A stretch of 64,000 nucleotides of DNA from Branchiostoma floridae (taxonomy: Eukaryota > Chordata > Leptocardii > Amphioxiformes > Branchiostomatidae): assembly GCF_000003815.2 (NCBI RefSeq), contig NC_049988.1:14578803-14642802 (forward strand), given 5' to 3'. A program made the position numbers and the translations under genes. Under the pieces are notes generated by a model. It was given only the letters and a program-made list of their open reading frames with translations, was not told where the DNA came from and did no database searches. Numbering within the stretch: position 1 is the stretch's first letter; every line of letters starts with the position of its first letter. Shown piece after piece: positions 1-64,000 of this stretch.

Positions 1-317
1 AAGGTTTGAAATAGGCTATGACCTTGCTGATGCAATACATAAAATAGAGATACATTCGTTTACATTACACAAACTCTCAGCGTCCAGGGCTGTAAGGATT
101 CCAGCCGGAAGGACCTGCTTGACTTTCAGGGGCCAGTAGAAGAGCTGCTAGAAGCCTACTTTAGTCAGACTCTCCAGTGCCATGGGTTGGAAGTGTTAAA
201 CATATCTTGATTACGTTATAGTAAGAAGTTTACTTCATATCCGTCCTAAAGTCTCTGTTAAATGTTGATAACGTTACATCATAAGGGAGAAATTGCAACA
301 TGTGTTTCTGATCTTAC
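1..317. other. Left edge, intron sequence of gene A
   Basis: This should hold the start of the intron after gene A exon 47. I looked on the minus strand for the next fibro-slime exon and found none. Nothing else is recognised. Confidence 0.5.
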
Positions 318-2374
318 CGTTAAGTCTAATGCCACAGTCTCATTCACTTCACTTACTCCTGGAACACATTCTCCACCCGTGACATTTCCGGAAACAGGTA
401 CAATACTCCCTCCGCCTGAAAAAATGAACAGATCGTCAACAATCGCAAATTAACAAAAACAATAACAGAGACGACAGTAACAACATGGTAATCACAATTT
501 TGTGTTGAAGTCCGAAAGAATTCTGATGTATTCTATTCTGATGTATTCTATTCTATTCTATTCTATTCTATTCTATTCTGATGTATTCTAACGTATTCTA
601 TTCTATTTTGATGTATTCTAATGTATTCTATTCGGATCTATTCTAACGTATTCTATTCTATTCTATTTTATTCTATTCCATTCCATTCTATTCTATTCTG
701 TTCTACTCCTGACCAACGTACCTTCTCCCTGCGCTGGAAGTAGGCTGATTATCCTACACGCAGTGTTTGTGGAACTGTCGCCCTTCTGTCGCCGCAGGTC
801 AACAACTTTCTGTTTGTCAACAAACAACCACAGCTCGTCCCCACCACCAACGGTGATGATCTCGTTCCCAGTGTAAGTGATAGCTACACGGATAGCCAGG
901 GTAAATCTGTGGAATAAAGGGAAGATAACATCAAATCAAATACATTTTTTTGCAAGTCCTCTAAAAATTTACTTTTGTGATTAGGAACGTAACTGCTATG
1001 CTTTGTTGCATGGCATTTTCTTGCACATTTGGTCCGTATGCTAGTGCACTCTATAAAAAGGTACAGTTCGGATGCTAACATACGAATCTTATTGACAGCG
1101 ACACTGTGTGTTGTTGTCATCGTCGCACAGTTGTGTGTAGTATGGAACCATTAATGAGAATGATAAATGCAACATTAAGTTCGATAGTGGAGACACCAAC
1201 CCAAAGTTGTGCAGTACATTGTTGCAGTCCCTCTGTTGTTCAGACCTGTATCCCAGTCCGTCAATCGGAAAGAATCTATCGCTGTAATACCTGGGGATAG
1301 AAATGACGGGGAAAATTGCATCAAGAACCGTGGCACATTCCGTTGGCAGACATATTACATTGGTTGATACGTTTTCCATATCATGCAATGACACTGAGTT
1401 TTTAGTAAGAAGATACTCAATTCTTCCATTAGAAAATTAATGAGATTTAATGAGATTCTACTTCGTTAAATTTCAATAAGAGAATGCTAAATTTTGTTGT
1501 TAGATAGATGACAATAGAAGGGTTCTATACTGTTATGCATGTACGAATCCAATTACAGACCTTTTTAGCTTGATAATGCAATCCAAAAGAAGCAAGTGTA
1601 CCTGTAGGTATCCGTATCATTTTGTTTCTCCAGCGTCAGCGTCGCTTCTCTGACGTAGTTCACGTTAGGGACGGACGCGAACCACTGAGAGATGGAGTCA
1701 GTGGCGGGGTTGTCTGTCAAAACGCGAGAATAGATGCTAATGACAAGACTGAGACACTGAGACATCACGTGTAACGCTAAAAGACGTTCTATATATATCG
1801 ATATGGAAGCACAATTTCTACTTACTTCCAATACAAGTTAGTTGTTAATTGATTGTCCTCTGTCACAAGAAGAATTCGTGTAGAACTCTTCAGTTCATGG
1901 GACCATCTTTGCTTCACAAAGTACAGTACCTTTCGTTTGATATTGTCTTACCATAGAAACCTATCTAAACATGATTTACATAATGTGTTACATTTGCATA
2001 CAATCTTTACATGTTCAACCGTTGTATCTAGTGAGATGTACTTGTATTCAGTTGTTTCTGCCAGTGCATCCTAGTGACATTGAAGAAGAGTGATGGATGT
2101 CACTCAAATCTGTCCGGTAGTTTATCGCCTTGAAATGTATTCGAATATTGTTGTGTAAACTTTTATTTTTTTTCATTCAGGGACATCCCCATAGATTGGT
2201 TATACGTACCCGATAGAGCCAGAAATGCCCCAAACGGACTGTTGACGTAAATGGGATCTCCCAGGTCTCCCTGTCTGGTACCGTCAAAGTCCGGGTGGTT
2301 CACACTGAAGTCATAGTACGTGATGGGCAGGTCAAGGTCGTCCGTTACGTTAGACGCCGTTACATTCACGGAAA
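318..2374 (-). CDS. Gene A exons 43-47: fibro-slime (PA14-like) domain, incomplete
   Basis: Exons 2374-2210, 1713-1602, 1281-1201, 906-722 and 415-318. Signature pieces in order: ITYYDFSVNHPDFDG, SISQWFASVPNVNY, RFFPIDGLGY, NNVLHNFGFTLA, ITVGGGDELWLFVDKQKVVD and GGGSIVPVSG. These match the fibro-slime family (YYDF, HPDF, QWF, FFPLDG, HNFxFT, GDDxWVFI). The last exon ends in phase 0; its partner in gene B (57074-57209) carries GNTYHLDVFVAERE, and no match to that is visible in 1-317. The domain therefore ends outside the window. An intron found in gene B between YYDF and HPDF is absent here. Confidence 0.86.
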
Positions 2375-5300
2375 CTGGACAGGAAGTTCAAGACAGTGTG
2401 TCGTTACGAAACATCTTTCAAAGGGCTTTCATTTCAAGAAACTAATGTTAAGGTAAGAATATGCGGTTTGCAAATGAAGAACTAGCTGCTGCTGCTGATG
2501 ATGATGAAGGTACAATGTAACAATACAAATCATTTTCTTACAATCAGCATGCGCAGTAGATGGGTGGATTAGCGCTATTGGACTTTGTCAAGAGGATTAT
2601 CTTTGGCTCATTGTATCTTATTTCAATAAAGGGAAAAGGTCTGATAGAAATAATACCAGAAAGTAGACATAATTTATTGCTGTGTCTTTACAAGCTTGAA
2701 AACAACACATTCTAGGAACAGCTGCAGGTACCTAAGTCCTCTAAAGTTGTGACTGGCTCTGGCCACCCCACTGCGCTGTAGCTCCCGTTGTCGTTCCGAA
2801 TCACGGTGCAGACATAGTCTGTGCCGGCCCTGACGTCATCTGCAGCGTCGAACACTACTGACGAGTTTGTGACTCCATCAGCGGCGAGGTCCGGAGCATC
2901 GCTGCTGGTGCAGTTCACATCGTAGGTTCTGGAATTGTCGCAAAACGCATGCCAATTTGTTTCCTTTAGTTTTGTTAAAACGTGGTGTAGATGGCCAAAG
3001 CTATAAGGTATTATTGAGGTCAAACAACTCAGTAATTTATCACAGTAGATAAGCGTAGTCAACGGGCTAATTTTCTATCTTGACTTGTGATACTCTTAGA
3101 CTCAAATGCCACAATGGCTTGTCTGATAAGCCCATTCGATCCTCCTTGAATCACATCAGATGCACTACACTTAAGCTTGTTTTTGAGAACGTACATCAGT
3201 ATATTAGAACAAGCTTCAAATTTTTGAAATTCAATGGCAAACTACAGTAAAAGTGCACCCACCCGTAGCTACTGTTGGTTACGATGTCAGTACATCCTGA
3301 TGTATACATGTCGAACCCGGGATGGGAGGGGTACGGGTCGGTAGGGGGCGTCCATGAGACTGTGATCTCATTCTGACCCGAAGCTAGTGCCTGCACATTC
3401 TCCGGTTCTGCAAAGGGCAAATCCGTATCAGTGTTATCAGGTAAAGATTGGAAAACATCGCACAACAATAGTCACTCAATCAACGTAACAGGATATGACA
3501 ACGTAACAGTCAGACTTTTCAGACATGCATCTTCCACTGTCTTTCATCAGTGACACTGAGTAAGATCTGTTGATCAGCAGGTATATCACCAACACATTAG
3601 ATTTTAGATAGTCAATTAGGAAACAAAAATAAGACAAAGTTAATGCAAGGTTAACACTTATTAGATCCTGTTGTATGAAGTCAAGTCACAAATTTGACAA
3701 TATGCAACAAATCAATAAAGACAAAATTGATACTTGATACAAAAAGACAAAACATCTAGGGAATCCCTTACCACAAACGAATGTCTCAGGACACACGGAT
3801 AAGAAGTAGTTACTGCTGGTATTTCTTTGTGAGGAGGCGAAGGACACGCCAGCTGCCTGGGCAGGGGTTCCACATTCACCCCCTGTGAAGGTAGTAAGGT
3901 TCCATAGGTCTGCCATCATAGTCATCATGGAACAGCTGCAGGCTAGAGGGTTCCCACTCAGGTCACTGAAAAAAGATTATGTAACGTTACATTGGTAGTA
4001 TGGTGTGAAAATACGTTTTGTAAGTAAAGATTAGGACTACGTTCGACTGAAATTGGTGATATCTATGTGGCACTATTAAGATGAGTTACTTATAAGTTAC
4101 TAACTTGAGCACAGTGCCACTTTGTCCTCGTCTGTCCAAAAGAAAAATATGAAAAAAATGGGTGATATTCACGATAAGAATAGAAAAAAAACTACTTTTG
4201 TTTTTATAGCAGCCACAACAGCGTTTAATGTCTCATACTTACATATTGAGTCGCGCGTTGTTCTTGATACCATCGAAGACATTGTCTGCTAGGAACTGGA
4301 TTCTGTTGTTGGACAGGTCACTGGAATGTTTTAAAGAGAACATGTTGCGTCATCACATATATTTACCTTACCTTTACCTAGTCCAATGTTCATGTCTGGG
4401 AATTTACAGGGTCGGTGACTTTTGCGGATGGTTGTACAAATTATTCAAACCTAAAAATAGGTATGATATTGGCAGAACGATTTCATAATGTGTCAGGGCT
4501 TACAGTTCTTCAATGTTTGCCAGATTGTCGAAGGTATTGGACTCCACCATTTCAATCAGATTCCCCGACAAATACCTGAAAAATATGATAAAATTGAAAC
4601 ATTTTACATGTACATACAACATGTTGCCATGGTATGATGTTAATGGATTTTATTTCTAGTTTATTTGTTACCAAGATGTGTAGCAAATGTAACGCAATGT
4701 CAAGCATGTGAAATGTGAATGATAAACTCACAGGGTACCAAGCTGCACAAGGGAAGCCAGGAAACCAACTGGTATCTGTTGTAGTCGATTGTTTGCCATG
4801 GATCTAAAGATATGTAAAAAAAAACAACAACACAAAATTTGCAAGTTTGTAAACAATGTAAAAATGTATCATTCTTAATTGAGTAGTTTTCAAATATACA
4901 AATACAAACTTTAAGAGTTTACGTCTAGCCATTAATGTAGGTACTTTTGGGGCACCTATATACAATCAATTTTAATCCATGCTTATTGCATATTGCCATA
5001 CCGGTCGCCTTTAAGACCACTTACATGTAGACTTAAATGTGAACAAATAAAATATCAGACTCACAAGTTCTTGAGACTACCCTGTGTGCTGAGCAGATTC
5101 GAATCCAATGTCAGCAATGCGTTGTTGTCAAGGTTACTGTAAGCAAAAACACGAGACAGAATGAAAGATAAAGTTCAATACATTGCACTCAGTTACCTCA
5201 GTTGATTTTGTTGGTTTTCTGTTTACTTATTGTATAAGATTTGTTGCTTATGTATTGTATTTATTGCTCATGTATTGTAGGACTCCAGGAAGAATAGTGA

Positions 5301-8300
5301 TACTACATTTAGTATCACTAATGGAGATCCAAATAAAACAAATAAAACAAACAAACAAACAAACAGAGTAAGGGAAAGATGATGTGGCATACGTGCTCAA
5401 GTGTAGTTACCATTGTATGAAATCTAGTTAACCTAAATCGTGAATTAGATGAGTAGATACGTGTAAGCGGTCCGATACGTTACAATGGTTTTCGTTATGA
5501 AATATTTTGCGAAATTGGTGTGAAGGAGTACTGACATCAGGGTAAGGGTCACACCGACGAATGCATCAGGATCTATGTAGTAGATCAAGTTGTTTTCTAG
5601 GTGGCTGGAAAAGAACAATACATTTTGTTTCAGTTTGCTTTTTTGTTAGTCATTCAAAAGTAGCAAGGGAAAAATGAATGTCACTGACGTAGACGTAGTA
5701 TGTTTTATGAACTAAATGGAAACAAGCAAATCATACAGAAACACAAAAGACTTACAGGTCCTTGACGACAGACACGTTACTGAAGATTTTCCCCCTTACC
5801 ACCTTAATGGCATTGTTTGATAGATCACTGCCGATCACAGAGAAAGACATGGTAATATGAATATGCAGGTCCAAAGGTTCTGTCTTAAACTTACAAATTT
5901 TAACGCCACCATCGATATAGGACATGATTACACTAGACATAAAAATGGTGAATTGGCCAAGTAGATAGACATAATTGTACTGAATAGGGTTCAAACTAAC
6001 TGTTTTACTAAATGTAAGATCATACTAAGTGACGCTGTCCTTCGTAAGCTGTAAGAACTAAGTACTTTTTAGTAAATTAGAAACATCTAGGTCCTATATC
6101 GAAAAGAAACCTTACAGACTGTTGGTGATCGTTACATCGAAAGCTTCCTCCTCTATTGATGTCAGTTGGGTGTTTGCACTCATTTGCCTGGGAATTCATG
6201 ATAAGATAGCATGGTCATTTTTACATTTCTTTTGTCTGTCACCTTATAATCAGGCCACAACAAGTAAAGTTTATGGATGACATCCTCTACAAAAAACAAG
6301 ATGAGTGAAAAACAAACAATATGGCTATATTTTAGAAATAGACACCATGGACTGTATAACAAGAATGAAGTTTGACATCACAGCCAACAAGGCATTTATT
6401 CCTAAATTCAAGAAGTGCACTATGTTTTTTCATACTGTATAGTAAAAAGATGGCTAGTTACGTTACTCACAGATTGTAGACTGAAACTCTGCTAAACGCA
6501 CGTGGCGGTATCACGGTGAAGTCCATATTATTTAAATACCTGTAAAATAGTGTATATTTTTTTGTCTAAAACATTTGATATTTTCATAAGGTATGCAAAC
6601 AAATTAAACAACACAGTACAATTGCACTCTTATAAAGGTTAGAAATTGTGTAGGAAGATCGTGTAGCAATGTTTAAATATATACCACACAAAATGATAAA
6701 AAATAGATGTTGATATATGGTGTAGTCTTACAGAGTACTGCGGACGGTGACATCATCAAAAGCGTAAGATTCAATACTTGAGACAGGGTTATCTTGGAAG
6801 TAGCTGGAAAAAATTATAAGGGTTTTGTGTGCGTCATTTAAGTGATCAAGTATTGTCTTATATTACAAAATACAATCCATACACCATGTTTTATCGATAT
6901 ATATTGGATTTTTAGGACATTTGAAATATAAGAATATTACATAATTTTTTTACTTACATGTTTCGACTGGAAACCGTGTGGAAAGCGTGTTCCCTTATTG
7001 ACGATATCCTGTTATTCTGCAAGTCCCTGAAAGCAATTTTAGCGTCATGATATCATTATACAATCATCGTTACCGACGACACATCTAAAGAAATCTTTCA
7101 AGCTTCTTGTCATTAATGAAATTGCACGACTGGAGATGTTAGTACTTACAATTCATAATCGACGTTGACTTCATTAAAAGCGTAGGGTGCTATGTCGGTT
7201 ATCGCTCCTCCATCGAGGTACCTGGTCAAGAGGAAATTTATGCAATGAGACAAACAGTCGTCAAATATTAGTTTTTCGTCATAATATGTAAGAATAAGTA
7301 CTTAACATGCCTATACTGTACTCAATGAAAGCTCGGTAAAGGAATGATAATTTCATGTCTAAGGTTCATTACAGAATATATACCACCGTCGGAGAGTCAA
7401 TGAATATACTACTTACAAATATCTGACATGAACATCGTTCAGTACGTAAGAGTTCAGCAACTCAAATTCAGCATTCTTGAAGGACCTGCATAGAAGAAAA
7501 TAGATTGTGTAAATGTTCACGTAGATATCGGGAGTGGAAAAATCGGGTGTCTTTCGGGGCTGATTATTAAGCTCTTATCCATTATCAAATAAGATTAAAG
7601 TCGATTTATACAATAACGCATTCATTTAGAAACTATTTGCTAAAGTACTTACAATGTTCCCGGGTTCGTCACACAGCGTATGACGTTGAAGGCATAGGAG
7701 TCTACAAACTTTGTCGGGTTGTTATCCAGATCGCTGTAAGAACATACAGCAACAAGTATGATATTTTATCATGTATTTTGAATAGTGTTTCTATTCTGTT
7801 TTAGTTTCGTATTTATGATTAGAGAAGAAAGCTTACAAGGACCAAGTCCTGTTGAGATGTAGTATGTGAATAAAAAGACAGTTGTATCAATCCTGCGTTA
7901 CGTATATCATGGTGAGCTGCTGCTCTGATGAAGTAGAACCACAATCGCCCTGACTGTTCTACCCTCTAGAATCCCCCAACATGTTGCCGCAAACTCAGTT
8001 ACAGTAGAAATTGTTTGTACAAAACGGAAATACTCACATCGTTGATGTTGAAACATCGTTGAAGGCGTATCCTTCTATGATGGAAATGGAGTTGCTTTCC
8101 AGATTCCTGTCAGATAACGAAATATATAACATTGATAGTCACAAATGGTTATTAAGTCTGCCCCAAATCGGATGTATTAAGTACAATATGTAGTATGTAC
8201 AACATTGTGTGCTCAAACAGAAAGAGCAATTGATGAGTGACCAATAAAACTATATCTCGAATATCTCCCTAGGCAGCAAAGGGCAGTAAAGATGGGAAGA

Positions 8301-11300
8301 GAACTACGGTGATATCTGTAATGGAATTATATACTTACAGTACATCTGCGCTAACTTCCTTAAACGTGTTGTTGCGGATCGCAGTTATCCTATTGTTTTG
8401 GAAGGTGCTGGAATGGTGTAAGGAAAGGGTATGAGTAAAGTTAAGGTAAAATGAAATAAGATCATTTTCATGTTAAACTGTTCTAGGTTATATGAGCTTT
8501 TCCCTTGTAAAGTCTGCGTTGTAATATGTTCATGGATCGTTATAATTCAAGCCCACAGTAAACGAAACAAGGAGCAACTTCACTAAACAGGAACATGTTC
8601 AAATAAAAGCAATAATCCTTTTCTTAATATAACAACGATGTCAATTTTCTTTATAATAACTATTAGAGTACTACGTACAGATCGTTGCCTGTGATCGTGT
8701 GGAAATCCCCAGTATTCGGAAGAGAGGTTAAGTCGTTGTTATTCAGTTGCCTGTAAGAAAACGTGGAAAGTTGGGATTGAATTGGTAATATCTATATTGT
8801 GATGTGATACTCGGAGTTAAGTTTACAAAAGCCACAATGACCGTCTTTATTAAAGCAACCAGCCTATTCAATAATAATAAGGATAGTTGTTATTATACTA
8901 ATTGTAAGTTCACTGATGTTAACCCGAATATCTTCTTCAAGCAGCGCATTAAAAGATGGACGTACACATGGTTGATATTTGGAATCTGCTCCAAGGTCCC
9001 TTCCTCGATATATCCAATCTCGTTGTGATCGAGGTTCCTAATGAAAAAACAAACAAAAATGCCTTGAACTGGTGGTTCAGAAAAGCATGGCAATTTTTAC
9101 CATATTAACAAGATTATGCTTGGACGTCAATTATAGACTCAAGAACTTGATTGAAGTAAAGAGAAATAATATTTGATAACTTACAGTGTCTGTAAGCTGG
9201 TGCAATCCTTCAGGGCATCCTTCCTTATCCAGCCTAGTTTGTTGTTACTTAGTATCCTGAGGAATAGTGAAAAGTCGTTGGTAAAATTGTATCATGTGGT
9301 TGAGAAAGATGACTTCTATGATGGCGTTTTTCGTGTTGTGACATAACTGGTCATAGATTTGACTACACATGCAATGTTTCTTTCTTTTCACAGGCACATA
9401 CCATTTTTATAATATTGTCCTTAAAAGGCTTGCTGCCACATGTGCCACTAGGTACGGGAGAATCAAAGTCCGTATTAAATAAAGTTAGCCCTTTTAACAA
9501 AATGTAACGTTATAATATAAAACATAAGATATATTGAAGACAACTACATATCAATGGTGATGAAGGTAAATATTACTTGACTTCATGTTACACTCTATGA
9601 GTTGCTGCTTCCTGATTACATAATATCCATTTTCGATGATGTTTATATTTAAGAATGTGAACACCTACAGTCCTACTAGATTTCCTAGTCCATACAGTGC
9701 AGTCTCTGGGATATCTGTGATGGAGTTGCCATCCAGAGCAAGGCCCCGCAGCTGCGTCAGGTTGTTGAATGGGTTCTGATGACGAAAGTCAAAGTATGTA
9801 TTGCTTTGTAGATATCTGTAAAAGAACAAAAGGTTAATACTTTTACTGAGATAATATGACGATTATATTGATTACCAAAACAATTCTCTCCCACAGATAT
9901 CCCTGTGCCCATTTTAGGATAGGTGACACAGAGGCCTCAAGGATACTCAGGAAATGTAATATAAGATAATATAATTACCATAAGGCCATAGCATATTAGC
10001 CTGACAAGACTTACATGGCACCGATGTGGTCCGGAAATGTTCCGTCTTCAATGGTGATGATTTTGTTTGAATTCAGGATGCTGTGTTGTAGAAAAGGAAT
10101 TGATATTATTACCACATGGTAGAAATATTTTACAAAAAAGTATATAACGTTAGTTTTACCCTTCTGTCAAACATTTGGCAGGCAGCAGTAGCCAATATAT
10201 GTTAGAGCAAGCTTTTGAAGTTAAATTATTCTTCTTTGATAGTCAAATTGGCAGACTGTGAGGTCCGAATGTCAACGTGGAGACAAATTCGCTCTTTGAC
10301 AACTTAAGAATACAATGGCCACTGGATGGAATCGGGGTTGAAATACATGTAAGGAAGCTCGGACAATGAAAACACAGTATTTGTCGGTCATCTTTTTCTT
10401 TCGAGAGTGCAAAGTCTTTCACACGATAAATGATTTACTCACAGATTGCTTAGATAAGTCAGGTTACTGAAGGTTCCCTCCAGTAGAAAGGTAAGTCGGT
10501 TAGATCGAAGGTCCCTAGTACGGAAAAAAAGGCATTTTTCAATAATAATAGCGTGAATAATGCAATAATAGATTAAAATCATTTCGTGACAAATAATTTT
10601 CTCAGTCTGTTTCACTTTAGAACACACCTCAAGAACACAAACTTAAGAAAATGTACAAATGTAATAGTGTGTCGAAGTGCTGTTGGTATAATTGACGACG
10701 CCAGGCTACTGCTATCCAAAGGCTCCCAAATCAAACGAGAAGAAATATCATAACAACGGTAAATGTAAGTAGAGTTTAAGAAACTAGAAAACCGATCGAT
10801 AGGAGGTACGTAATTTACAGTACATGTATGTTTAGGCAAACATTTCTTGGCTACTTACAATTCCACAACAACTGGAGGATATATGTCATCGTACATGGAC
10901 ACTGGTAGGTATTGGATACGATTGCTGCCAAGACGACTGTAAGAACATATTCAATCAAAGGAATTCAATAGGAATTCTTAGAATATTCTATAAATGTTCT
11001 TATTATTAAATACATGTATATATAGCTTACAATAACAACATTTTGATTGATTAAGCTGTAGAGAAAAACAGGTTTGCTAAAGTGTCAAATGTACATAAAA
11101 TAATCTCGTACATATGCACGAAAAGACTTAACTGCTCAGTTACGTTTTGAACAAGATGAAATGCTCAGTGCAAAACCTACAGATTTCTCAGATTCCCAAG
11201 ACATCGGAAAGCTCCAGACTGCAGCGTTGTCTCATCCAGCGAGTTGGAACCAAGCTCACTGTGTAGCAAAAATAAATGTCATTGCAGGGATACTGCTGAA

Positions 11301-14300
11301 ATCGAAGTCGCCAGAAAAACATCACAATTGATTACTTGCTTTTCAGAAATTAAGACATGAAAGAAAACTGCTATAGTTTTCTTACAGAGTTGATAGGCTT
11401 CCGAGATTACACAAGTCGTCCTCACGAATAGAGAGTATGTTGTTGTCGCTAAGCCACCTGAAAAAAATGCAAAAATATTCAAATAAGATATGAAACGAAT
11501 TGCTAATGGTTATGCCACAAGTGAGCATCAATAAAGTGTCACTAGTTGTCTGTGGAAATGTCAGACTCCGTACTGATAACTTTAAGTAATTCGTCCGTGG
11601 TCGAAGTACATAACTTACGTACACCAGTCAGTTGCAGTGGGCTGGTTAAGTGTCCACACAATTAACCTATATATTATTAAGTCGACATGCACTCACAGAG
11701 TCCGAATAGATGACAGCTTTGAAAATGGTTGACCCTCGTGTTGATTTCTCCTGGCTGCATAGAGAGACAGGTACACACCCTCGAAGGCATCAGAGGAGTA
11801 CTCAGTTACATTGACGATGTTGTTGTGGTCCGCGTGTCTGCAAGTTCGTAGCGGTCCGGTTACATTGGTCATAGATCGTTTTACGATTTTGGTTGATTAC
11901 GACTTTGAACCAGGCTGTGACAGAATTAATCAACTACAAGGATCTAATACAGTCTTTCCCCCAACAAGACATGTACTCGGTTTGCGAACGTACGGCGATT
12001 GTACGACTATCTTACGATGATCGTACGAAGATCTTACGACAATTGTGCGAAGGTATTACGACGACTTTACGACGATCTTACGACGATCATTTTGATTGTT
12101 ATTTTCGAGGACAACTTTTTCAATGATAAAGTGTTTCACTTGTCGAGAATCTACACGTTTTTTAAAACAAGTTACCAATTGACAAATACTTATTTTGTTG
12201 CTAAATATTTCATAATGATTGAAACATGTTCTACTCTGGCTTACAATTACATATTGTTAACATGTCCAAATTTTGATTATAATATCAAGAAAACTAAAGG
12301 AAAAAAGAGGTAAAGCATCTCACAGGAATTGTAAGTTTGGCCAGTCCTCTTCAGAAAAGGCAGGATGTGGAAAAGACGTCAGTTTATTGCTACTGATGAA
12401 CCTAAAGTGGAGAAAATGCAATAACGATTACCTAGTACCTATGACATGAGTAGATACGAGTTTTGAGATTTCCATATTTCTATATCTAATCAAAGATAGC
12501 TCTTTTGTTGTCAGGACTCCGCCAAGCGGCAATTCCAATAGCCCATCTTACACATAATATAGATGCAATACCAAGTGTTGTCCCTGAGGATTATCACTCT
12601 ACATAATTTTGTACACAAAAGTGGAGTGATTGAACTCACAAAGTCGTCAGTTGAGTAAGGTTGTAAAATGCATCGAACATGATAGCCGACATTTCATGAT
12701 CTGGCGTCTGTTGACTGTGAAGGATCCTGTGAAAATATGTAACATATTTTTCAGTGCGTCTATAATCGCTACAGNNNNNNNNNNNNNNNNNNNNNNNNNN
12801 NNNNNNNNNNNNNNNNNNNNNNNNNNNNNNNNNNNNNNNNNNNNNNNNNNNNNNNNNNNNNNNNNNNNNNNNNNGATCACCAATTGAATGGATTAATGGA
12901 TGAATGATTTTACTGAAGACATACTCTCAAAATCCAACAATAGAAGCTAGCTGGCTGAATTGATGTCATACTTTATAACTTTTAAAACCAACTTGCCAGT
13001 GGATAGCATATACTGCTCTTACAAAAATTAAAGAAAATGAATATTAAAAGTACGGTGCGTTCAAAAGCCTAGCACTTGACAAAAGACAAGATCTTACAAT
13101 GTTCTCAGCTCGCCCATATTTGTGAAAGAACGGCTTGGTAGCTTCTTTAGCTTGTTGTTGTTCAAGTCTCTGTGGAAAGGAGGAACAACGATGAAGGTTT
13201 GGAAATGATATTTCTGGTTTACTGCGACAAAACGTCTCAACAACGTGCTAGGCCTTGAAGCTAAAAGACAAATATCTAGAAATAAAGCAAATCAATGCCA
13301 TGTTGACGGAGGGTGCTATAGGAATCTAGTTGATTTTAATCATACCGGTAAGTACATAGGCGTAAAGGGCACGTAAAGGCCTTTACACCTTTTATAGTCC
13401 AACAAATATAATAAGTATGATATATACTCACATGTGCAGTAGACTGTGATAGTTGTCGAATGTGTTCCACCCTATGGTAGTCATCAAGTTTCGGTGCAGT
13501 TCCCTAGAAAAGGGGTGGATTTTATTCTTGTATCTAGGTCAGATCTAGTAAGGCAATAAACATAAAAAATCATTAAAAAGTTGAGTGATTTAAGAATACA
13601 AACGGCTTACAGGATCTTCAAATTGGTCAGCCGAAGAAATGCCTTTGCTCCGATGTAGCTGATTTCGTTGTTACTAAAGTTGCTGCAAATCAGATGAAAC
13701 GAACATGGTCAAATGGGAAGTCCATAGTCTAGAACATTGTAGATAATAAGCTGTGAAAAGAACAGGTAGTAAAAGGACTATCGTATCGTGCTACTTACAG
13801 ATGCATGATGTTCGAATCTGCAAGGGTGTCCAGAGTTACTCTTGACAATGACGTCAACTTATTCTGGTCAAGAGATCTGCGAGAGGAACAACATGCCAAG
13901 ACGGAATTAGGTCCAGTCCTGTTGTCTTAAGTATTGTAAAGCTATTCTCAATACAAGTATTACTCAAGCAAGTAGATAAACTGTATATTTAAAATTGCAA
14001 CTAGTATGTGGCAAATTGCCTACCCAACAATTCAAAAGTTAGAGGAATTAACTGCTTACAGAAACTCGAGGTCAGCCATGTTTTCCAGAGCATTTGATGG
14101 AAACTGTTTGATCTTGTTCACACTGAGACCTCTGAAACCAGAAGTCAACAAAAGGCAAAATGTTGAGGTAGACACATAGACTTTGTGAAACCGTGGGCGT
14201 AGTAGGTGGTTATCCACTGTGTCTAGGGCGTGGAATCGGAAGGCAGAACTCATATTTGTCTCCATCCACCGCCTTTTACCTCCAAATTCATGTACCTATT

Positions 14301-17004
14301 TTACATCTGGGTGGAGTATGGAAAGTCCTGTTAAGTGTCTTTCCCAAAGACAAAACGCCTATCCAGGGATGCCACTCACTCGCACATTGTACGCCACTAA
14401 CTAAATTACAAACCTTCAACAATATGGGTTATCATTTATGTAAATGGCAAATGACATATTGAAAATAAACTTACAAGAGGCGAATCTTTGTCCCAGAGAA
14501 TAGTCCGCGAGGCACCCAACTGATGTTGTTTTCCATGAGGCTCCTGTAAAACGTCAAAGATATTATTTGACCATAGTTTAAACCTTTTACTTTATTTGGC
14601 TATTGCATGTTGGCGACATTTTAGAACCCAAAAACATTTTTGGTCCCAATATTAAGGTAGAAAAAATAATTTCGGATCCAAGAAATGATGTTAAAAACTT
14701 ATGTTAGTTGTTAAAGCATATCACTACTACTGCGTAGAACTTACACATGAGTAAGCGTGTCCGAAAACCGTAGTTTTGGATCCACTCCAACAGGGAAAGC
14801 AATGTTGTTGTAGCTCAAATCTCTGAAAATTATTTAAAAAAAGAATAACGTTTTCATGCAACTTATTCAGATAGAATACAATAGCATGACATCCTCATAA
14901 TTGACATGTATACTTAATGTATGCGGTCAATTGTTCTATGTAAGCTGAATATTCCATTAGTGCAAACAATTACTCATCATACAATTACTCATCAATTACT
15001 CATTACCCCCCCCCCCCCCCCCCAACACAAACAAACATACAGACACACATAAGAGCTGAAAAGCCAACGGGATGTCCATCAAAAAGCTAGCAGCTTATCT
15101 ATTATTTTACTACTTACAGTCTTTGAAGGGATGTACAATTGGAAATGTCCGGAAAATACTTCAGATCAGTTCCATGGATTGTCCTGTTTCAAAGGAGATA
15201 AAAGTTACACAATATTGGCACATATGACATATTCTATGAACATTAACCATCATCTTACTAGTTATGCAAGGCTTTTTATCAGTTATGCAATGCCAAAATA
15301 TCTTTACTTACAACTTTTGTAGACTTCTAAGATTTGAGAAAGTCCTGTCCTCGATGTACTGTAGTCTCGAGTTGATAATCGTACTGTCGTGATACATCAA
15401 ACAAGATGAAATGTTATTCACAGTCATAATATAATGTACCATACGATTTCAGTATATCACTAAAACAAACATTAAGCTTTGCATGAAAGATCATCTTGAT
15501 AAAATGCAAGGATTATGGAATACACAAACTTCCCCATCAGGGGTCACCAACATTCTTTAAACCGGGACGGTTCCAGCAATCTTTTACCTGACACCAGACG
15601 CTAATAAAGTCACGTGTTCAGAGCGATTTAGTCAAAGCTCTGAAGAAGACTGAGCAAATTATAAAAAAAATTCCCTGTAAGAAACTGAAAGATTGCAACT
15701 GGTCTTACATTTCTGTAACTGATGTTGAGAATGTGGTCTCTGTCAGGTTGAACTCGAAGGACTGACGTTTAACGTACCTGCAAGTAATATCAGTAACATT
15801 GATTTGTCTTGTAACAATAGTAGATTAAATTGTTGTAAATGTTGCATTAAAGACATAACAACTCAATGCGTTCGTGACTGTCGATGATTAAATAATCACA
15901 CACCTTTCACCTGACATATAGGAGGCAATTTTATTTCCTAATTGAAGGTTTAGCATTGTGGTTTATGATTGAGTAAAAACGTTGTTGACTGTGCTTTTAT
16001 CTTCCACGGCCCGTTATAACTAGAATTCAAAAGTTTACTTAGATACTTGGAAGATGTTTTTCAGTCTCTCCTGGTAATGTTTTGCCGAATCTAGAAACGA
16101 ATATAACAGATGACAGTCTACTTCCGGAAAATCCTATTCTTTAAGGTGTGCTGGCCGAATGAGTTGATGACTGTAGATATAATGAAAGACGCGGTAACAA
16201 ATTTGAAATATGTAGGTGCCGATAAGGTGTCTCAATGGACATGGCCAATTCGGCAGAATTGTTGGAAGGCCACGTAGTTCGGCAGAAATATTCCTGACAG
16301 AATTCTATAGAATAAGATTGTCCGGAATTACAGTGGTACCTGTTATCAATACATTTTGTATGTAACAATTCTATACTCACGCAGTGGTAGACCCACAGGA
16401 CACCGTCCTTGTTAGCTGGTTGCAGGTACAACCGGAGCAGTAACCGACACCGGTGTAGTCCGCGTTAGGACGCCGATAGTTAACTCTCGTGTTGTCGTGA
16501 GAAAACAGACCGCTAAACATGTCAGTTCCTTCATGAAAGAAAAAGAGGAAATGAGCTGATTTGCGATTTAAACACATCCATGAGTTTAATTGTTCATGAC
16601 TGATAATGGCATAAATGTTTGTCAAACGCACACCAAAAGTAACATTGATTGAAACCTGAAGTCAAGGTCTCTGAGAAGGAGAAGTCAAACAGAATAGATC
16701 AGAATTTACAACCATCATTTAGACTAGTGTAGGCACATGCTATTGTGTTCTACATTATGCGTTTATGTAATGTTACTCGCAAATTACTCTTTGGTAAGAA
16801 TTAACAATAAACATAATCTATTACAATCATCATTCTAGACGTACCTGTTTCGTAGTTAATTCCGAAGGTACCATAACGACTATTCCAGTAGTTCGCTCCA
16901 AGCCAATAGTCTACTCCATCAGAAGACCGGACGAACATCAGTAAGAGAGCGACTACAAAGGGGAACAGATTTCTGCCCTCAGCTATGCTGTACAAGAATG
17001 CCAT
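318..17004 (-). CDS. Gene A: giant LRR-FN3-fibro-slime ectodomain protein, 3' end outside window
   Basis: Forty-seven coding exons read on the minus strand join in one frame of about 1439 residues. Order: signal peptide and aromatic-rich segment with cysteine cap (residues 1-102), 37 LRR exons (103-1046), LRR C-terminal cap (to 1111), FN3 (to 1225) and most of a fibro-slime domain (to 1439), where the gene leaves the window. The ATG at 17004 is preceded in frame by TGA (17025-17023), and a CAG acceptor just upstream suggests a non-coding 5' exon starting near 17028. Every LRR exon has a phase-2 intron at each end. The only assembly gap inside the gene (12775-12874) lies in an intron. Known for the families: all are extracellular protein- or glycan-binding modules. 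The function of this protein is unknown; adhesion or recognition is inferred. Gene B is a divergently oriented paralogue. Splice sites were read by eye and individual boundaries may be off by a few bases. Confidence 0.88.
521..708. repeat. TTCTA pentanucleotide microsatellite
   Basis: Imperfect ttcta units with interspersed gatgtattcta variants fill more than half of the 306-base intron between gene A exons 46 and 47, starting about 13 bases after the donor. Confidence 0.9.
2732..3407 (-). CDS. Gene A exons 41-42: fibronectin type III domain
   Basis: Two exons, 3407-3263 (phase 1 to 2) and 2928-2732 (phase 2 to 1), encode one FN3 domain. The first strand region is PENVQALASGQNEITVSW and the end is AGTDYVCTVIRND followed by GSYSAVGWPEPVTTLED, the usual L/A-G-T-x-Y and terminal Thr pattern. 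The loop between the exons (DPYPSHPGFDMYTSG and DIVTNSSY) is short here. In gene B the same position is hugely expanded with glycosylation sequons. Confidence 0.86.
3772..3965 (-). CDS. Gene A exon 40: LRR C-terminal cysteine cap
   Basis: The 194-nt exon changes the intron phase from 2 to 1 and so closes the LRR array. It starts with the last repeat core LSGNPLACSCSMM and continues with GGECGTP and SVCPETFVC, the cysteine spacing of an LRRCT cap. The gene B counterpart (52835-53016) keeps GNPLACSCSF and GGSCSTPEQ. The cap seals the hydrophobic core of the solenoid. Confidence 0.87.
4243..9256 (-). CDS. Gene A exons 22-39: second half of LRR array
   Basis: Exons: 9256-9185, 9037-8966, 8750-8679, 8407-8339, 8106-8038, 7733-7653, 7485-7417, 7221-7150, 7026-6958, 6803-6732, 6539-6471, 6187-6116, 5827-5756, 5604-5536, 5136-5065, 4803-4732, 4575-4504, 4320-4243. 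All start and end in phase 2. Exons 27-33 alternate two repeat types. One carries a Y/E-AF core near the end (SYAFNVI, PYAFNEV, SYAFDDV); the other has cores such as NNRISSIREHAF and NNMDFTVIPPRAF. The last seven (from 6187-6116 onward) pair with gene B exons 39-45. The exon at 5604-5536 uses the donor GTCAGT and is 69 nt. Confidence 0.86.
5215..5366 (+). repeat. LINE 3' tail fragment
   Basis: A T-rich stretch with repeated tgtattgta, then gactccaggaagaatagtga and aatggagatccaaataaa, ending in a tandem aaac/aaat tail. This is the form of a CR1/L2-like LINE 3' end. It lies in gene A intron 35. Confidence 0.45.
9669..15777 (-). CDS. Gene A exons 3-21: first half of LRR array
   Basis: Exons (high to low): 15777-15709, 15383-15312, 15183-15118, 14822-14745, 14543-14475, 14131-14060, 13876-13799, 13682-13611, 13503-13432, 13169-13098, 12726-12640, 12401-12324, 11837-11697, 11457-11386, 11258-11181, 10936-10859, 10514-10443, 10080-10015, 9815-9669. 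Most are 66-87 nt and encode one LRR of 22-29 residues; each starts and ends inside the conserved Leu codon (phase 2). Typical repeat cores are LDLSYNNIAFPVG, LDLNNNKLKKLP and LWLSDNNILSIRE. Two exons are double length: 141 nt (11837-11697) and 147 nt (9815-9669, with NTYFDFRHQNPF). Gene B has the matching long exons in the same places. The repeats give a curved solenoid typical of binding surfaces. Confidence 0.87.
11985..12095. repeat. Degenerate TTACGACGATC repeats
   Basis: Units such as cttacgatgatcgtacgaag, ttacgacgac and ttacgacgatc recur in both orientations because the unit is partly palindromic. Located in gene A intron 14. Confidence 0.6.
12775..12874. other. Assembly gap (100 N)
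   Basis: Lies in the intron between gene A exons 12 and 13. Both flanking exons are phase 2 and their gene B partners are adjacent, so no exon is expected in it. Confidence 0.95.
14265..14400. repeat. Interspersed repeat with a conserved core found in many aquatic genomes
   Basis: The sequence around catctgggtggagtatggaa and agtgtctttcccaaagacaa resembles a common short interspersed repeat core known from fish and invertebrate genomes (recognised from memory, not searched). It lies in gene A intron 7. Confidence 0.4.
15006..15023. repeat. Poly-C tract
   Basis: Eighteen C in a row in gene A intron 5, preceded by attactcatc repeats. Confidence 0.9.
15778..16380 (-). other. Longest intron of gene A (intron 2)
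   Basis: About 600 bases with no recognised element or exon. It separates the cysteine cap from the first LRR exon, as in gene B. Other gene A introns above 300 bases (for example 1714-2209, 9257-9668 and 14132-14474) likewise show no extra exon beyond the repeats listed. Confidence 0.5.
16381..17004 (-). CDS. Gene A exons 1-2: signal peptide, aromatic-rich N-terminus, LRR N-terminal cap
   Basis: Exon 1 is 17004-16845 and exon 2 is 16528-16381, ending in phase 2. Residues 1-30 form a signal peptide with a hydrophobic core (LFPFVVALLLMFV) and small residues (SSDG) suitable for cleavage. The next roughly 50 residues are rich in Tyr, Trp, Phe and Asn. Exon 2 ends in a cysteine pattern CSGCTC...VSC, which matches an LRR N-terminal cap and aligns with CGACYC...VSC of gene B. 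The donor of exon 1 is CAG/GTACGT. The aromatic-rich stretch resembles no domain I recognise. Confidence 0.82.
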
Positions 17005-20000
17005 CTTCGTATCGCTGTACGTTCAGACCTGCAAGGAAAGTCGATGATAGTTCATTTATAATCAATAATACTCGCTGAATAAATGTATTTCGTGGCGGAG
17101 AGGTTTGTTTGTAAACGTACCGCATAAACTAGCTGTTCAGCATGTGGCCACATCGCGCTATTTATCAAACATCCAAGATTGCAATAGAATGTACTCATAA
17201 TTCAAAACATTTCATTTGAAAGACCATTACAGGGTTGCCTTTTAAGCCTAGAACTCCTTCTCTAAAGTAAAACATTGAGCCTTTGCGATATAGTCACTCT
17301 CTTTTGCTACTCCATGATCCAGCAAGTACCGTGAAGGCATGTGGAACTGAGTTAGGTTAAGTCGGGTACTCGAGGAATGCACCACCACATAATCACCGCA
17401 GTTGGCACCAATTAAGAAACTAAGAAGTTCAATTCAATTGTTCCACCACAACACCCTATATGCTACTTCTGTCCTTTGGTGAGAACAAACTCAAGACACA
17501 ATTAGCCATGCGCATCAATACATATCCTGTTTGTGTTTACAAATGTATCTACAGGTGTTTGCATAATGCGTTCGCCCTGTTTGGTTTTGTGCATATAAAC
17601 ATCATCATCCGATTTATCGTCATGGCAACCAGAACTCAGTCGGGCTATACGTTTTCCTGTTGTTTTTCTCCGATTCTATTTTCCTTTATTCAAGTCCGTT
17701 CATATTGTTACGGGGAACATACACTGATCCGATGTGTCAAATTAAAATTGCATGTTTGTCTTCTGGTGCTACTTGTGTGTGTAGTGCTAGAACATCGGCT
17801 ATGTTTTATTCTTTCATGTTTTATGTATCAATATCACACCTCATGCACATCCAGAGTTAGTATTTCGTGTAAAATCTGAAATGTTTGCTGACAAAAATAA
17901 TAGTACTGCACCTGCAAAAGAGACAAGAACGTATTTTTTTACCCCAGAAGATAGCTACTGTCATACTCCTATCTACTGAAGGGCGGGAGGATAATCAGTA
18001 CACTAGACAATACACTCTCTTGTATTTGTCCCCAAATACTGAAAAGGCATTTGCTTGAATTGAGACAGGTTAAGTGAAGAAATTCCAAGGTCGATGAGAA
18101 ACATTTAAAATTTACGTCAAATGACTAGGCAGTAATCATGGGAACATCGACATTACACATTGAACATTCAGTTAAGACAACCACAATAGTATATATCGAC
18201 AGTATCTTTCGTCGACATTGGGTCGGAAACCCTCCAGGTACAACCAGCCATGTACATTTAATTTAGTACGCGTAGCCTGTTTGTGTTTAATGTTTCCACG
18301 CTGATAGACGAATGTTTGCATAGTGCATTCGCTCAGTGCTGGGCTCGGTACGTTGCAGAGAGGAATGCTACACTTCATAGAGATTGTACAGACAAAGGGC
18401 TCTGTACAGATAACGCTTGACCCCATATACCCTGTACCCTGACTGTGCACACAACACAGCTGAACATGTGTTAGGTCATGACTCAGTACAATGCTGTCAC
18501 GCGGAAGACTCCACCAGGCCTTCCTATGGCCCGGGGAAGCGGGGATTATAGAATTCGGCAAGAAAAATCGGGAAAATGTCCAGGGGAATCAGTCCACGCT
18601 AAGGTTAATGTTTCTCCTCCGGCCGGCCAACTGCTCTGGTAGCAAACCTCCGCTGGCAAAAATTCACCCTATCACAGCCAGCGTAGTCAGTTTGGTAGAG
18701 ACTTGTCACACGGCACGAAAAACCAATTGGTACTTTCCGATGTAACCACTACGTGGCCCCGTGGAACATCTTGCGGCTCCCGGAGTATTTGAGAGGCCAG
18801 CCGGGCATCGGTTTGAATTTAAGTCGAAATCAAAATGAACCCGGGACCTGGTAAGAAAAGACGCCGTGAGCTACCCATGAGGATCACCGAGGGTTCCCCC
18901 CTCAAACCCCCCCCCCTCTCTCCCCGTATTCGACAGTCTACCGGGACTAATTTGAGGCCGGGGCTACATTCCTGAAGGGCACAGGTGCAATTGGGACCTA
19001 AGGCTAAGGACGTTTATCGCAGTAATACGATCGGTGCTCTCTCGACAAGCGCAAATTTCAGAGATCTACCGATTTTCTCAGGTCACTTAGCCATGTTAAG
19101 TATGATCGGTTAGAATCTCAGAAAAAAAAAACAATTTGCGCGACACTCTGTCGACTTTAGAATCGTTAAACTTCTGTCGATCAACAAACACCACCGAACC
19201 TAGAACCTGTGTGACAGGGGCTTAACGGACAATCCACCTGAATATAATGGATTTTAAAGAGATCAGAGTTCACTTTTCTGTGTAATTAAGTTATCATTCA
19301 ATGTTCGATGCGCAAACTTCAAAGTAAGGGATCACGACCTTTATCTCTTATTGACAAATTAAAGTCGATTTGACAGGTTTTCTCGTGAAAATTCTGCACA
19401 CAAAGTTCTTTCTCCACAGACAACAGTTTAGGTTCCCAGCCACGCAAATAGGCGGTTGTCTATTTGCCCCGTCATGCTACTACGTACCGTTGTCGTTTGT
19501 AAATAGAACGCAACATAAACTTTGCTAGCTTAGTTTTACCAGCTCTTTGTCAATTTATCCCAATCCAACCCCCAACACCGACTTTTAAGTAAATACTATC
19601 AAGCTTTATATCTATTCGCACCATATACTGAATTCCTCAAATGGTCACATTTATGTGACTATACACAACATGTACACAACATAGCGATTGTTTACCCTCA
19701 AACACCAATGTTTATGTTATAGGTAGAAATAGTCAACATAACGTCGGCTGGCAGTTTTGTGAGGTATTTTTGGCAACAGAAAAACATACTTTAATAAATG
19801 AATAAAGCTCATCTTGAGTTAAGTTCCCATCATATTGTACTTAGAAATTGGTACACCGTTGGCATGCGCATATTCAAGACTGTCATTGTAACCACAAACG
19901 TAGTCTATATTAGATAATTGTTTTTAAGAGAAAAGGCCAACCAAGTGTGCGAACACATACGTACCTAGACATAGTCTGTCAAGCAAAAAAAGAAAAAAAA

Positions 20001-20781
20001 ATAGTCTTCGAATTAAATCACTTGATTTAATGCTCATGCACTATCTATCATTCACGATGCAAAAGTATGACACAAAATCGTCCTGTGTCAATGAAATTAC
20101 TTAAGCGATCTGTCAAATGTTTGCTTTTGGTGGCTCAGACTTCTAGCGGAAAAGGAAGCACAGCCCAAGAAATATACAAGAGACACCTGCCAAGAAGTTT
20201 TAGATGTAGACGATAAGGTGACAAAGGCTCTATGTTCAGTCCGTGTTTTGCTTCGGCGTTGAGAACAGAGCATGCACCTCTTTGTTCGACACGTCACACG
20301 GTCATTAGAGCACGGACAGGTGCATGACGATGTTGCTAAGCAACGGAGGGGTGTTAATTGTGCTGTTTGGAAAACAGACGATATCTAGTGTCCCAAACGA
20401 TCTTTTCCACTTTTCTGAGGAAAACGTGACCCCATTTTTGGAACAGCTTCATTTAAGGCTCCTGTAATGAATTTCTAAACCAATACTTGGCGTTTATTTC
20501 AAATCCTGTGCTAGACAAACAGGTTTACAGTTTCAGGTAAAAGATATGGTTATAGACGAAGATTTATGAGATTATTGACAGTTAGCAACACTTGTGTACG
20601 TGAGGTACGTCAGTTCTATGGTGAATAAGTTGTGTACTCTGCACTTATGCACCGACGGGTCGTGACTAGAAACAATAGACTAGCCACAATAAGGAAACAC
20701 TTGCCTACCTCCTTCAAAGTATCTCAAGTTACCGCATATACTTTTCCTTCTCCAAGCATAGGGGGTGGGGGGGGGGGGAGG

Positions 20782-20881
20782 NNNNNNNNNNNNNNNNNNN
20801 NNNNNNNNNNNNNNNNNNNNNNNNNNNNNNNNNNNNNNNNNNNNNNNNNNNNNNNNNNNNNNNNNNNNNNNNNNNNNNNNN
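20782..20881. other. Assembly gap (100 N)
   Basis: Directly follows a G-rich tract in the intergenic region, a likely sequencing stop. Confidence 0.95.
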
Positions 20882-22916
20882 TTTGAAATTATTTCTTTCA
20901 ATTCTTACATTCGTCAATATCATTATCCTTTTTGCTGATGTTAGCAATGGTGTTAGTGGTAAACCAGCGTAACTCGAGAAACTGTGCATTGATGGACTTT
21001 CATGATAAGTATTAGAATAGTTACTTTATAGTTTGTATAATTTTCATCCTTTTTAGCTCCTAATATGGCGATGAAATAAAGAGGCGGGTCGTTGTTTTTA
21101 AAATGGTATTTGTGTCGTCACGATGTCATATTTGCATAGTTAACGTATCGATACGTCAAATTCCTCCAGAAAAAGACTGTCTAGTGTCCTAAATCTAGTT
21201 CCTTAATATGTACGTAGCCTTGGTGACGTGTTCAACAGCACATATACAGTAATTTAAAGTAATCACATAGACTCAAATTTGAGAACATCTTGACAAGGGT
21301 TGTAGACAAACATTACTTATCTGTAGAGGCAATAAAAAGGCAATAATGTGCCATTATACAGTCCGTGGACAAACGATCACTAAAGACATGGTACTCAAAG
21401 TGGAAAATTAAATTGTCCTAATATACGCAATTCAACAGGTGCTATTTAACTTTGGTGATACATAGGAGATAACGTTTCACAAGGAAGTATGAAGAGTAAT
21501 ATTTTCATTGTACCAACATTAAAAGTATAGCGTTTCTTAATTAGATCAGTTTAAATTTGTCATATTTGATATGTATGATTTCTTTCCTGTTTTCTCTTGT
21601 TTTTAAAGTTGGTTGTATTTTCTAAACATTGTGGTATTTGTTTGACAAAACATTAAACAATCTAGATTCCTTTCACATTGAGTGAATAAAGTAAAGTTCA
21701 TGTACCTTTCTGTTATCGTGTGTGTTCCTTTCCGTTAATGTAAGGGCAAACACGACGGTTACTGTTATATATAGGTCTCACTTCCGCCTTCATGAATAAT
21801 TTACCGTGTTATGCTATGCTTTTATACTAATTGCTACATAATGATCATATACATGAACGCACACGAAATATCTTACGCCGCTATGTTGTAGTTTGTCTCT
21901 TTACCCTAGAGATACCAGCGATCAGGTGTGGCTTATTCCTTTTTAGCCTAATCAATTTCTCTGTGGATTTTCCCCTCCATCTACATGATTCTGTTATGTC
22001 TCTATACCCCCACCAACCAACACCACATTTAAATCATTTGAGCCATGTCATTTTGTTCTTGATATACCAATGTACCAAAACAGAATACAACATCCTGGGT
22101 GTTGCGAGAAATCTTTCCGAACGGTTAAACAGTATAACTCATCTTGGCTAGAAAGTCATGTTAGCATTTTTTTTATATCAATTTTAATGATTTTTTTAAT
22201 GAAACAACGAGAGCATCTGGTTGTGTTTGAATTCAATGTGCACGGGGCATTTTCTCACGTCACTTAACAAACATTTGATGCAAACAAAATTGACCCAACA
22301 CGAGCTTACATTACAAGGTGTACATTCACCCAGCCGCCACCGTGATAGCATTAACATCACTGCCGGGGTGGACTTTGATGCATAGACAGTACAAACTACA
22401 GAAGGGCATTGTTACAGTTCTATTTGCCGGTACCTATCTAAAACATTCCGAACACCTGTTGCAAGTAAGGACACCACAAGAGCTATAACACTTTTAAAAC
22501 GAAAAGGTTGGACAAAGAAAGCAGGTACTTTGTCTATCATAAAACCTAGTCGTTTCCGGATTCCAAACAAAACGACATTTGTTCTAACTGTGTAACAGGT
22601 AAATGTATAAGTCGTAAAAGGGTTTACTGACACCAAAATCAGCCAGCTATCTCATCGAAATAGGTCACATTCAGTAAAGTATCCACAACGTGCACGTGTG
22701 GTTTGTTGAGCGAGAAACGACGGAAATATAAACCTTTTGTAGCATACAGAGGTCATGATCCTAAAAGCTATAACAAAAGGAACACACAATTTGTGTGCTA
22801 AGTGAAAAATTCAATTTGCTTGGAAAGTCTCCCTTCTTCCCTCTTTTAAACGAGTGTGTAGTGTACTATAGCTGAATAACTATAAAGTTTAACCCTTCCC
22901 ACAGAGTGCCACTCGG

Positions 22917-23003
22917 AATAGCGAAACCAGCGGGGGTCGAACCTTACACCTAGAAGAAATCTAGCCTAGTAGCCGGGACGTTTACCACTACACCATAGTC
23001 GAG
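22917..23003 (-). repeat. tRNA-like remnant (A and B boxes)
   Basis: On the minus strand, tagtggtaaacg (A box) is followed about 45 bases later by ggttcgacccc (B box), as in a tRNA or tRNA-derived SINE. I could not fold a full acceptor stem, so a working tRNA gene is not claimed. Confidence 0.4.
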
Positions 23004-23335
23004 TAACACACTGTCAGTGTGCTATATACTTTGAAGAAATACAAAAAGCTACTTTACCTTACAGTTGAAGATATCTTGAAGATAGCTACGTGGTGTTACT
23101 CACGGGAACGGTCCGGTAGACAACAGGTAACATAACCTTCTGACAGGTAAACAGTTTTGATACTTCCCTGTCTGGGACGTACCATCTCACACTATCGGGA
23201 GGGGTGAGCGGCAAAGCTACGGGTAAAAAATGCCACCACGTCCTATTGTGTGCATGCCGGGATCCCAGTTTACCGTATTTTTGAAAATTATTGCAATAAC
23301 GTTATCTACAGATTGACGGTAGGAGAGTAAAAGAT

Positions 23336-23757
23336 NNNNNNNNNNNNNNNNNNNNNNNNNNNNNNNNNNNNNNNNNNNNNNNNNNNNNNNNNNNNNNNNN
23401 NNNNNNNNNNNNNNNNNNNNNNNNNNNNNNNNNNNNNNNNNNNNNNNNNNNNNNNNNNNNNNNNNNNNNNNNNNNNNNNNNNNNNNNNNNNNNNNNNNNN
23501 NNNNNNNNNNNNNNNNNNNNNNNNNNNNNNNNNNNNNNNNNNNNNNNNNNNNNNNNNNNNNNNNNNNNNNNNNNNNNNNNNNNNNNNNNNNNNNNNNNNN
23601 NNNNNNNNNNNNNNNNNNNNNNNNNNNNNNNNNNNNNNNNNNNNNNNNNNNNNNNNNNNNNNNNNNNNNNNNNNNNNNNNNNNNNNNNNNNNNNNNNNNN
23701 NNNNNNNNNNNNNNNNNNNNNNNNNNNNNNNNNNNNNNNNNNNNNNNNNNNNNNNNN
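23336..23757. other. Assembly gap (422 N)
   Basis: Largest gap, in the intergenic region. Its length is not the default 100, so it may be an estimated size. Confidence 0.95.
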
Positions 23758-24936
23758 TGGTCATTTTGCTACAAAGGAATCTGTTTGGTGGAGTATCCGA
23801 CTCCCACTGGCATATTGAAATGCCATCTTCATGTAATCGAGGCTCTATACCTTGGACTGTAGAAACCTAGCTAGTACAAATATGACTATAAACTCTACTC
23901 GACATCGTTCGTGTTATTTTCTTGGCCCGGTAAGCCCCAAAACTATCCATTTTTTAATAGGCGAAACCCGTTCCACAGATTTTTTTAGGTCTGTTTTTTT
24001 GGACCTGTCCAAGAAGGAAAGAAAACGTTTTGCACCCGTACGATGTACTGGTCCCTACACCTAATTGTTGGTATACCATACTGTGTCCTAGTCCTATGTT
24101 CAACCTTCCTGACCACTTAGATTTCATACCGAAGGCAACTTTTTTTTTTGCCAAACTTTTTTTTTTATTCGCACGCTCGCATCAATTTTGGAGTTCCCAG
24201 AGGATGTCATCCATATAATCAAATCAACATGGCCTAAATAAGATACATGTATGTGTAACCTTCGCTTTCACACTGGGTATATCAAAACGTAAAAGTGTAC
24301 GACTGAGAAGACAACAAAACACACAAAGTGTAAATAGCATGGATTCGTTTCATTTCTATAAAATTCGTTGAGCAATGTCTTATCGGAAAGGGGGTATAAA
24401 CTCTTTGTGACTGAATTGTCTTCGGCCTATTTAGGACTTTAAGCAGTGAGAGGTTACAAGGTTATCTTCATTATCTCTGTGTAAATAGAGAAAGTATGTT
24501 TACAAATGGCGATCCGGTGTCAAACAATACCCTTGGGTGGAATCCAGAGGTGTTGTGTAATGCATAGCCGTTCCGCAAGGTGGCGTACACAAGGTGTTGC
24601 CCACAATTGCCGAAGCACTTGTTGTACTTTGTTGTACATGTAGGAGGATAGGTTTCTACGACAAGCTGTGTTTAGTACTTGGTATTCTTAAAATCTTAGA
24701 CGACTTAACGAAAGTCTCAGTCCTGTCAGTAAAGTTGATTGATATGTTTACGTGCGGTAACTGAACAGTGCAAAAAGTAGTCAATCTGCATATTGTACGT
24801 GGCCGGAGGGTGTACATAAGTGGTGTATAAGTGACGAGCACACTAATGAAAAGGCTAAGCTACCCCGAAGCGCCAAGGGCTAAGCTACCCCAAAGCCCAT
24901 CCTGTAAGCCTGGCGAAACATATGCAGAATCAACCA

Positions 24937-25040
24937 ACCAATCAGCTAATCAATCAATCAATCAATCACTCGACAAAGCAATCAATCAACAACCCAGGCC
25001 AGTCGACGTCGACCGACCGACCGACCGACTGACTGACGGA
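24937..25040. repeat. AATC and CGAC simple repeats
   Basis: Tandem aatc units, then cgac units passing into tgac. They lie in the intergenic region. Confidence 0.85.
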
Positions 25041-25412
25041 ACTCGTCTTGAAAGGTGGCCAAAGTTGCCTGTAATGGTTGAATATTACGTTCAAATCAAG
25101 CTTCCAAACTTGTCGTTCAGTTCTACTTCTGTGGGCTATTTTGTACATTGTCAGTCAGTCATGCAAGGATTTGGTACGTTGTTCACCGGTCTTTTCAGAC
25201 GGAAAAAATGAAAAGCTTTCTTTACATCTATTGTTTTTGGTGTAACAACACAAACACGGGGACAAAATAGACTGGTTATTGGATATGGGTGGTCGTAAAG
25301 GAGGGTGAATACAGTGAAAGTGCTCATGTGTCTGGCCCAGAATAGATATGAAACGGTAGACACGCCTGAACACCACATAATGTGCAGTACGTGCCAATAC
25401 GAAAAACTACAT

Positions 25413-25664
25413 GAAGGTGGTATCTCACTGCACTAAGGGCACCAGTGCGGCACTGTGGGGTTCGTTCACTGTGGTACTGTTGTGTTATTTTTGTCGACTT
25501 TTTTCATAATCTAGACATTGCGTAAAAGATAAAAGTATGACTTAGAAAATAACAACAAAATACACGAAACGTTAGAAAATTCGTTCTTTATCTCTGAAAT
25601 TGGGTTATCTTTCGAACCCCGCAGTGCCGCACCGGTACTTCAAGTTCGGTGGGATATCACCTTT
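25413..25664. mobile_element. Foldback element in the intergenic region
   Basis: Left arm aaggtggtatctcactgcac through agtgcggcactgtggggttc; the right arm is its diverged inverted copy. Arms are about 55 bases around a spacer of about 130. A shortened relative is at 61330-61385. Confidence 0.65.
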
Positions 25665-26875
25665 ATGCACTTATGCAATGTGTGGAATGCCACCCATTAT
25701 TCACAGTGACGCTGAGCCTAACTTTTCATCGTAGCATCTGATTCTTTTATTCTTCCTTGACTGATTTTTTTCTATCAGGACTCGAGAATAGTTGCATCTT
25801 CTGACCCACAACTCCAAGCAGAAGAAGGCTTGTGGTTTACTTAAGGGGTAAAGCATGAACGGAGTTCATAGTTTGTAATAATAAAATCGGTCTGAATAAC
25901 TTAACAATATACGTGCTAGCGAAAAAGCATCGTCCCGCAAGGAGCTTTCATCAACCTTGGTCTGAGGTTGCTCGTCTTACTTTCTTATTGCCAACTGTAA
26001 AGGGTGCCAAGAAATTACTAAGAAAGTTGAAAAACACACATTGTCTATTCGAGTCTAGCTCATGATCAATTGCATACACAGGTCTTTTTAACAGGCCACT
26101 ATTATTCCGTAGTAAACAAATCCGACTAAATGTTATGTCTTCCAACTGTGCTTTGTTGGACGTACGTGCCAGGTGAGTGGGTTGAATAACCACTGTAAAC
26201 GAACAGGAAACCGACCAGGTCTACTAGTAGGTGACAGTTGCCAAGTTGGTGTTATAGATTCTTTTATAACAAAATAGAATGTAGAATATAGTCTGTGACA
26301 ATTTCATAAGGAAAACAACATCACAGACTTGCACGTACATGCAGATTAACATTATTGGTGGGCAACGTAACGCTTGGTGAAATCACATTTGTACCTATGT
26401 TTTATTCGTACATTTCCTACATGTTATAAATGCGGGACATTGTTGTCTGAAAACGCTTTTGGTGTTTTTGCCATTCATCCGTGTGAGAAACTTTGTGTGC
26501 TGTTTTACTTGCATCTGTTATGATCGTTCCTGTCCATCTGTTAAACCGTTTTCGTCTGTTTTACGGTCGGTTCACCATGACTAGATCCCTCTTGAGCATG
26601 GTGACTCAGCAGATATAATTACAATGAATATACAACCCCATAGTAAAGTCTTAATTAAAAACAACTTGAATGAGAAATTGTTCTGTACCCAGTTGAAAAT
26701 ACTGAAATGTTTTGTTACTTTGTCAGACAAATATTTGTTCGTAACTTGAACCATGGATGTCACTTATTCGGCTAGCCGAATGTTTGTGTTGTAATCCTAC
26801 TCTGGGAGCGATGTAGCATTTATTTCCTCAAAGGTACGTTGACCTCCAGCAAGCCGTGATTGTGACTGAGGCAAG

Positions 26876-29800
26876 ATGGACGGAAAACGTCCTCGCCATT
26901 TAGCGGGGAAAGTTTATGGATTTGGGGGGAATTGTTATGTTCATGTTGCGTTGATTCTTCTAGTTGTGGCGGAGTTATGTGAAGGGTGGAGGGGAGGAGT
27001 CTATTGGACCTCGAGGTATAGCGGCCAAGGCGTCAGCTACGAAAGTAAGTATACAAGTTTTTTAACGCACATCTTTAGGTTGCAAACATCTTTGCATGAG
27101 CCTGAGGCCCCCTTTCCAACAGACAGCGATCGCGCTACGCTCTAGTGGAAATGGCCTAGGGGTATAAAGAACAAAGACTTGTCGTGTATAATGTCTATAC
27201 TTATATCTAGCATATCTAACGTTACATTTGTAATGTTGAAATTTGTGACAATCCACGCTTAAGCCGCTGCGTCTTGCAGTTATACCGATATTACCATAAA
27301 GGCATAAAGGTACGTACTTTGATATTGATATTGCCACGGATATGGCCTGAAGACATCTTGCGATGACGTCGTGCGCTAAGCATTCGTTTATCGTAAGAAC
27401 ATCGCAGAATTTCAACATCAAAAATCAAGTACCCGAGAATCGGGCGTATATACCCTGTTAATAACGCTGTGTGGGAGTTGGGGATTAGAAAACGTCAACC
27501 GATCCATGGAAGTTGCGCGGGGATCAAGCGGACTATTGCTGTATTCCCACCGACAATTTTCTCTTGAGCTTTTAGACTCATCGCTTGACCTTTATTTCTT
27601 CTGTGTGAAACATCCATTAGGGACAGAATACATAAAATTTCACATTTCTACCTGTATGCCTGGTATACGTTACTCTCCAAGCAGAGGTTAGTCTCCGGCT
27701 GTTTTTAAAGCGTTTCTTAGTCATTTTTATCGGACTTTCTATTTTGTATTGTATCTTGCTGTGTCAAAACCTAGTTTGGCTGGCGTAGTTCAAGAAAAAT
27801 GACAAAATAGAAAGCCTGATACAAACGACAAAAAAACGTTTAAAAAACAACCGGAGCCTACCCTCTGCTTGGAGAGTAGGTATACGTTAACCCGGNNNNN
27901 NNNNNNNNNNNNNNNNNNNNNNNNNNNNNNNNNNNNNNNNNNNNNNNNNNNNNNNNNNNNNNNNNNNNNNNNNNNNNNNNNNNNNNNNNNNNNNNTCGCC
28001 GATATTTTCTATCCAACGATTCAGAAGCTTGAGAAGTATTGACCGTCCATAATCTGTTCATTACATATTCGTACCATGTCTGCCTGTGAAATTTCTGTCA
28101 CGAAGAAAGAACGACAATGCACATCCGGGACCTCTTCCCGCCTTTGGCTGTGGTCTCGCACCGGAGTTTCTTTTACGATTTTTATATCCGGCACACAGCG
28201 CACACAAGGGATACAATTCCGCCCACAAAAGTACGCCGGAAAATCCAATTATACCAGTGAACAAAGGTTTCCAGCCAACTTCCCATAGATTTTAGATATA
28301 AACTTCTAGTTTAATAATGATGCACATTTTACTGGAACACAACATGAAATTTTGAGGTAGTCCTTCCAAATGCGCCCCGGCCAGCTTTTTTTAAAAGCTT
28401 TCTTGTTGTATTCTGTGCATTGTCTTGTTTCGTAATTCAGAAGTACAAAGTTGCCAGGATCGTATTTCAGCAGTTTGTTATTGTGCTATGGCTAAAAGGC
28501 ATGTTCGCGTATCAAGGCTTCTTCTAGCAGTGTAATGGAAAATTAAGGCACTTTTACTGTTTCATAACAAGGATGAGTTTTTATTCGAAAAGGAAGACCT
28601 TCTCCAAGCCAATTTAGAATGACAAAACAGTAAACCCATAGCCTTATATAGCAATCTTATTTTCCTAAAAGAACTTTGACCCTGCATGTATATATCTCAG
28701 GCATTACTTTGTTAGCATATGCTTGTCATGTTTGTGTTAGTTCTGGCAGAAATAAAGTAGATAATTATAAGGCACAAACTTTTAGCCCCCCCCCCCCCCT
28801 CCACTTTCACTAGACGGCGATCTCGCTGCGCTCTAACCGCGACCTAAAACAAATGTATGAAACCTCCCATGTCATACTGGATAGATATCATACAAAACGT
28901 TTAAGTGTGACTGAAAAGAGAGGGCAGGGCGGAAGCAACGTCCTTGTGGAAAGGGGGGGGGGGGGTATTAGTAGCCATTTAAATGAGCTCGAACACGCCA
29001 GCTTCAAGATTCTATGATGACCATCTATAAATGTAAGAAAGAAGCAATAACAACATGGTCATTTACTTAGAAATAAAGTGAAATTTTAACAAAAGTACGT
29101 CTGTACAGCTGCATGGTTTAATTTTACGATTTAAGACTTAAAGATATTTAGTTTTACAATTCAAGACTTTGAAATACAAGTTTCGTGTAGAAGAAAATTA
29201 GTTTTGACATTGACTTAAGAGTCGTTGTTGCTTTTTAGATATTTAAAGTTCCATTGCAGTGTTTACAGTGTACTGGCCAAAACGTTGACAAAACAGACAA
29301 CCGTGCCAGGCGCTTTGTACAAACACACCCACCTTACGGTAGTCCCGTTATACAACATGTAACAACGGCACGTCCATCGCTATGCTTAAATTCGCTGTAA
29401 CAGCCACTGCGAAAACCGCGAAAATGAAACCATCGCGAAAGTTTCTGCATTTACAGTATTCGAGTTCTCACGAAGGGTATCGCGAGGTCTTTCAACCGTT
29501 ACGTCGGGCTGTCACAGATGACGCCGTGATACGAGTTTGACACGAGGGTAAACAAACTAAAAAAGACGATGGACCGGGATTTCTTTAAATGAATTTATAT
29601 TCACCTTGAACATTCACCTTGAAGAAACAGCTAGGCGGTACCCTTTTAGAGTAATGAGGCTGTGCGAAAGTTGGATTGCGGGGTAAATAAATTTACACAA
29701 GGAAATCCGAAAAAAAAGTTTTAGAAAATATGGTATTTCAGTAGGAAGTTGCCGGTAACATTACAATGTTTTCCCCGTAGATTGGATTGGTTTCTGGTCG

Positions 29801-29934
29801 CATGATTCGCATTACACGGGGTACGGGCACCACTACCAGACATACTGGCCATCATACTACAGGTACCCACACTGCGGAGCCTGTTACTGCAACACTACTG
29901 CCTCCACAGTGTCGTGTTCGTCAGCATCGTCAAT
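26876..29934 (+). CDS. Gene B exons 1-2: signal peptide, aromatic-rich N-terminus, LRR N-terminal cap
   Basis: Exon 1 is 26876-27044 (phase 1 end) and exon 2 is 29781-29934 (phase 2 end). The signal peptide is long: a basic start (KRPRH), then the hydrophobic core VHVALILLVVAEL. After it comes a Trp/Tyr/His-rich stretch (YWTSRYSG, NWIGFWSHDS, HHYQTYWPSYYRYP), then CGACYCNTT and VSCSS forming the N-terminal cap. Exon/intron phases equal those of gene A. The 2.7-kb first intron holds two foldback elements and an assembly gap. Confidence 0.82.
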
Positions 29935-32900
29935 GTATGTTCTTGTTTTTTTAACCTTCGCAAAGAAGGTAATGTTTTTGATTGCGTTTGTAATGGTGTA
30001 ATGGTGTTGTGCAATATTTGTATATACTGTGTTAGCTCTTGTCTAATGGACAAAAATGATATTGGGCCTCCTGTTTTTTTTCAGCAGATCTACGGCATAT
30101 TGCAATTTGTGTGCCATTATATAACTTGTCGTGTTATTGGTGTAGAACTGTCATACGTTCTCTGATGTGTGAATTATTTAGCAGTTTATTGTTAATGGTA
30201 CATGTATGCAATGTGATAATCCCAACTGATGGAGGGCATGTGAACTCTTGGAAAAAAGGACAGTAATGTTACACTGGTGAATGTCTTAGCTACAGCGCTC
30301 TTCGTCAGCTGATGTAATTTAATTTCAGACATATATAGATACACGTGTTTTTCTTGTTTATAGAGGCCTGAAGCGAATCACTTACCGCTTTAACCTGACC
30401 AAGTCGACATTCTCACCTACCGTTACTTCCATGTAAGTATATCCTCACAGGCCTTATGCAGCAACTCTATGTATAAATGAAGGAACGAGTGCAATAATGC
30501 ATATTGATAATTCAAAAGATATATTGTGTAATTATGTGTAAAAAAGCAAGAAGTAGACCAACTAAGCTATCGGGATGTATAAGAAGATTATGAATGAAGA
30601 TATTAAATTTATTCTTTGTAATTTCCTGCCTTTAGAGCCATCTATAACTCCGGACTGTACTACAACGAGAAGGGAACTTTCGACTTGTTATCGAGTCTGG
30701 GAAGTCTGTAAGTACTTCAATAATTGTCATCTCTAACATCAACATTTGAATGTTCAAACCACACAAACACACTCATCTAGCCTGGGACAAGCTGATACAA
30801 TGATGTAGTCATGACTACAATATTCAACATCAACATCAACTAATCAAAGTATGAAAACTGGGGATACATAACTACTCAAGCTGTACATGACCCATAGTTT
30901 ACACAATGAAAGTAGTAAGCTTGGAAGTAATTTTAAACAGGTGAAATGATTACAAATATTTCATAAAGGAAAATGATGTTTGCTTTGTGCATGAGCTGAA
31001 GGTACACTGTCTTAGAACATATAAATATATTGATTAACAAATGAATTGCTTCTTTATATCGCAGGACGCTCCATGCTACCAATCTACTCAACTTTCCTGA
31101 CGTATCTAGATGCTCCTCTTTGACAAGACTGTAAGTATTCATTCCAAAATGTCTCTTTCAGTCACAATCTTTGAGTTAACTTTTGTATGACAGATGTAAC
31201 AATGTAGCCATCATCACGATATTTACGTTATTGTACCTGTTAGGGATCTCAGTCGAAACAAAATCACATTTCCGGTCGGAGTGGACCCAGGCCGACTGCT
31301 TCCGGACAGTCTCACCCACCTGTAAGTCTTTGTCTTTTTTTAACGAGATTGTTCAAAGCAAGGTCACAAGACCACTTCCAGGCAATGAACTAAGAAGTTG
31401 GAAACTGTGCAGCGGTGGACATTTGTTTTGAAGGCTGATAATTTGTAGAGAGTTCCATAATTTTGCTGTCCGGGGAAAGAAACTGTTGCTGTTGAAGGAC
31501 TTAGAAACCGGAAAATGAACAGTAAAGTGATGTGAGTCTAGTGTTGCGCTAAAAGACTCTCATCGGAAGGACAAGTAGTATGAGATCATTGGAGCAATAG
31601 CCATGGAAGTACCGGTAAAAAAGAGACAGGGATGCAACGTTTCGCCTGAGGTAGAGAGGGTCAAGCTTAGATGCTAACTGATTGCCACTGGCCATACAAA
31701 TTCTTCTTTGAATGCGGTCTAGAACAACAACCTGCAATGATCTTCGTATTTTATAAGGATTTATACGGCACAAGGCCATTTGACCACTTCTATGCACTTC
31801 TAAGTTGATGGAGGGTGGAAATTATTTTGCTTGGACATAGTGCTGAACACTGGTTATGAAGGCTTAAAATTTGCATGCAGGAGACAAACAGTCGTCATCG
31901 ACAGAGTCCCATAGTTTGTCAGTCCGAGGAAAGACGCTGTAGCCTTCGAGCCTGGCAATTGGGCAGTACTAGTATAAGGATGCGTATTGGCAAGCTTTGC
32001 TTTTCATACGTTGTGCAGCTAATGAGGTTACATTTTAGAGAAGAGAAGAGAGCCACATTTCATTTTAACAATTATCGTTGATATAAGCTGAACTGCAGTG
32101 AAAAAGGGGTTTCATGTCAGCGAAGACAGAATGGAAACTACGCTTTCTGGTATGTTAACTATTTTGTAGACATGCGTAAGATTAGTAAATGTTAATGAAG
32201 TGTAAAGAAATGGCTTTATTTCCTGCTAAAATAAGTAATTTCACACCTTTCTATTCTCTTTAACGATAGGGCACTCATGGAGAACGACATAAGCTGGATT
32301 CCGAAGGGATTTTTCTCATACACAAACTTACAATTTCTGTAAGTTGGAACAATATCTATCGAGATTGTGCTTTTTGTGCTTATCAAACAATTTTAACATA
32401 CTTTCCAAAGAACATATTAAAGGTGGATCAAGCCAATACAATTATGTAACCATGACTGCAATGATCAACGAAAATTGTTGCAAAAGAAAAAAGTATTTCT
32501 TAGTCGAACTTCTTTCCAATACTTTACTTGCTGCAGCAACAGCTGTCAGTGATAGCAAAAACAAAACAACAAAGAGACGTATGTACGTAGCGAAATTTGA
32601 ACTTTTGAAAACAATTCTTCGAAATCTATTTCATATGAATGCTAATGCAATTATAGAAAATGCCGCACCTTTCCTTTATAGAAAAATGATACACGTTGTC
32701 ATTATATATCATTATTTCCTTTCCTTTCCAGGGGTCTCAGTAGGAACAAGATTAAGCAGATTCCATCGAACGCTATCGAGCACATGAATGACCTACAGTT
32801 CCTGTAAGATCAACAGTTCTATTTCTATTACGGGTAGTCACTTAGTGTCACAGCACGATGCACCCGGAGAGATCCGCGTCTGCTTTTGTTAGTCAACAAT

Positions 32901-35900
32901 TTTCTTTGCTCTAATCGTGGTAGTCTTCGACCAGAAATATTTTATATGTAACACCGAAAAACATACACTATTAGTACACGCGTTGTGCAAGTTATACCTG
33001 GGGACAAATAAGAAATATATAGAACTGTCAGTACAGGCAAATGTGTTCGTGTATGTGACAAGTACTATGTGGCGTGGATGCCTTTTACACACCAAAACAT
33101 GAGTGCCGATTTATTCTTGCAGGTCACTTGATGGGAATCAATTGACCTCGCTGTCATGGAGGACTTTAAACACTCTGGAAACATCAAATGTTACACACCT
33201 GTGGGTAGCCATTTTGTTTTAATGGTATTGTCGAAAACTTTGGCAAGCTTGTCGTTTCACAAACGCTTCAGCAAGTACAAGGATGTTTTTGTTGTTTGAC
33301 CATATGCTGCCTAGTACGTGTAATGATATATTGATGGAAGATGGTCTCTTTTATTTTCCAGAAATTTCAGCAACAACCAGATCAGCCACGTGGGAAGCAA
33401 GGCATTCTACCTGTTGAGAAGCTTGAAAATCCTGTGAGTCAGCCTCGTCCGTGATGTCTTGATCTTAATGACTGTTTGAAAGCAAATACAACAAATATCA
33501 ACAACAGTTGACATTTTTCCTTGTTCCAACTGAACTAAGGGAATAGTAGTTTCCATAGTAATAGATCTGTGAGTGTCCAATGTTGTAGTAAAAAGCGAAA
33601 TTGCATTATTATCTTAATTTCTTCTTTTATTTCATCATATAGAGAACTGCACAACAACAAAATCGCCACTATCAACTGGCAGGCCTTCTACGATTTACCA
33701 AACCTACTGCATCTGTATGTAAACATAAAATACTTATCGCAGCTTGACCTGTAGTTATAGTTTATGTAATTAATAGATCCCATTAAAATGAACATGTTAG
33801 AGTTAACATATATCTATGTATCAGTTTTGTGTTTATTAGGCAGTAGCTACTTAAACTTTCTCAACAACTCGATTTTTTTCAGAGACCTCAACAGGAACAG
33901 CCTGGAGAAGCTTCCCGGCCATGCCTTCGTGGATCTGCCAGAACTGAGAACTCTGTAAGCTCTGCATTATAATTTTCATTTGATGTTATTCAGTCACATG
34001 GAGCGTTGTGTATCGTATGGAAATATCAACTTGAAAGTTTATCTTTGTTGGAAGCAGTCATTCTGTGTTGCAAGCTACACTGTAATTTACAACACGAAAA
34101 TTGGACTTACCCATATTTTCGACTGAACAGCTCTGTCTTTGTCAAGGAATGACCAATTCATTATTTTTGTGACGTCACGTTATGTAGATAGCACACTTGA
34201 CTCGATAAGCAGTGGATCATAAGCTGCAGGAAGTAAAATAGAAAATAGGAAATACATTTGTCGTATGAAGTCAATCCTCTGCCTTAAGCAATTTGCTACA
34301 TAATGTTATCAAACACCATTAGTTACTGCGTTTGAGGTGAAACGTTTAAAGGGAGCATCAGTACTTTTCTAAAGTGTCTATTACATGCATTACCTTTCCA
34401 GTGTTCTTCATAGTCAGCATAGCGGGATGACAACTATGTCATACGAGGCGTTTCACAACGTTTCCAAGCTTGAAACTCTGTAAGAATCAGTTCATTGTCT
34501 TTAAAATGGCATTCTCATTGTGTTGTATTACGGTTTGACTCAGCATGTGTGTCTGGTCAGACAAAAATAACGGTACACGTAACAATTTCTATTTCTAATG
34601 CGTTAGATGCGTTCTTTTGTATATGTGTACCATATTCAAGTGTTGTGCTGAACTCATTTAAGATACGCTGTTCATTGTGCAGCTGCAAGCCATTTATAAT
34701 TATACAAACAAAAGCCAAAGAAACGTTAAATCTAGTTATGCATATTCTACAGGTTCATCAGCAGTAATTCATTCACAACATTTCCACATCCCGCATTTTC
34801 TGAAGAGGACTGGCCAAACCTGAAATTCGTGTAAGTTGCACAATTGTTTACTTGTTGAAGTTGCAATTCATAGGACCTGGTTTAAAACAACACCTATTTT
34901 ACAGTTACATGTTAATGATATGTAATGTTAGATTTATTTGATTAGCCAATTTGCGAACTGGTGTTCAGAATCCTATTGAATGCTACCTTACGTGCATCAA
35001 TCGAAACTACAAATAAGTACTAGATTTTAAAACGCCTTGCCAATGTACATACATCTATAAAACAACGAAGTATTTTTTCAGACATGCAGATAACAACGAT
35101 ATCACCAACATATCTACATATTCCATTGATGCCTTTGAGCATCTGTCATGGAGAATCCACAGAAACAAAGAAAGGCTGTTCTCTCCATTTTCCACAATGA
35201 GGGCGGTGGTAAGACTGTGAGTACCTTAGGATGGCAATTTTTCCAAATTTTTTTTGCCACTTGTTCTTTTCAAACGAGGTAGTCTGCACCAGAAATGCTT
35301 CTTTCTGACAGTTGTTTTAACCCTACGGTTATTACGTTTGTTTATGCAAGGACCATTTCGAAGCTGTTGATAGCAACTAATGGTCAACCACATCTCAATG
35401 TAAGATAATAACACACACATGACTTTGGTATCAAATGTTACCAGTCAGATGGTCTATTGACTTGTTTGACTTGTCGATCTCCATTAGACTTATAGTCGCA
35501 AAATCTATTCTTCCCCAAAAACATAAGTCAACATAAGTGTACAAGTATAACATAAGAATTATGAAAGTAAACTGAAGTGTCAAAATAAAAATTGACTCAG
35601 TCAACCTAAGATAACTAGGAGGAATTGAGCTTAAGATAATGAGGAGGGGTCAGGGGTCATCAGTAACAGAAGGCTATAACATAAATAACAAAACGTCAAT
35701 TCGTTATAACAATAAATGATATAAACTAGAGTTCGGCGACCTCATACCTCCATGAAAAGGTCGAGCTTTCGTAAATTTCATGCAATTGACTAATACATTA
35801 ACATAATTAATGCATGGTGTTGTTAATCATTGACTAACGTACACATGTCACAATTATGAAATTCCCATTATTAATCATAAAGTGGTTTTGAAATTTTTAC

Positions 35901-36720
35901 ATAAATTATGCAAATATGTTCATCATTACCATATTTGGTATCTGCTTATATTCCACCTATCATACTTAACACGTGTTACATGTATTGAGGTCCAGTTATT
36001 GAAAGCACTGGAACTATACAATTTCCTCATTAATTATGCAAATCAAGTCCTAATTTGCATAACATGCATATCATTATGAACATCTTTGCCCAAGTTACCT
36101 GCATGCCTAATATGATGCCAATCCCTCAATCCTTTCTGCAGTTATCCTCTTTGGAATGTCTTGACAAAAACGCCCCTGCAGTTCCCAAATTAAATATTAG
36201 GGGGCTGAAACTTGCTCCACTTTGTCGTGACACAAACATCTATCTACCGCTTAAATGTCAAGACCTTAGCATGTCTAGAACAAGAGATACATTGGAAAAA
36301 CTGCTATGGTAGAATATTCTCATTAATTATGCAAATGTGCTCCTATTTTGCATAATTGGTATTTTATCTTGTACAACATTGTCTAAGGTACCTACATACC
36401 AAAAATCATGAAAATCCGCTGTTCCCTTCTTGAGTTATCCTCTTCAGAAGTTTTTGACAAAAATGCCCCTGCTATCCCAAAACTAGACGCCAGGGGGCCT
36501 AAACTTATGTCACTTCTTCCTGAGCACAAGAGCTATCTAACACTCAAATATCGTGACCATAGTATGTTCAGAACACCTAGATAGCAAAACCGGAAGTTGC
36601 GCTGCAGTGCCAAGGGGAGTTGCTAGGGGGCCCAAAATCTAATCATTTCCAGCTTTCATCACACACTACCAACACACCAAGTATGAAACCAATCCACCCA
36701 ACCGTTCTTGAGTTATTTTG

Positions 36721-36766
<46 letters not shown>

Positions 36767-39700
36767 GACAAACGCAGGGTAAAATATAACCTCCATGACA
36801 TTTCATGGAGGTGATTAGATAACAATGTGGGTGTAGTTGACCAAGAAACTGACAAAGAAAATGAACAGTGTAACCTACAAATTGTTGTAAAAGTTTTACG
36901 TAATTGACATAAAAGTGTTATTTGTTGATGTTTTGGTACTAGATACCTCCAAAGCAACAATATCATTGGGATACGACAAGGGGTTCTCTGCAACCTAAAG
37001 AGTCTGCAATACCTGTGAGTATTTACTATATACAGATTTATCATCTTCTATGCCAGGGTTTCTCTCATTTGGTTCAAATAACAATTCAAGTACATGCAGA
37101 CACGTGACAAGCATTGCATTGTACATACAGGACAATATATCAAATGCATAATCATTAGAAATTTAAAAAAAATCGTAAAAGCGCATTCTATTGCATACTT
37201 CATATTCTCGTAGATTAGTCTCGTGGAATGTTTTTACGCAGCAGAATCTTGTACAACTCTAGTACAAAAAGCTCATCTACGTATATGCACTCTGCTGTAA
37301 TACTTTTAAAACAATAATACTTGCAAGACAGCCAGGTCATTGCCAAATTGGCAGAATCGCATTCATACTCGTATTCTGTTTTGCATTCGAAACAGAAAAA
37401 AAATAGTTCTCAACGTCAATATTTCTTTGAAAGACATACATGTTACAAATATATCTGCTATATTGACGTCTTATGTTTTATAATTCAGGAACTTGCAGTC
37501 AAACAACATACAGGAGGACACTTTGGACGTCGGTGCTTTCGAATGTCTCACTACCCTCCAGACAATGTAAGTAGGGATCTTTTTATTCAATAAACTAAAG
37601 TACTAAGAGTTAAATAATTTTGCATTAAATATGCTTGTTATGTTTACCATCACGGAAGATAAGAATATTGTTTTTGCTGCATTTCTTCTCCTTCTTCTCC
37701 AAACAAATAATGTCAATTATCTGGACCAGACGGCTGTCACCATGGTTACTAGTACACTAACAGAGTCTAACACATAAACTGGCTTGACAGAGCTAGAGGG
37801 GTCGGTCATCATTTATACTTGAATGTGTTTGACTAAGAATAAACAGAGCAGTTGTTTGTTAGGCTAGACCATCTGAAGGTAAACATTTTGCTTGCAAATG
37901 CTACATTTCTAGTGATTTATGCTGACTTGCAAGCGTATGATGACGATGGATAAATCATTCTTCAAATGCCATGTAAATACGACGGTTTTGTGAAAATACC
38001 AATGGCCAGTGTTTAACAGAATCAATGTTATTGCACCTGTAAGTATATTAACACAAATACCACTGCCAATGTATGATGTACAAGGCTATTCAATCATTTT
38101 GATAAATTATGTATCAGTGTACGGAATGTTTCTTTATTTTTTTCAGAAACCTGAACTACAACAAGATTCAGCTTGTACCAGTGGCAAATGACACGAACTC
38201 ATTTCCACCTAATATACAAACCATGTGTGTATCAGGCGAAGTATTAATCATTTCTTTGTTGCTTTCATTAATGAATTGATTAATCAATCAATCACTTATA
38301 ATTCATTCATTAACTAATTCATTCATTAACTAATGTGTTCATTCTTTAATTCATTAATTCATTAATTCATTGATTCATTAATTCATTAATTCATTAATTC
38401 ATTAATTCATTAATTCATTAATACATTAATTCATTAATTCATTAATTCATTAATTCATTAATTCATTAATTCATTAAACCATTAATTCATTAATTCATTA
38501 ATTCTTCATACTTTATTCCTCCGTCTTGGGAGAGCATAAAAATGGAATATTTACAAATATTAAAATATGTTTCCTAGGTGACAGCTTACAACATAATAAT
38601 ACGGTACAAACAGATTCTACGAACACTCATTTACGCCTTGTCCCGCTTGACTTTAAAAAGTTCTGTCTATTGTCGACATGTCATACATATGACTGTGTAC
38701 ATGGTAAAAAGAAACCAACTTGTCATGATCTACATCTCTTAGTCTTAGACTTCTGAAATACAGTCTCTGAACGCAAACTTGTATAACGATACTTCGGTTT
38801 GACTCACATGGGTCTTGAACTTTCATCATGCAGTTTCTATGAGCAACACTTTACAAATACACCTTTACATGACTCATACCTATGCTTCCGTTATACGGTC
38901 CTGTACATAATGTAAACACTTTGACTTAACTTAAACCAGTCAGTTATCAGTTGCACAGTATGTATATCAGTTGCACAGTTTCTACACCAATTACTCTGTT
39001 GTCACTGATTGGCCATCGTAGTGGATAGGAGCCAAGACCTGACTTATTTCCATGTTATATGCTTGAGAGCCATTATTGCCAGTGGTCTTAGCTTTCTTGC
39101 CACAAGCAGGATAAACTCCTCCCAGTGTTCTGTCTCAATGTTCTCTTCTACTATGTGTGCACCAAGGAGAACTTCAGTCAGTCTCTCGTCTCCCTGCTGG
39201 TGCACTTCCACTGCTACTCTGATTCCAAGGAAGTCAGTAAGGTGGTCAGTCAATTCTTCCCTCACCGTCTGGAATGTTCTGCATTCTTTCAACATGTGCT
39301 TTACTAGGTCATCTGTGGGGTTGTCACATGCTGGGCAAGCCTTTTGTGTTCTCGGTGCAGTACTGAGGTGTATCAACTTTTGTAGGTCACTTCTGTAGGC
39401 AGGTTTTTTCCTAGCTAGCATCCATAACTTGTGTGGTTGCAACATTGTTGTGTGTGTCTTTTGGAACCTTGTTGTACTTCCACTTATTTTGTCGTTCCAC
39501 TTTCCTTCCTCTTTTTCCCCCACAGCTGCTTTCACAATGTGCTTCCACCGGTTTGCTGGGAACTCCAGGGTTACCCCGAACTGCTCAAGATATTCACTCA
39601 GTACATATTCTTGCGCAATTGTGGAGCAATCACTGATAAATCCTTTGGAGCTGATCCCTCTTTCTCTTCTCAGCAAGAATGAGTACAGTCTATACAAGAA

Positions 39701-42700
39701 TATTTTCTTCGCCAGCACATTGTTGGGGAGTTGTGTTAGTCTGCCAAAGAGCCTCAGCTTGTATTTGTCAATAATTGCTCTAAGGGATGGCATCCCCAGT
39801 GCTGCGAGGGTTGCTGTTGTCTCCGTCTGGAAATGCATATCTTGCATTTTCTTAGCGGCAAATCTGTGGCACTGCTCAAGTTTTTGCATATCAGTATTGG
39901 ATGGCTGCCAGAACTCACACCCGTGTAGCGTGGAGGGGATCACTATAGTGTAGTAAAGTTTTCTTGTGACAAGTGGATTAGGCTTCCTGCCTTCCAATCC
40001 CGTTGCAAGAATTGCACAGGTCTTTCCTTTGCCTTTCTTTGTGGCACTCTCTGTCGCTGCTGCTGATGTTAGGTTTGCTGAATGTTGTACCCCAACATGT
40101 GTAACTGTAGCAACCTCCGGAATAGCTGTGTTCCCCATCCGCCAGTCCCCAACTGAACTTCCTGTAGGCCTTCCTCCTGACTTCTGACCAAACACTACGC
40201 ATTTACTCTTTTCTGGTGCAAATTGAAACCTCCATTTTGTACCATAAATATACATAGTGTCTATAAGTTTCTTCAGTGCTGATCTTGAGCCTGCAAGCAG
40301 GCATATGTCGTCTGCAAGTGCCGGTGAGCAACAGTTCAGACCGCCCACCGATGCCCCTCCACCCTGGGCTTGTAATATCTCATGCACATCGTTAGTTGAG
40401 ATGAGGTAGCATGTGAGAGATAACACACCTCCTTGGTTAACTCCGCGTGTGGTTATGAACTCTCTTGACTTCTCCCCGTTCAACTTGACTGAATAGCAGT
40501 TCTCAGTGTGCATCAGCTTGATCAACCTCCACATTTTGCCATTCACACCCACTTTAAACATCTTGTACAACAGCCCTGGTATCCACACTGTATCGTATGC
40601 TTTAGTCGTGTCGAGGAAACAGCCGTAAACTAAACTGCCTCTTTCCTGGTAGTGAGTCAGTACTTCTCGCACAATGTAGGCTGTGGTAGTGTTGTTACAT
40701 CCCACCTGACCACCGTTTTGAAGCTCGTGTGGTAGGCCCTTGGACAGTAACCATGGTTTCCATCTATTGTATAGTACTTTCTCCCAAATCTTCATCATCA
40801 CGTTTAGGAGGGTGATGCCTCTGTGCGAGTTGAAATCTGCTTTGTTAGTTTTGCCTTGTTTTAGTAAGGGGATCTTAATTCCCTTCTTAAATTCCATTGG
40901 AATGTATTCTAGTTCCCTCATTGCATTGAACAGTGCTGTCATTCTGCTCCACAGTGCTTTGCCACCATACATGCATACATACATACACCATACGTGTTCA
41001 TTCTTTAATTCATTAATTCATTAATTCATTGATTCATTAATTCATTAATTCATTGATTCATTAATTCATTAATTCATTAATTCATTAATTCATTAATTCA
41101 TTAAACCATTAATTCATTAATTCATTTATTCATTCATTCATTCATTCATTCATTCATTCATTCATTCATTCATTCATTCATTCATTTATTCTGTTGCAGA
41201 CACCTAGAGTACAACAGCATGAAACGTGTACTTACTGATGCCTTTATAAATACAACAGTCCTCTCCAGCCTGTTCGTATATAATCAATTTACAATTGCTA
41301 ATTGAAAGCTTCCAACTAAATAGCATTGATGATTTCCCTAGTATCGCCTGTTATAATGTGATAACAAAAAATCACAGCCTTGCTTTCATATACCATGGTC
41401 CATATGTCCATATACGTGAAGATAAATTTCCTTCAAGGGTCTACAGATCCTCTGTACTTTTCTGTACTATGTCACCATATATTGCAACTGTGTAAGCCTT
41501 CGTTACAACGTGTATTTCAGCCTTTTAATTTGCACAACTTGGGGAAGCACAAAACAAACAAACAAAAAAGGGCGAAGTAGGAGAACTAGTATGGTTTATG
41601 TTCGCTGGTAGGGATGTGTTGAAAGCATTTGATTTTTCCATAAAGATATAAGTAATTATATTTGAATGGATTTTTATCACCGTTCACAAACCATCATGCA
41701 AATATGTGCTCAGATGAATCATCATGATTTTCTACAGATATCTAAGGAACAATGAACTGAGATCCGTGGTTCCAGGGTCCTTTGTAAACCTCCCTTCCCT
41801 CTCTTCCCTGTAAGTATATTTATTTATAAATCTTGAATAATCTTGATTTATAAAAAATTATCAAAAAAGTGCCCTCTTCTTTACATAGTGTGATACAACT
41901 GAACTGTTACTAGTAACATATGAAACTGTCAATTCCCAATACACAGCTTCATGGAGAATAACAAGCTGACATCACTCCTGTCTGGAACCTTTGCGGACCT
42001 CCCGGCACTGGCCAACCTGTAAGTCAAGAATTTGGTGTTTATTTTAGCTGTAAAATAGCATTCATTACAGGATGGAATGTACCATTTCTTTAACCATGTT
42101 TATTCCTTGCAGATATCTTCAAAATAACCACATCATCTCCATAGAGAACGAGACATTTCCTGCCCAAATTCGACATCTGTACGTATTTAAACTTTTTCCT
42201 TGACCTGAAGGAATTGATCGTTAATGTTCTTTCTTAGTTCGTAGTAGCTATATTGAGCATACATTGTTATCGTTTGCTGCCACTTCTATTGATTTTATGT
42301 TCGTGCGTTCAATTAGCCTTCAGGTATGAATTTGTAAATAAAAAAAAACAGTAATAATCGTTTAAGATTTCCCTTTATTGTTCAGGGACCTCAGCAACAA
42401 CAAGTACTTTGACTTCCGGCATGACAACCCTTTCACCAACCTGACGCAACTCAGGACTTTGCAACTGAGCGGAAATGACATCACCGATGTGCCAGACACA
42501 GCCTTGCAGGGCCTACAGAGTCTCACTACTTTGTCAGTTCTACTTTTCATCAATTGAGCCATGTTGATTTGGGAACCCCTGAACCCCAAAACTGATCCAA
42601 GAGTGAGAAAAATACCCCCCCCTCCCCCCAAAAAAGGTTGATTTCATTATGAAATCTAAGCCTTCATGCAAGGTTGAACAAAAGACTAAACACACAGCGT

Positions 42701-44808
42701 ATAATACACCGAACAATTGATTTTTCATTTTTGTTCTTCTTTGACTTTGAAATTTGCTTTGGCATACTTTTGTATGACATTAGAATTCGTTTTCAAATAA
42801 TTTCTTCCAGTTATTGAAGAGGTTCATCAGTCACGTATGCATACAGTTACAACAGTTTTCTTCAATCAATGACTGTGTACATTCGATGTCTACCAGCACA
42901 TCTTCGTCAAGGGGAATGACCTAGTCTCAGTTCTCAGTTCCCCACGCAAGCCTGACCTAGTCTCGTGTTCTCTCTCGAGAACTGAGACTAGGTCATTCCC
43001 CGTGACGAAGGTGTGCTGGTAGACATCGAAAATTTGTATGTACTGAACCTTAACAAGGGAGTCATTGATTGAAGAAACTTGTTGTAACTTTCTTGCAGTC
43101 TCTATCAGTCTCTATCGGTCAATGAATGAATGAATGAATCAATCAAATGATGTTTTAAACAGATGGAATATTTTCACGTTTACTATTTGGACGCCTACAC
43201 ATGTATAGACGCTGCAGTGGAATAGTAGTATATAGGCAGTATACAGAAATATTAAGGAATTGCTTGCTTGCTTGCTGCTCCTTAAGTTAAGGACAGACCT
43301 CTAAATCACTTGATGGCTTCGTTTGCAGAAACGTCCAAAACAATCGTTTGGGATGGTTGAAAAAAGTTGCCTTGGAAGACCTCAGCAGTCTGCAATATCT
43401 GTAAGTATCGTTCATACTAAAGTACGTTCCATGACGTATGAAATGGAGGACACATGTAAAGTATTGGATGAATATACAAAATGTCAAGTGTTGCTTTAAG
43501 AATTTTTGTGCTTTTCATGGTGTTTCTGTATGTTCATAATGCTTTCAGTCGGGCCGCAATGCACTACTGATCACATCTATCAAGTCGTTACAACACTTTG
43601 CTTTCTCGTTGGTTTGATTTGATCTTATCTTTATTTTGTAGATATATGCAGAACAATGACATTGGTCATTTGGAAGAAGGAACAATTGATCAGCTTACAT
43701 CACACATAAAAGGAATGTAAGTTTTATCACCTCCATGAAAAATAGAAGCATTGTGTTCGTTCTGACGGTCTGTATGTGTCTGCGGGTTTGCTTGTAATGA
43801 ATGAAGACCTACATTATACTAGTCTGCACAGGTTCAACTTCGACTCTCTTCCTAAGACGGTTCTAAATGTAAAAGCAGATGGAGTTTGAAATACATGATT
43901 TGTCTAATTGCATGAGAAATGTAAATTCATCTAAATATCAAAAGCATGGAAAGTTATCTTGTACACAATAGATATAGTAGACAACTATCAGTACATAAAT
44001 GGAAACAGTTTTCAAGGAAGTTGTTTTTCCCGGTAAAGAGCATACCAAACAATCAACCTACCCCGTAAACACCATAACTACGGCACATGTATAATATATG
44101 TCGTCTCTTTAAGATACTTCAACGGGAATGATCTGACTGAACTTCATCCTGGAGGGGAGTTTCACAACATTACCGCAAATGGACAAATGTTAGTACCTGT
44201 TGTTTATTGATTGATTTTTTTTTATTTTTGTTTATTCAACATCAAAGTACAGAACAGGACAGAGAGGTAATACACTCTAGCAGAACGCTAATATTCACAT
44301 CACCTCTCAAAAAAAGATAACTGACAAGAACAAATAAATGACAATATCAAAACAAACAGTTCACAGATATTTACATATAAGTCAGGTTACAAGGTAGTTG
44401 AAAAACGTTTCGTATGTGCAATGTATAACTGGGTTAACTGCAGTTTGTAGAATGTGACAGGAAAGGTGAACCCCTTAATAGTAGATGGATACGGGCTGAT
44501 TCGGATAAACTATTGAAGTCAAGAGTATTGCCTAGCAGGTTCTGTAGATTGCCGAAAAAATTAATTCTGTATTGTTGATTGATTAATTGATTGATTCAGC
44601 ACACACAGCCAATGCTGCTAATTATTAATATTATAACTAGCATGTGACTATTACAAATCTAAAGGGCCAGCCCTGCTGACAAAAACAGAGACAATTCAAA
44701 TGGAATTTAACATGTACAAGGACAGGACACCTGCTGTTTGCCGTATTGTGTTAGAAGCAGAACCTTATGCAAACAAAACGGAAATCTATGTTAGATAAAG
44801 ACTATTAT

Positions 44809-44874
<66 letters not shown>

Positions 44875-47800
44875 GTCTGAAAAAATAATTATATATATTT
44901 ACAATCGTCAACGATATTCTTCCATCACCATCAATAAAAACTTCAGTGTGAATTCACCTCCCATAGTACCACCCCTTACAAAAGATTGAAATCTAGCCTG
45001 CCTCAAAAAAATTCTAGGCAGTTGAAAAAATTATGAAGTCCATTGAGAAACTTTTCATTTTTCAGCTAATAGATGATTATTATCAATTTTCATCTCCCCT
45101 TTCAGAAACTTTTATGGCAACCGCATATCGTCTCTGCGAAGTGGTACATTCAAGCAGATTAGTGGTGTCACCGACTTGTAAGTACATGACGTGTGTTTAG
45201 TTTCAATGCATTAAATGTTCTTAGTTCTAGCTCTATACATAGCTAGGGAAGATCAACTGGCTTGCATTTACATGACGCCTTCTATGGTAGAGATAGTCTT
45301 TAGACAACATAAGGCACGTGCTATATTGGTATATACTATGTGTCCTCCCCCATTCATTTTACTTGCAATTAGCCCTAGCGCAAGTATTTGTAATAAAACT
45401 TTATTATTTTTGTATGTTCTTTATGTACTCAAAATTAACAATGACTTACTTAGGTTATTTTATTTTTGCAATGAAAGATTGATAATCTTATTTTTCCCTC
45501 TTGCTAAAGGGATCTTCGTAACAACGACATAGCTATCATCGAGACCAATTCATTTCATGATATCTCTGCGGGATACTTGTAAGTTAGCTACCACACTGAT
45601 CACATTACTTGTGAAGTACACATGAGCCAGATTCGTCATTTCATAATAGAAAGATTTTGGGGAACTCTGCAAGAAAGGTTTTAGATCATCCGATTTAAAT
45701 CAGTCATTTAATCTGCACCAAAGCTCTTTATCACATATACTGTGTGATATAGTATACATTATATAGTGGCAATCATGTAAAATTTTTACTTTATTTAGAT
45801 CCACAAGTAGCTTGACATTTCTGTTAGCTATAACAAGTCTTTCTTATGTGACTTTTTGCACAAAACTACAGTTAAAAGTATACTAATGATATGCACAGAA
45901 TTTCATAACTGATGTCCTGAAGCCTTACTAAAATATCTTCTGTTCGTCTAGACGCCTGGACGGCAATCCGACGAAACACTTGCGTCCATTTGCATTCAAC
46001 GATGTGAGGCTGACGTATGACTTGTAAGACAAATTCATTCTCTTGAACTTTGCCCATTCATTATGCACAAGGTACATTCGGCGGGTACTTATGATCAATG
46101 CAACCATCTTTACTGATATATCAAATATCGTATTGATCCTGGCAGTATTAAGCCCCCTGATCTGTAAGGATCACATGTTGTATCAACGAGAAAGAATGAA
46201 CATGGCTGATGGGGATCAAACAATTTGCTAGATAGCCAGCGCCGTTAAAACGCGATAAAAACAAAAAAAACTATGCCGCTATAACTTTATTCAGGTTGCG
46301 ACAAGTACAAAACATTGTGGACACAACTACTGTTCCTGTGGATATATGTTCTGCAGCAAAAGAGTAAAATGTGACGTGTATGAACATTTCAGAGTGAACA
46401 CATCATTTTTTCTTCTTAAACTATTCTCTCTTTTGAAGGTCCTTGACAAGTGCGGATTTTGTCACTATTCCTCCATTCACGTTCAACCAAGTCTCTGGGC
46501 GTCATATGTAAGAAACGTTTTGCTATGTCATCATCACACGACTACTGCTGGTGTATATTTCTATGGATTAACGATGGTTGCACAAAGCATTTTGGGTTGT
46601 AAATAAAAAGTTCACTGCCAAACAATGTACATGGTACAATGTATGTCAACAACTATTAAATGTAGTACAAAGTTGATGTGTGGAATAAAACTTACCGTCC
46701 TAATTTCTAAAACAACTTTTAACTTTTATTTGTACCTCTATATTGTACTATATTGGGTGTTAAAACATCCAACTTTCTAAAACAGTAAGGGCTATAACCT
46801 AAACCTTTGATTAGAAATTTTGGGAATTATCGAAAAATGAGAACTTCTTAAAACTGTCAATTTTCTTTCATTTTGTGCAGGTACCTAAATGGAGGGTCAG
46901 TGGCGGTCATCGAGTCTAATGCATTCTACACCAATCGTTTGTCCGGAGATATGTAAGTCTTCAAGTCTTGCTGAATATCTAAAGACATTAAGATTACTAT
47001 CAAATTAATGCCAAATGATGCCACTGTTTATATACAATATACTGTGCATGTTCGTAACAGCAATTTACGTGTATATACGTAGAATACAACATGGTGATTT
47101 CCGTATCACCCGAGCTTGAGGTACCAGCCCGACGGCGGGTAGGATCGCCCTAAGACCGGAGGGTGAGCTGACCCGCGGGGCGGCTATATGTATGTCATAC
47201 CCACCCAAAAAAACACATGCATTACAATATGAAATGCGCCGGCAGCTGAGAAGATTTGGGTGTTTTGAATAAACAAATTGTAACAAGATCAATTCCAAAA
47301 TGCACTGGCAGATGATAAACAACATCAAGATAATGAACAGCAACAATCAGAACTTTAGTTTAATCACAAAGGACCTGAACGGGTTCGAAGCACTTAATAT
47401 GTCTGCGACTATTTTGTTTTGTCCGTAGGAACCTTCAAAGTAATAACATATCAGTCATCAAGGAAAATGGATTCTACGGGGCCTCTTGTCGATACCTGTA
47501 TGTCTTTCTTTATTCATTTACTTTTGCTTGTGTTTAAGTATCCTCCTCAAAAACAGATAATGAAGAGCAAATGCAACTAATTATAAGGCTTGTATACATC
47601 GTTGAAAAACGGTACTATATCTTTTATCGCTTCGAACACTCGCTGGTTATAGGCATCGATCAGGCATTATAGCTCCTTATACTAATACACCTCTTCCATT
47701 AACGTTTATCATCCACTGATACATACAATGATGAATCATATGTAGCTTTCTGGTACTTGATCTTTTTCAGGTATCTACACAACAACCCTGTGACAAAGTT

Positions 47801-47912
47801 GGAGCCTTTCGCCTTTAATGACGTCGCAGTCTCCTATAACTTGTGAGAAGGCATATTATCAATCACCTATATTAAGTTAAGCAAATAAATTTGTCTAATG
47901 CATAAAGGAAGT

Positions 47913-48002
<90 letters not shown>

Positions 48003-51000
48003 TAAAAACAAACTAAAGCTCTTTCCATTTTTTATTATCTTTCATCTAGTGTAATGTACAGCACCCAGCTGAGGGACATCCCTTCGTCAGCATTCAATGG
48101 GGTCACTGCAAGAAACTTGTAAGTTCTTTGATGTTTTCATTTATAATTTTACAAACTACATCAACCATCTATGATCTTGGGGACTTATCTTCTTTAATAT
48201 CTTTACATGGGATCACGCCAATTACATTACATGTATGCAGTCATTACATGTTTGTAGACAAATTATATAAGTTGTAATACCGATGAACTTTTTCTAAATC
48301 CTCAGATACTTATACAACAACCCTGTGACATCCTTGGCATCTTACTCCTTCAACAATACCAGGGTCACCAACGCATTGTAGGACAAATGTTTCTTCTACA
48401 ATTATCTTAACCAATTCCAACATTGATAGTATATCAATTTCTTTAAAACAGAAATTGTTTAACCGTCGTCACAATGCAGCTAAGACATTGGGTGAATTTA
48501 ACAACAATGAGTTGTCATCGTGAGTTGACAGCAATCATTTATTCATCAATGTTCAAACTTGAAAAAAAGTTACACTAAAATGAGGCATAACCATGTTACT
48601 AACGCTAGGTGTGATCGAATAGACTCATGTGATGTGTTGAAATATCTTACATATCTAAACATTTCATAGTGAGCCTTGGTGTGATGACTCTGATATATAT
48701 TATTCCACAAACTTTCCACAGCTCTATATACAATTGTCAAATTGAGACAATCATGTCCCGAGCCTTTAACGATCTGACTGCAGAGACCCTGTGAGTAAAC
48801 AAAAGAATTTCTTATAATTTAAGTCGTCTTCAAAATAAGACTCCCTTGAATATAAATACGTACTATACATATATGTAATACAACTTCTTCATAAAAATTT
48901 GACAGGCACTTTGTTTATTCTTTTGAATGTCTCCTATACATTGTGATTAATATGTGTCGAATGCCAACAATATGTATTGTTACTATTCTTCAGGTCCCTG
49001 TACAACAATCCAGTAACCACTAGATTGGAATCTTTCGCCTTCAACAACGTCAGGGTCACAGATTTGTAAGACTTTTTTTTTAATCTTGACTAGTGTTTAT
49101 GGGCGATGTTTCGACTTGCCGTGTACCAAAGTTATGATGCCGTCTTATGACATTTTTGTACCAAGCCTTTATATTGTCCGGTAAGCAAAGTTTTCGGACA
49201 TTTGTACTGTTAACCCGTTCCTCAGTTTTTAAGCTTTGATCCGTTTATCATCCTTTGAATATTGCCCCCTACCTCCTCATCCACAAGAATTTTCTGTAAA
49301 AACATAAATTATATATACGTGGATTTCTTTACTCTACAGCTTAATGTACAGCTGCGCATTTGCGACGATTGCTTCTCGGACGTTCAATGACGTCTCTGCA
49401 CGGAACCTGTAAGTATCTACATTTTCCATTTAATCTTTTTTCAAGAAACTTCATCTTTATAGAGATAACTGTACGTAAGCCGAAAAATTATAGTAGAGAA
49501 TTTGTAACGTTTTATAGTAATGTCGCAAATATACATTGATACAATATTATTTGTTTCTTTGCGTTTTGCTTAGGTTTCTGTACGGTAACTCTAACCTAAC
49601 AGCAATTGCAGAGGAAGCGTTTTCGTCTGTGAATGTATGGAGTAGTCTGGATGGTCATGGGAGACTGTAAGTATTACAATGGGAAATTGTAGCAGCGCTT
49701 ACAAAAGTGTGAAAATGTGTGAAAATATGTTACATTTCCAATGCTACAGTCAATGTACAATTTTCCATTGCATAATGTTCCAAAATGTGTTTTTTGTTTG
49801 TTTGTGAATTAGTTGTAATTGTCTTGTTTGTTTTGTAAATATTTCCAGTGACTTATCCAATTGCGCCATCAGAGTCATAGTAGGCAAGATGTTTACACCT
49901 GGCTCCAGAGTCAAAGAACTGTAAGGCATATTGCTTTCCTACTTCAAATCGCTAAAATCATTAAGTCTTAAAGACCAAGGTGGTACTATAAAATCACCCA
50001 ATAAATTCGGCTAACGTAAACTACCGGGTTCAGTCTACAACAGGCTCTCATACAGTGAACATGGGTGCTGGAGCAGGGCTAATGCGTACACTGTAGAGTT
50101 CAAATAGTCACAGATAGATAAAGAGTTTTAGTCTGTTTGCACATAAAAAGTAAATTTTTAAGCTTTCTCTAAACAGAAATCATGTGAAGTAATGACCACG
50201 GACCCACTAAGCCCAGCCTGGAACTTTGTGGAAGGGAAACATTGAGGCACTGAGATATTATACCCTTGTTGCTGGTGGTGACTGTACAAGTAATTCTACT
50301 CATTCACATTGCAAAGACGGTGCTACGATTACAAGTTTGTAGACACACAAAATCCAACAGGAAGCTCATAACTACTTGAAAAGAAATACAAATTTGAGAG
50401 GGACTAATCTACCAAAATAAATGATCTTATTCTATATAGATACAATGAGGGTGACAGCTCTTATTTCAAAACAAGACACCAAATAGCTTCTGAAAGGCAA
50501 GATACTATATAGCAATGATACTGACATTCATTAACTCAGACAAAGGTAGAGAGCAAGATAGTGCAGGAAAGAGTGTACATGTACTTCTAGACTGAATTCA
50601 AAGGCACCAGAAATCTGGTAACATTTTGAATTTTCAACATTGGTCTGATATTTCTTCCTTCAAACCTAATGTTGTAGAAAATATGGTATGGTATGGTGTC
50701 TTTAGCCTTGCAGCACGCTTACGTGTCATTTTGATTTGTTTGACAGCATTTTGTTGACAAGTAGTGGAGAAAATTTTTCAAACAGATCTGACAGTTAATA
50801 TGCTAATAACTTTCAACGCTATGTCGTAATACCATCCCTTTGTTCGTGGCAGCAGACACTGGCTGGACTCCCCATGGCTTCTAATTAGTTAATGTGGTCT
50901 AGAGGGTCAATTCAGCTTTCAAACCTCCTGGCAGAGTTCAGCAGGGAGCATCTATATAGTTTTATGGTTATTGTGGACCCTGGGTCCAGATTTCCTGTCT

Positions 51001-54000
51001 TTAAGCCATTGTGTACGTGTTGACATTAAGCTTATAATGGTAGTCTTAAAAACAGCGTAGACGATTTCATTTTTAAGTGAATTCATAGTTTGGGCACACT
51101 CTTTTATTACCTTAACAGGATCCTTCGGAACAACCAACTTCGCTACATCGGTGCAAGGGCGTTCGAGGAGATAGAACTAAGAGTCATGTAAGACTATAAA
51201 GTAATGTTCAAACTTTGTGAGATTTGGTAATACAACACCTACATGCCTAGCTGTTATTACGGTAAGATTAAGAATGAGGAGGACAAAAATTATTTGAATT
51301 GTGTACTCGGTTTTTGATGATTCCGTTCAACATTAGACTGGTCAGCCACAAATAAGGGATATTGCATTATATTATTTCTTCAAACTGCATGATTGTTAAG
51401 TCGTAATTGAAGATATGAATACAGGACTTTCGTCAGATATTTGAAAATCCATGACACTGGAAGAGCAGCAAAGACCACTTGACTTCTAAAGACATAGATG
51501 ACTACATTGTATTGTCCTCACCCTCAGTGACATCAGAAACAACCTACTGGTCAGCATTCCTGAGACATGTTTCCATCTACAGTCCACTGTGCAAAAGCTG
51601 TAAGTACACTTACAATTGTTACAGCTACCGCAAAATCTCTAAGTGAGCAAAATCGACAAGAGAAAGCTAATGCCTAAAAATGTTTGAATATCTCCACAGC
51701 ATCTGCATATCTCATTATATAGTTGTAATCAGATGACTCCAATAAAATCAAACAATTAAGTATCTTATATTGTCTTCTGCTGTTATCTCAACAGTGACCT
51801 GACAAACAACACGATTTCTTCCATTGGCGATGGTGCTTTTGATAACTTGCTGTCCCTCGAGCAACTGTGAGTACGATGTATCTATATACTGCCGACTTTT
51901 TGCATATCGCGTCTCTCAAACTTTATTTCAACTACAGTAACCACTTACAAGATCAGGGTCATTTTCGGTACATTTGTGTGAATAGCAAAAGATTTAATGT
52001 TTCCAAGATTCTTAGTACCTGAGGTATTTTCCGTCCTTTGTTTTGCAGTTTGCTTGGCGACAATAATCTACAAGTGTTCTACAAGCTACCAGATTTACCT
52101 AATCTTGTGACAGTGTAAGTAACTATAGGTCCAAAGCAACCCAATTCGTGAATATTGGTCTGTATTTTTAGTATTTAAATTTGTTGTTTGTCCTTTCTTT
52201 TATACACACCTGTCAGCCCATTCAAGCAGTATATCTTCAGCTGGTGTCTCAACAATTTGTTTCTTTTTAATCAGTGACATTTCCAAAAACGAAATTGAGT
52301 TTGTGGAGGAGAATGCCTTCAGCATACTTGCTACGAATGAGACATTCCTGTAAGTATTGCATTTACATTTGATTTTCTAGCATGTCAAAATTTAAACATT
52401 TAGACGTATCTATTGTAGGAATTCATCTGTTTAAACGCCGTACGCTATTGCTTATATTGTTGATAGCTAAGAATTCTAGAAAGCTAAAGCTAAAGCTAAA
52501 GTTGTCATGCATCACATTGTGATGCGTAGGCCCGGCACCCATCTCCGTTTCTAAGCCCTGGAGTCACAGCAGGGAGCCAGTCCACCGGTAGTGAAGTGTG
52601 TTTAGCTTCCATACTCTTCCTTTTTGCACAGAAAGTAGTATGTACCATTTTAAGAGTCTTTGGTGTGATCCGGCTACAACATCCAGTCTTCCTTGAAAGC
52701 AGCCTCCTAAAGATCTGTGCATTGTGTCTACCTTTAAATCATAAGAACATGGACCCTTGCTGTTCCCGTGCCACGTATGGCTATATTAGACCTATAGATA
52801 ACCAAAATTGTACCATGGTGAATGTATGTTACAGGTACTTGACCGGTAACCCGCTGGCCTGCAGCTGCTCATTCTATAAAACCATGAGGAATCTGAGCAC
52901 AACGATATTTGGAGGAAGCTGCTCAACACCTGAACAACTGATCAACATAACGTTTGACAGCTCCGGCGACTCCAGCAACTACTTTGCGAACTTTGATTCC
53001 TCAGACTTTCTTTGTGGTAAGTAAAACAAATACTACAATGTTACAAGCCTTAATGTGAACTTTTCTACAGAAGAATATGCAATTAGTAATTGGTATGCTA
53101 ACAATACAGACATCTCTTACAATGTAGCAAATATTTCAAAGGTTTGAGCTGTTGCTATTTCGCTTGACCAATGTGATACGTTGTTGACCTTTGCCAAATA
53201 TTTTCACAATTTTTCTTTGTAGCTCCAACGAATGTACACGCGGTCGCAGAAAGCAATAGAGAAATCAGTGTGTCATGGGACCACGTACCAGATTTAGATG
53301 ACATTCAAAGTGTTAACCTCACCAATGCGACAATGGGAGTCATCAATGGAACGGAAACCAACACAACAAATTCCAACCAGACAATGCTCAATGAGACAGT
53401 CAGCAACACAACGGATTTCAACCAAACAGCAAACAATACAACAAGTTTCAACGTAACAGCAAACAATACAACAAGTTTCAACGTAACAGCAAACAATACA
53501 ACAAGTTTCAACGAAACAGCAAACAATACAACAAGTTTCAACGAAACAGTAAACAATACAACAAAAAGTTTCAACGAAACAGTGAACAACACAACAACGT
53601 TAAACCAAACAGAAACCAACTCGACCAATGTCAGCATTTGTAACATAACCAACTTCAACCAGTCAGAAACGAACATGACAAGCACCAATAACACCAATAA
53701 CAACTGCTTCAATCAGACTCAAGCAAATGACACAGACATCAATGATGAACAACTAGATCAAGTCAGCTATCCGTGAGATGCTGTTTCTCTATACGTAATT
53801 TGAAGAATAACTGGTGTATTTACTCAGTATAAATTGACAATATTAATCTGGATGAAAATTAATATTTCATCAAAACAGAATGGGGTGATATTGACAAGAA
53901 AGAAACATAAAATTAATATCAATGGAATCTTATTAGCAAAATGAATTGTTGCATTGTCAATTGTTATTCAGACATAATGTCAATGCAGAATCTTTATATT

Positions 54001-57000
54001 GGGAAAGTGAGATCGACAAACTCGGAACTGTTATTTTTTTAATTCTGCAATACGTTTTCCCTTTTTCACTAGATACTATCTAGTCACCTGCACAAGTGAA
54101 ACAGCGCCAACGATCAGCAGAGGCCTTATTGTTACCAACTTCACCATGTTCAACGCATCTGACGGAGTCCAGGCAGGAACTACTTACACATGCGCAGTGC
54201 TGTACAACCAGCTGGGTGACTTCAGCGCATCCAGCTGGCCAGTTACGGTCACTACATTGCAGGAAACAGGTAACGTTATAACATAGAAGAACTTTATTTC
54301 ACGACAATTGTACATGATACAATGTATGGCAACAACTATTACACAAAGTACAAAATAGAGGTATAGGATAAAGCGTAACAACCTAGTTAACATAACAATA
54401 AGGGATAACATAATTCTTTGATATAGTATTATATTACAATGGAGTAGGCTAATCATCAGTTTCGGTATTCTTTCTAATAGCAGAGCAGTCCTTGATGTAT
54501 TTGCCAATTTTTGTATTATGGAAGTTCTGACATCTAAAGATATGTATAAATCTGTTTGTAGCATCGAGTCTCTTGAAATCTGTTGTACTTGATTCGAGAA
54601 ATATGAATAATTCATTACGTAACCTAGCGTATCTAAAAATATTCTATTATAAAGTGAAATTCATGTTCAATATATGAGTGTACATTGTGCGCCAATGTTG
54701 AACGATCATGATTGGAGGGATTTCTCATGATTTGTTTGTCGTTTGACGACAGTGAATAAGAAGTGTTAGAGACACAAACGGGCTTCTGGGATATATGTTT
54801 AAGTTTACAATATTTTTTTTTGTCATTTTCTACAGAGGACATTGACGAGAACAGCATGCAGGTTCCGATCAGTTACTATGATTTCAGGTTGGTATTACGT
54901 CTAGATCTATTACTTCGAAATACGTGATTCAATCTAGAATAGAAACTGAAAACGTTACCATGATACTGAAATAAATCAAGAAACCTAGAATGTTCTGGAG
55001 GTATCTATGGTATAACGTGTTGTTATCGGCAGGTACCGTGCTGTATGTTGTCACCCATGAAAAATGGACGTAAATGATATTGTAAATGATGTTTGATGTA
55101 GATGTTGACATAGTTAATTTTTGTAACAAATAGCTACCTAATATACGTACATGATTGATGGGCCTCTTAATACATATTTCATCTTTCATTAAACCAGCAT
55201 CACCCATCCGGACTTCGACGGTCGACGGCAAGGAGAGTTGTTAGATCCAACTTACATGGTCAACCCATTTGGGGGATATCTGTCTACATCAGGTGCATAT
55301 TATTGTCATTGTCATCAAACCATTCTAAGCATTGTTGAAAAGAATAAGCTCCGTACAGAAATTACTTCTTGGAAAAATTATTCGTGGCAAACAAATGCTA
55401 GATAGTAGCAAGTACCGTACATTATTCCCAATATTTCTTTATCGTAGATGACCCAACGCTGGATCCTATCGCGCGATGGTTTGTGTCTGTTCCCGGTGAC
55501 AACTTTGCTCGAGAGGAGACGCTGGTTCTGACGCAACAAAATGGCACCGACGTATACAGGTCATCATCATTCGTCAATTGTTACTACATTGTCATATACT
55601 TTTAGCATCCTGTATTTTATGCATTTTCATAATTATATGTCATTTTTTAAAGATTGACTTGGGTTAAAAAGGATGCATCCTGAAAAGACCCATGTACATT
55701 GTGTAACGAAACTGAAATAGGTGCATGAATCTTGGAACCAGCTGTGTCTGTAATGCATGCACCACATGTGTTTACAGATTCTACGATAAAGATTTCTTCC
55801 CCGTGGATGGATTTGGTTATGGCTTTGAGGGACAGCGCGATTGCAATAACACTCTGCACAATTTCGGGTAAGTGTAGTCATTCCTTCCTTGATATGTTGA
55901 CAAAATCCTTCCCTCAGATGGTACACAGATAGTACACAGAGTGGCGCCTATCCCCATTTCAATAGCCCTTGGGCTAAGCAACTTTGTGTAATCACTTCAG
56001 CAAGGTGGCTAGTCCACCGGTAGTGGTGTGTGTGTTCAACTACCATAGTTTACTCTTTCCTAAATGCTGAGTGCTGTGCAGCACAGAGAACGCATTATGT
56101 GTCATTTTAAAAGTCTTTGGTACGATTTGACTGGGGATCAAACTCACGACCTACTTGAAAGCAAGGCGAACACTTTGCCATTGTACAGGTGTTTAAGTCT
56201 TGACACGTTAAACATGTTCATGCAACATTCGTGTTTTCTCATCACCAATTATATGTTCAATGGAGGGCATTAGATGGCAGAAAATGTTCCGCAATGGATG
56301 TACTGTGGTGATGACTTTCAGCAAAGATGAGATACAGCAAAGTTTTAATCCAATTGGCTTTGATTTCCAGTTTGACAATTGAGATGTAATTGTTGTGATC
56401 TTTTCAGTTTCACGGCAGCTGTTAGAGCAGCACTAACCTACACTGGGAACGAGATCATCACCGTGGGTGGTGGGGACGAGCTCTGGCTCTTCGTTGACAG
56501 AAAGAGAGTGATCGACCTGCGCAGAGAAAAGGGAGACAAATCAGAAATAACTTCGTGCAGAAGGCTAACTTTACAGGGTTCTCGAAGCGAAGGTAAGTAT
56601 GAAAATTGCCATGAAGCTTATTAGTAACAAGGCTAAAGGGTTCCAGCTCATATATCTGTGTTTTTATTAATGCAAACTCATACACTTTATCGTTGTGATG
56701 ATTTTGAACTTATTGACGTATTACCATTCAATATATGCAGGGGGAACCGTCATTGATGGGGAATGCGTGATTCACGGAAACGCAACCGACGACACCGTGG
56801 AACTGGAACTAACGGTAATTCTGACAGAGATAGAATCCTATCTTATCTTGCATGTCGATTTTGAAAGAAAAAACTAGCCACTTTCTTTTTGCAAAAATGT
56901 GCCTACCTTACCTTAGCATTATCTAAACAGGATATTGGTATTCTATTTTACATAATCGGTAATATGTCTCACTTACTTCCGTTTCGATTTCATAACTATA

Positions 57001-60000
57001 TGTGTAAAAGAAAACTACAATATCCTATGTTCTACTAACATGATGAAATTATTTTCGGGCATAATACAAATAGGTTGGAAACACCTACCACCTTGACGTA
57101 TTTGTGGCGGAACGAGAACCGTGTGCATCTTCACTTTTTCTTGAAGTCGAGGATGTGGTTCTCTCCTTCCCAGTGGTCGACATTTCGGCAGACAATGTCA
57201 GCAGTTTCGGTGAGTTCAAATGATGAAGTAGACAGTCATCATTCAAAATCTGTGTATATGCAAAGAACCTAATACCTGTGACAGTCGTTTGAAGTAAAGA
57301 TGTCTTAGCAAGATTTACACGAAATAACATTTTGGTAGAGAACCGAGATACGTCAATTCAACTATTTCTTTTGTCAATTCATTTTCAGCCACAGGGGCAC
57401 CAAATATTTTCAACAGTACCAATGATTCCCTAGCAGCAACGACTGAAGAACTGAGCAACACAAGTATGCAAAGTAAAATTTCATGTCTATGGCAATGTTT
57501 AGATTGCGCAGTATAATACATTCATAAGCTATATATCCAGACGTATCTATGAAGGAACAAACCTAAGAATACTCGTAGGTATGCTGTATTTCTTTCTGGT
57601 GGAATTATACACACAAGGAAACAAATATCTACCGGCTGTTCCTTGTTTTCTTGATTATGCACTATGTACTTCTTAGATTTGAAATTATTTAACACGAGAA
57701 AAGTGGCTTACGTTTGTGAAGATTAGACATCNNNNNNNNNNNNNNNNNNNNNNNNNNNNNNNNNNNNNNNNNNNNNNNNNNNNNNNNNNNNNNNNNNNNN
57801 NNNNNNNNNNNNNNNNNNNNNNNNNNNNNNNTTATCCAGAAGAAGAGATTGAACCATCATCTATTTAGAAAAGTGGCTGTGCGAGATACTTGTAGATATA
57901 TTGTTCAACTATCCTCATCCAACATTTCGAATGATAACTTCATTCAAGAGGAGCCGCCAAAGAGTGTTGTTTTTCTGTGACCTGTACATGTGTGAAATAC
58001 ATAGATATGCTGAAAATATCTGGACAAATGTATGACTATACATTATTTACATATCTTATAGCCACGTTGCCGACATTGACACCAGAGACAGCCACATCGA
58101 CAGAACCACCATACAGCACAGTGAACCACACAGAGGCGGCGAACAACATAGGAAATCACACAGAGGCAATGAACACTACGACCAACTACACAGAAACAAC
58201 AGAGCCGCCTGTAACCAGTAACCGTACAGCACAACAGAATATAAGTACTACCATGTCCAGCGCTGAACCAATGGACCGCCCTGCCGGGTTTCCCGTCGAC
58301 TATGAGCCAAGAATTCAGGAGGATCTTCACCAAAACGGAATAGTACAGATCGTCTCCCTCGCTAGCGTGGCGTCAACTGACAGTTTATTCACCATTACCA
58401 TCTTAGAAGGTAATTTATAGCCACTATCACAATTTTTCTTCACTTGATCATCATCGTAATGTGAAAATAGGAATATAATGTATTTTTTCGGTAAATCTGC
58501 CAAAACTCAACTCAACAGCTTCAAATTTCCGTATGGTTGCGTTTGCATTCCGCCAAACTTATAATCTAAATCATTTTTGGATAAACGTTTATGCAGTGTA
58601 ATCTCCAAGCAGATTCCCGGTGGCATAAGATAGTACCAAAGCTGGCAAAGGAGTGTAGCCGGCCAGAGGAGGTCTGCTGCCTCCCGCCTCCGGTGCCCGT
58701 CTAACTCTCCTTGGCCGACTATACTCCTTGGCCAGCTTTGATACTATCATATGGTACCGTAGGATCTGCTTGGAAATTATATGTAGTTCCTTTCATGTTT
58801 TCTTCTCTACCCAAGGCAGCGACGGTGGCCACTTCACAATTAAGAATGACACTGACGAAAACCGAGCAGATGCAGAAGACATACCGACACAGAATGTTAC
58901 CTGGGTAACTGTAGATGGGACCTCGTTCGTCGTTTGTAACCAGACAGTTTTGGAAACAACATCAGAAGCAGTGGGGATGGGTGAGGATTTTTTTGCAATT
59001 CTCATTATATTGTTGTATAATCTATAGAAATCTGATGACAGATTAAGAATATCTATCTGTTTGCATACTCATATCTATTTCTATCTCATATCGACATAAA
59101 GATGATTTTTATGACGATGATGATGAAGACGAGAGTACATTTTCCGTGTCTCTGGTTTCCTGTTAAGGGTTTCTAACATGTACATCGAAACCATTATGTG
59201 GCCTCTTCGTAATTAACCAGCTATGTCAGAGAAAACTATGTGGATGGTATCTTCAGCTAAATAAAACGTTGTTTTTCGTTTTTGTCTCAGACGTGCAGAC
59301 GTTTGTGATCACCACACGGTCGGCCCTCATCACCCTTGCAGCTGATGTAGACTATGAGGACGTTCAGCAGTATGAACTGGTGCTCGTAGTGGAGGACAAC
59401 AGCGCGGCTCCCGCGCGGACAGGGACGTTGGCCATAGAGGTTTGCACCACAAGAAAACCATACTATTAAACGCACATAATATTTTAAAATAATGAATGGA
59501 ACTAAGTGATTTTGATCAAAATACATTATATACTATATCATGTTTCTTTGATCCATTTTGCTATTGACATGGAACGTTGTGCAGATTATCAGAGAAAAGT
59601 TGTAATAAATCGTAATGATCTGAAGCATATACAAACAATGTGTCTTAAAAACGTCGATGGTGGTTACACATCCAGGTAATACGAAACGCCAATAAGCAGT
59701 TACTCAAGCAACTAGATATGATTTTGGAAACGGTCAGACGTTTCAGGTAGCATCCTCTATTATATTGCACATTCGGCGTTATTGACGAAAGATAGTGGAT
59801 GTTATTTGAAACGTCTGACCGTTCCCAAAATCATATCCAGTTGCTTGAGTAACTGCATATTGGCGTTTCGTATTACCTGGATGTGTAACCTCCATCGACG
59901 TTTTTATGACACATTGTTTGCAAATGCTTCGGCTTACAACTTTTCTCTGATAATCTTCGTTGTCTTTTTGGCGATGTGTCATGATAGCAGATGAATCCAA

Positions 60001-63000
60001 GAAGTTGCTCCCCAAACAAACGTTTGTTTTTTCTTGAAAGATATTTGTGGAAGACGTGAACGACAACTGTCCAAGTTTCACCACTAAGGAGTTCGACGTT
60101 GAGCCCAAACCAGTGTTGAGTCCAGGCCCAGTCTTCACCCTTCAGTGGGTGGACAGGGACAGCAGACCAAACGCCATCGTCTCGATCTACAGAACTCAGG
60201 AGGTTCAACAGACGTAAGAAGTTCAATCTGTTTACCGCATCCTGCCTATACGACCTTCGTAATATCGCAACTGTTTCCTTCCTTTAGTGACCAACAGGGC
60301 ATAAAGGGATTGTCAACATGTGTTGCAATTAAATATTTGTATTTTTATCTATTGAAAATTACAATAAAATCTTAGGCGGCTTGTGCTGGTGTCGGCTGAC
60401 CCACAAAGATGCAAGCATACAAAGCTAATTTACATATATCCACAAGTAAAGGCATAAGAATATACATTATACACAACATGCATGATGCAATGTAAAATAA
60501 TTGTGATCACTAATGAGCATACGTACAGTGAAATGATGGAATAGGTGGAAGGTCGTTAGTTGTGGATAATCTAAAATGTGGACAAGGGACATGCCTTGAA
60601 CTGTCGGAGTGTGGGATTATCTTTTGTGTCTGGGTAGGTGTTTTAGAATGTAAAGTTATATTCATATTTCAGGTACCTCCACCAGCTGCAGTTTTCTGTA
60701 ATTGCCGTTGACTCGGGCACACCACCACGTGGGGACATAGCAACCGTTTCCATGACAATCAGTGACACATGCCTGTACGACAGCTTGAACAAGTCCATTG
60801 AATATGACGTCAGCGTCGAGAACCATACCGGGAACGTTTACATCCGGGTTCCAAAGTACTACGTCAAGACGTTTGGTGAGTAGTTCGAAGACATTCCTCT
60901 TTGCAAATTTCCATACATAAAAATACATCAAAACACACAAGGCGTAAAATTGCTAGTTTGTTCCTCGATTATGAACTTTGATGGCTCCTTTAAATCACAC
61001 GGTCATAGTGATGAAACAATGTACCACAGCTTCAGTGAAATACCATAAGAAGCTAACTCGAGCTTTAAAGACCTTCAAAGATTGCATTTTTTTTTCAACA
61101 GTATGCTTTGAGCCACTTGGTATGGAAAGCGGATGGATACATATAAGTCAGATCTCTGCGTCGTCCGCGGATGAATTTTATGGACCTGATCGCTCCCGTC
61201 TCAACAACAATGCATCTATAGCCAGTGACGGCGGGACGCATGCCGCAAGGGGGAACTGGAGGGCGGCAGTAACCGACGCCGAGCAATGGCTACAGGTGAG
61301 AGAGGTGTTCTACTACGTTATGCTAAAAGTAGTATCTCACTGCACTTGGGGCACTTGGGCGGCACTGTTGTGTTATTTCCACCGGTATAACAATGTTATT
61401 GGGAAATACCATCACAACATGATTTGAAACGAAGAAATTATGTGAAACGAAACACATTAGTCCTCAAGTAGAATACAATTATTGTACTATCTTTCTCCAA
61501 CGCAGGTATCATTCCTCGAAGAGGTCGTCATTAAGGCAGTGGTGGTGCAGGGAAGTTTCGATGCCCAGGAGTGGGTGCAGACATACATTCTTCTCTACAG
61601 CAACGACAGCATCAACTGGCAAACCTACAAGGAAAATGGAACTGTAAAGGTACGTACATATCTGGTCAAACTTGTTGACAATCTTCATCGGTGCGTCCAA
61701 GCTTAGAAAAATTTTCATTACAACTTAGATGGATGTTAAACAAAGTCTACAGTTTAAATATTAAGGCATTCATGCATCACAAATACCACACCTTTAAACT
61801 TACGAGTCTCCGAAAGATTAATGCATCACAAATACTAAGCCTTTGAAAGTTAGAGTGTCAGAAAGAATTCCCCCTTAATATTCCATTCAGCTTTTCAACG
61901 GAAGCTCTGATGCCTCCACTCCACAACAAGAAGTCCTGCTTGACCCAATCACCACATCTCATATCCGTATCAATCCGCAATCATGGCGTAACCGCATCAG
62001 CATGAGGATCGAACTGATTGGCTGTACCGTGAGAATGCAACACATTCGTAAGTCCGGTTATAATCATGACTTTGCTTTGAAGAATAGCAGAATGACCACC
62101 AAAATGTTTGAGGCCGTAATTGGTATTGGTTTAGTACGAACAACTTACAAGTCATTTACCAACCCAATGAAACTACTCACCTATGCGTCGATTAAGGCTG
62201 GACATCCAATTAGCAATTAGCACTTACTCAAAAAGCTGGATATGATTTAAGAAACGGTCAGACATTTTAGATAGCATCTACCAGGTACCTATCCAAAACT
62301 TTTCAGTGATTCTGATCAGGTCTGCTATTATGTAAAGGTGTTAAAAATAATTTATTTACCTATGTCTACACATCATATACAGGCTAATAACAATGTATAT
62401 ATGTAAATATGCTATAAGTGGCAATTTTCTTCGCATAATTGCAACCTTTTTAGGTGAGACAGCCTGCGCGCGCTGTCCAACAGCGTACTACTGCACGGGG
62501 GATGGAGTGGCCAGGCCTTGCGGGCGGTGCGACCCACCCTCGGCGGCCTGTGAGCGCTCACCCACCGAGCATTCGTTTGGAGGAGCGTCGGAGTGTAGCC
62601 CTTGCCCAATTGGTCGGGTTAGTAGAGATCTGATAACAGTCTCCGTATCTAGACGCTCTCAAAGCGGTTTCATTTAAAATATATATCGTTGTATATGTTT
62701 TTTCAAGCAAAACATATTAGTCTTTATTCAATTTGTTGCAACCTACATAATGTAGAGACTTAGATAGATAATGCTTGAAACATTAAATCTACAAACTCCA
62801 AAATCACATCAAGTTAAACTCTATATCACAACAATGTCAATGGATACAATGTATCACAATTTACTAAGAAGTTCTATAAAGCAAGACTATCGTCTATACA
62901 TATGCAAAAGGATACAAAAATTAACCTGATATAAAATAATCAAAATACACAAGAGACATGATGGGGATGTTATGTTCTGTATTATCTTGCAGATCTGTAA

Positions 63001-63488
63001 AGATGGCTACGGACATGTTTGCCGCAGGTACCATTATGCCGAGCCTTGCAACGAAACGGTGAGCCATGTATTCTCCTACGCCACTATATGTATCTATAGG
63101 TGATTATAGTTGGTTATATTTGGTTTGGGCCACCATCCATGTAACAAGTGGTATGGTCCACTAGTGGGTACGTCACGGGTGACGTAGTGCCTTTGACTCC
63201 TCCGTGATTGTTGTCAACATGTTGTGTTCCTTGAATTGCGCCTACTGTCGTCCTAAGTTGACACTGCAAGCGTTCCATTATGGCGCTATGCTACCTATAC
63301 CTCTACATGTTCATCTACATCTTTATCAATTCTGTCGTTTTAGGTGCGATGAACAGTGCCTATTGTGACTCTTGCGTTCTATTTACAGCATTGTCCAGAC
63401 AGTTGCACGCCTTGTGAACCCGGTTATGCCTGCTTCTTTGGCCGGAGGTACCAGTGTAGACCAGGTTTCTACGGTACTGGCCGTATGG
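26876..63488 (+). CDS. Gene B: giant LRR-FN3-fibro-slime-cadherin-discoidin ectodomain protein
   Basis: Sixty-seven coding exons on the plus strand join in one frame of about 2396 residues. Domains by residue: signal peptide, aromatic segment and cysteine cap (1-107); 43 LRR exons (108-1192); LRR C-terminal cap (to 1253); FN3 with a sequon-rich loop (to 1502); fibro-slime (to 1750); Thr/Asn-rich stalk (to about 1860); two cadherin repeats (to 2121); F5/8 type C (to 2286); cysteine-rich GCC2/GCC3-like segment (to 2396). An in-frame TGA lies at 26867-26869, just before the chosen ATG. The true 3' end is unresolved (see 63815-63846). A gap at 57732-57831 lies between two phase-1 junctions, so a whole exon could be missing there without a frame change. 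No transmembrane span was found. Function is unknown; extracellular adhesion or recognition is inferred. Confidence 0.88.
27098..27160. repeat. Short relative of the G/C-tract foldback
   Basis: Has ccccctttcc, then gcgatcgcgctacgctct and tggaaatggcc, in the order and spacing of a contracted copy of the 28783-28970 repeat. Confidence 0.4.
27664..27888. mobile_element. Foldback (MITE-like) element, CTCCAAGCAGAG termini
   Basis: Two arms of about 100 bases are inverted copies: gtatacgttactctccaagc at the left and its complement at the right, sharing also the cttctattttg-type inner arm. It lies in gene B intron 1 and is directly followed by an assembly gap at 27896, which the hairpin may have caused. 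Confidence 0.75.
27896..27995. other. Assembly gap (100 N)
   Basis: Begins eight bases after a foldback element in gene B intron 1. Confidence 0.95.
28783..28970. repeat. G/C-tract foldback
   Basis: A run of 14 C then tccactttc at the left, and gtggaaag followed by a run of G at the right, form inverted ends of a segment of about 190 bases. Near the left end sits gacggcgatctcgctgcgct. A similar piece, agcgatcgcgctacgctct, occurs at about 27118-27140 beside ccccctttcc. Both are in gene B intron 1. Confidence 0.55.
28971..29780 (+). other. Distal part of gene B intron 1
   Basis: No repeat termini, exon or simple repeat were recognised between the G-tract foldback and exon 2. Confidence 0.4.
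30364..42532 (+). CDS. Gene B exons 3-23: first part of LRR array
   Basis: Exons: 30364-30432, 30636-30707, 31065-31130, 31244-31321, 32270-32338, 32732-32803, 33123-33200, 33362-33433, 33643-33714, 33883-33954, 34402-34479, 34753-34830, 35082-35216, 36943-37014, 37489-37566, 38147-38224, 41200-41271, 41738-41809, 41947-42018, 42113-42178, 42386-42532. All have phase-2 borders. Exons 3-18 pair one to one with gene A exons 3-18; for example LFISSNSFTTFPHPAFSEED matches LFISSNKLTSFPHPAFSEED. Exons 15 (135 nt) and 23 (147 nt, NKYFDFRHDNPF) are the double-length ones. Exons 19-21 stand opposite the single gene A exon 19. Exon 19 uses a weak donor (GTTCGT) and follows a LINE insertion. Confidence 0.86.
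31375..31810 (-). pseudogene. LINE C-terminal fossil in gene B intron
   Basis: On the minus strand a broken frame reads VVLDRIQRRICMASGN, LDPLYLRRNVASLSLFYRYF and HGYCSNDL. After a frame change come NSFFPRTAKLWNSL-like residues. These are the conserved C-terminal motifs of many non-LTR retrotransposons (LDxIQRR, RRxVASLSLFYRYxHGxCS, FPRTxxLWNSLP). No catalytic reverse-transcriptase motif is present and the frame is disrupted, so it is an old, 5'-truncated copy, antisense to gene B. Confidence 0.72.
35746..36814. mobile_element. Modular terminal-inverted-repeat element, about 1.07 kb
   Basis: Starts with acctccatgaaa and ends with tttcatggaggt, a perfect 12-base inverted terminus. Inside are about three diverged units near 290 bases, each with an attaattatgcaaat box, a gttatcctct box and an acaaaaatgcccctg box, then a partial fourth. 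A CA microsatellite (about 36725-36762) lies next to the right end. There is no coding capacity. It is a non-autonomous element in gene B intron 15. Confidence 0.7.
38335..38504. repeat. TTAATTCA array, left copy flanking the LINE
   Basis: Begins gtgttcattctttaattc, continues as attaattc units and includes a distinctive taaaccattaattc variant near its end. The same starting and ending variants occur in the copy on the other side of the LINE, so the two arrays are one duplicated sequence. Confidence 0.85.
38505..40983 (-). mobile_element. 5'-truncated LINE inserted in gene B intron 18
   Basis: A non-LTR retrotransposon antisense to gene B between exons 18 and 19. The 5' end lacks endonuclease and the start of the reverse transcriptase and abuts a CATA repeat. 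The 3' part, about 540 bases after the stop, ends at the AATTAATG-type repeat. Both flanks carry the same repeat array (see the two repeat entries). The long open frame suggests a fairly recent insertion. Clade not assigned. Confidence 0.8.
39044..40984 (-). CDS. Non-LTR retrotransposon reverse transcriptase (646 residues, N-truncated)
   Basis: The first nine residues come from CATA-repeat flank; homology starts near GGKALWSRM. Reverse-transcriptase motifs in order: FKKGIKIPLLKQGK, HRGITLLNV, a degenerate NGGQVGCNNTTTAYIV, FLDTTKAYDTVW (motif A Asp), GVNQGGVLSL (motif B), ALADDICLLA (motif C with LADD instead of F/YADD) and FAPEKSKCVVF. Near the C-terminus CPACD and KHMLKEC form a C-x2-C-x9-H-x4-C zinc knuckle. 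No stop interrupts the frame, but without an endonuclease it cannot be an autonomous element. It is unrelated to the host gene and on the opposite strand. Confidence 0.86.
   Translation of the reverse strand: MYVCMYGGKALWSRMTALFNAMRELEYIPMEFKKGIKIPLLKQGKTNKADFNSHRGITLLNVMMKIWEKVLYNRWKPWLLSKGLPHELQNGGQVGCNNTTTAYIVREVLTHYQERGSLVYGCFLDTTKAYDTVWIPGLLYKMFKVGVNGKMWRLIKLMHTENCYSVKLNGEKSREFITTRGVNQGGVLSLTCYLISTNDVHEILQAQGGGASVGGLNCCSPALADDICLLAGSRSALKKLIDTMYIYGTKWRFQFAPEKSKCVVFGQKSGGRPTGSSVGDWRMGNTAIPEVATVTHVGVQHSANLTSAAATESATKKGKGKTCAILATGLEGRKPNPLVTRKLYYTIVIPSTLHGCEFWQPSNTDMQKLEQCHRFAAKKMQDMHFQTETTATLAALGMPSLRAIIDKYKLRLFGRLTQLPNNVLAKKIFLYRLYSFLLRRERGISSKGFISDCSTIAQEYVLSEYLEQFGVTLEFPANRWKHIVKAAVGEKEEGKWNDKISGSTTRFQKTHTTMLQPHKLWMLARKKPAYRSDLQKLIHLSTAPRTQKACPACDNPTDDLVKHMLKECRTFQTVREELTDHLTDFLGIRVAVEVHQQGDERLTEVLLGAHIVEENIETEHWEEFILLVARKLRPLAIMALKHITWK
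40994..41190. repeat. TTAATTCA array, right copy, followed by ATTC array
   Basis: From 40994 to about 41126 it repeats the left array with the same start and the same taaacc variant, but about 35 bases shorter. It then passes into a pure ATTC tetranucleotide array that ends ten bases before the acceptor of gene B exon 19. Confidence 0.85.
42845..43090. mobile_element. Foldback element in gene B intron 23
   Basis: Outer arms agttacaacag and ttcttcaatcaatgact occur inverted at the right end. Inner arms carry gatgtctaccagcacat and gaatgacctagtctcag, also inverted. The centre is only about 40 bases. No coding sequence. Confidence 0.8.
43329..49408 (+). CDS. Gene B exons 24-38: duplicated LRR block
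   Basis: Exons: 43329-43400, 43642-43716, 44114-44188, 45106-45177, 45510-45578, 45952-46023, 46439-46507, 46881-46952, 47429-47497, 47771-47842, 48050-48118, 48306-48377, 48722-48790, 48994-49065, 49340-49408. From exon 27 on, lengths alternate strictly 72, 69, 72, 69 and so on over six pairs. The 72-nt type often reads LYNNPVT followed by AFN (exons 33, 35, 37); the 69-nt type reads MYS or IYN, then AFN or TFNDV and a terminal RNL or ETL (exons 34, 36, 38). This points to duplication of a two-exon unit. Exons 24-26 pair with gene A exons 22-24 (LGWLKK with LGWIRK). Gene A has 11 exons in this block against 15 here. Confidence 0.86.
43726..43800. repeat. Terminal fragment of the acctccatgaaa element
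   Basis: Just after the donor of gene B exon 25, the sequence cacctccatgaaa repeats the terminus of the element at 35746-36814, followed by unrelated sequence. It is probably a solo end of the same family. Confidence 0.45.
44189..45105 (+). other. Long intron 26 of gene B
   Basis: Holds a T-rich start with gtttattcaacatcaaag, possibly a LINE 3' end, a run of attgattgatt, and the AT palindrome listed separately. No exon was found. Confidence 0.45.
44800..44880. repeat. AT microsatellite inside a short palindrome
   Basis: About 55 bases of AT, flanked by agactattata at the left and tataatagtct at the right, so the whole forms one hairpin. Gene B intron 26. Confidence 0.8.
46620..46690. repeat. 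Interspersed repeat, copy 1
   Basis: Contains tacaatgtatgtcaacaact and a following attacaaag-like stretch shared with 54305-54370. Gene B intron 30. Confidence 0.4.
47095..47195. repeat. GC-rich insert in gene B intron 31
   Basis: A sharply GC-rich island (agcccgacggcgggtagga, gacccgcggggcggc) in an AT-rich intron. It looks like an inserted interspersed element, but no relative is in the window and no termini were found. Confidence 0.35.
47919..47998. repeat. GA microsatellite
   Basis: About 78 bases of pure GA, a polypurine tract in gene B intron 33 starting about 80 bases after the donor. Confidence 0.95.
49574..52349 (+). CDS. Gene B exons 39-45: last LRRs
   Basis: Exons: 49574-49666, 49849-49920, 51119-51187, 51528-51599, 51795-51866, 52049-52114, 52275-52349, all with phase-2 borders. 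They pair with gene A exons 33-39: NLTAIAEEAF with QLTSIEEEAF, LSNCAIRVIVGKMF with LSNNAIKVVRGKIF, and SKNEIEFVEENAF with SNNRIQFLADNVF. This part of the array did not change copy number between the paralogues. The 1.2-kb intron after exon 40 is much longer than its 150-base counterpart in gene A, and I recognise nothing in it. Confidence 0.86.
49921..51118 (+). other. Long intron 40 of gene B
   Basis: About 1.2 kb against about 150 bases at the matching position in gene A. No open frame with a domain, no inverted termini and no simple repeat were found. It is probably an eroded insertion. Confidence 0.5.
52510..52720. repeat. SINE-like interspersed repeat, copy 1
   Basis: Contains agtccaccggtagt, then ttccatactctt, then cattttaagagtctttgg. 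The same boxes in the same order occur at 55945-56185. It lies directly upstream of gene B exon 46. Confidence 0.5.
52835..53016 (+). CDS. Gene B exon 46: LRR C-terminal cysteine cap
   Basis: The 182-nt exon runs from phase 2 to phase 1. It reads YLTGNPLACSCSF, then GGSCSTPEQ and a final DFLC, the cysteine layout of an LRRCT cap and the direct match of gene A exon 40. It is followed by the FN3 exon. Confidence 0.87.
53223..54269 (+). CDS. Gene B exons 47-48: FN3 domain with sequon-rich insertion
   Basis: Exon 47 (53223-53772, phase 1 to 2) starts as a normal FN3 (APTNVHAVAESNREISVSW). It then runs into about 145 residues dominated by Asn, Thr and Ser, with roughly 34 N-x-S/T sequons counting overlapping ones. 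The core is a repeat of about 30 nt encoding NNTTSFNVTA or NNTTSFNETA. Exon 48 (54073-54269, 197 nt as in gene A) resumes the domain with YYLVTCTSE, AGTTYTCAVLYNQ and VTVTTLQET. The insertion sits in the loop between the two halves of the domain; gene A has only about 20 residues there. If glycosylated it would form a bristle on the FN3 surface. Confidence 0.86.
53330..53755 (+). repeat. Coding minisatellite encoding N-glycosylation sequons
   Basis: Inside gene B exon 47. The best-conserved part (about 53420-53590) consists of units near 30 nt built on aacaatacaacaagtttcaa plus a short tail. One unit carries a 3-nt insertion that keeps the frame. The flanks are degenerate versions of the same Asn/Thr-rich coding pattern. 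Confidence 0.85.
54305..54370. repeat. Interspersed repeat, copy 2
   Basis: tacaatgtatggcaacaact and downstream aagtacaaa match the copy at 46.6 kb. The following 250 bases may belong to the same element but no end was found. Gene B intron 48. Confidence 0.4.
54836..57209 (+). CDS. Gene B exons 49-55: fibro-slime (PA14-like) domain
   Basis: Exons 54836-54887, 55198-55292, 55448-55559, 55778-55867, 56408-56592, 56741-56814 and 57074-57209. Motifs in order: ISYYDF, ITHPDFDG, IARWFVSVPGDNF, DFFPVDGFGYG, NNTLHNFGFTA, ITVGGGDELWLFVDRKRVID, GGTVIDGEC and GNTYHLDVFVAERE. This is a complete fibro-slime domain of about 248 residues with its closing F/D-x-F-x-AER motif. Known members include Dictyostelium and Fibrobacter surface proteins, and the fold is related to PA14 carbohydrate-binding modules. 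Ligand binding here is inferred only. The first intron, between YYDF and HPDF, is absent in gene A. Confidence 0.88.
55945..56185. repeat. SINE-like interspersed repeat, copy 2
   Basis: Shares agtccaccggtagt and cattttaaaagtctttgg with the copy at 52.5 kb. At its right side, the minus strand reads like a tRNA B box (gagtttgatcccc) and, 30 bases upstream, an A-box-like tggcaaagtgttcgcc. This suggests a tRNA-derived SINE in gene B intron 52. Confidence 0.5.
57389..58409 (+). CDS. Gene B exons 56-57: Thr/Asn-rich stalk and start of first cadherin repeat
   Basis: Exon 56 (57389-57463) and exon 57 (58062-58409), both phase 1 at both ends. They encode TATSTEPPYSTVNHTEAAN and similar Thr-, Glu-, Pro- and Asn-rich sequence with repeated NHTEA, NYTET and NRT sequons, as in a mucin-like spacer. 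The last 50 residues of exon 57 (GFPVDYEPRIQEDLHQNGIV) look like the opening strand of a cadherin repeat. A 100-base assembly gap lies between the two exons. Confidence 0.78.
57732..57831. other. Assembly gap (100 N) in gene B
   Basis: Lies between exons 56 and 57. Both neighbouring junctions are phase 1, so one or more symmetric stalk exons could be hidden without altering the frame. Confidence 0.95.
58600..58778. mobile_element. Foldback (MITE-like) element with TCCAAGCAGAT termini
   Basis: The arms of about 70 bases are inverted: tctccaagcagat at the left and atctgcttggaaa at the right, with aaagctggc...ggagt shared inside. The terminal core matches that of the 27664-27888 element. It lies just upstream of gene B exon 58. 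Confidence 0.75.
58816..60875 (+). CDS. Gene B exons 58-61: two cadherin repeats
   Basis: Exons 58816-58980, 59291-59439, 60041-60213 and 60673-60875. The first repeat ends with ADVDYEDVQQYELVLVVEDN and VEDVNDNCPSF, the classical LDYE and DxNDNxPxF calcium-binding signatures. The second has WVDRDS, VIAVDSGTPPRGD (A-x-D-x-G) and ends without a further DxND motif at ISDTC, followed by about 35 residues (KYYVKTF) before the next domain. The first repeat begins in exon 57. Cadherin repeats between a fibro-slime and a discoidin domain are an unusual order. Confidence 0.84.
59584..59955. mobile_element. Large foldback element in gene B intron 59
   Basis: Arms of about 165 bases are near-perfect inverted copies, from gattatcagagaaaagttg through ggttacacatccaggtaat to aaacggtcagacgtttca, around a loop of about 50 bases. 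The element ends about 85 bases before the acceptor of exon 60. Confidence 0.85.
61102..62047 (+). CDS. Gene B exons 62-64: F5/8 type C (discoidin) domain
   Basis: Exons 61102-61295 (phase 1 to 0), 61506-61649 (phase 0 to 0) and 61891-62047 (phase 0 to 1). The domain opens with CFEPLGMESGWIHISQISAS and continues with NWRAAVTDAEQWLQVSF, WVQTYILLYSNDSINWQTY, HIRINPQSW and RIELIGC. Opening and closing Cys, LGMESG, the W-L-Q-V strand and the Y-S-N-D turn are all family hallmarks. Known members bind phospholipid, glycans or proteins extracellularly. Confidence 0.9.
61330..61385. repeat. Shortened relative of the 25.4-kb foldback
   Basis: Contains gtatctcactgcact, gcggcactg and ttgtgttattt in the same order as the left arm of the 25413-25664 element. 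It lies in gene B intron 62. Confidence 0.55.
62219..62285. repeat. Half-copy of the 59.6-kb foldback arm
   Basis: The stretch with ggatatgatttaagaaacgg and tcagacattttagatagcat matches the inner arm and loop edge of the foldback at 59584-59955, at lower identity. It is a fragment of the same family. Confidence 0.6.
62454..63488 (+). CDS. Gene B exons 65-67: GCC2/GCC3-like cysteine-rich segment
   Basis: Exons 62454-62617, 62993-63058 and 63389-63488. Cysteine-dense sequence (CARCPTAYYCTGDGVARPCG, ECSPCPIG, CTPCEPGYACFFGRRYQC, PGFYGTGRM) fits the GCC2/GCC3 or ephrin-receptor-like family, with CxxCPxGxYC and PGFYG signatures. The last junction is phase 1, and the segment seems to break off in mid-pattern, so more exons are expected. 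Confidence 0.8.
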
Positions 63489-63814
63489 GTGAGTACAGTT
63501 GCGCCACGCTACCAAGATCGATTGTCACAGACCACGTTTATATGGTTGTTAAAGAATTCTTGGTGTTAAAGCAACACCTATTTACGAGCGTACTTGGGTA
63601 GAGTAAGGTTTAGAATTAGAAATGTGTATATCCTTTGTTACTTTTGTTGTTGTCATTCCAATAATGCAACATGTACCGTTGATAATGTGTAGATGAAATT
63701 GAAAATAGCTAGTAGTCGTCTTACGATACAAACAAAAGTTCTCTTATGAATCTTAGTTGACAGCAAACAGAAATAGGACTCCATATGTGACTTCTGTGAT
63801 CTCGTTTTGTACAG

Positions 63815-63846
63815 ACTACAGCGTTCCTTGTCTGGTGGGTTGCTAG
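63815..63846 (+). CDS. Possible terminal mini-exon of gene B
   Basis: After a TTTTGTACAG acceptor, a phase-1 reading gives DYSVPCLVGC and then TAG. It would close the protein right after the cysteine-rich segment. Against it: it is very short, no polyadenylation signal follows in the remaining 150 bases, and another acceptor at about 63896 also gives a short open reading. It is a candidate only. Confidence 0.25.
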
Positions 63847-64000
63847 TGTACTACAAGCTGTATGTGTTACGGTTTAAACCTTATTTGTGCGCAGGGCCGC
63901 TAACCTTCAAGCAGATCTACCTATGGTAAAGAAAGTTATGAGCTAAACAGTATCCAACTGACACCGAGGGCCAGTTAACTCTCAAGGTACTGTCTTTGCA

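Follow-up and report, generated by a model that had tools for sequence, protein, structure and literature searches.

Mega-thrombospondins (mega-TSPs), described by Shoemark et al. 2019 (PMC6526912), are secreted proteins of the matrix and of very large size, and the available text of that paper gives as their hallmarks N-terminal leucine-rich repeats (LRRs), a central cadherin and a C-terminal thrombospondin region. Their range, according to the same text, extends from ctenophores to basal chordates, with none reported from craniates or ecdysozoans. In Hydra, where the mega-TSP is expressed mainly in the ectoderm, silencing it prevents regeneration of the head but not of the foot; for the Nematostella protein, cDNA sequencing of the complete reading frame is reported (PMC6526912). 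Mega-TSPs are further described there as having no coiled coil, as forming a clade of their own in a TSP_C tree, and as lacking the calcium-binding DDD motif of the first ConA-like domain, which reads GID in Hydra and GTD in Nematostella; both proteins have IGD, and their RGD site reads PVG or VGD. For Branchiostoma floridae, Table 1A of this paper lists BfMT1 (XP_002595073, 1,931 aa) and BfMT2 (XP_002595072, 2,095 aa), both without their N-terminus. A literature search for "mega-thrombospondin" or "mega-TSP" found PMC6526912 alone, and a search on amphioxus thrombospondins with discoidin gave, by title, nothing on this subject.

Here we compare with these proteins a pair of genes in a 64,000-nucleotide stretch of the B. 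floridae genome, hereafter the window (C10:14578803-14642802; assembly of 513,431,437 bases in 431 contigs), to which 50 kb of flank was added per side. A previous sequence-only reading had seen here a divergent paralogue pair about 9.9 kb apart, and indeed genes A (minus strand) and B (plus strand) are divergent, with 9,871 bp between the two ATGs. We are highly confident that they are two old head-to-head paralogues encoding mega-TSPs, very probably BfMT1 and BfMT2 themselves. Positions 318 and 63488 are exact exon ends, yet these limits are set by the window and are not gene ends. Gene A was traced leftward on genomic DNA to a stop codon at window coordinate -17328 (contig position C10:14561474), and gene B runs rightward to a stop codon at 75865 (C10:14654667).

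The gene models, built from translation of the window and a small splice-aware predictor written for this analysis, comprise 80 exons and 2,988 aa for A and 88 exons and 3,305 aa for B; the joined models contain no internal stop and end at homologous places. All 79 donors in A and 87 in B are GT and every acceptor is AG. On a generic matrix 68/79 and 75/87 donors score above 0 (11/79 and 12/87 at or below 0), as do 74 acceptors in A and 81 in B. These exon joins are predictions from DNA alone: for at least a dozen exons, placing or trimming was aided by the paralogue or the expected frame, and eight exons skipped by the predictor were added, mostly guided by the paralogue. B exons 1 and 2 and one further B LRR exon were also added. 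Exon ends and frames were adjusted in places, several of the cysteine-rich and EGF exons being re-bounded or re-read in a different frame, and predictor output past both stop codons was excluded. Predicted exons that were dropped or replaced are 4105-4131, 1826-1859, -4575..-4537, -13854..-13764, -13682..-13574 and -14588..-14502 in A, and 28814-28854, 50591-50617, 67467-67506, 67614-67684 and 63757-63834 in B. The region between the two ATGs is a candidate bidirectional regulatory region. Rfam and tRNA searches of the window returned no match. Five N runs lie in the window (12775-12874, 20782-20881, 23336-23757, 27896-27995 and 57732-57831), the first of them just upstream of A LRR exon 12640-12726, which is irregular and has no counterpart in the B model.

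Table 1. Features of genes A and B, in window coordinates.
Feature	Position	Strand	Basis and remarks
Gene A, in-window part	318..17004	-	47/80 modelled coding exons; splice-aware prediction, paralogue comparison, spliced frame
Gene B, in-window part	26876..63488	+	66/88 modelled coding exons; splice-aware prediction, paralogue comparison
Inter-ATG region	17005..26875	.	Two assembly gaps: 20782-20881, 23336-23757
A exon 1	16845-17004	-	Initiator ATG, hydrophobic signal-peptide-like stretch, by eye
B exon 1	26876-27044	+	Initiator ATG, hydrophobic signal-peptide-like stretch, by eye
A LRRNT-like exon (CxxCxC)	16381..16528	-	By eye; aligns with B 29781-29934
B LRRNT-like exon (CxxCxC)	29781..29934	+	By eye
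A LRR array	4243..15777	-	37 exons, phase 2-2; Pfam LRR_8 E 2.1e-97
B LRR array	30364..52349	+	42 exons; Pfam LRR_8 E 1.2e-103, scored on a model without exon 41200-41271
A LRRCT-like exon	3772..3965	-	By eye; 47.6% identity to B 52835-53016, 63 aligned columns
B LRRCT-like exon	52835..53016	+	By eye
A FN3-like region	2732..3407	-	Two exons; Pfam fn3 E 0.014, 16.1 bits, cut-off 25
B FN3-like region	53223..54269	+	No Pfam fn3 match at E<=10
197-nt exon pair	A 2732-2928, B 54073-54269	A -, B +	Equal length
A fibro-slime/PA14-like region	318..2374	-	Remainder outside window, to coordinate -300
112-nt exon pair	A 1602-1713, B 55448-55559	A -, B +	Equal length
185-nt exon pair	A 722-906, B 56408-56592	A -, B +	Equal length
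B fibro-slime/PA14-like region	54836..57209	+	TIGR02148 E 1.9e-11, 44.3 bits, cut-off 45
B Thr/Ser/Asn-rich linker	57389..58409	+	A largely without it
B cadherin-like region	58816..60875	+	Pfam Cadherin E 8.9e-07, 29.7 bits, cut-off 28.8
B F5/8 type C (discoidin)	61102..62023	+	Pfam E 1.3e-20
B growth-factor-receptor-like cysteine-rich segment	62454..63488	+	By eye, cut by window edge

Both predicted proteins follow one module order: a signal-like start, LRRNT, about 40 LRRs, LRRCT, an FN3-like and a fibro-slime/PA14-like region, cadherin, F5/8C, a cysteine-rich segment, EGF, TSP type-3 repeats, TSP_C, a second ConA-like domain and a short basic tail. No trans-membrane segment was seen by eye after the start of either protein. 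The sequence-only reading had proposed the order LRR, LRRCT, FN3, fibro-slime; the LRRs and the fibro-slime region (TIGR02148 at cut-off) bear this out, while FN3 is weak and LRRCT is an assignment by eye. Similarly, the Pfam search that it had suggested for the predicted proteins found LRR_8, Cadherin, F5/8C and TSP_C, with fn3 and PA14 remaining sub-threshold. The roughly 1,000 aa of tandem N-terminal LRRs that characterise mega-TSPs are present in both genes, as judged from LRR_8 and the LRR exon counts, and nearly all of these exons measure 66-93 nt in phase 2-2, with two longer ones per gene. In A, for example, 35/37 are 66-87 nt long and hold one repeat each, and the other two measure 141 and 147 nt. 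B LRR exon 41200-41271 has a weak donor. An intron of B contains a reverse transcriptase open reading frame of 657 aa (39044-41017, minus strand; RVT_1 E 1.4e-20), which probably belongs to a LINE-type element and is bracketed by arrays of one 8-bp tandem repeat (38299-38504 and 41000-41190), the right-hand array stopping about 10 bp before that LRR exon.

In the centre of the proteins, the FN3 assignment is sub-threshold in A and without a Pfam match in B. The B exon at 53223-53772 carries an NxT-rich insert, absent from A, made by a 30-nt coding minisatellite (53416-53616) that may be length-variable, and has 34 N-glycosylation sequons in 182 residues. The fibro-slime region scores at the TIGR02148 cut-off in both genes, with about half of the profile covered (A: E 9.3e-12, 45.2 bits against a cut-off of 45, and 30.5 bits with other flanks), and PA14 is sub-threshold (A E 0.0056, B E 0.0045; 16.9 and 17.2 bits, cut-off 24). 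We would hazard a guess that this region corresponds to the PA14 of Hydra mega-TSP. A search of the genome with the TIGR02148 profile gave nothing at E<=0.001, probably owing to the spread of the domain across exons. A protein query did recover these exons: the B fibro-slime region matched the 513 Mb assembly 10 times at E<=0.01, each time within A or B, in an exon-wise search with the B query only that a distant third copy could escape. As the matches of this query are confined to these two genes and the accessions of BfMT1 and BfMT2 are consecutive, A and B are very probably these two entries. The B region gave no match to PDB sequences at E<=1, and the literature on "fibro-slime" deals, by title, mostly with Fibrobacter or with gut and environmental degraders.

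It had been claimed that a cadherin, an F5/8C and a GCC2/GCC3-like segment occur only in B. In fact all three are present in gene A, immediately beyond the left edge of the window (Pfam Cadherin E 6.5e-10, 39.7 bits, cut-off 28.8; F5_F8 E 3.2e-22), and the apparent difference in modules arises from the window edge cutting gene A. Both genes thus have, by Pfam, the one or more central cadherin domains of mega-TSPs, as well as the discoidin (F5/8C) domain described as a bilaterian addition. The end of the last F5/8C exon of B was set by the reading frame at a weak donor (62023); a stronger donor lies at 62028, but its use would disrupt the frame unless the model lacks a small exon. As to the cysteine-rich segment, the GCC2/GCC3-like label came from cysteine spacing by eye and was not borne out, with no Pfam model, GCC2/GCC3 (ephrin-receptor-like) included, matching at E<=0.1 in B or at E<=0.05 in A.

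Beyond the window, A continues through cadherin, F5/8C, the cysteine-rich segment, EGF, seven type-3 repeat stretches, TSP_C and Laminin_G_3 to its stop. The EGF, TSP type-3 and TSP_C succession of mega-TSPs is present in both genes above Pfam cut-offs, with TSP_C at E 2.3e-76 in A and 1.3e-74 in B and TSP_3 at E 1.3e-57 and 9.5e-52 (seven stretches each). Likewise, both have a second ConA-like domain after TSP_C (Laminin_G_3 E 2.6e-21 in A, 1.4e-21 in B) followed by a nonconserved tail, as mega-TSPs do; sub-threshold Pfam matches at these C-terminal ends, such as ConA-like cross-matches, were disregarded. The tails are short and basic (RRRRRR in A, KKRRRR in B) and might, by conjecture, be heparin-binding or protease sites. 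Against PDB sequences the B thrombospondin region matched COMP (3fby, E 6.1e-132), TSP-2 (1yo8, 5.7e-123) and TSP-1 (1ux6, 4.6e-89). No Pfam match to a sushi or TSP type-1 domain was found in the scanned stretches of A and B. Between -13574 and -14049 in A, transcript-upstream of exon -14269..-14097, lie three tandem copies of a TSP_C exon cut down to its 5′ part, in repeats 81-87% alike; they keep the open frame, lack the second half, and look like decayed duplicates, or possibly alternative exons.

The DDD motif of the first ConA-like domain, which mega-TSPs lack and canonical thrombospondins carry in TSP_C, is replaced by GND in both genes, the motif being placed by eye with the sequence and the COMP alignment as guides. 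In both genes the type-3 repeats keep IGD (..DGIGDACD..) and VGD (..HVGDACE..). A search of the genome for TSP_C gave 42 exon matches at 13 places, and at the 12 where the DDD exon was read (a place on contig C155 was left out) A and B have GND and the other 10 DDD. Two of these loci, C1:23.16M and C2:15.94M, look canonical by eye. Eight places, on C1, C4, C10 (0.37 and 0.63 Mb), C19 (two) and C180 (two), share an exon reading DDDF[VM]GFVFSYQ[SR]NSR, unlike the two canonical-looking loci, and may represent a TSP-like family expanded in lancelets; the one place read further, at C1:20.3M, has EGFs and a long stretch without assignment in addition to TSP3 and TSP_C.

These data bear on what else A and B might be. 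The sequence-only reading had put forward an undescribed adhesion or recognition family, and its outline of a giant, probably secreted, modular adhesion-type protein stands; "undescribed" does not, the architecture having been described for mega-TSPs in the available text of PMC6526912, an outcome that the reading itself had named as refuting its proposal. The giant LRR ectodomain, the cadherin and discoidin modules and the sub-threshold PA14 would all suit an undescribed adhesion or innate recognition family, and the literature searched held no publication combining fibro-slime with a leucine-rich repeat, but the TSP3/TSP_C end and its published mega-TSP setting speak against such a family, as does a fibro-slime region that, queried from B, matches only two loci, unlike an expanded immune-receptor family; we regard this reading as very unlikely. 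The case illustrates that a known family may seem new when the window cuts its genes short.

Canonical thrombospondins with extra N-terminal domains would account for the strong COMP and TSP matches, but not for the absent DDD, the second ConA-like domain or the LRR, cadherin and discoidin modules, and a tree of TSP_C (64 columns, unrooted, same-genome loci only) separates A and B from the 10 other loci with 100/100 support, leaving this reading extremely unlikely. That prediction has instead fused adjacent LRR, adhesion and thrombospondin genes is a concern where joins come from DNA alone, over many introns and some weak donors; it is nonetheless highly unlikely, given one open frame with consistent phases through 80 and 88 exons, stops at homologous places, and a module order common to both paralogues and to the published mega-TSPs, of which the Nematostella one was cDNA-sequenced (PMC6526912, available text). 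The mega-TSP identity of both genes is preferred.

As paralogues, the A and B proteins share 56% identity across 2,909 aligned residues, and exon-by-exon tblastn pairs most of their exons in order across the window. Alignment column and phase are shared with a B intron by 75/79 A introns (87 introns in B); 2,000 shifted controls gave 0.8 on average and never more than 8. The count is biased towards agreement in that the paralogue guided the placing of some exon ends. Exons bounded by shared introns are equal in length in 48 of 66 pairs (87-exon B model), and the 197-, 112- and 185-nt exons whose identical lengths had been noticed earlier are real matches. The inverted duplication of a whole gene that was inferred from these lengths is supported by both intron sharing and exon length, and a whole-gene duplication, now inverted, is a sound reading of the compared sequences.

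One EGF exon departs from this divergence. Between A -9243..-9094 and B 66218-66367 the 150-nt alignment is 99.3% identical while the flanking introns are unalignable, and 16/16 fourfold-degenerate sites are identical, as compared to 233/644 elsewhere with two candidate tracts excluded (binomial p 8.6e-8, uncorrected for having picked the top exon out of 80). When 149 nt of this exon was searched as DNA against the assembly, the two matches were A and B. The pattern suggests gene conversion between the inverted copies as the simplest reading, though the near-identity may instead be an assembly fault. A second candidate tract, of 97 nt and 96.9% identity, lies in a TSP_C exon (A -14719..-14815, B 72287-72383) with 17/21 fourfold sites alike; conversion and constraint cannot be cleanly told apart here, because a neighbouring TSP_C exon without such a tract (-13229..-13039) has 15/20 alike, and codon constraint may add to A-B identity outside the converted exon. 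Conversion on a small scale has probably transferred single exons from one gene to the other. On balance we lean towards an old inverted duplication whose copies have stayed in contact through conversion of exon size, in which the 150-nt EGF exon, and perhaps the 97-nt TSP_C stretch, would have been copied recently amid near-saturated synonymous sites, homogenising part of the calcium-binding stalk as the LRR halves drift apart. In the literature searched we found nothing on thrombospondin gene conversion in Branchiostoma.

Functionally, the A and B proteins would be secreted and act as multivalent extracellular linkers, the LRR solenoid and adhesive modules binding partners and glycans and the calcium-loaded EGF/TSP3/TSP_C end binding cells, possibly integrins via IGD/VGD. 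With GND in place of DDD, the DDD-dependent route that retains canonical thrombospondins in the matrix would presumably not serve for them. If Hydra mega-TSP is a guide, the most likely role would be in matrix-dependent morphogenesis or tissue renewal.

The family itself is thus known, and what is new here comprises the complete predicted N-termini, the head-to-head layout and one EGF exon of near-identical sequence. Like A and B, the mega-TSPs in the available text of PMC6526912 have about 1,000 aa of LRRs, a centre with cadherin and discoidin modules, EGF, TSP3, two ConA-like domains and a variable tail; their signal peptide, FN3 and cysteine-rich modules compare with a signal-peptide-like stretch and a cysteine-rich segment seen by eye and an FN3-like region in A and B. 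They too have lost DDD and kept IGD/VGD, and two genes are given for B. floridae. That text names PA14 for Hydra alone, whereas A and B have a central fibro-slime/PA14-like match, and we found in it no mention of a head-to-head layout or of gene conversion. The published BfMT1 and BfMT2 entries are N-terminally partial, whereas A and B are predicted complete, and B carries in addition the NxT minisatellite insert; a lancelet pair with complete predicted N-termini helps to ask what the vertebrate matrix lost. The sushi-TSPs and poriferan-TSPs of the same paper have the TSP_C region in common with A and B, and differ in the sushi and TSP type-1 domains that found no match here. Finally, canonical thrombospondins (TSP-1, TSP-2 and COMP) share the EGF, TSP3 and TSP_C end, whereas A and B add LRR, cadherin, discoidin and a second ConA-like domain and have no DDD.
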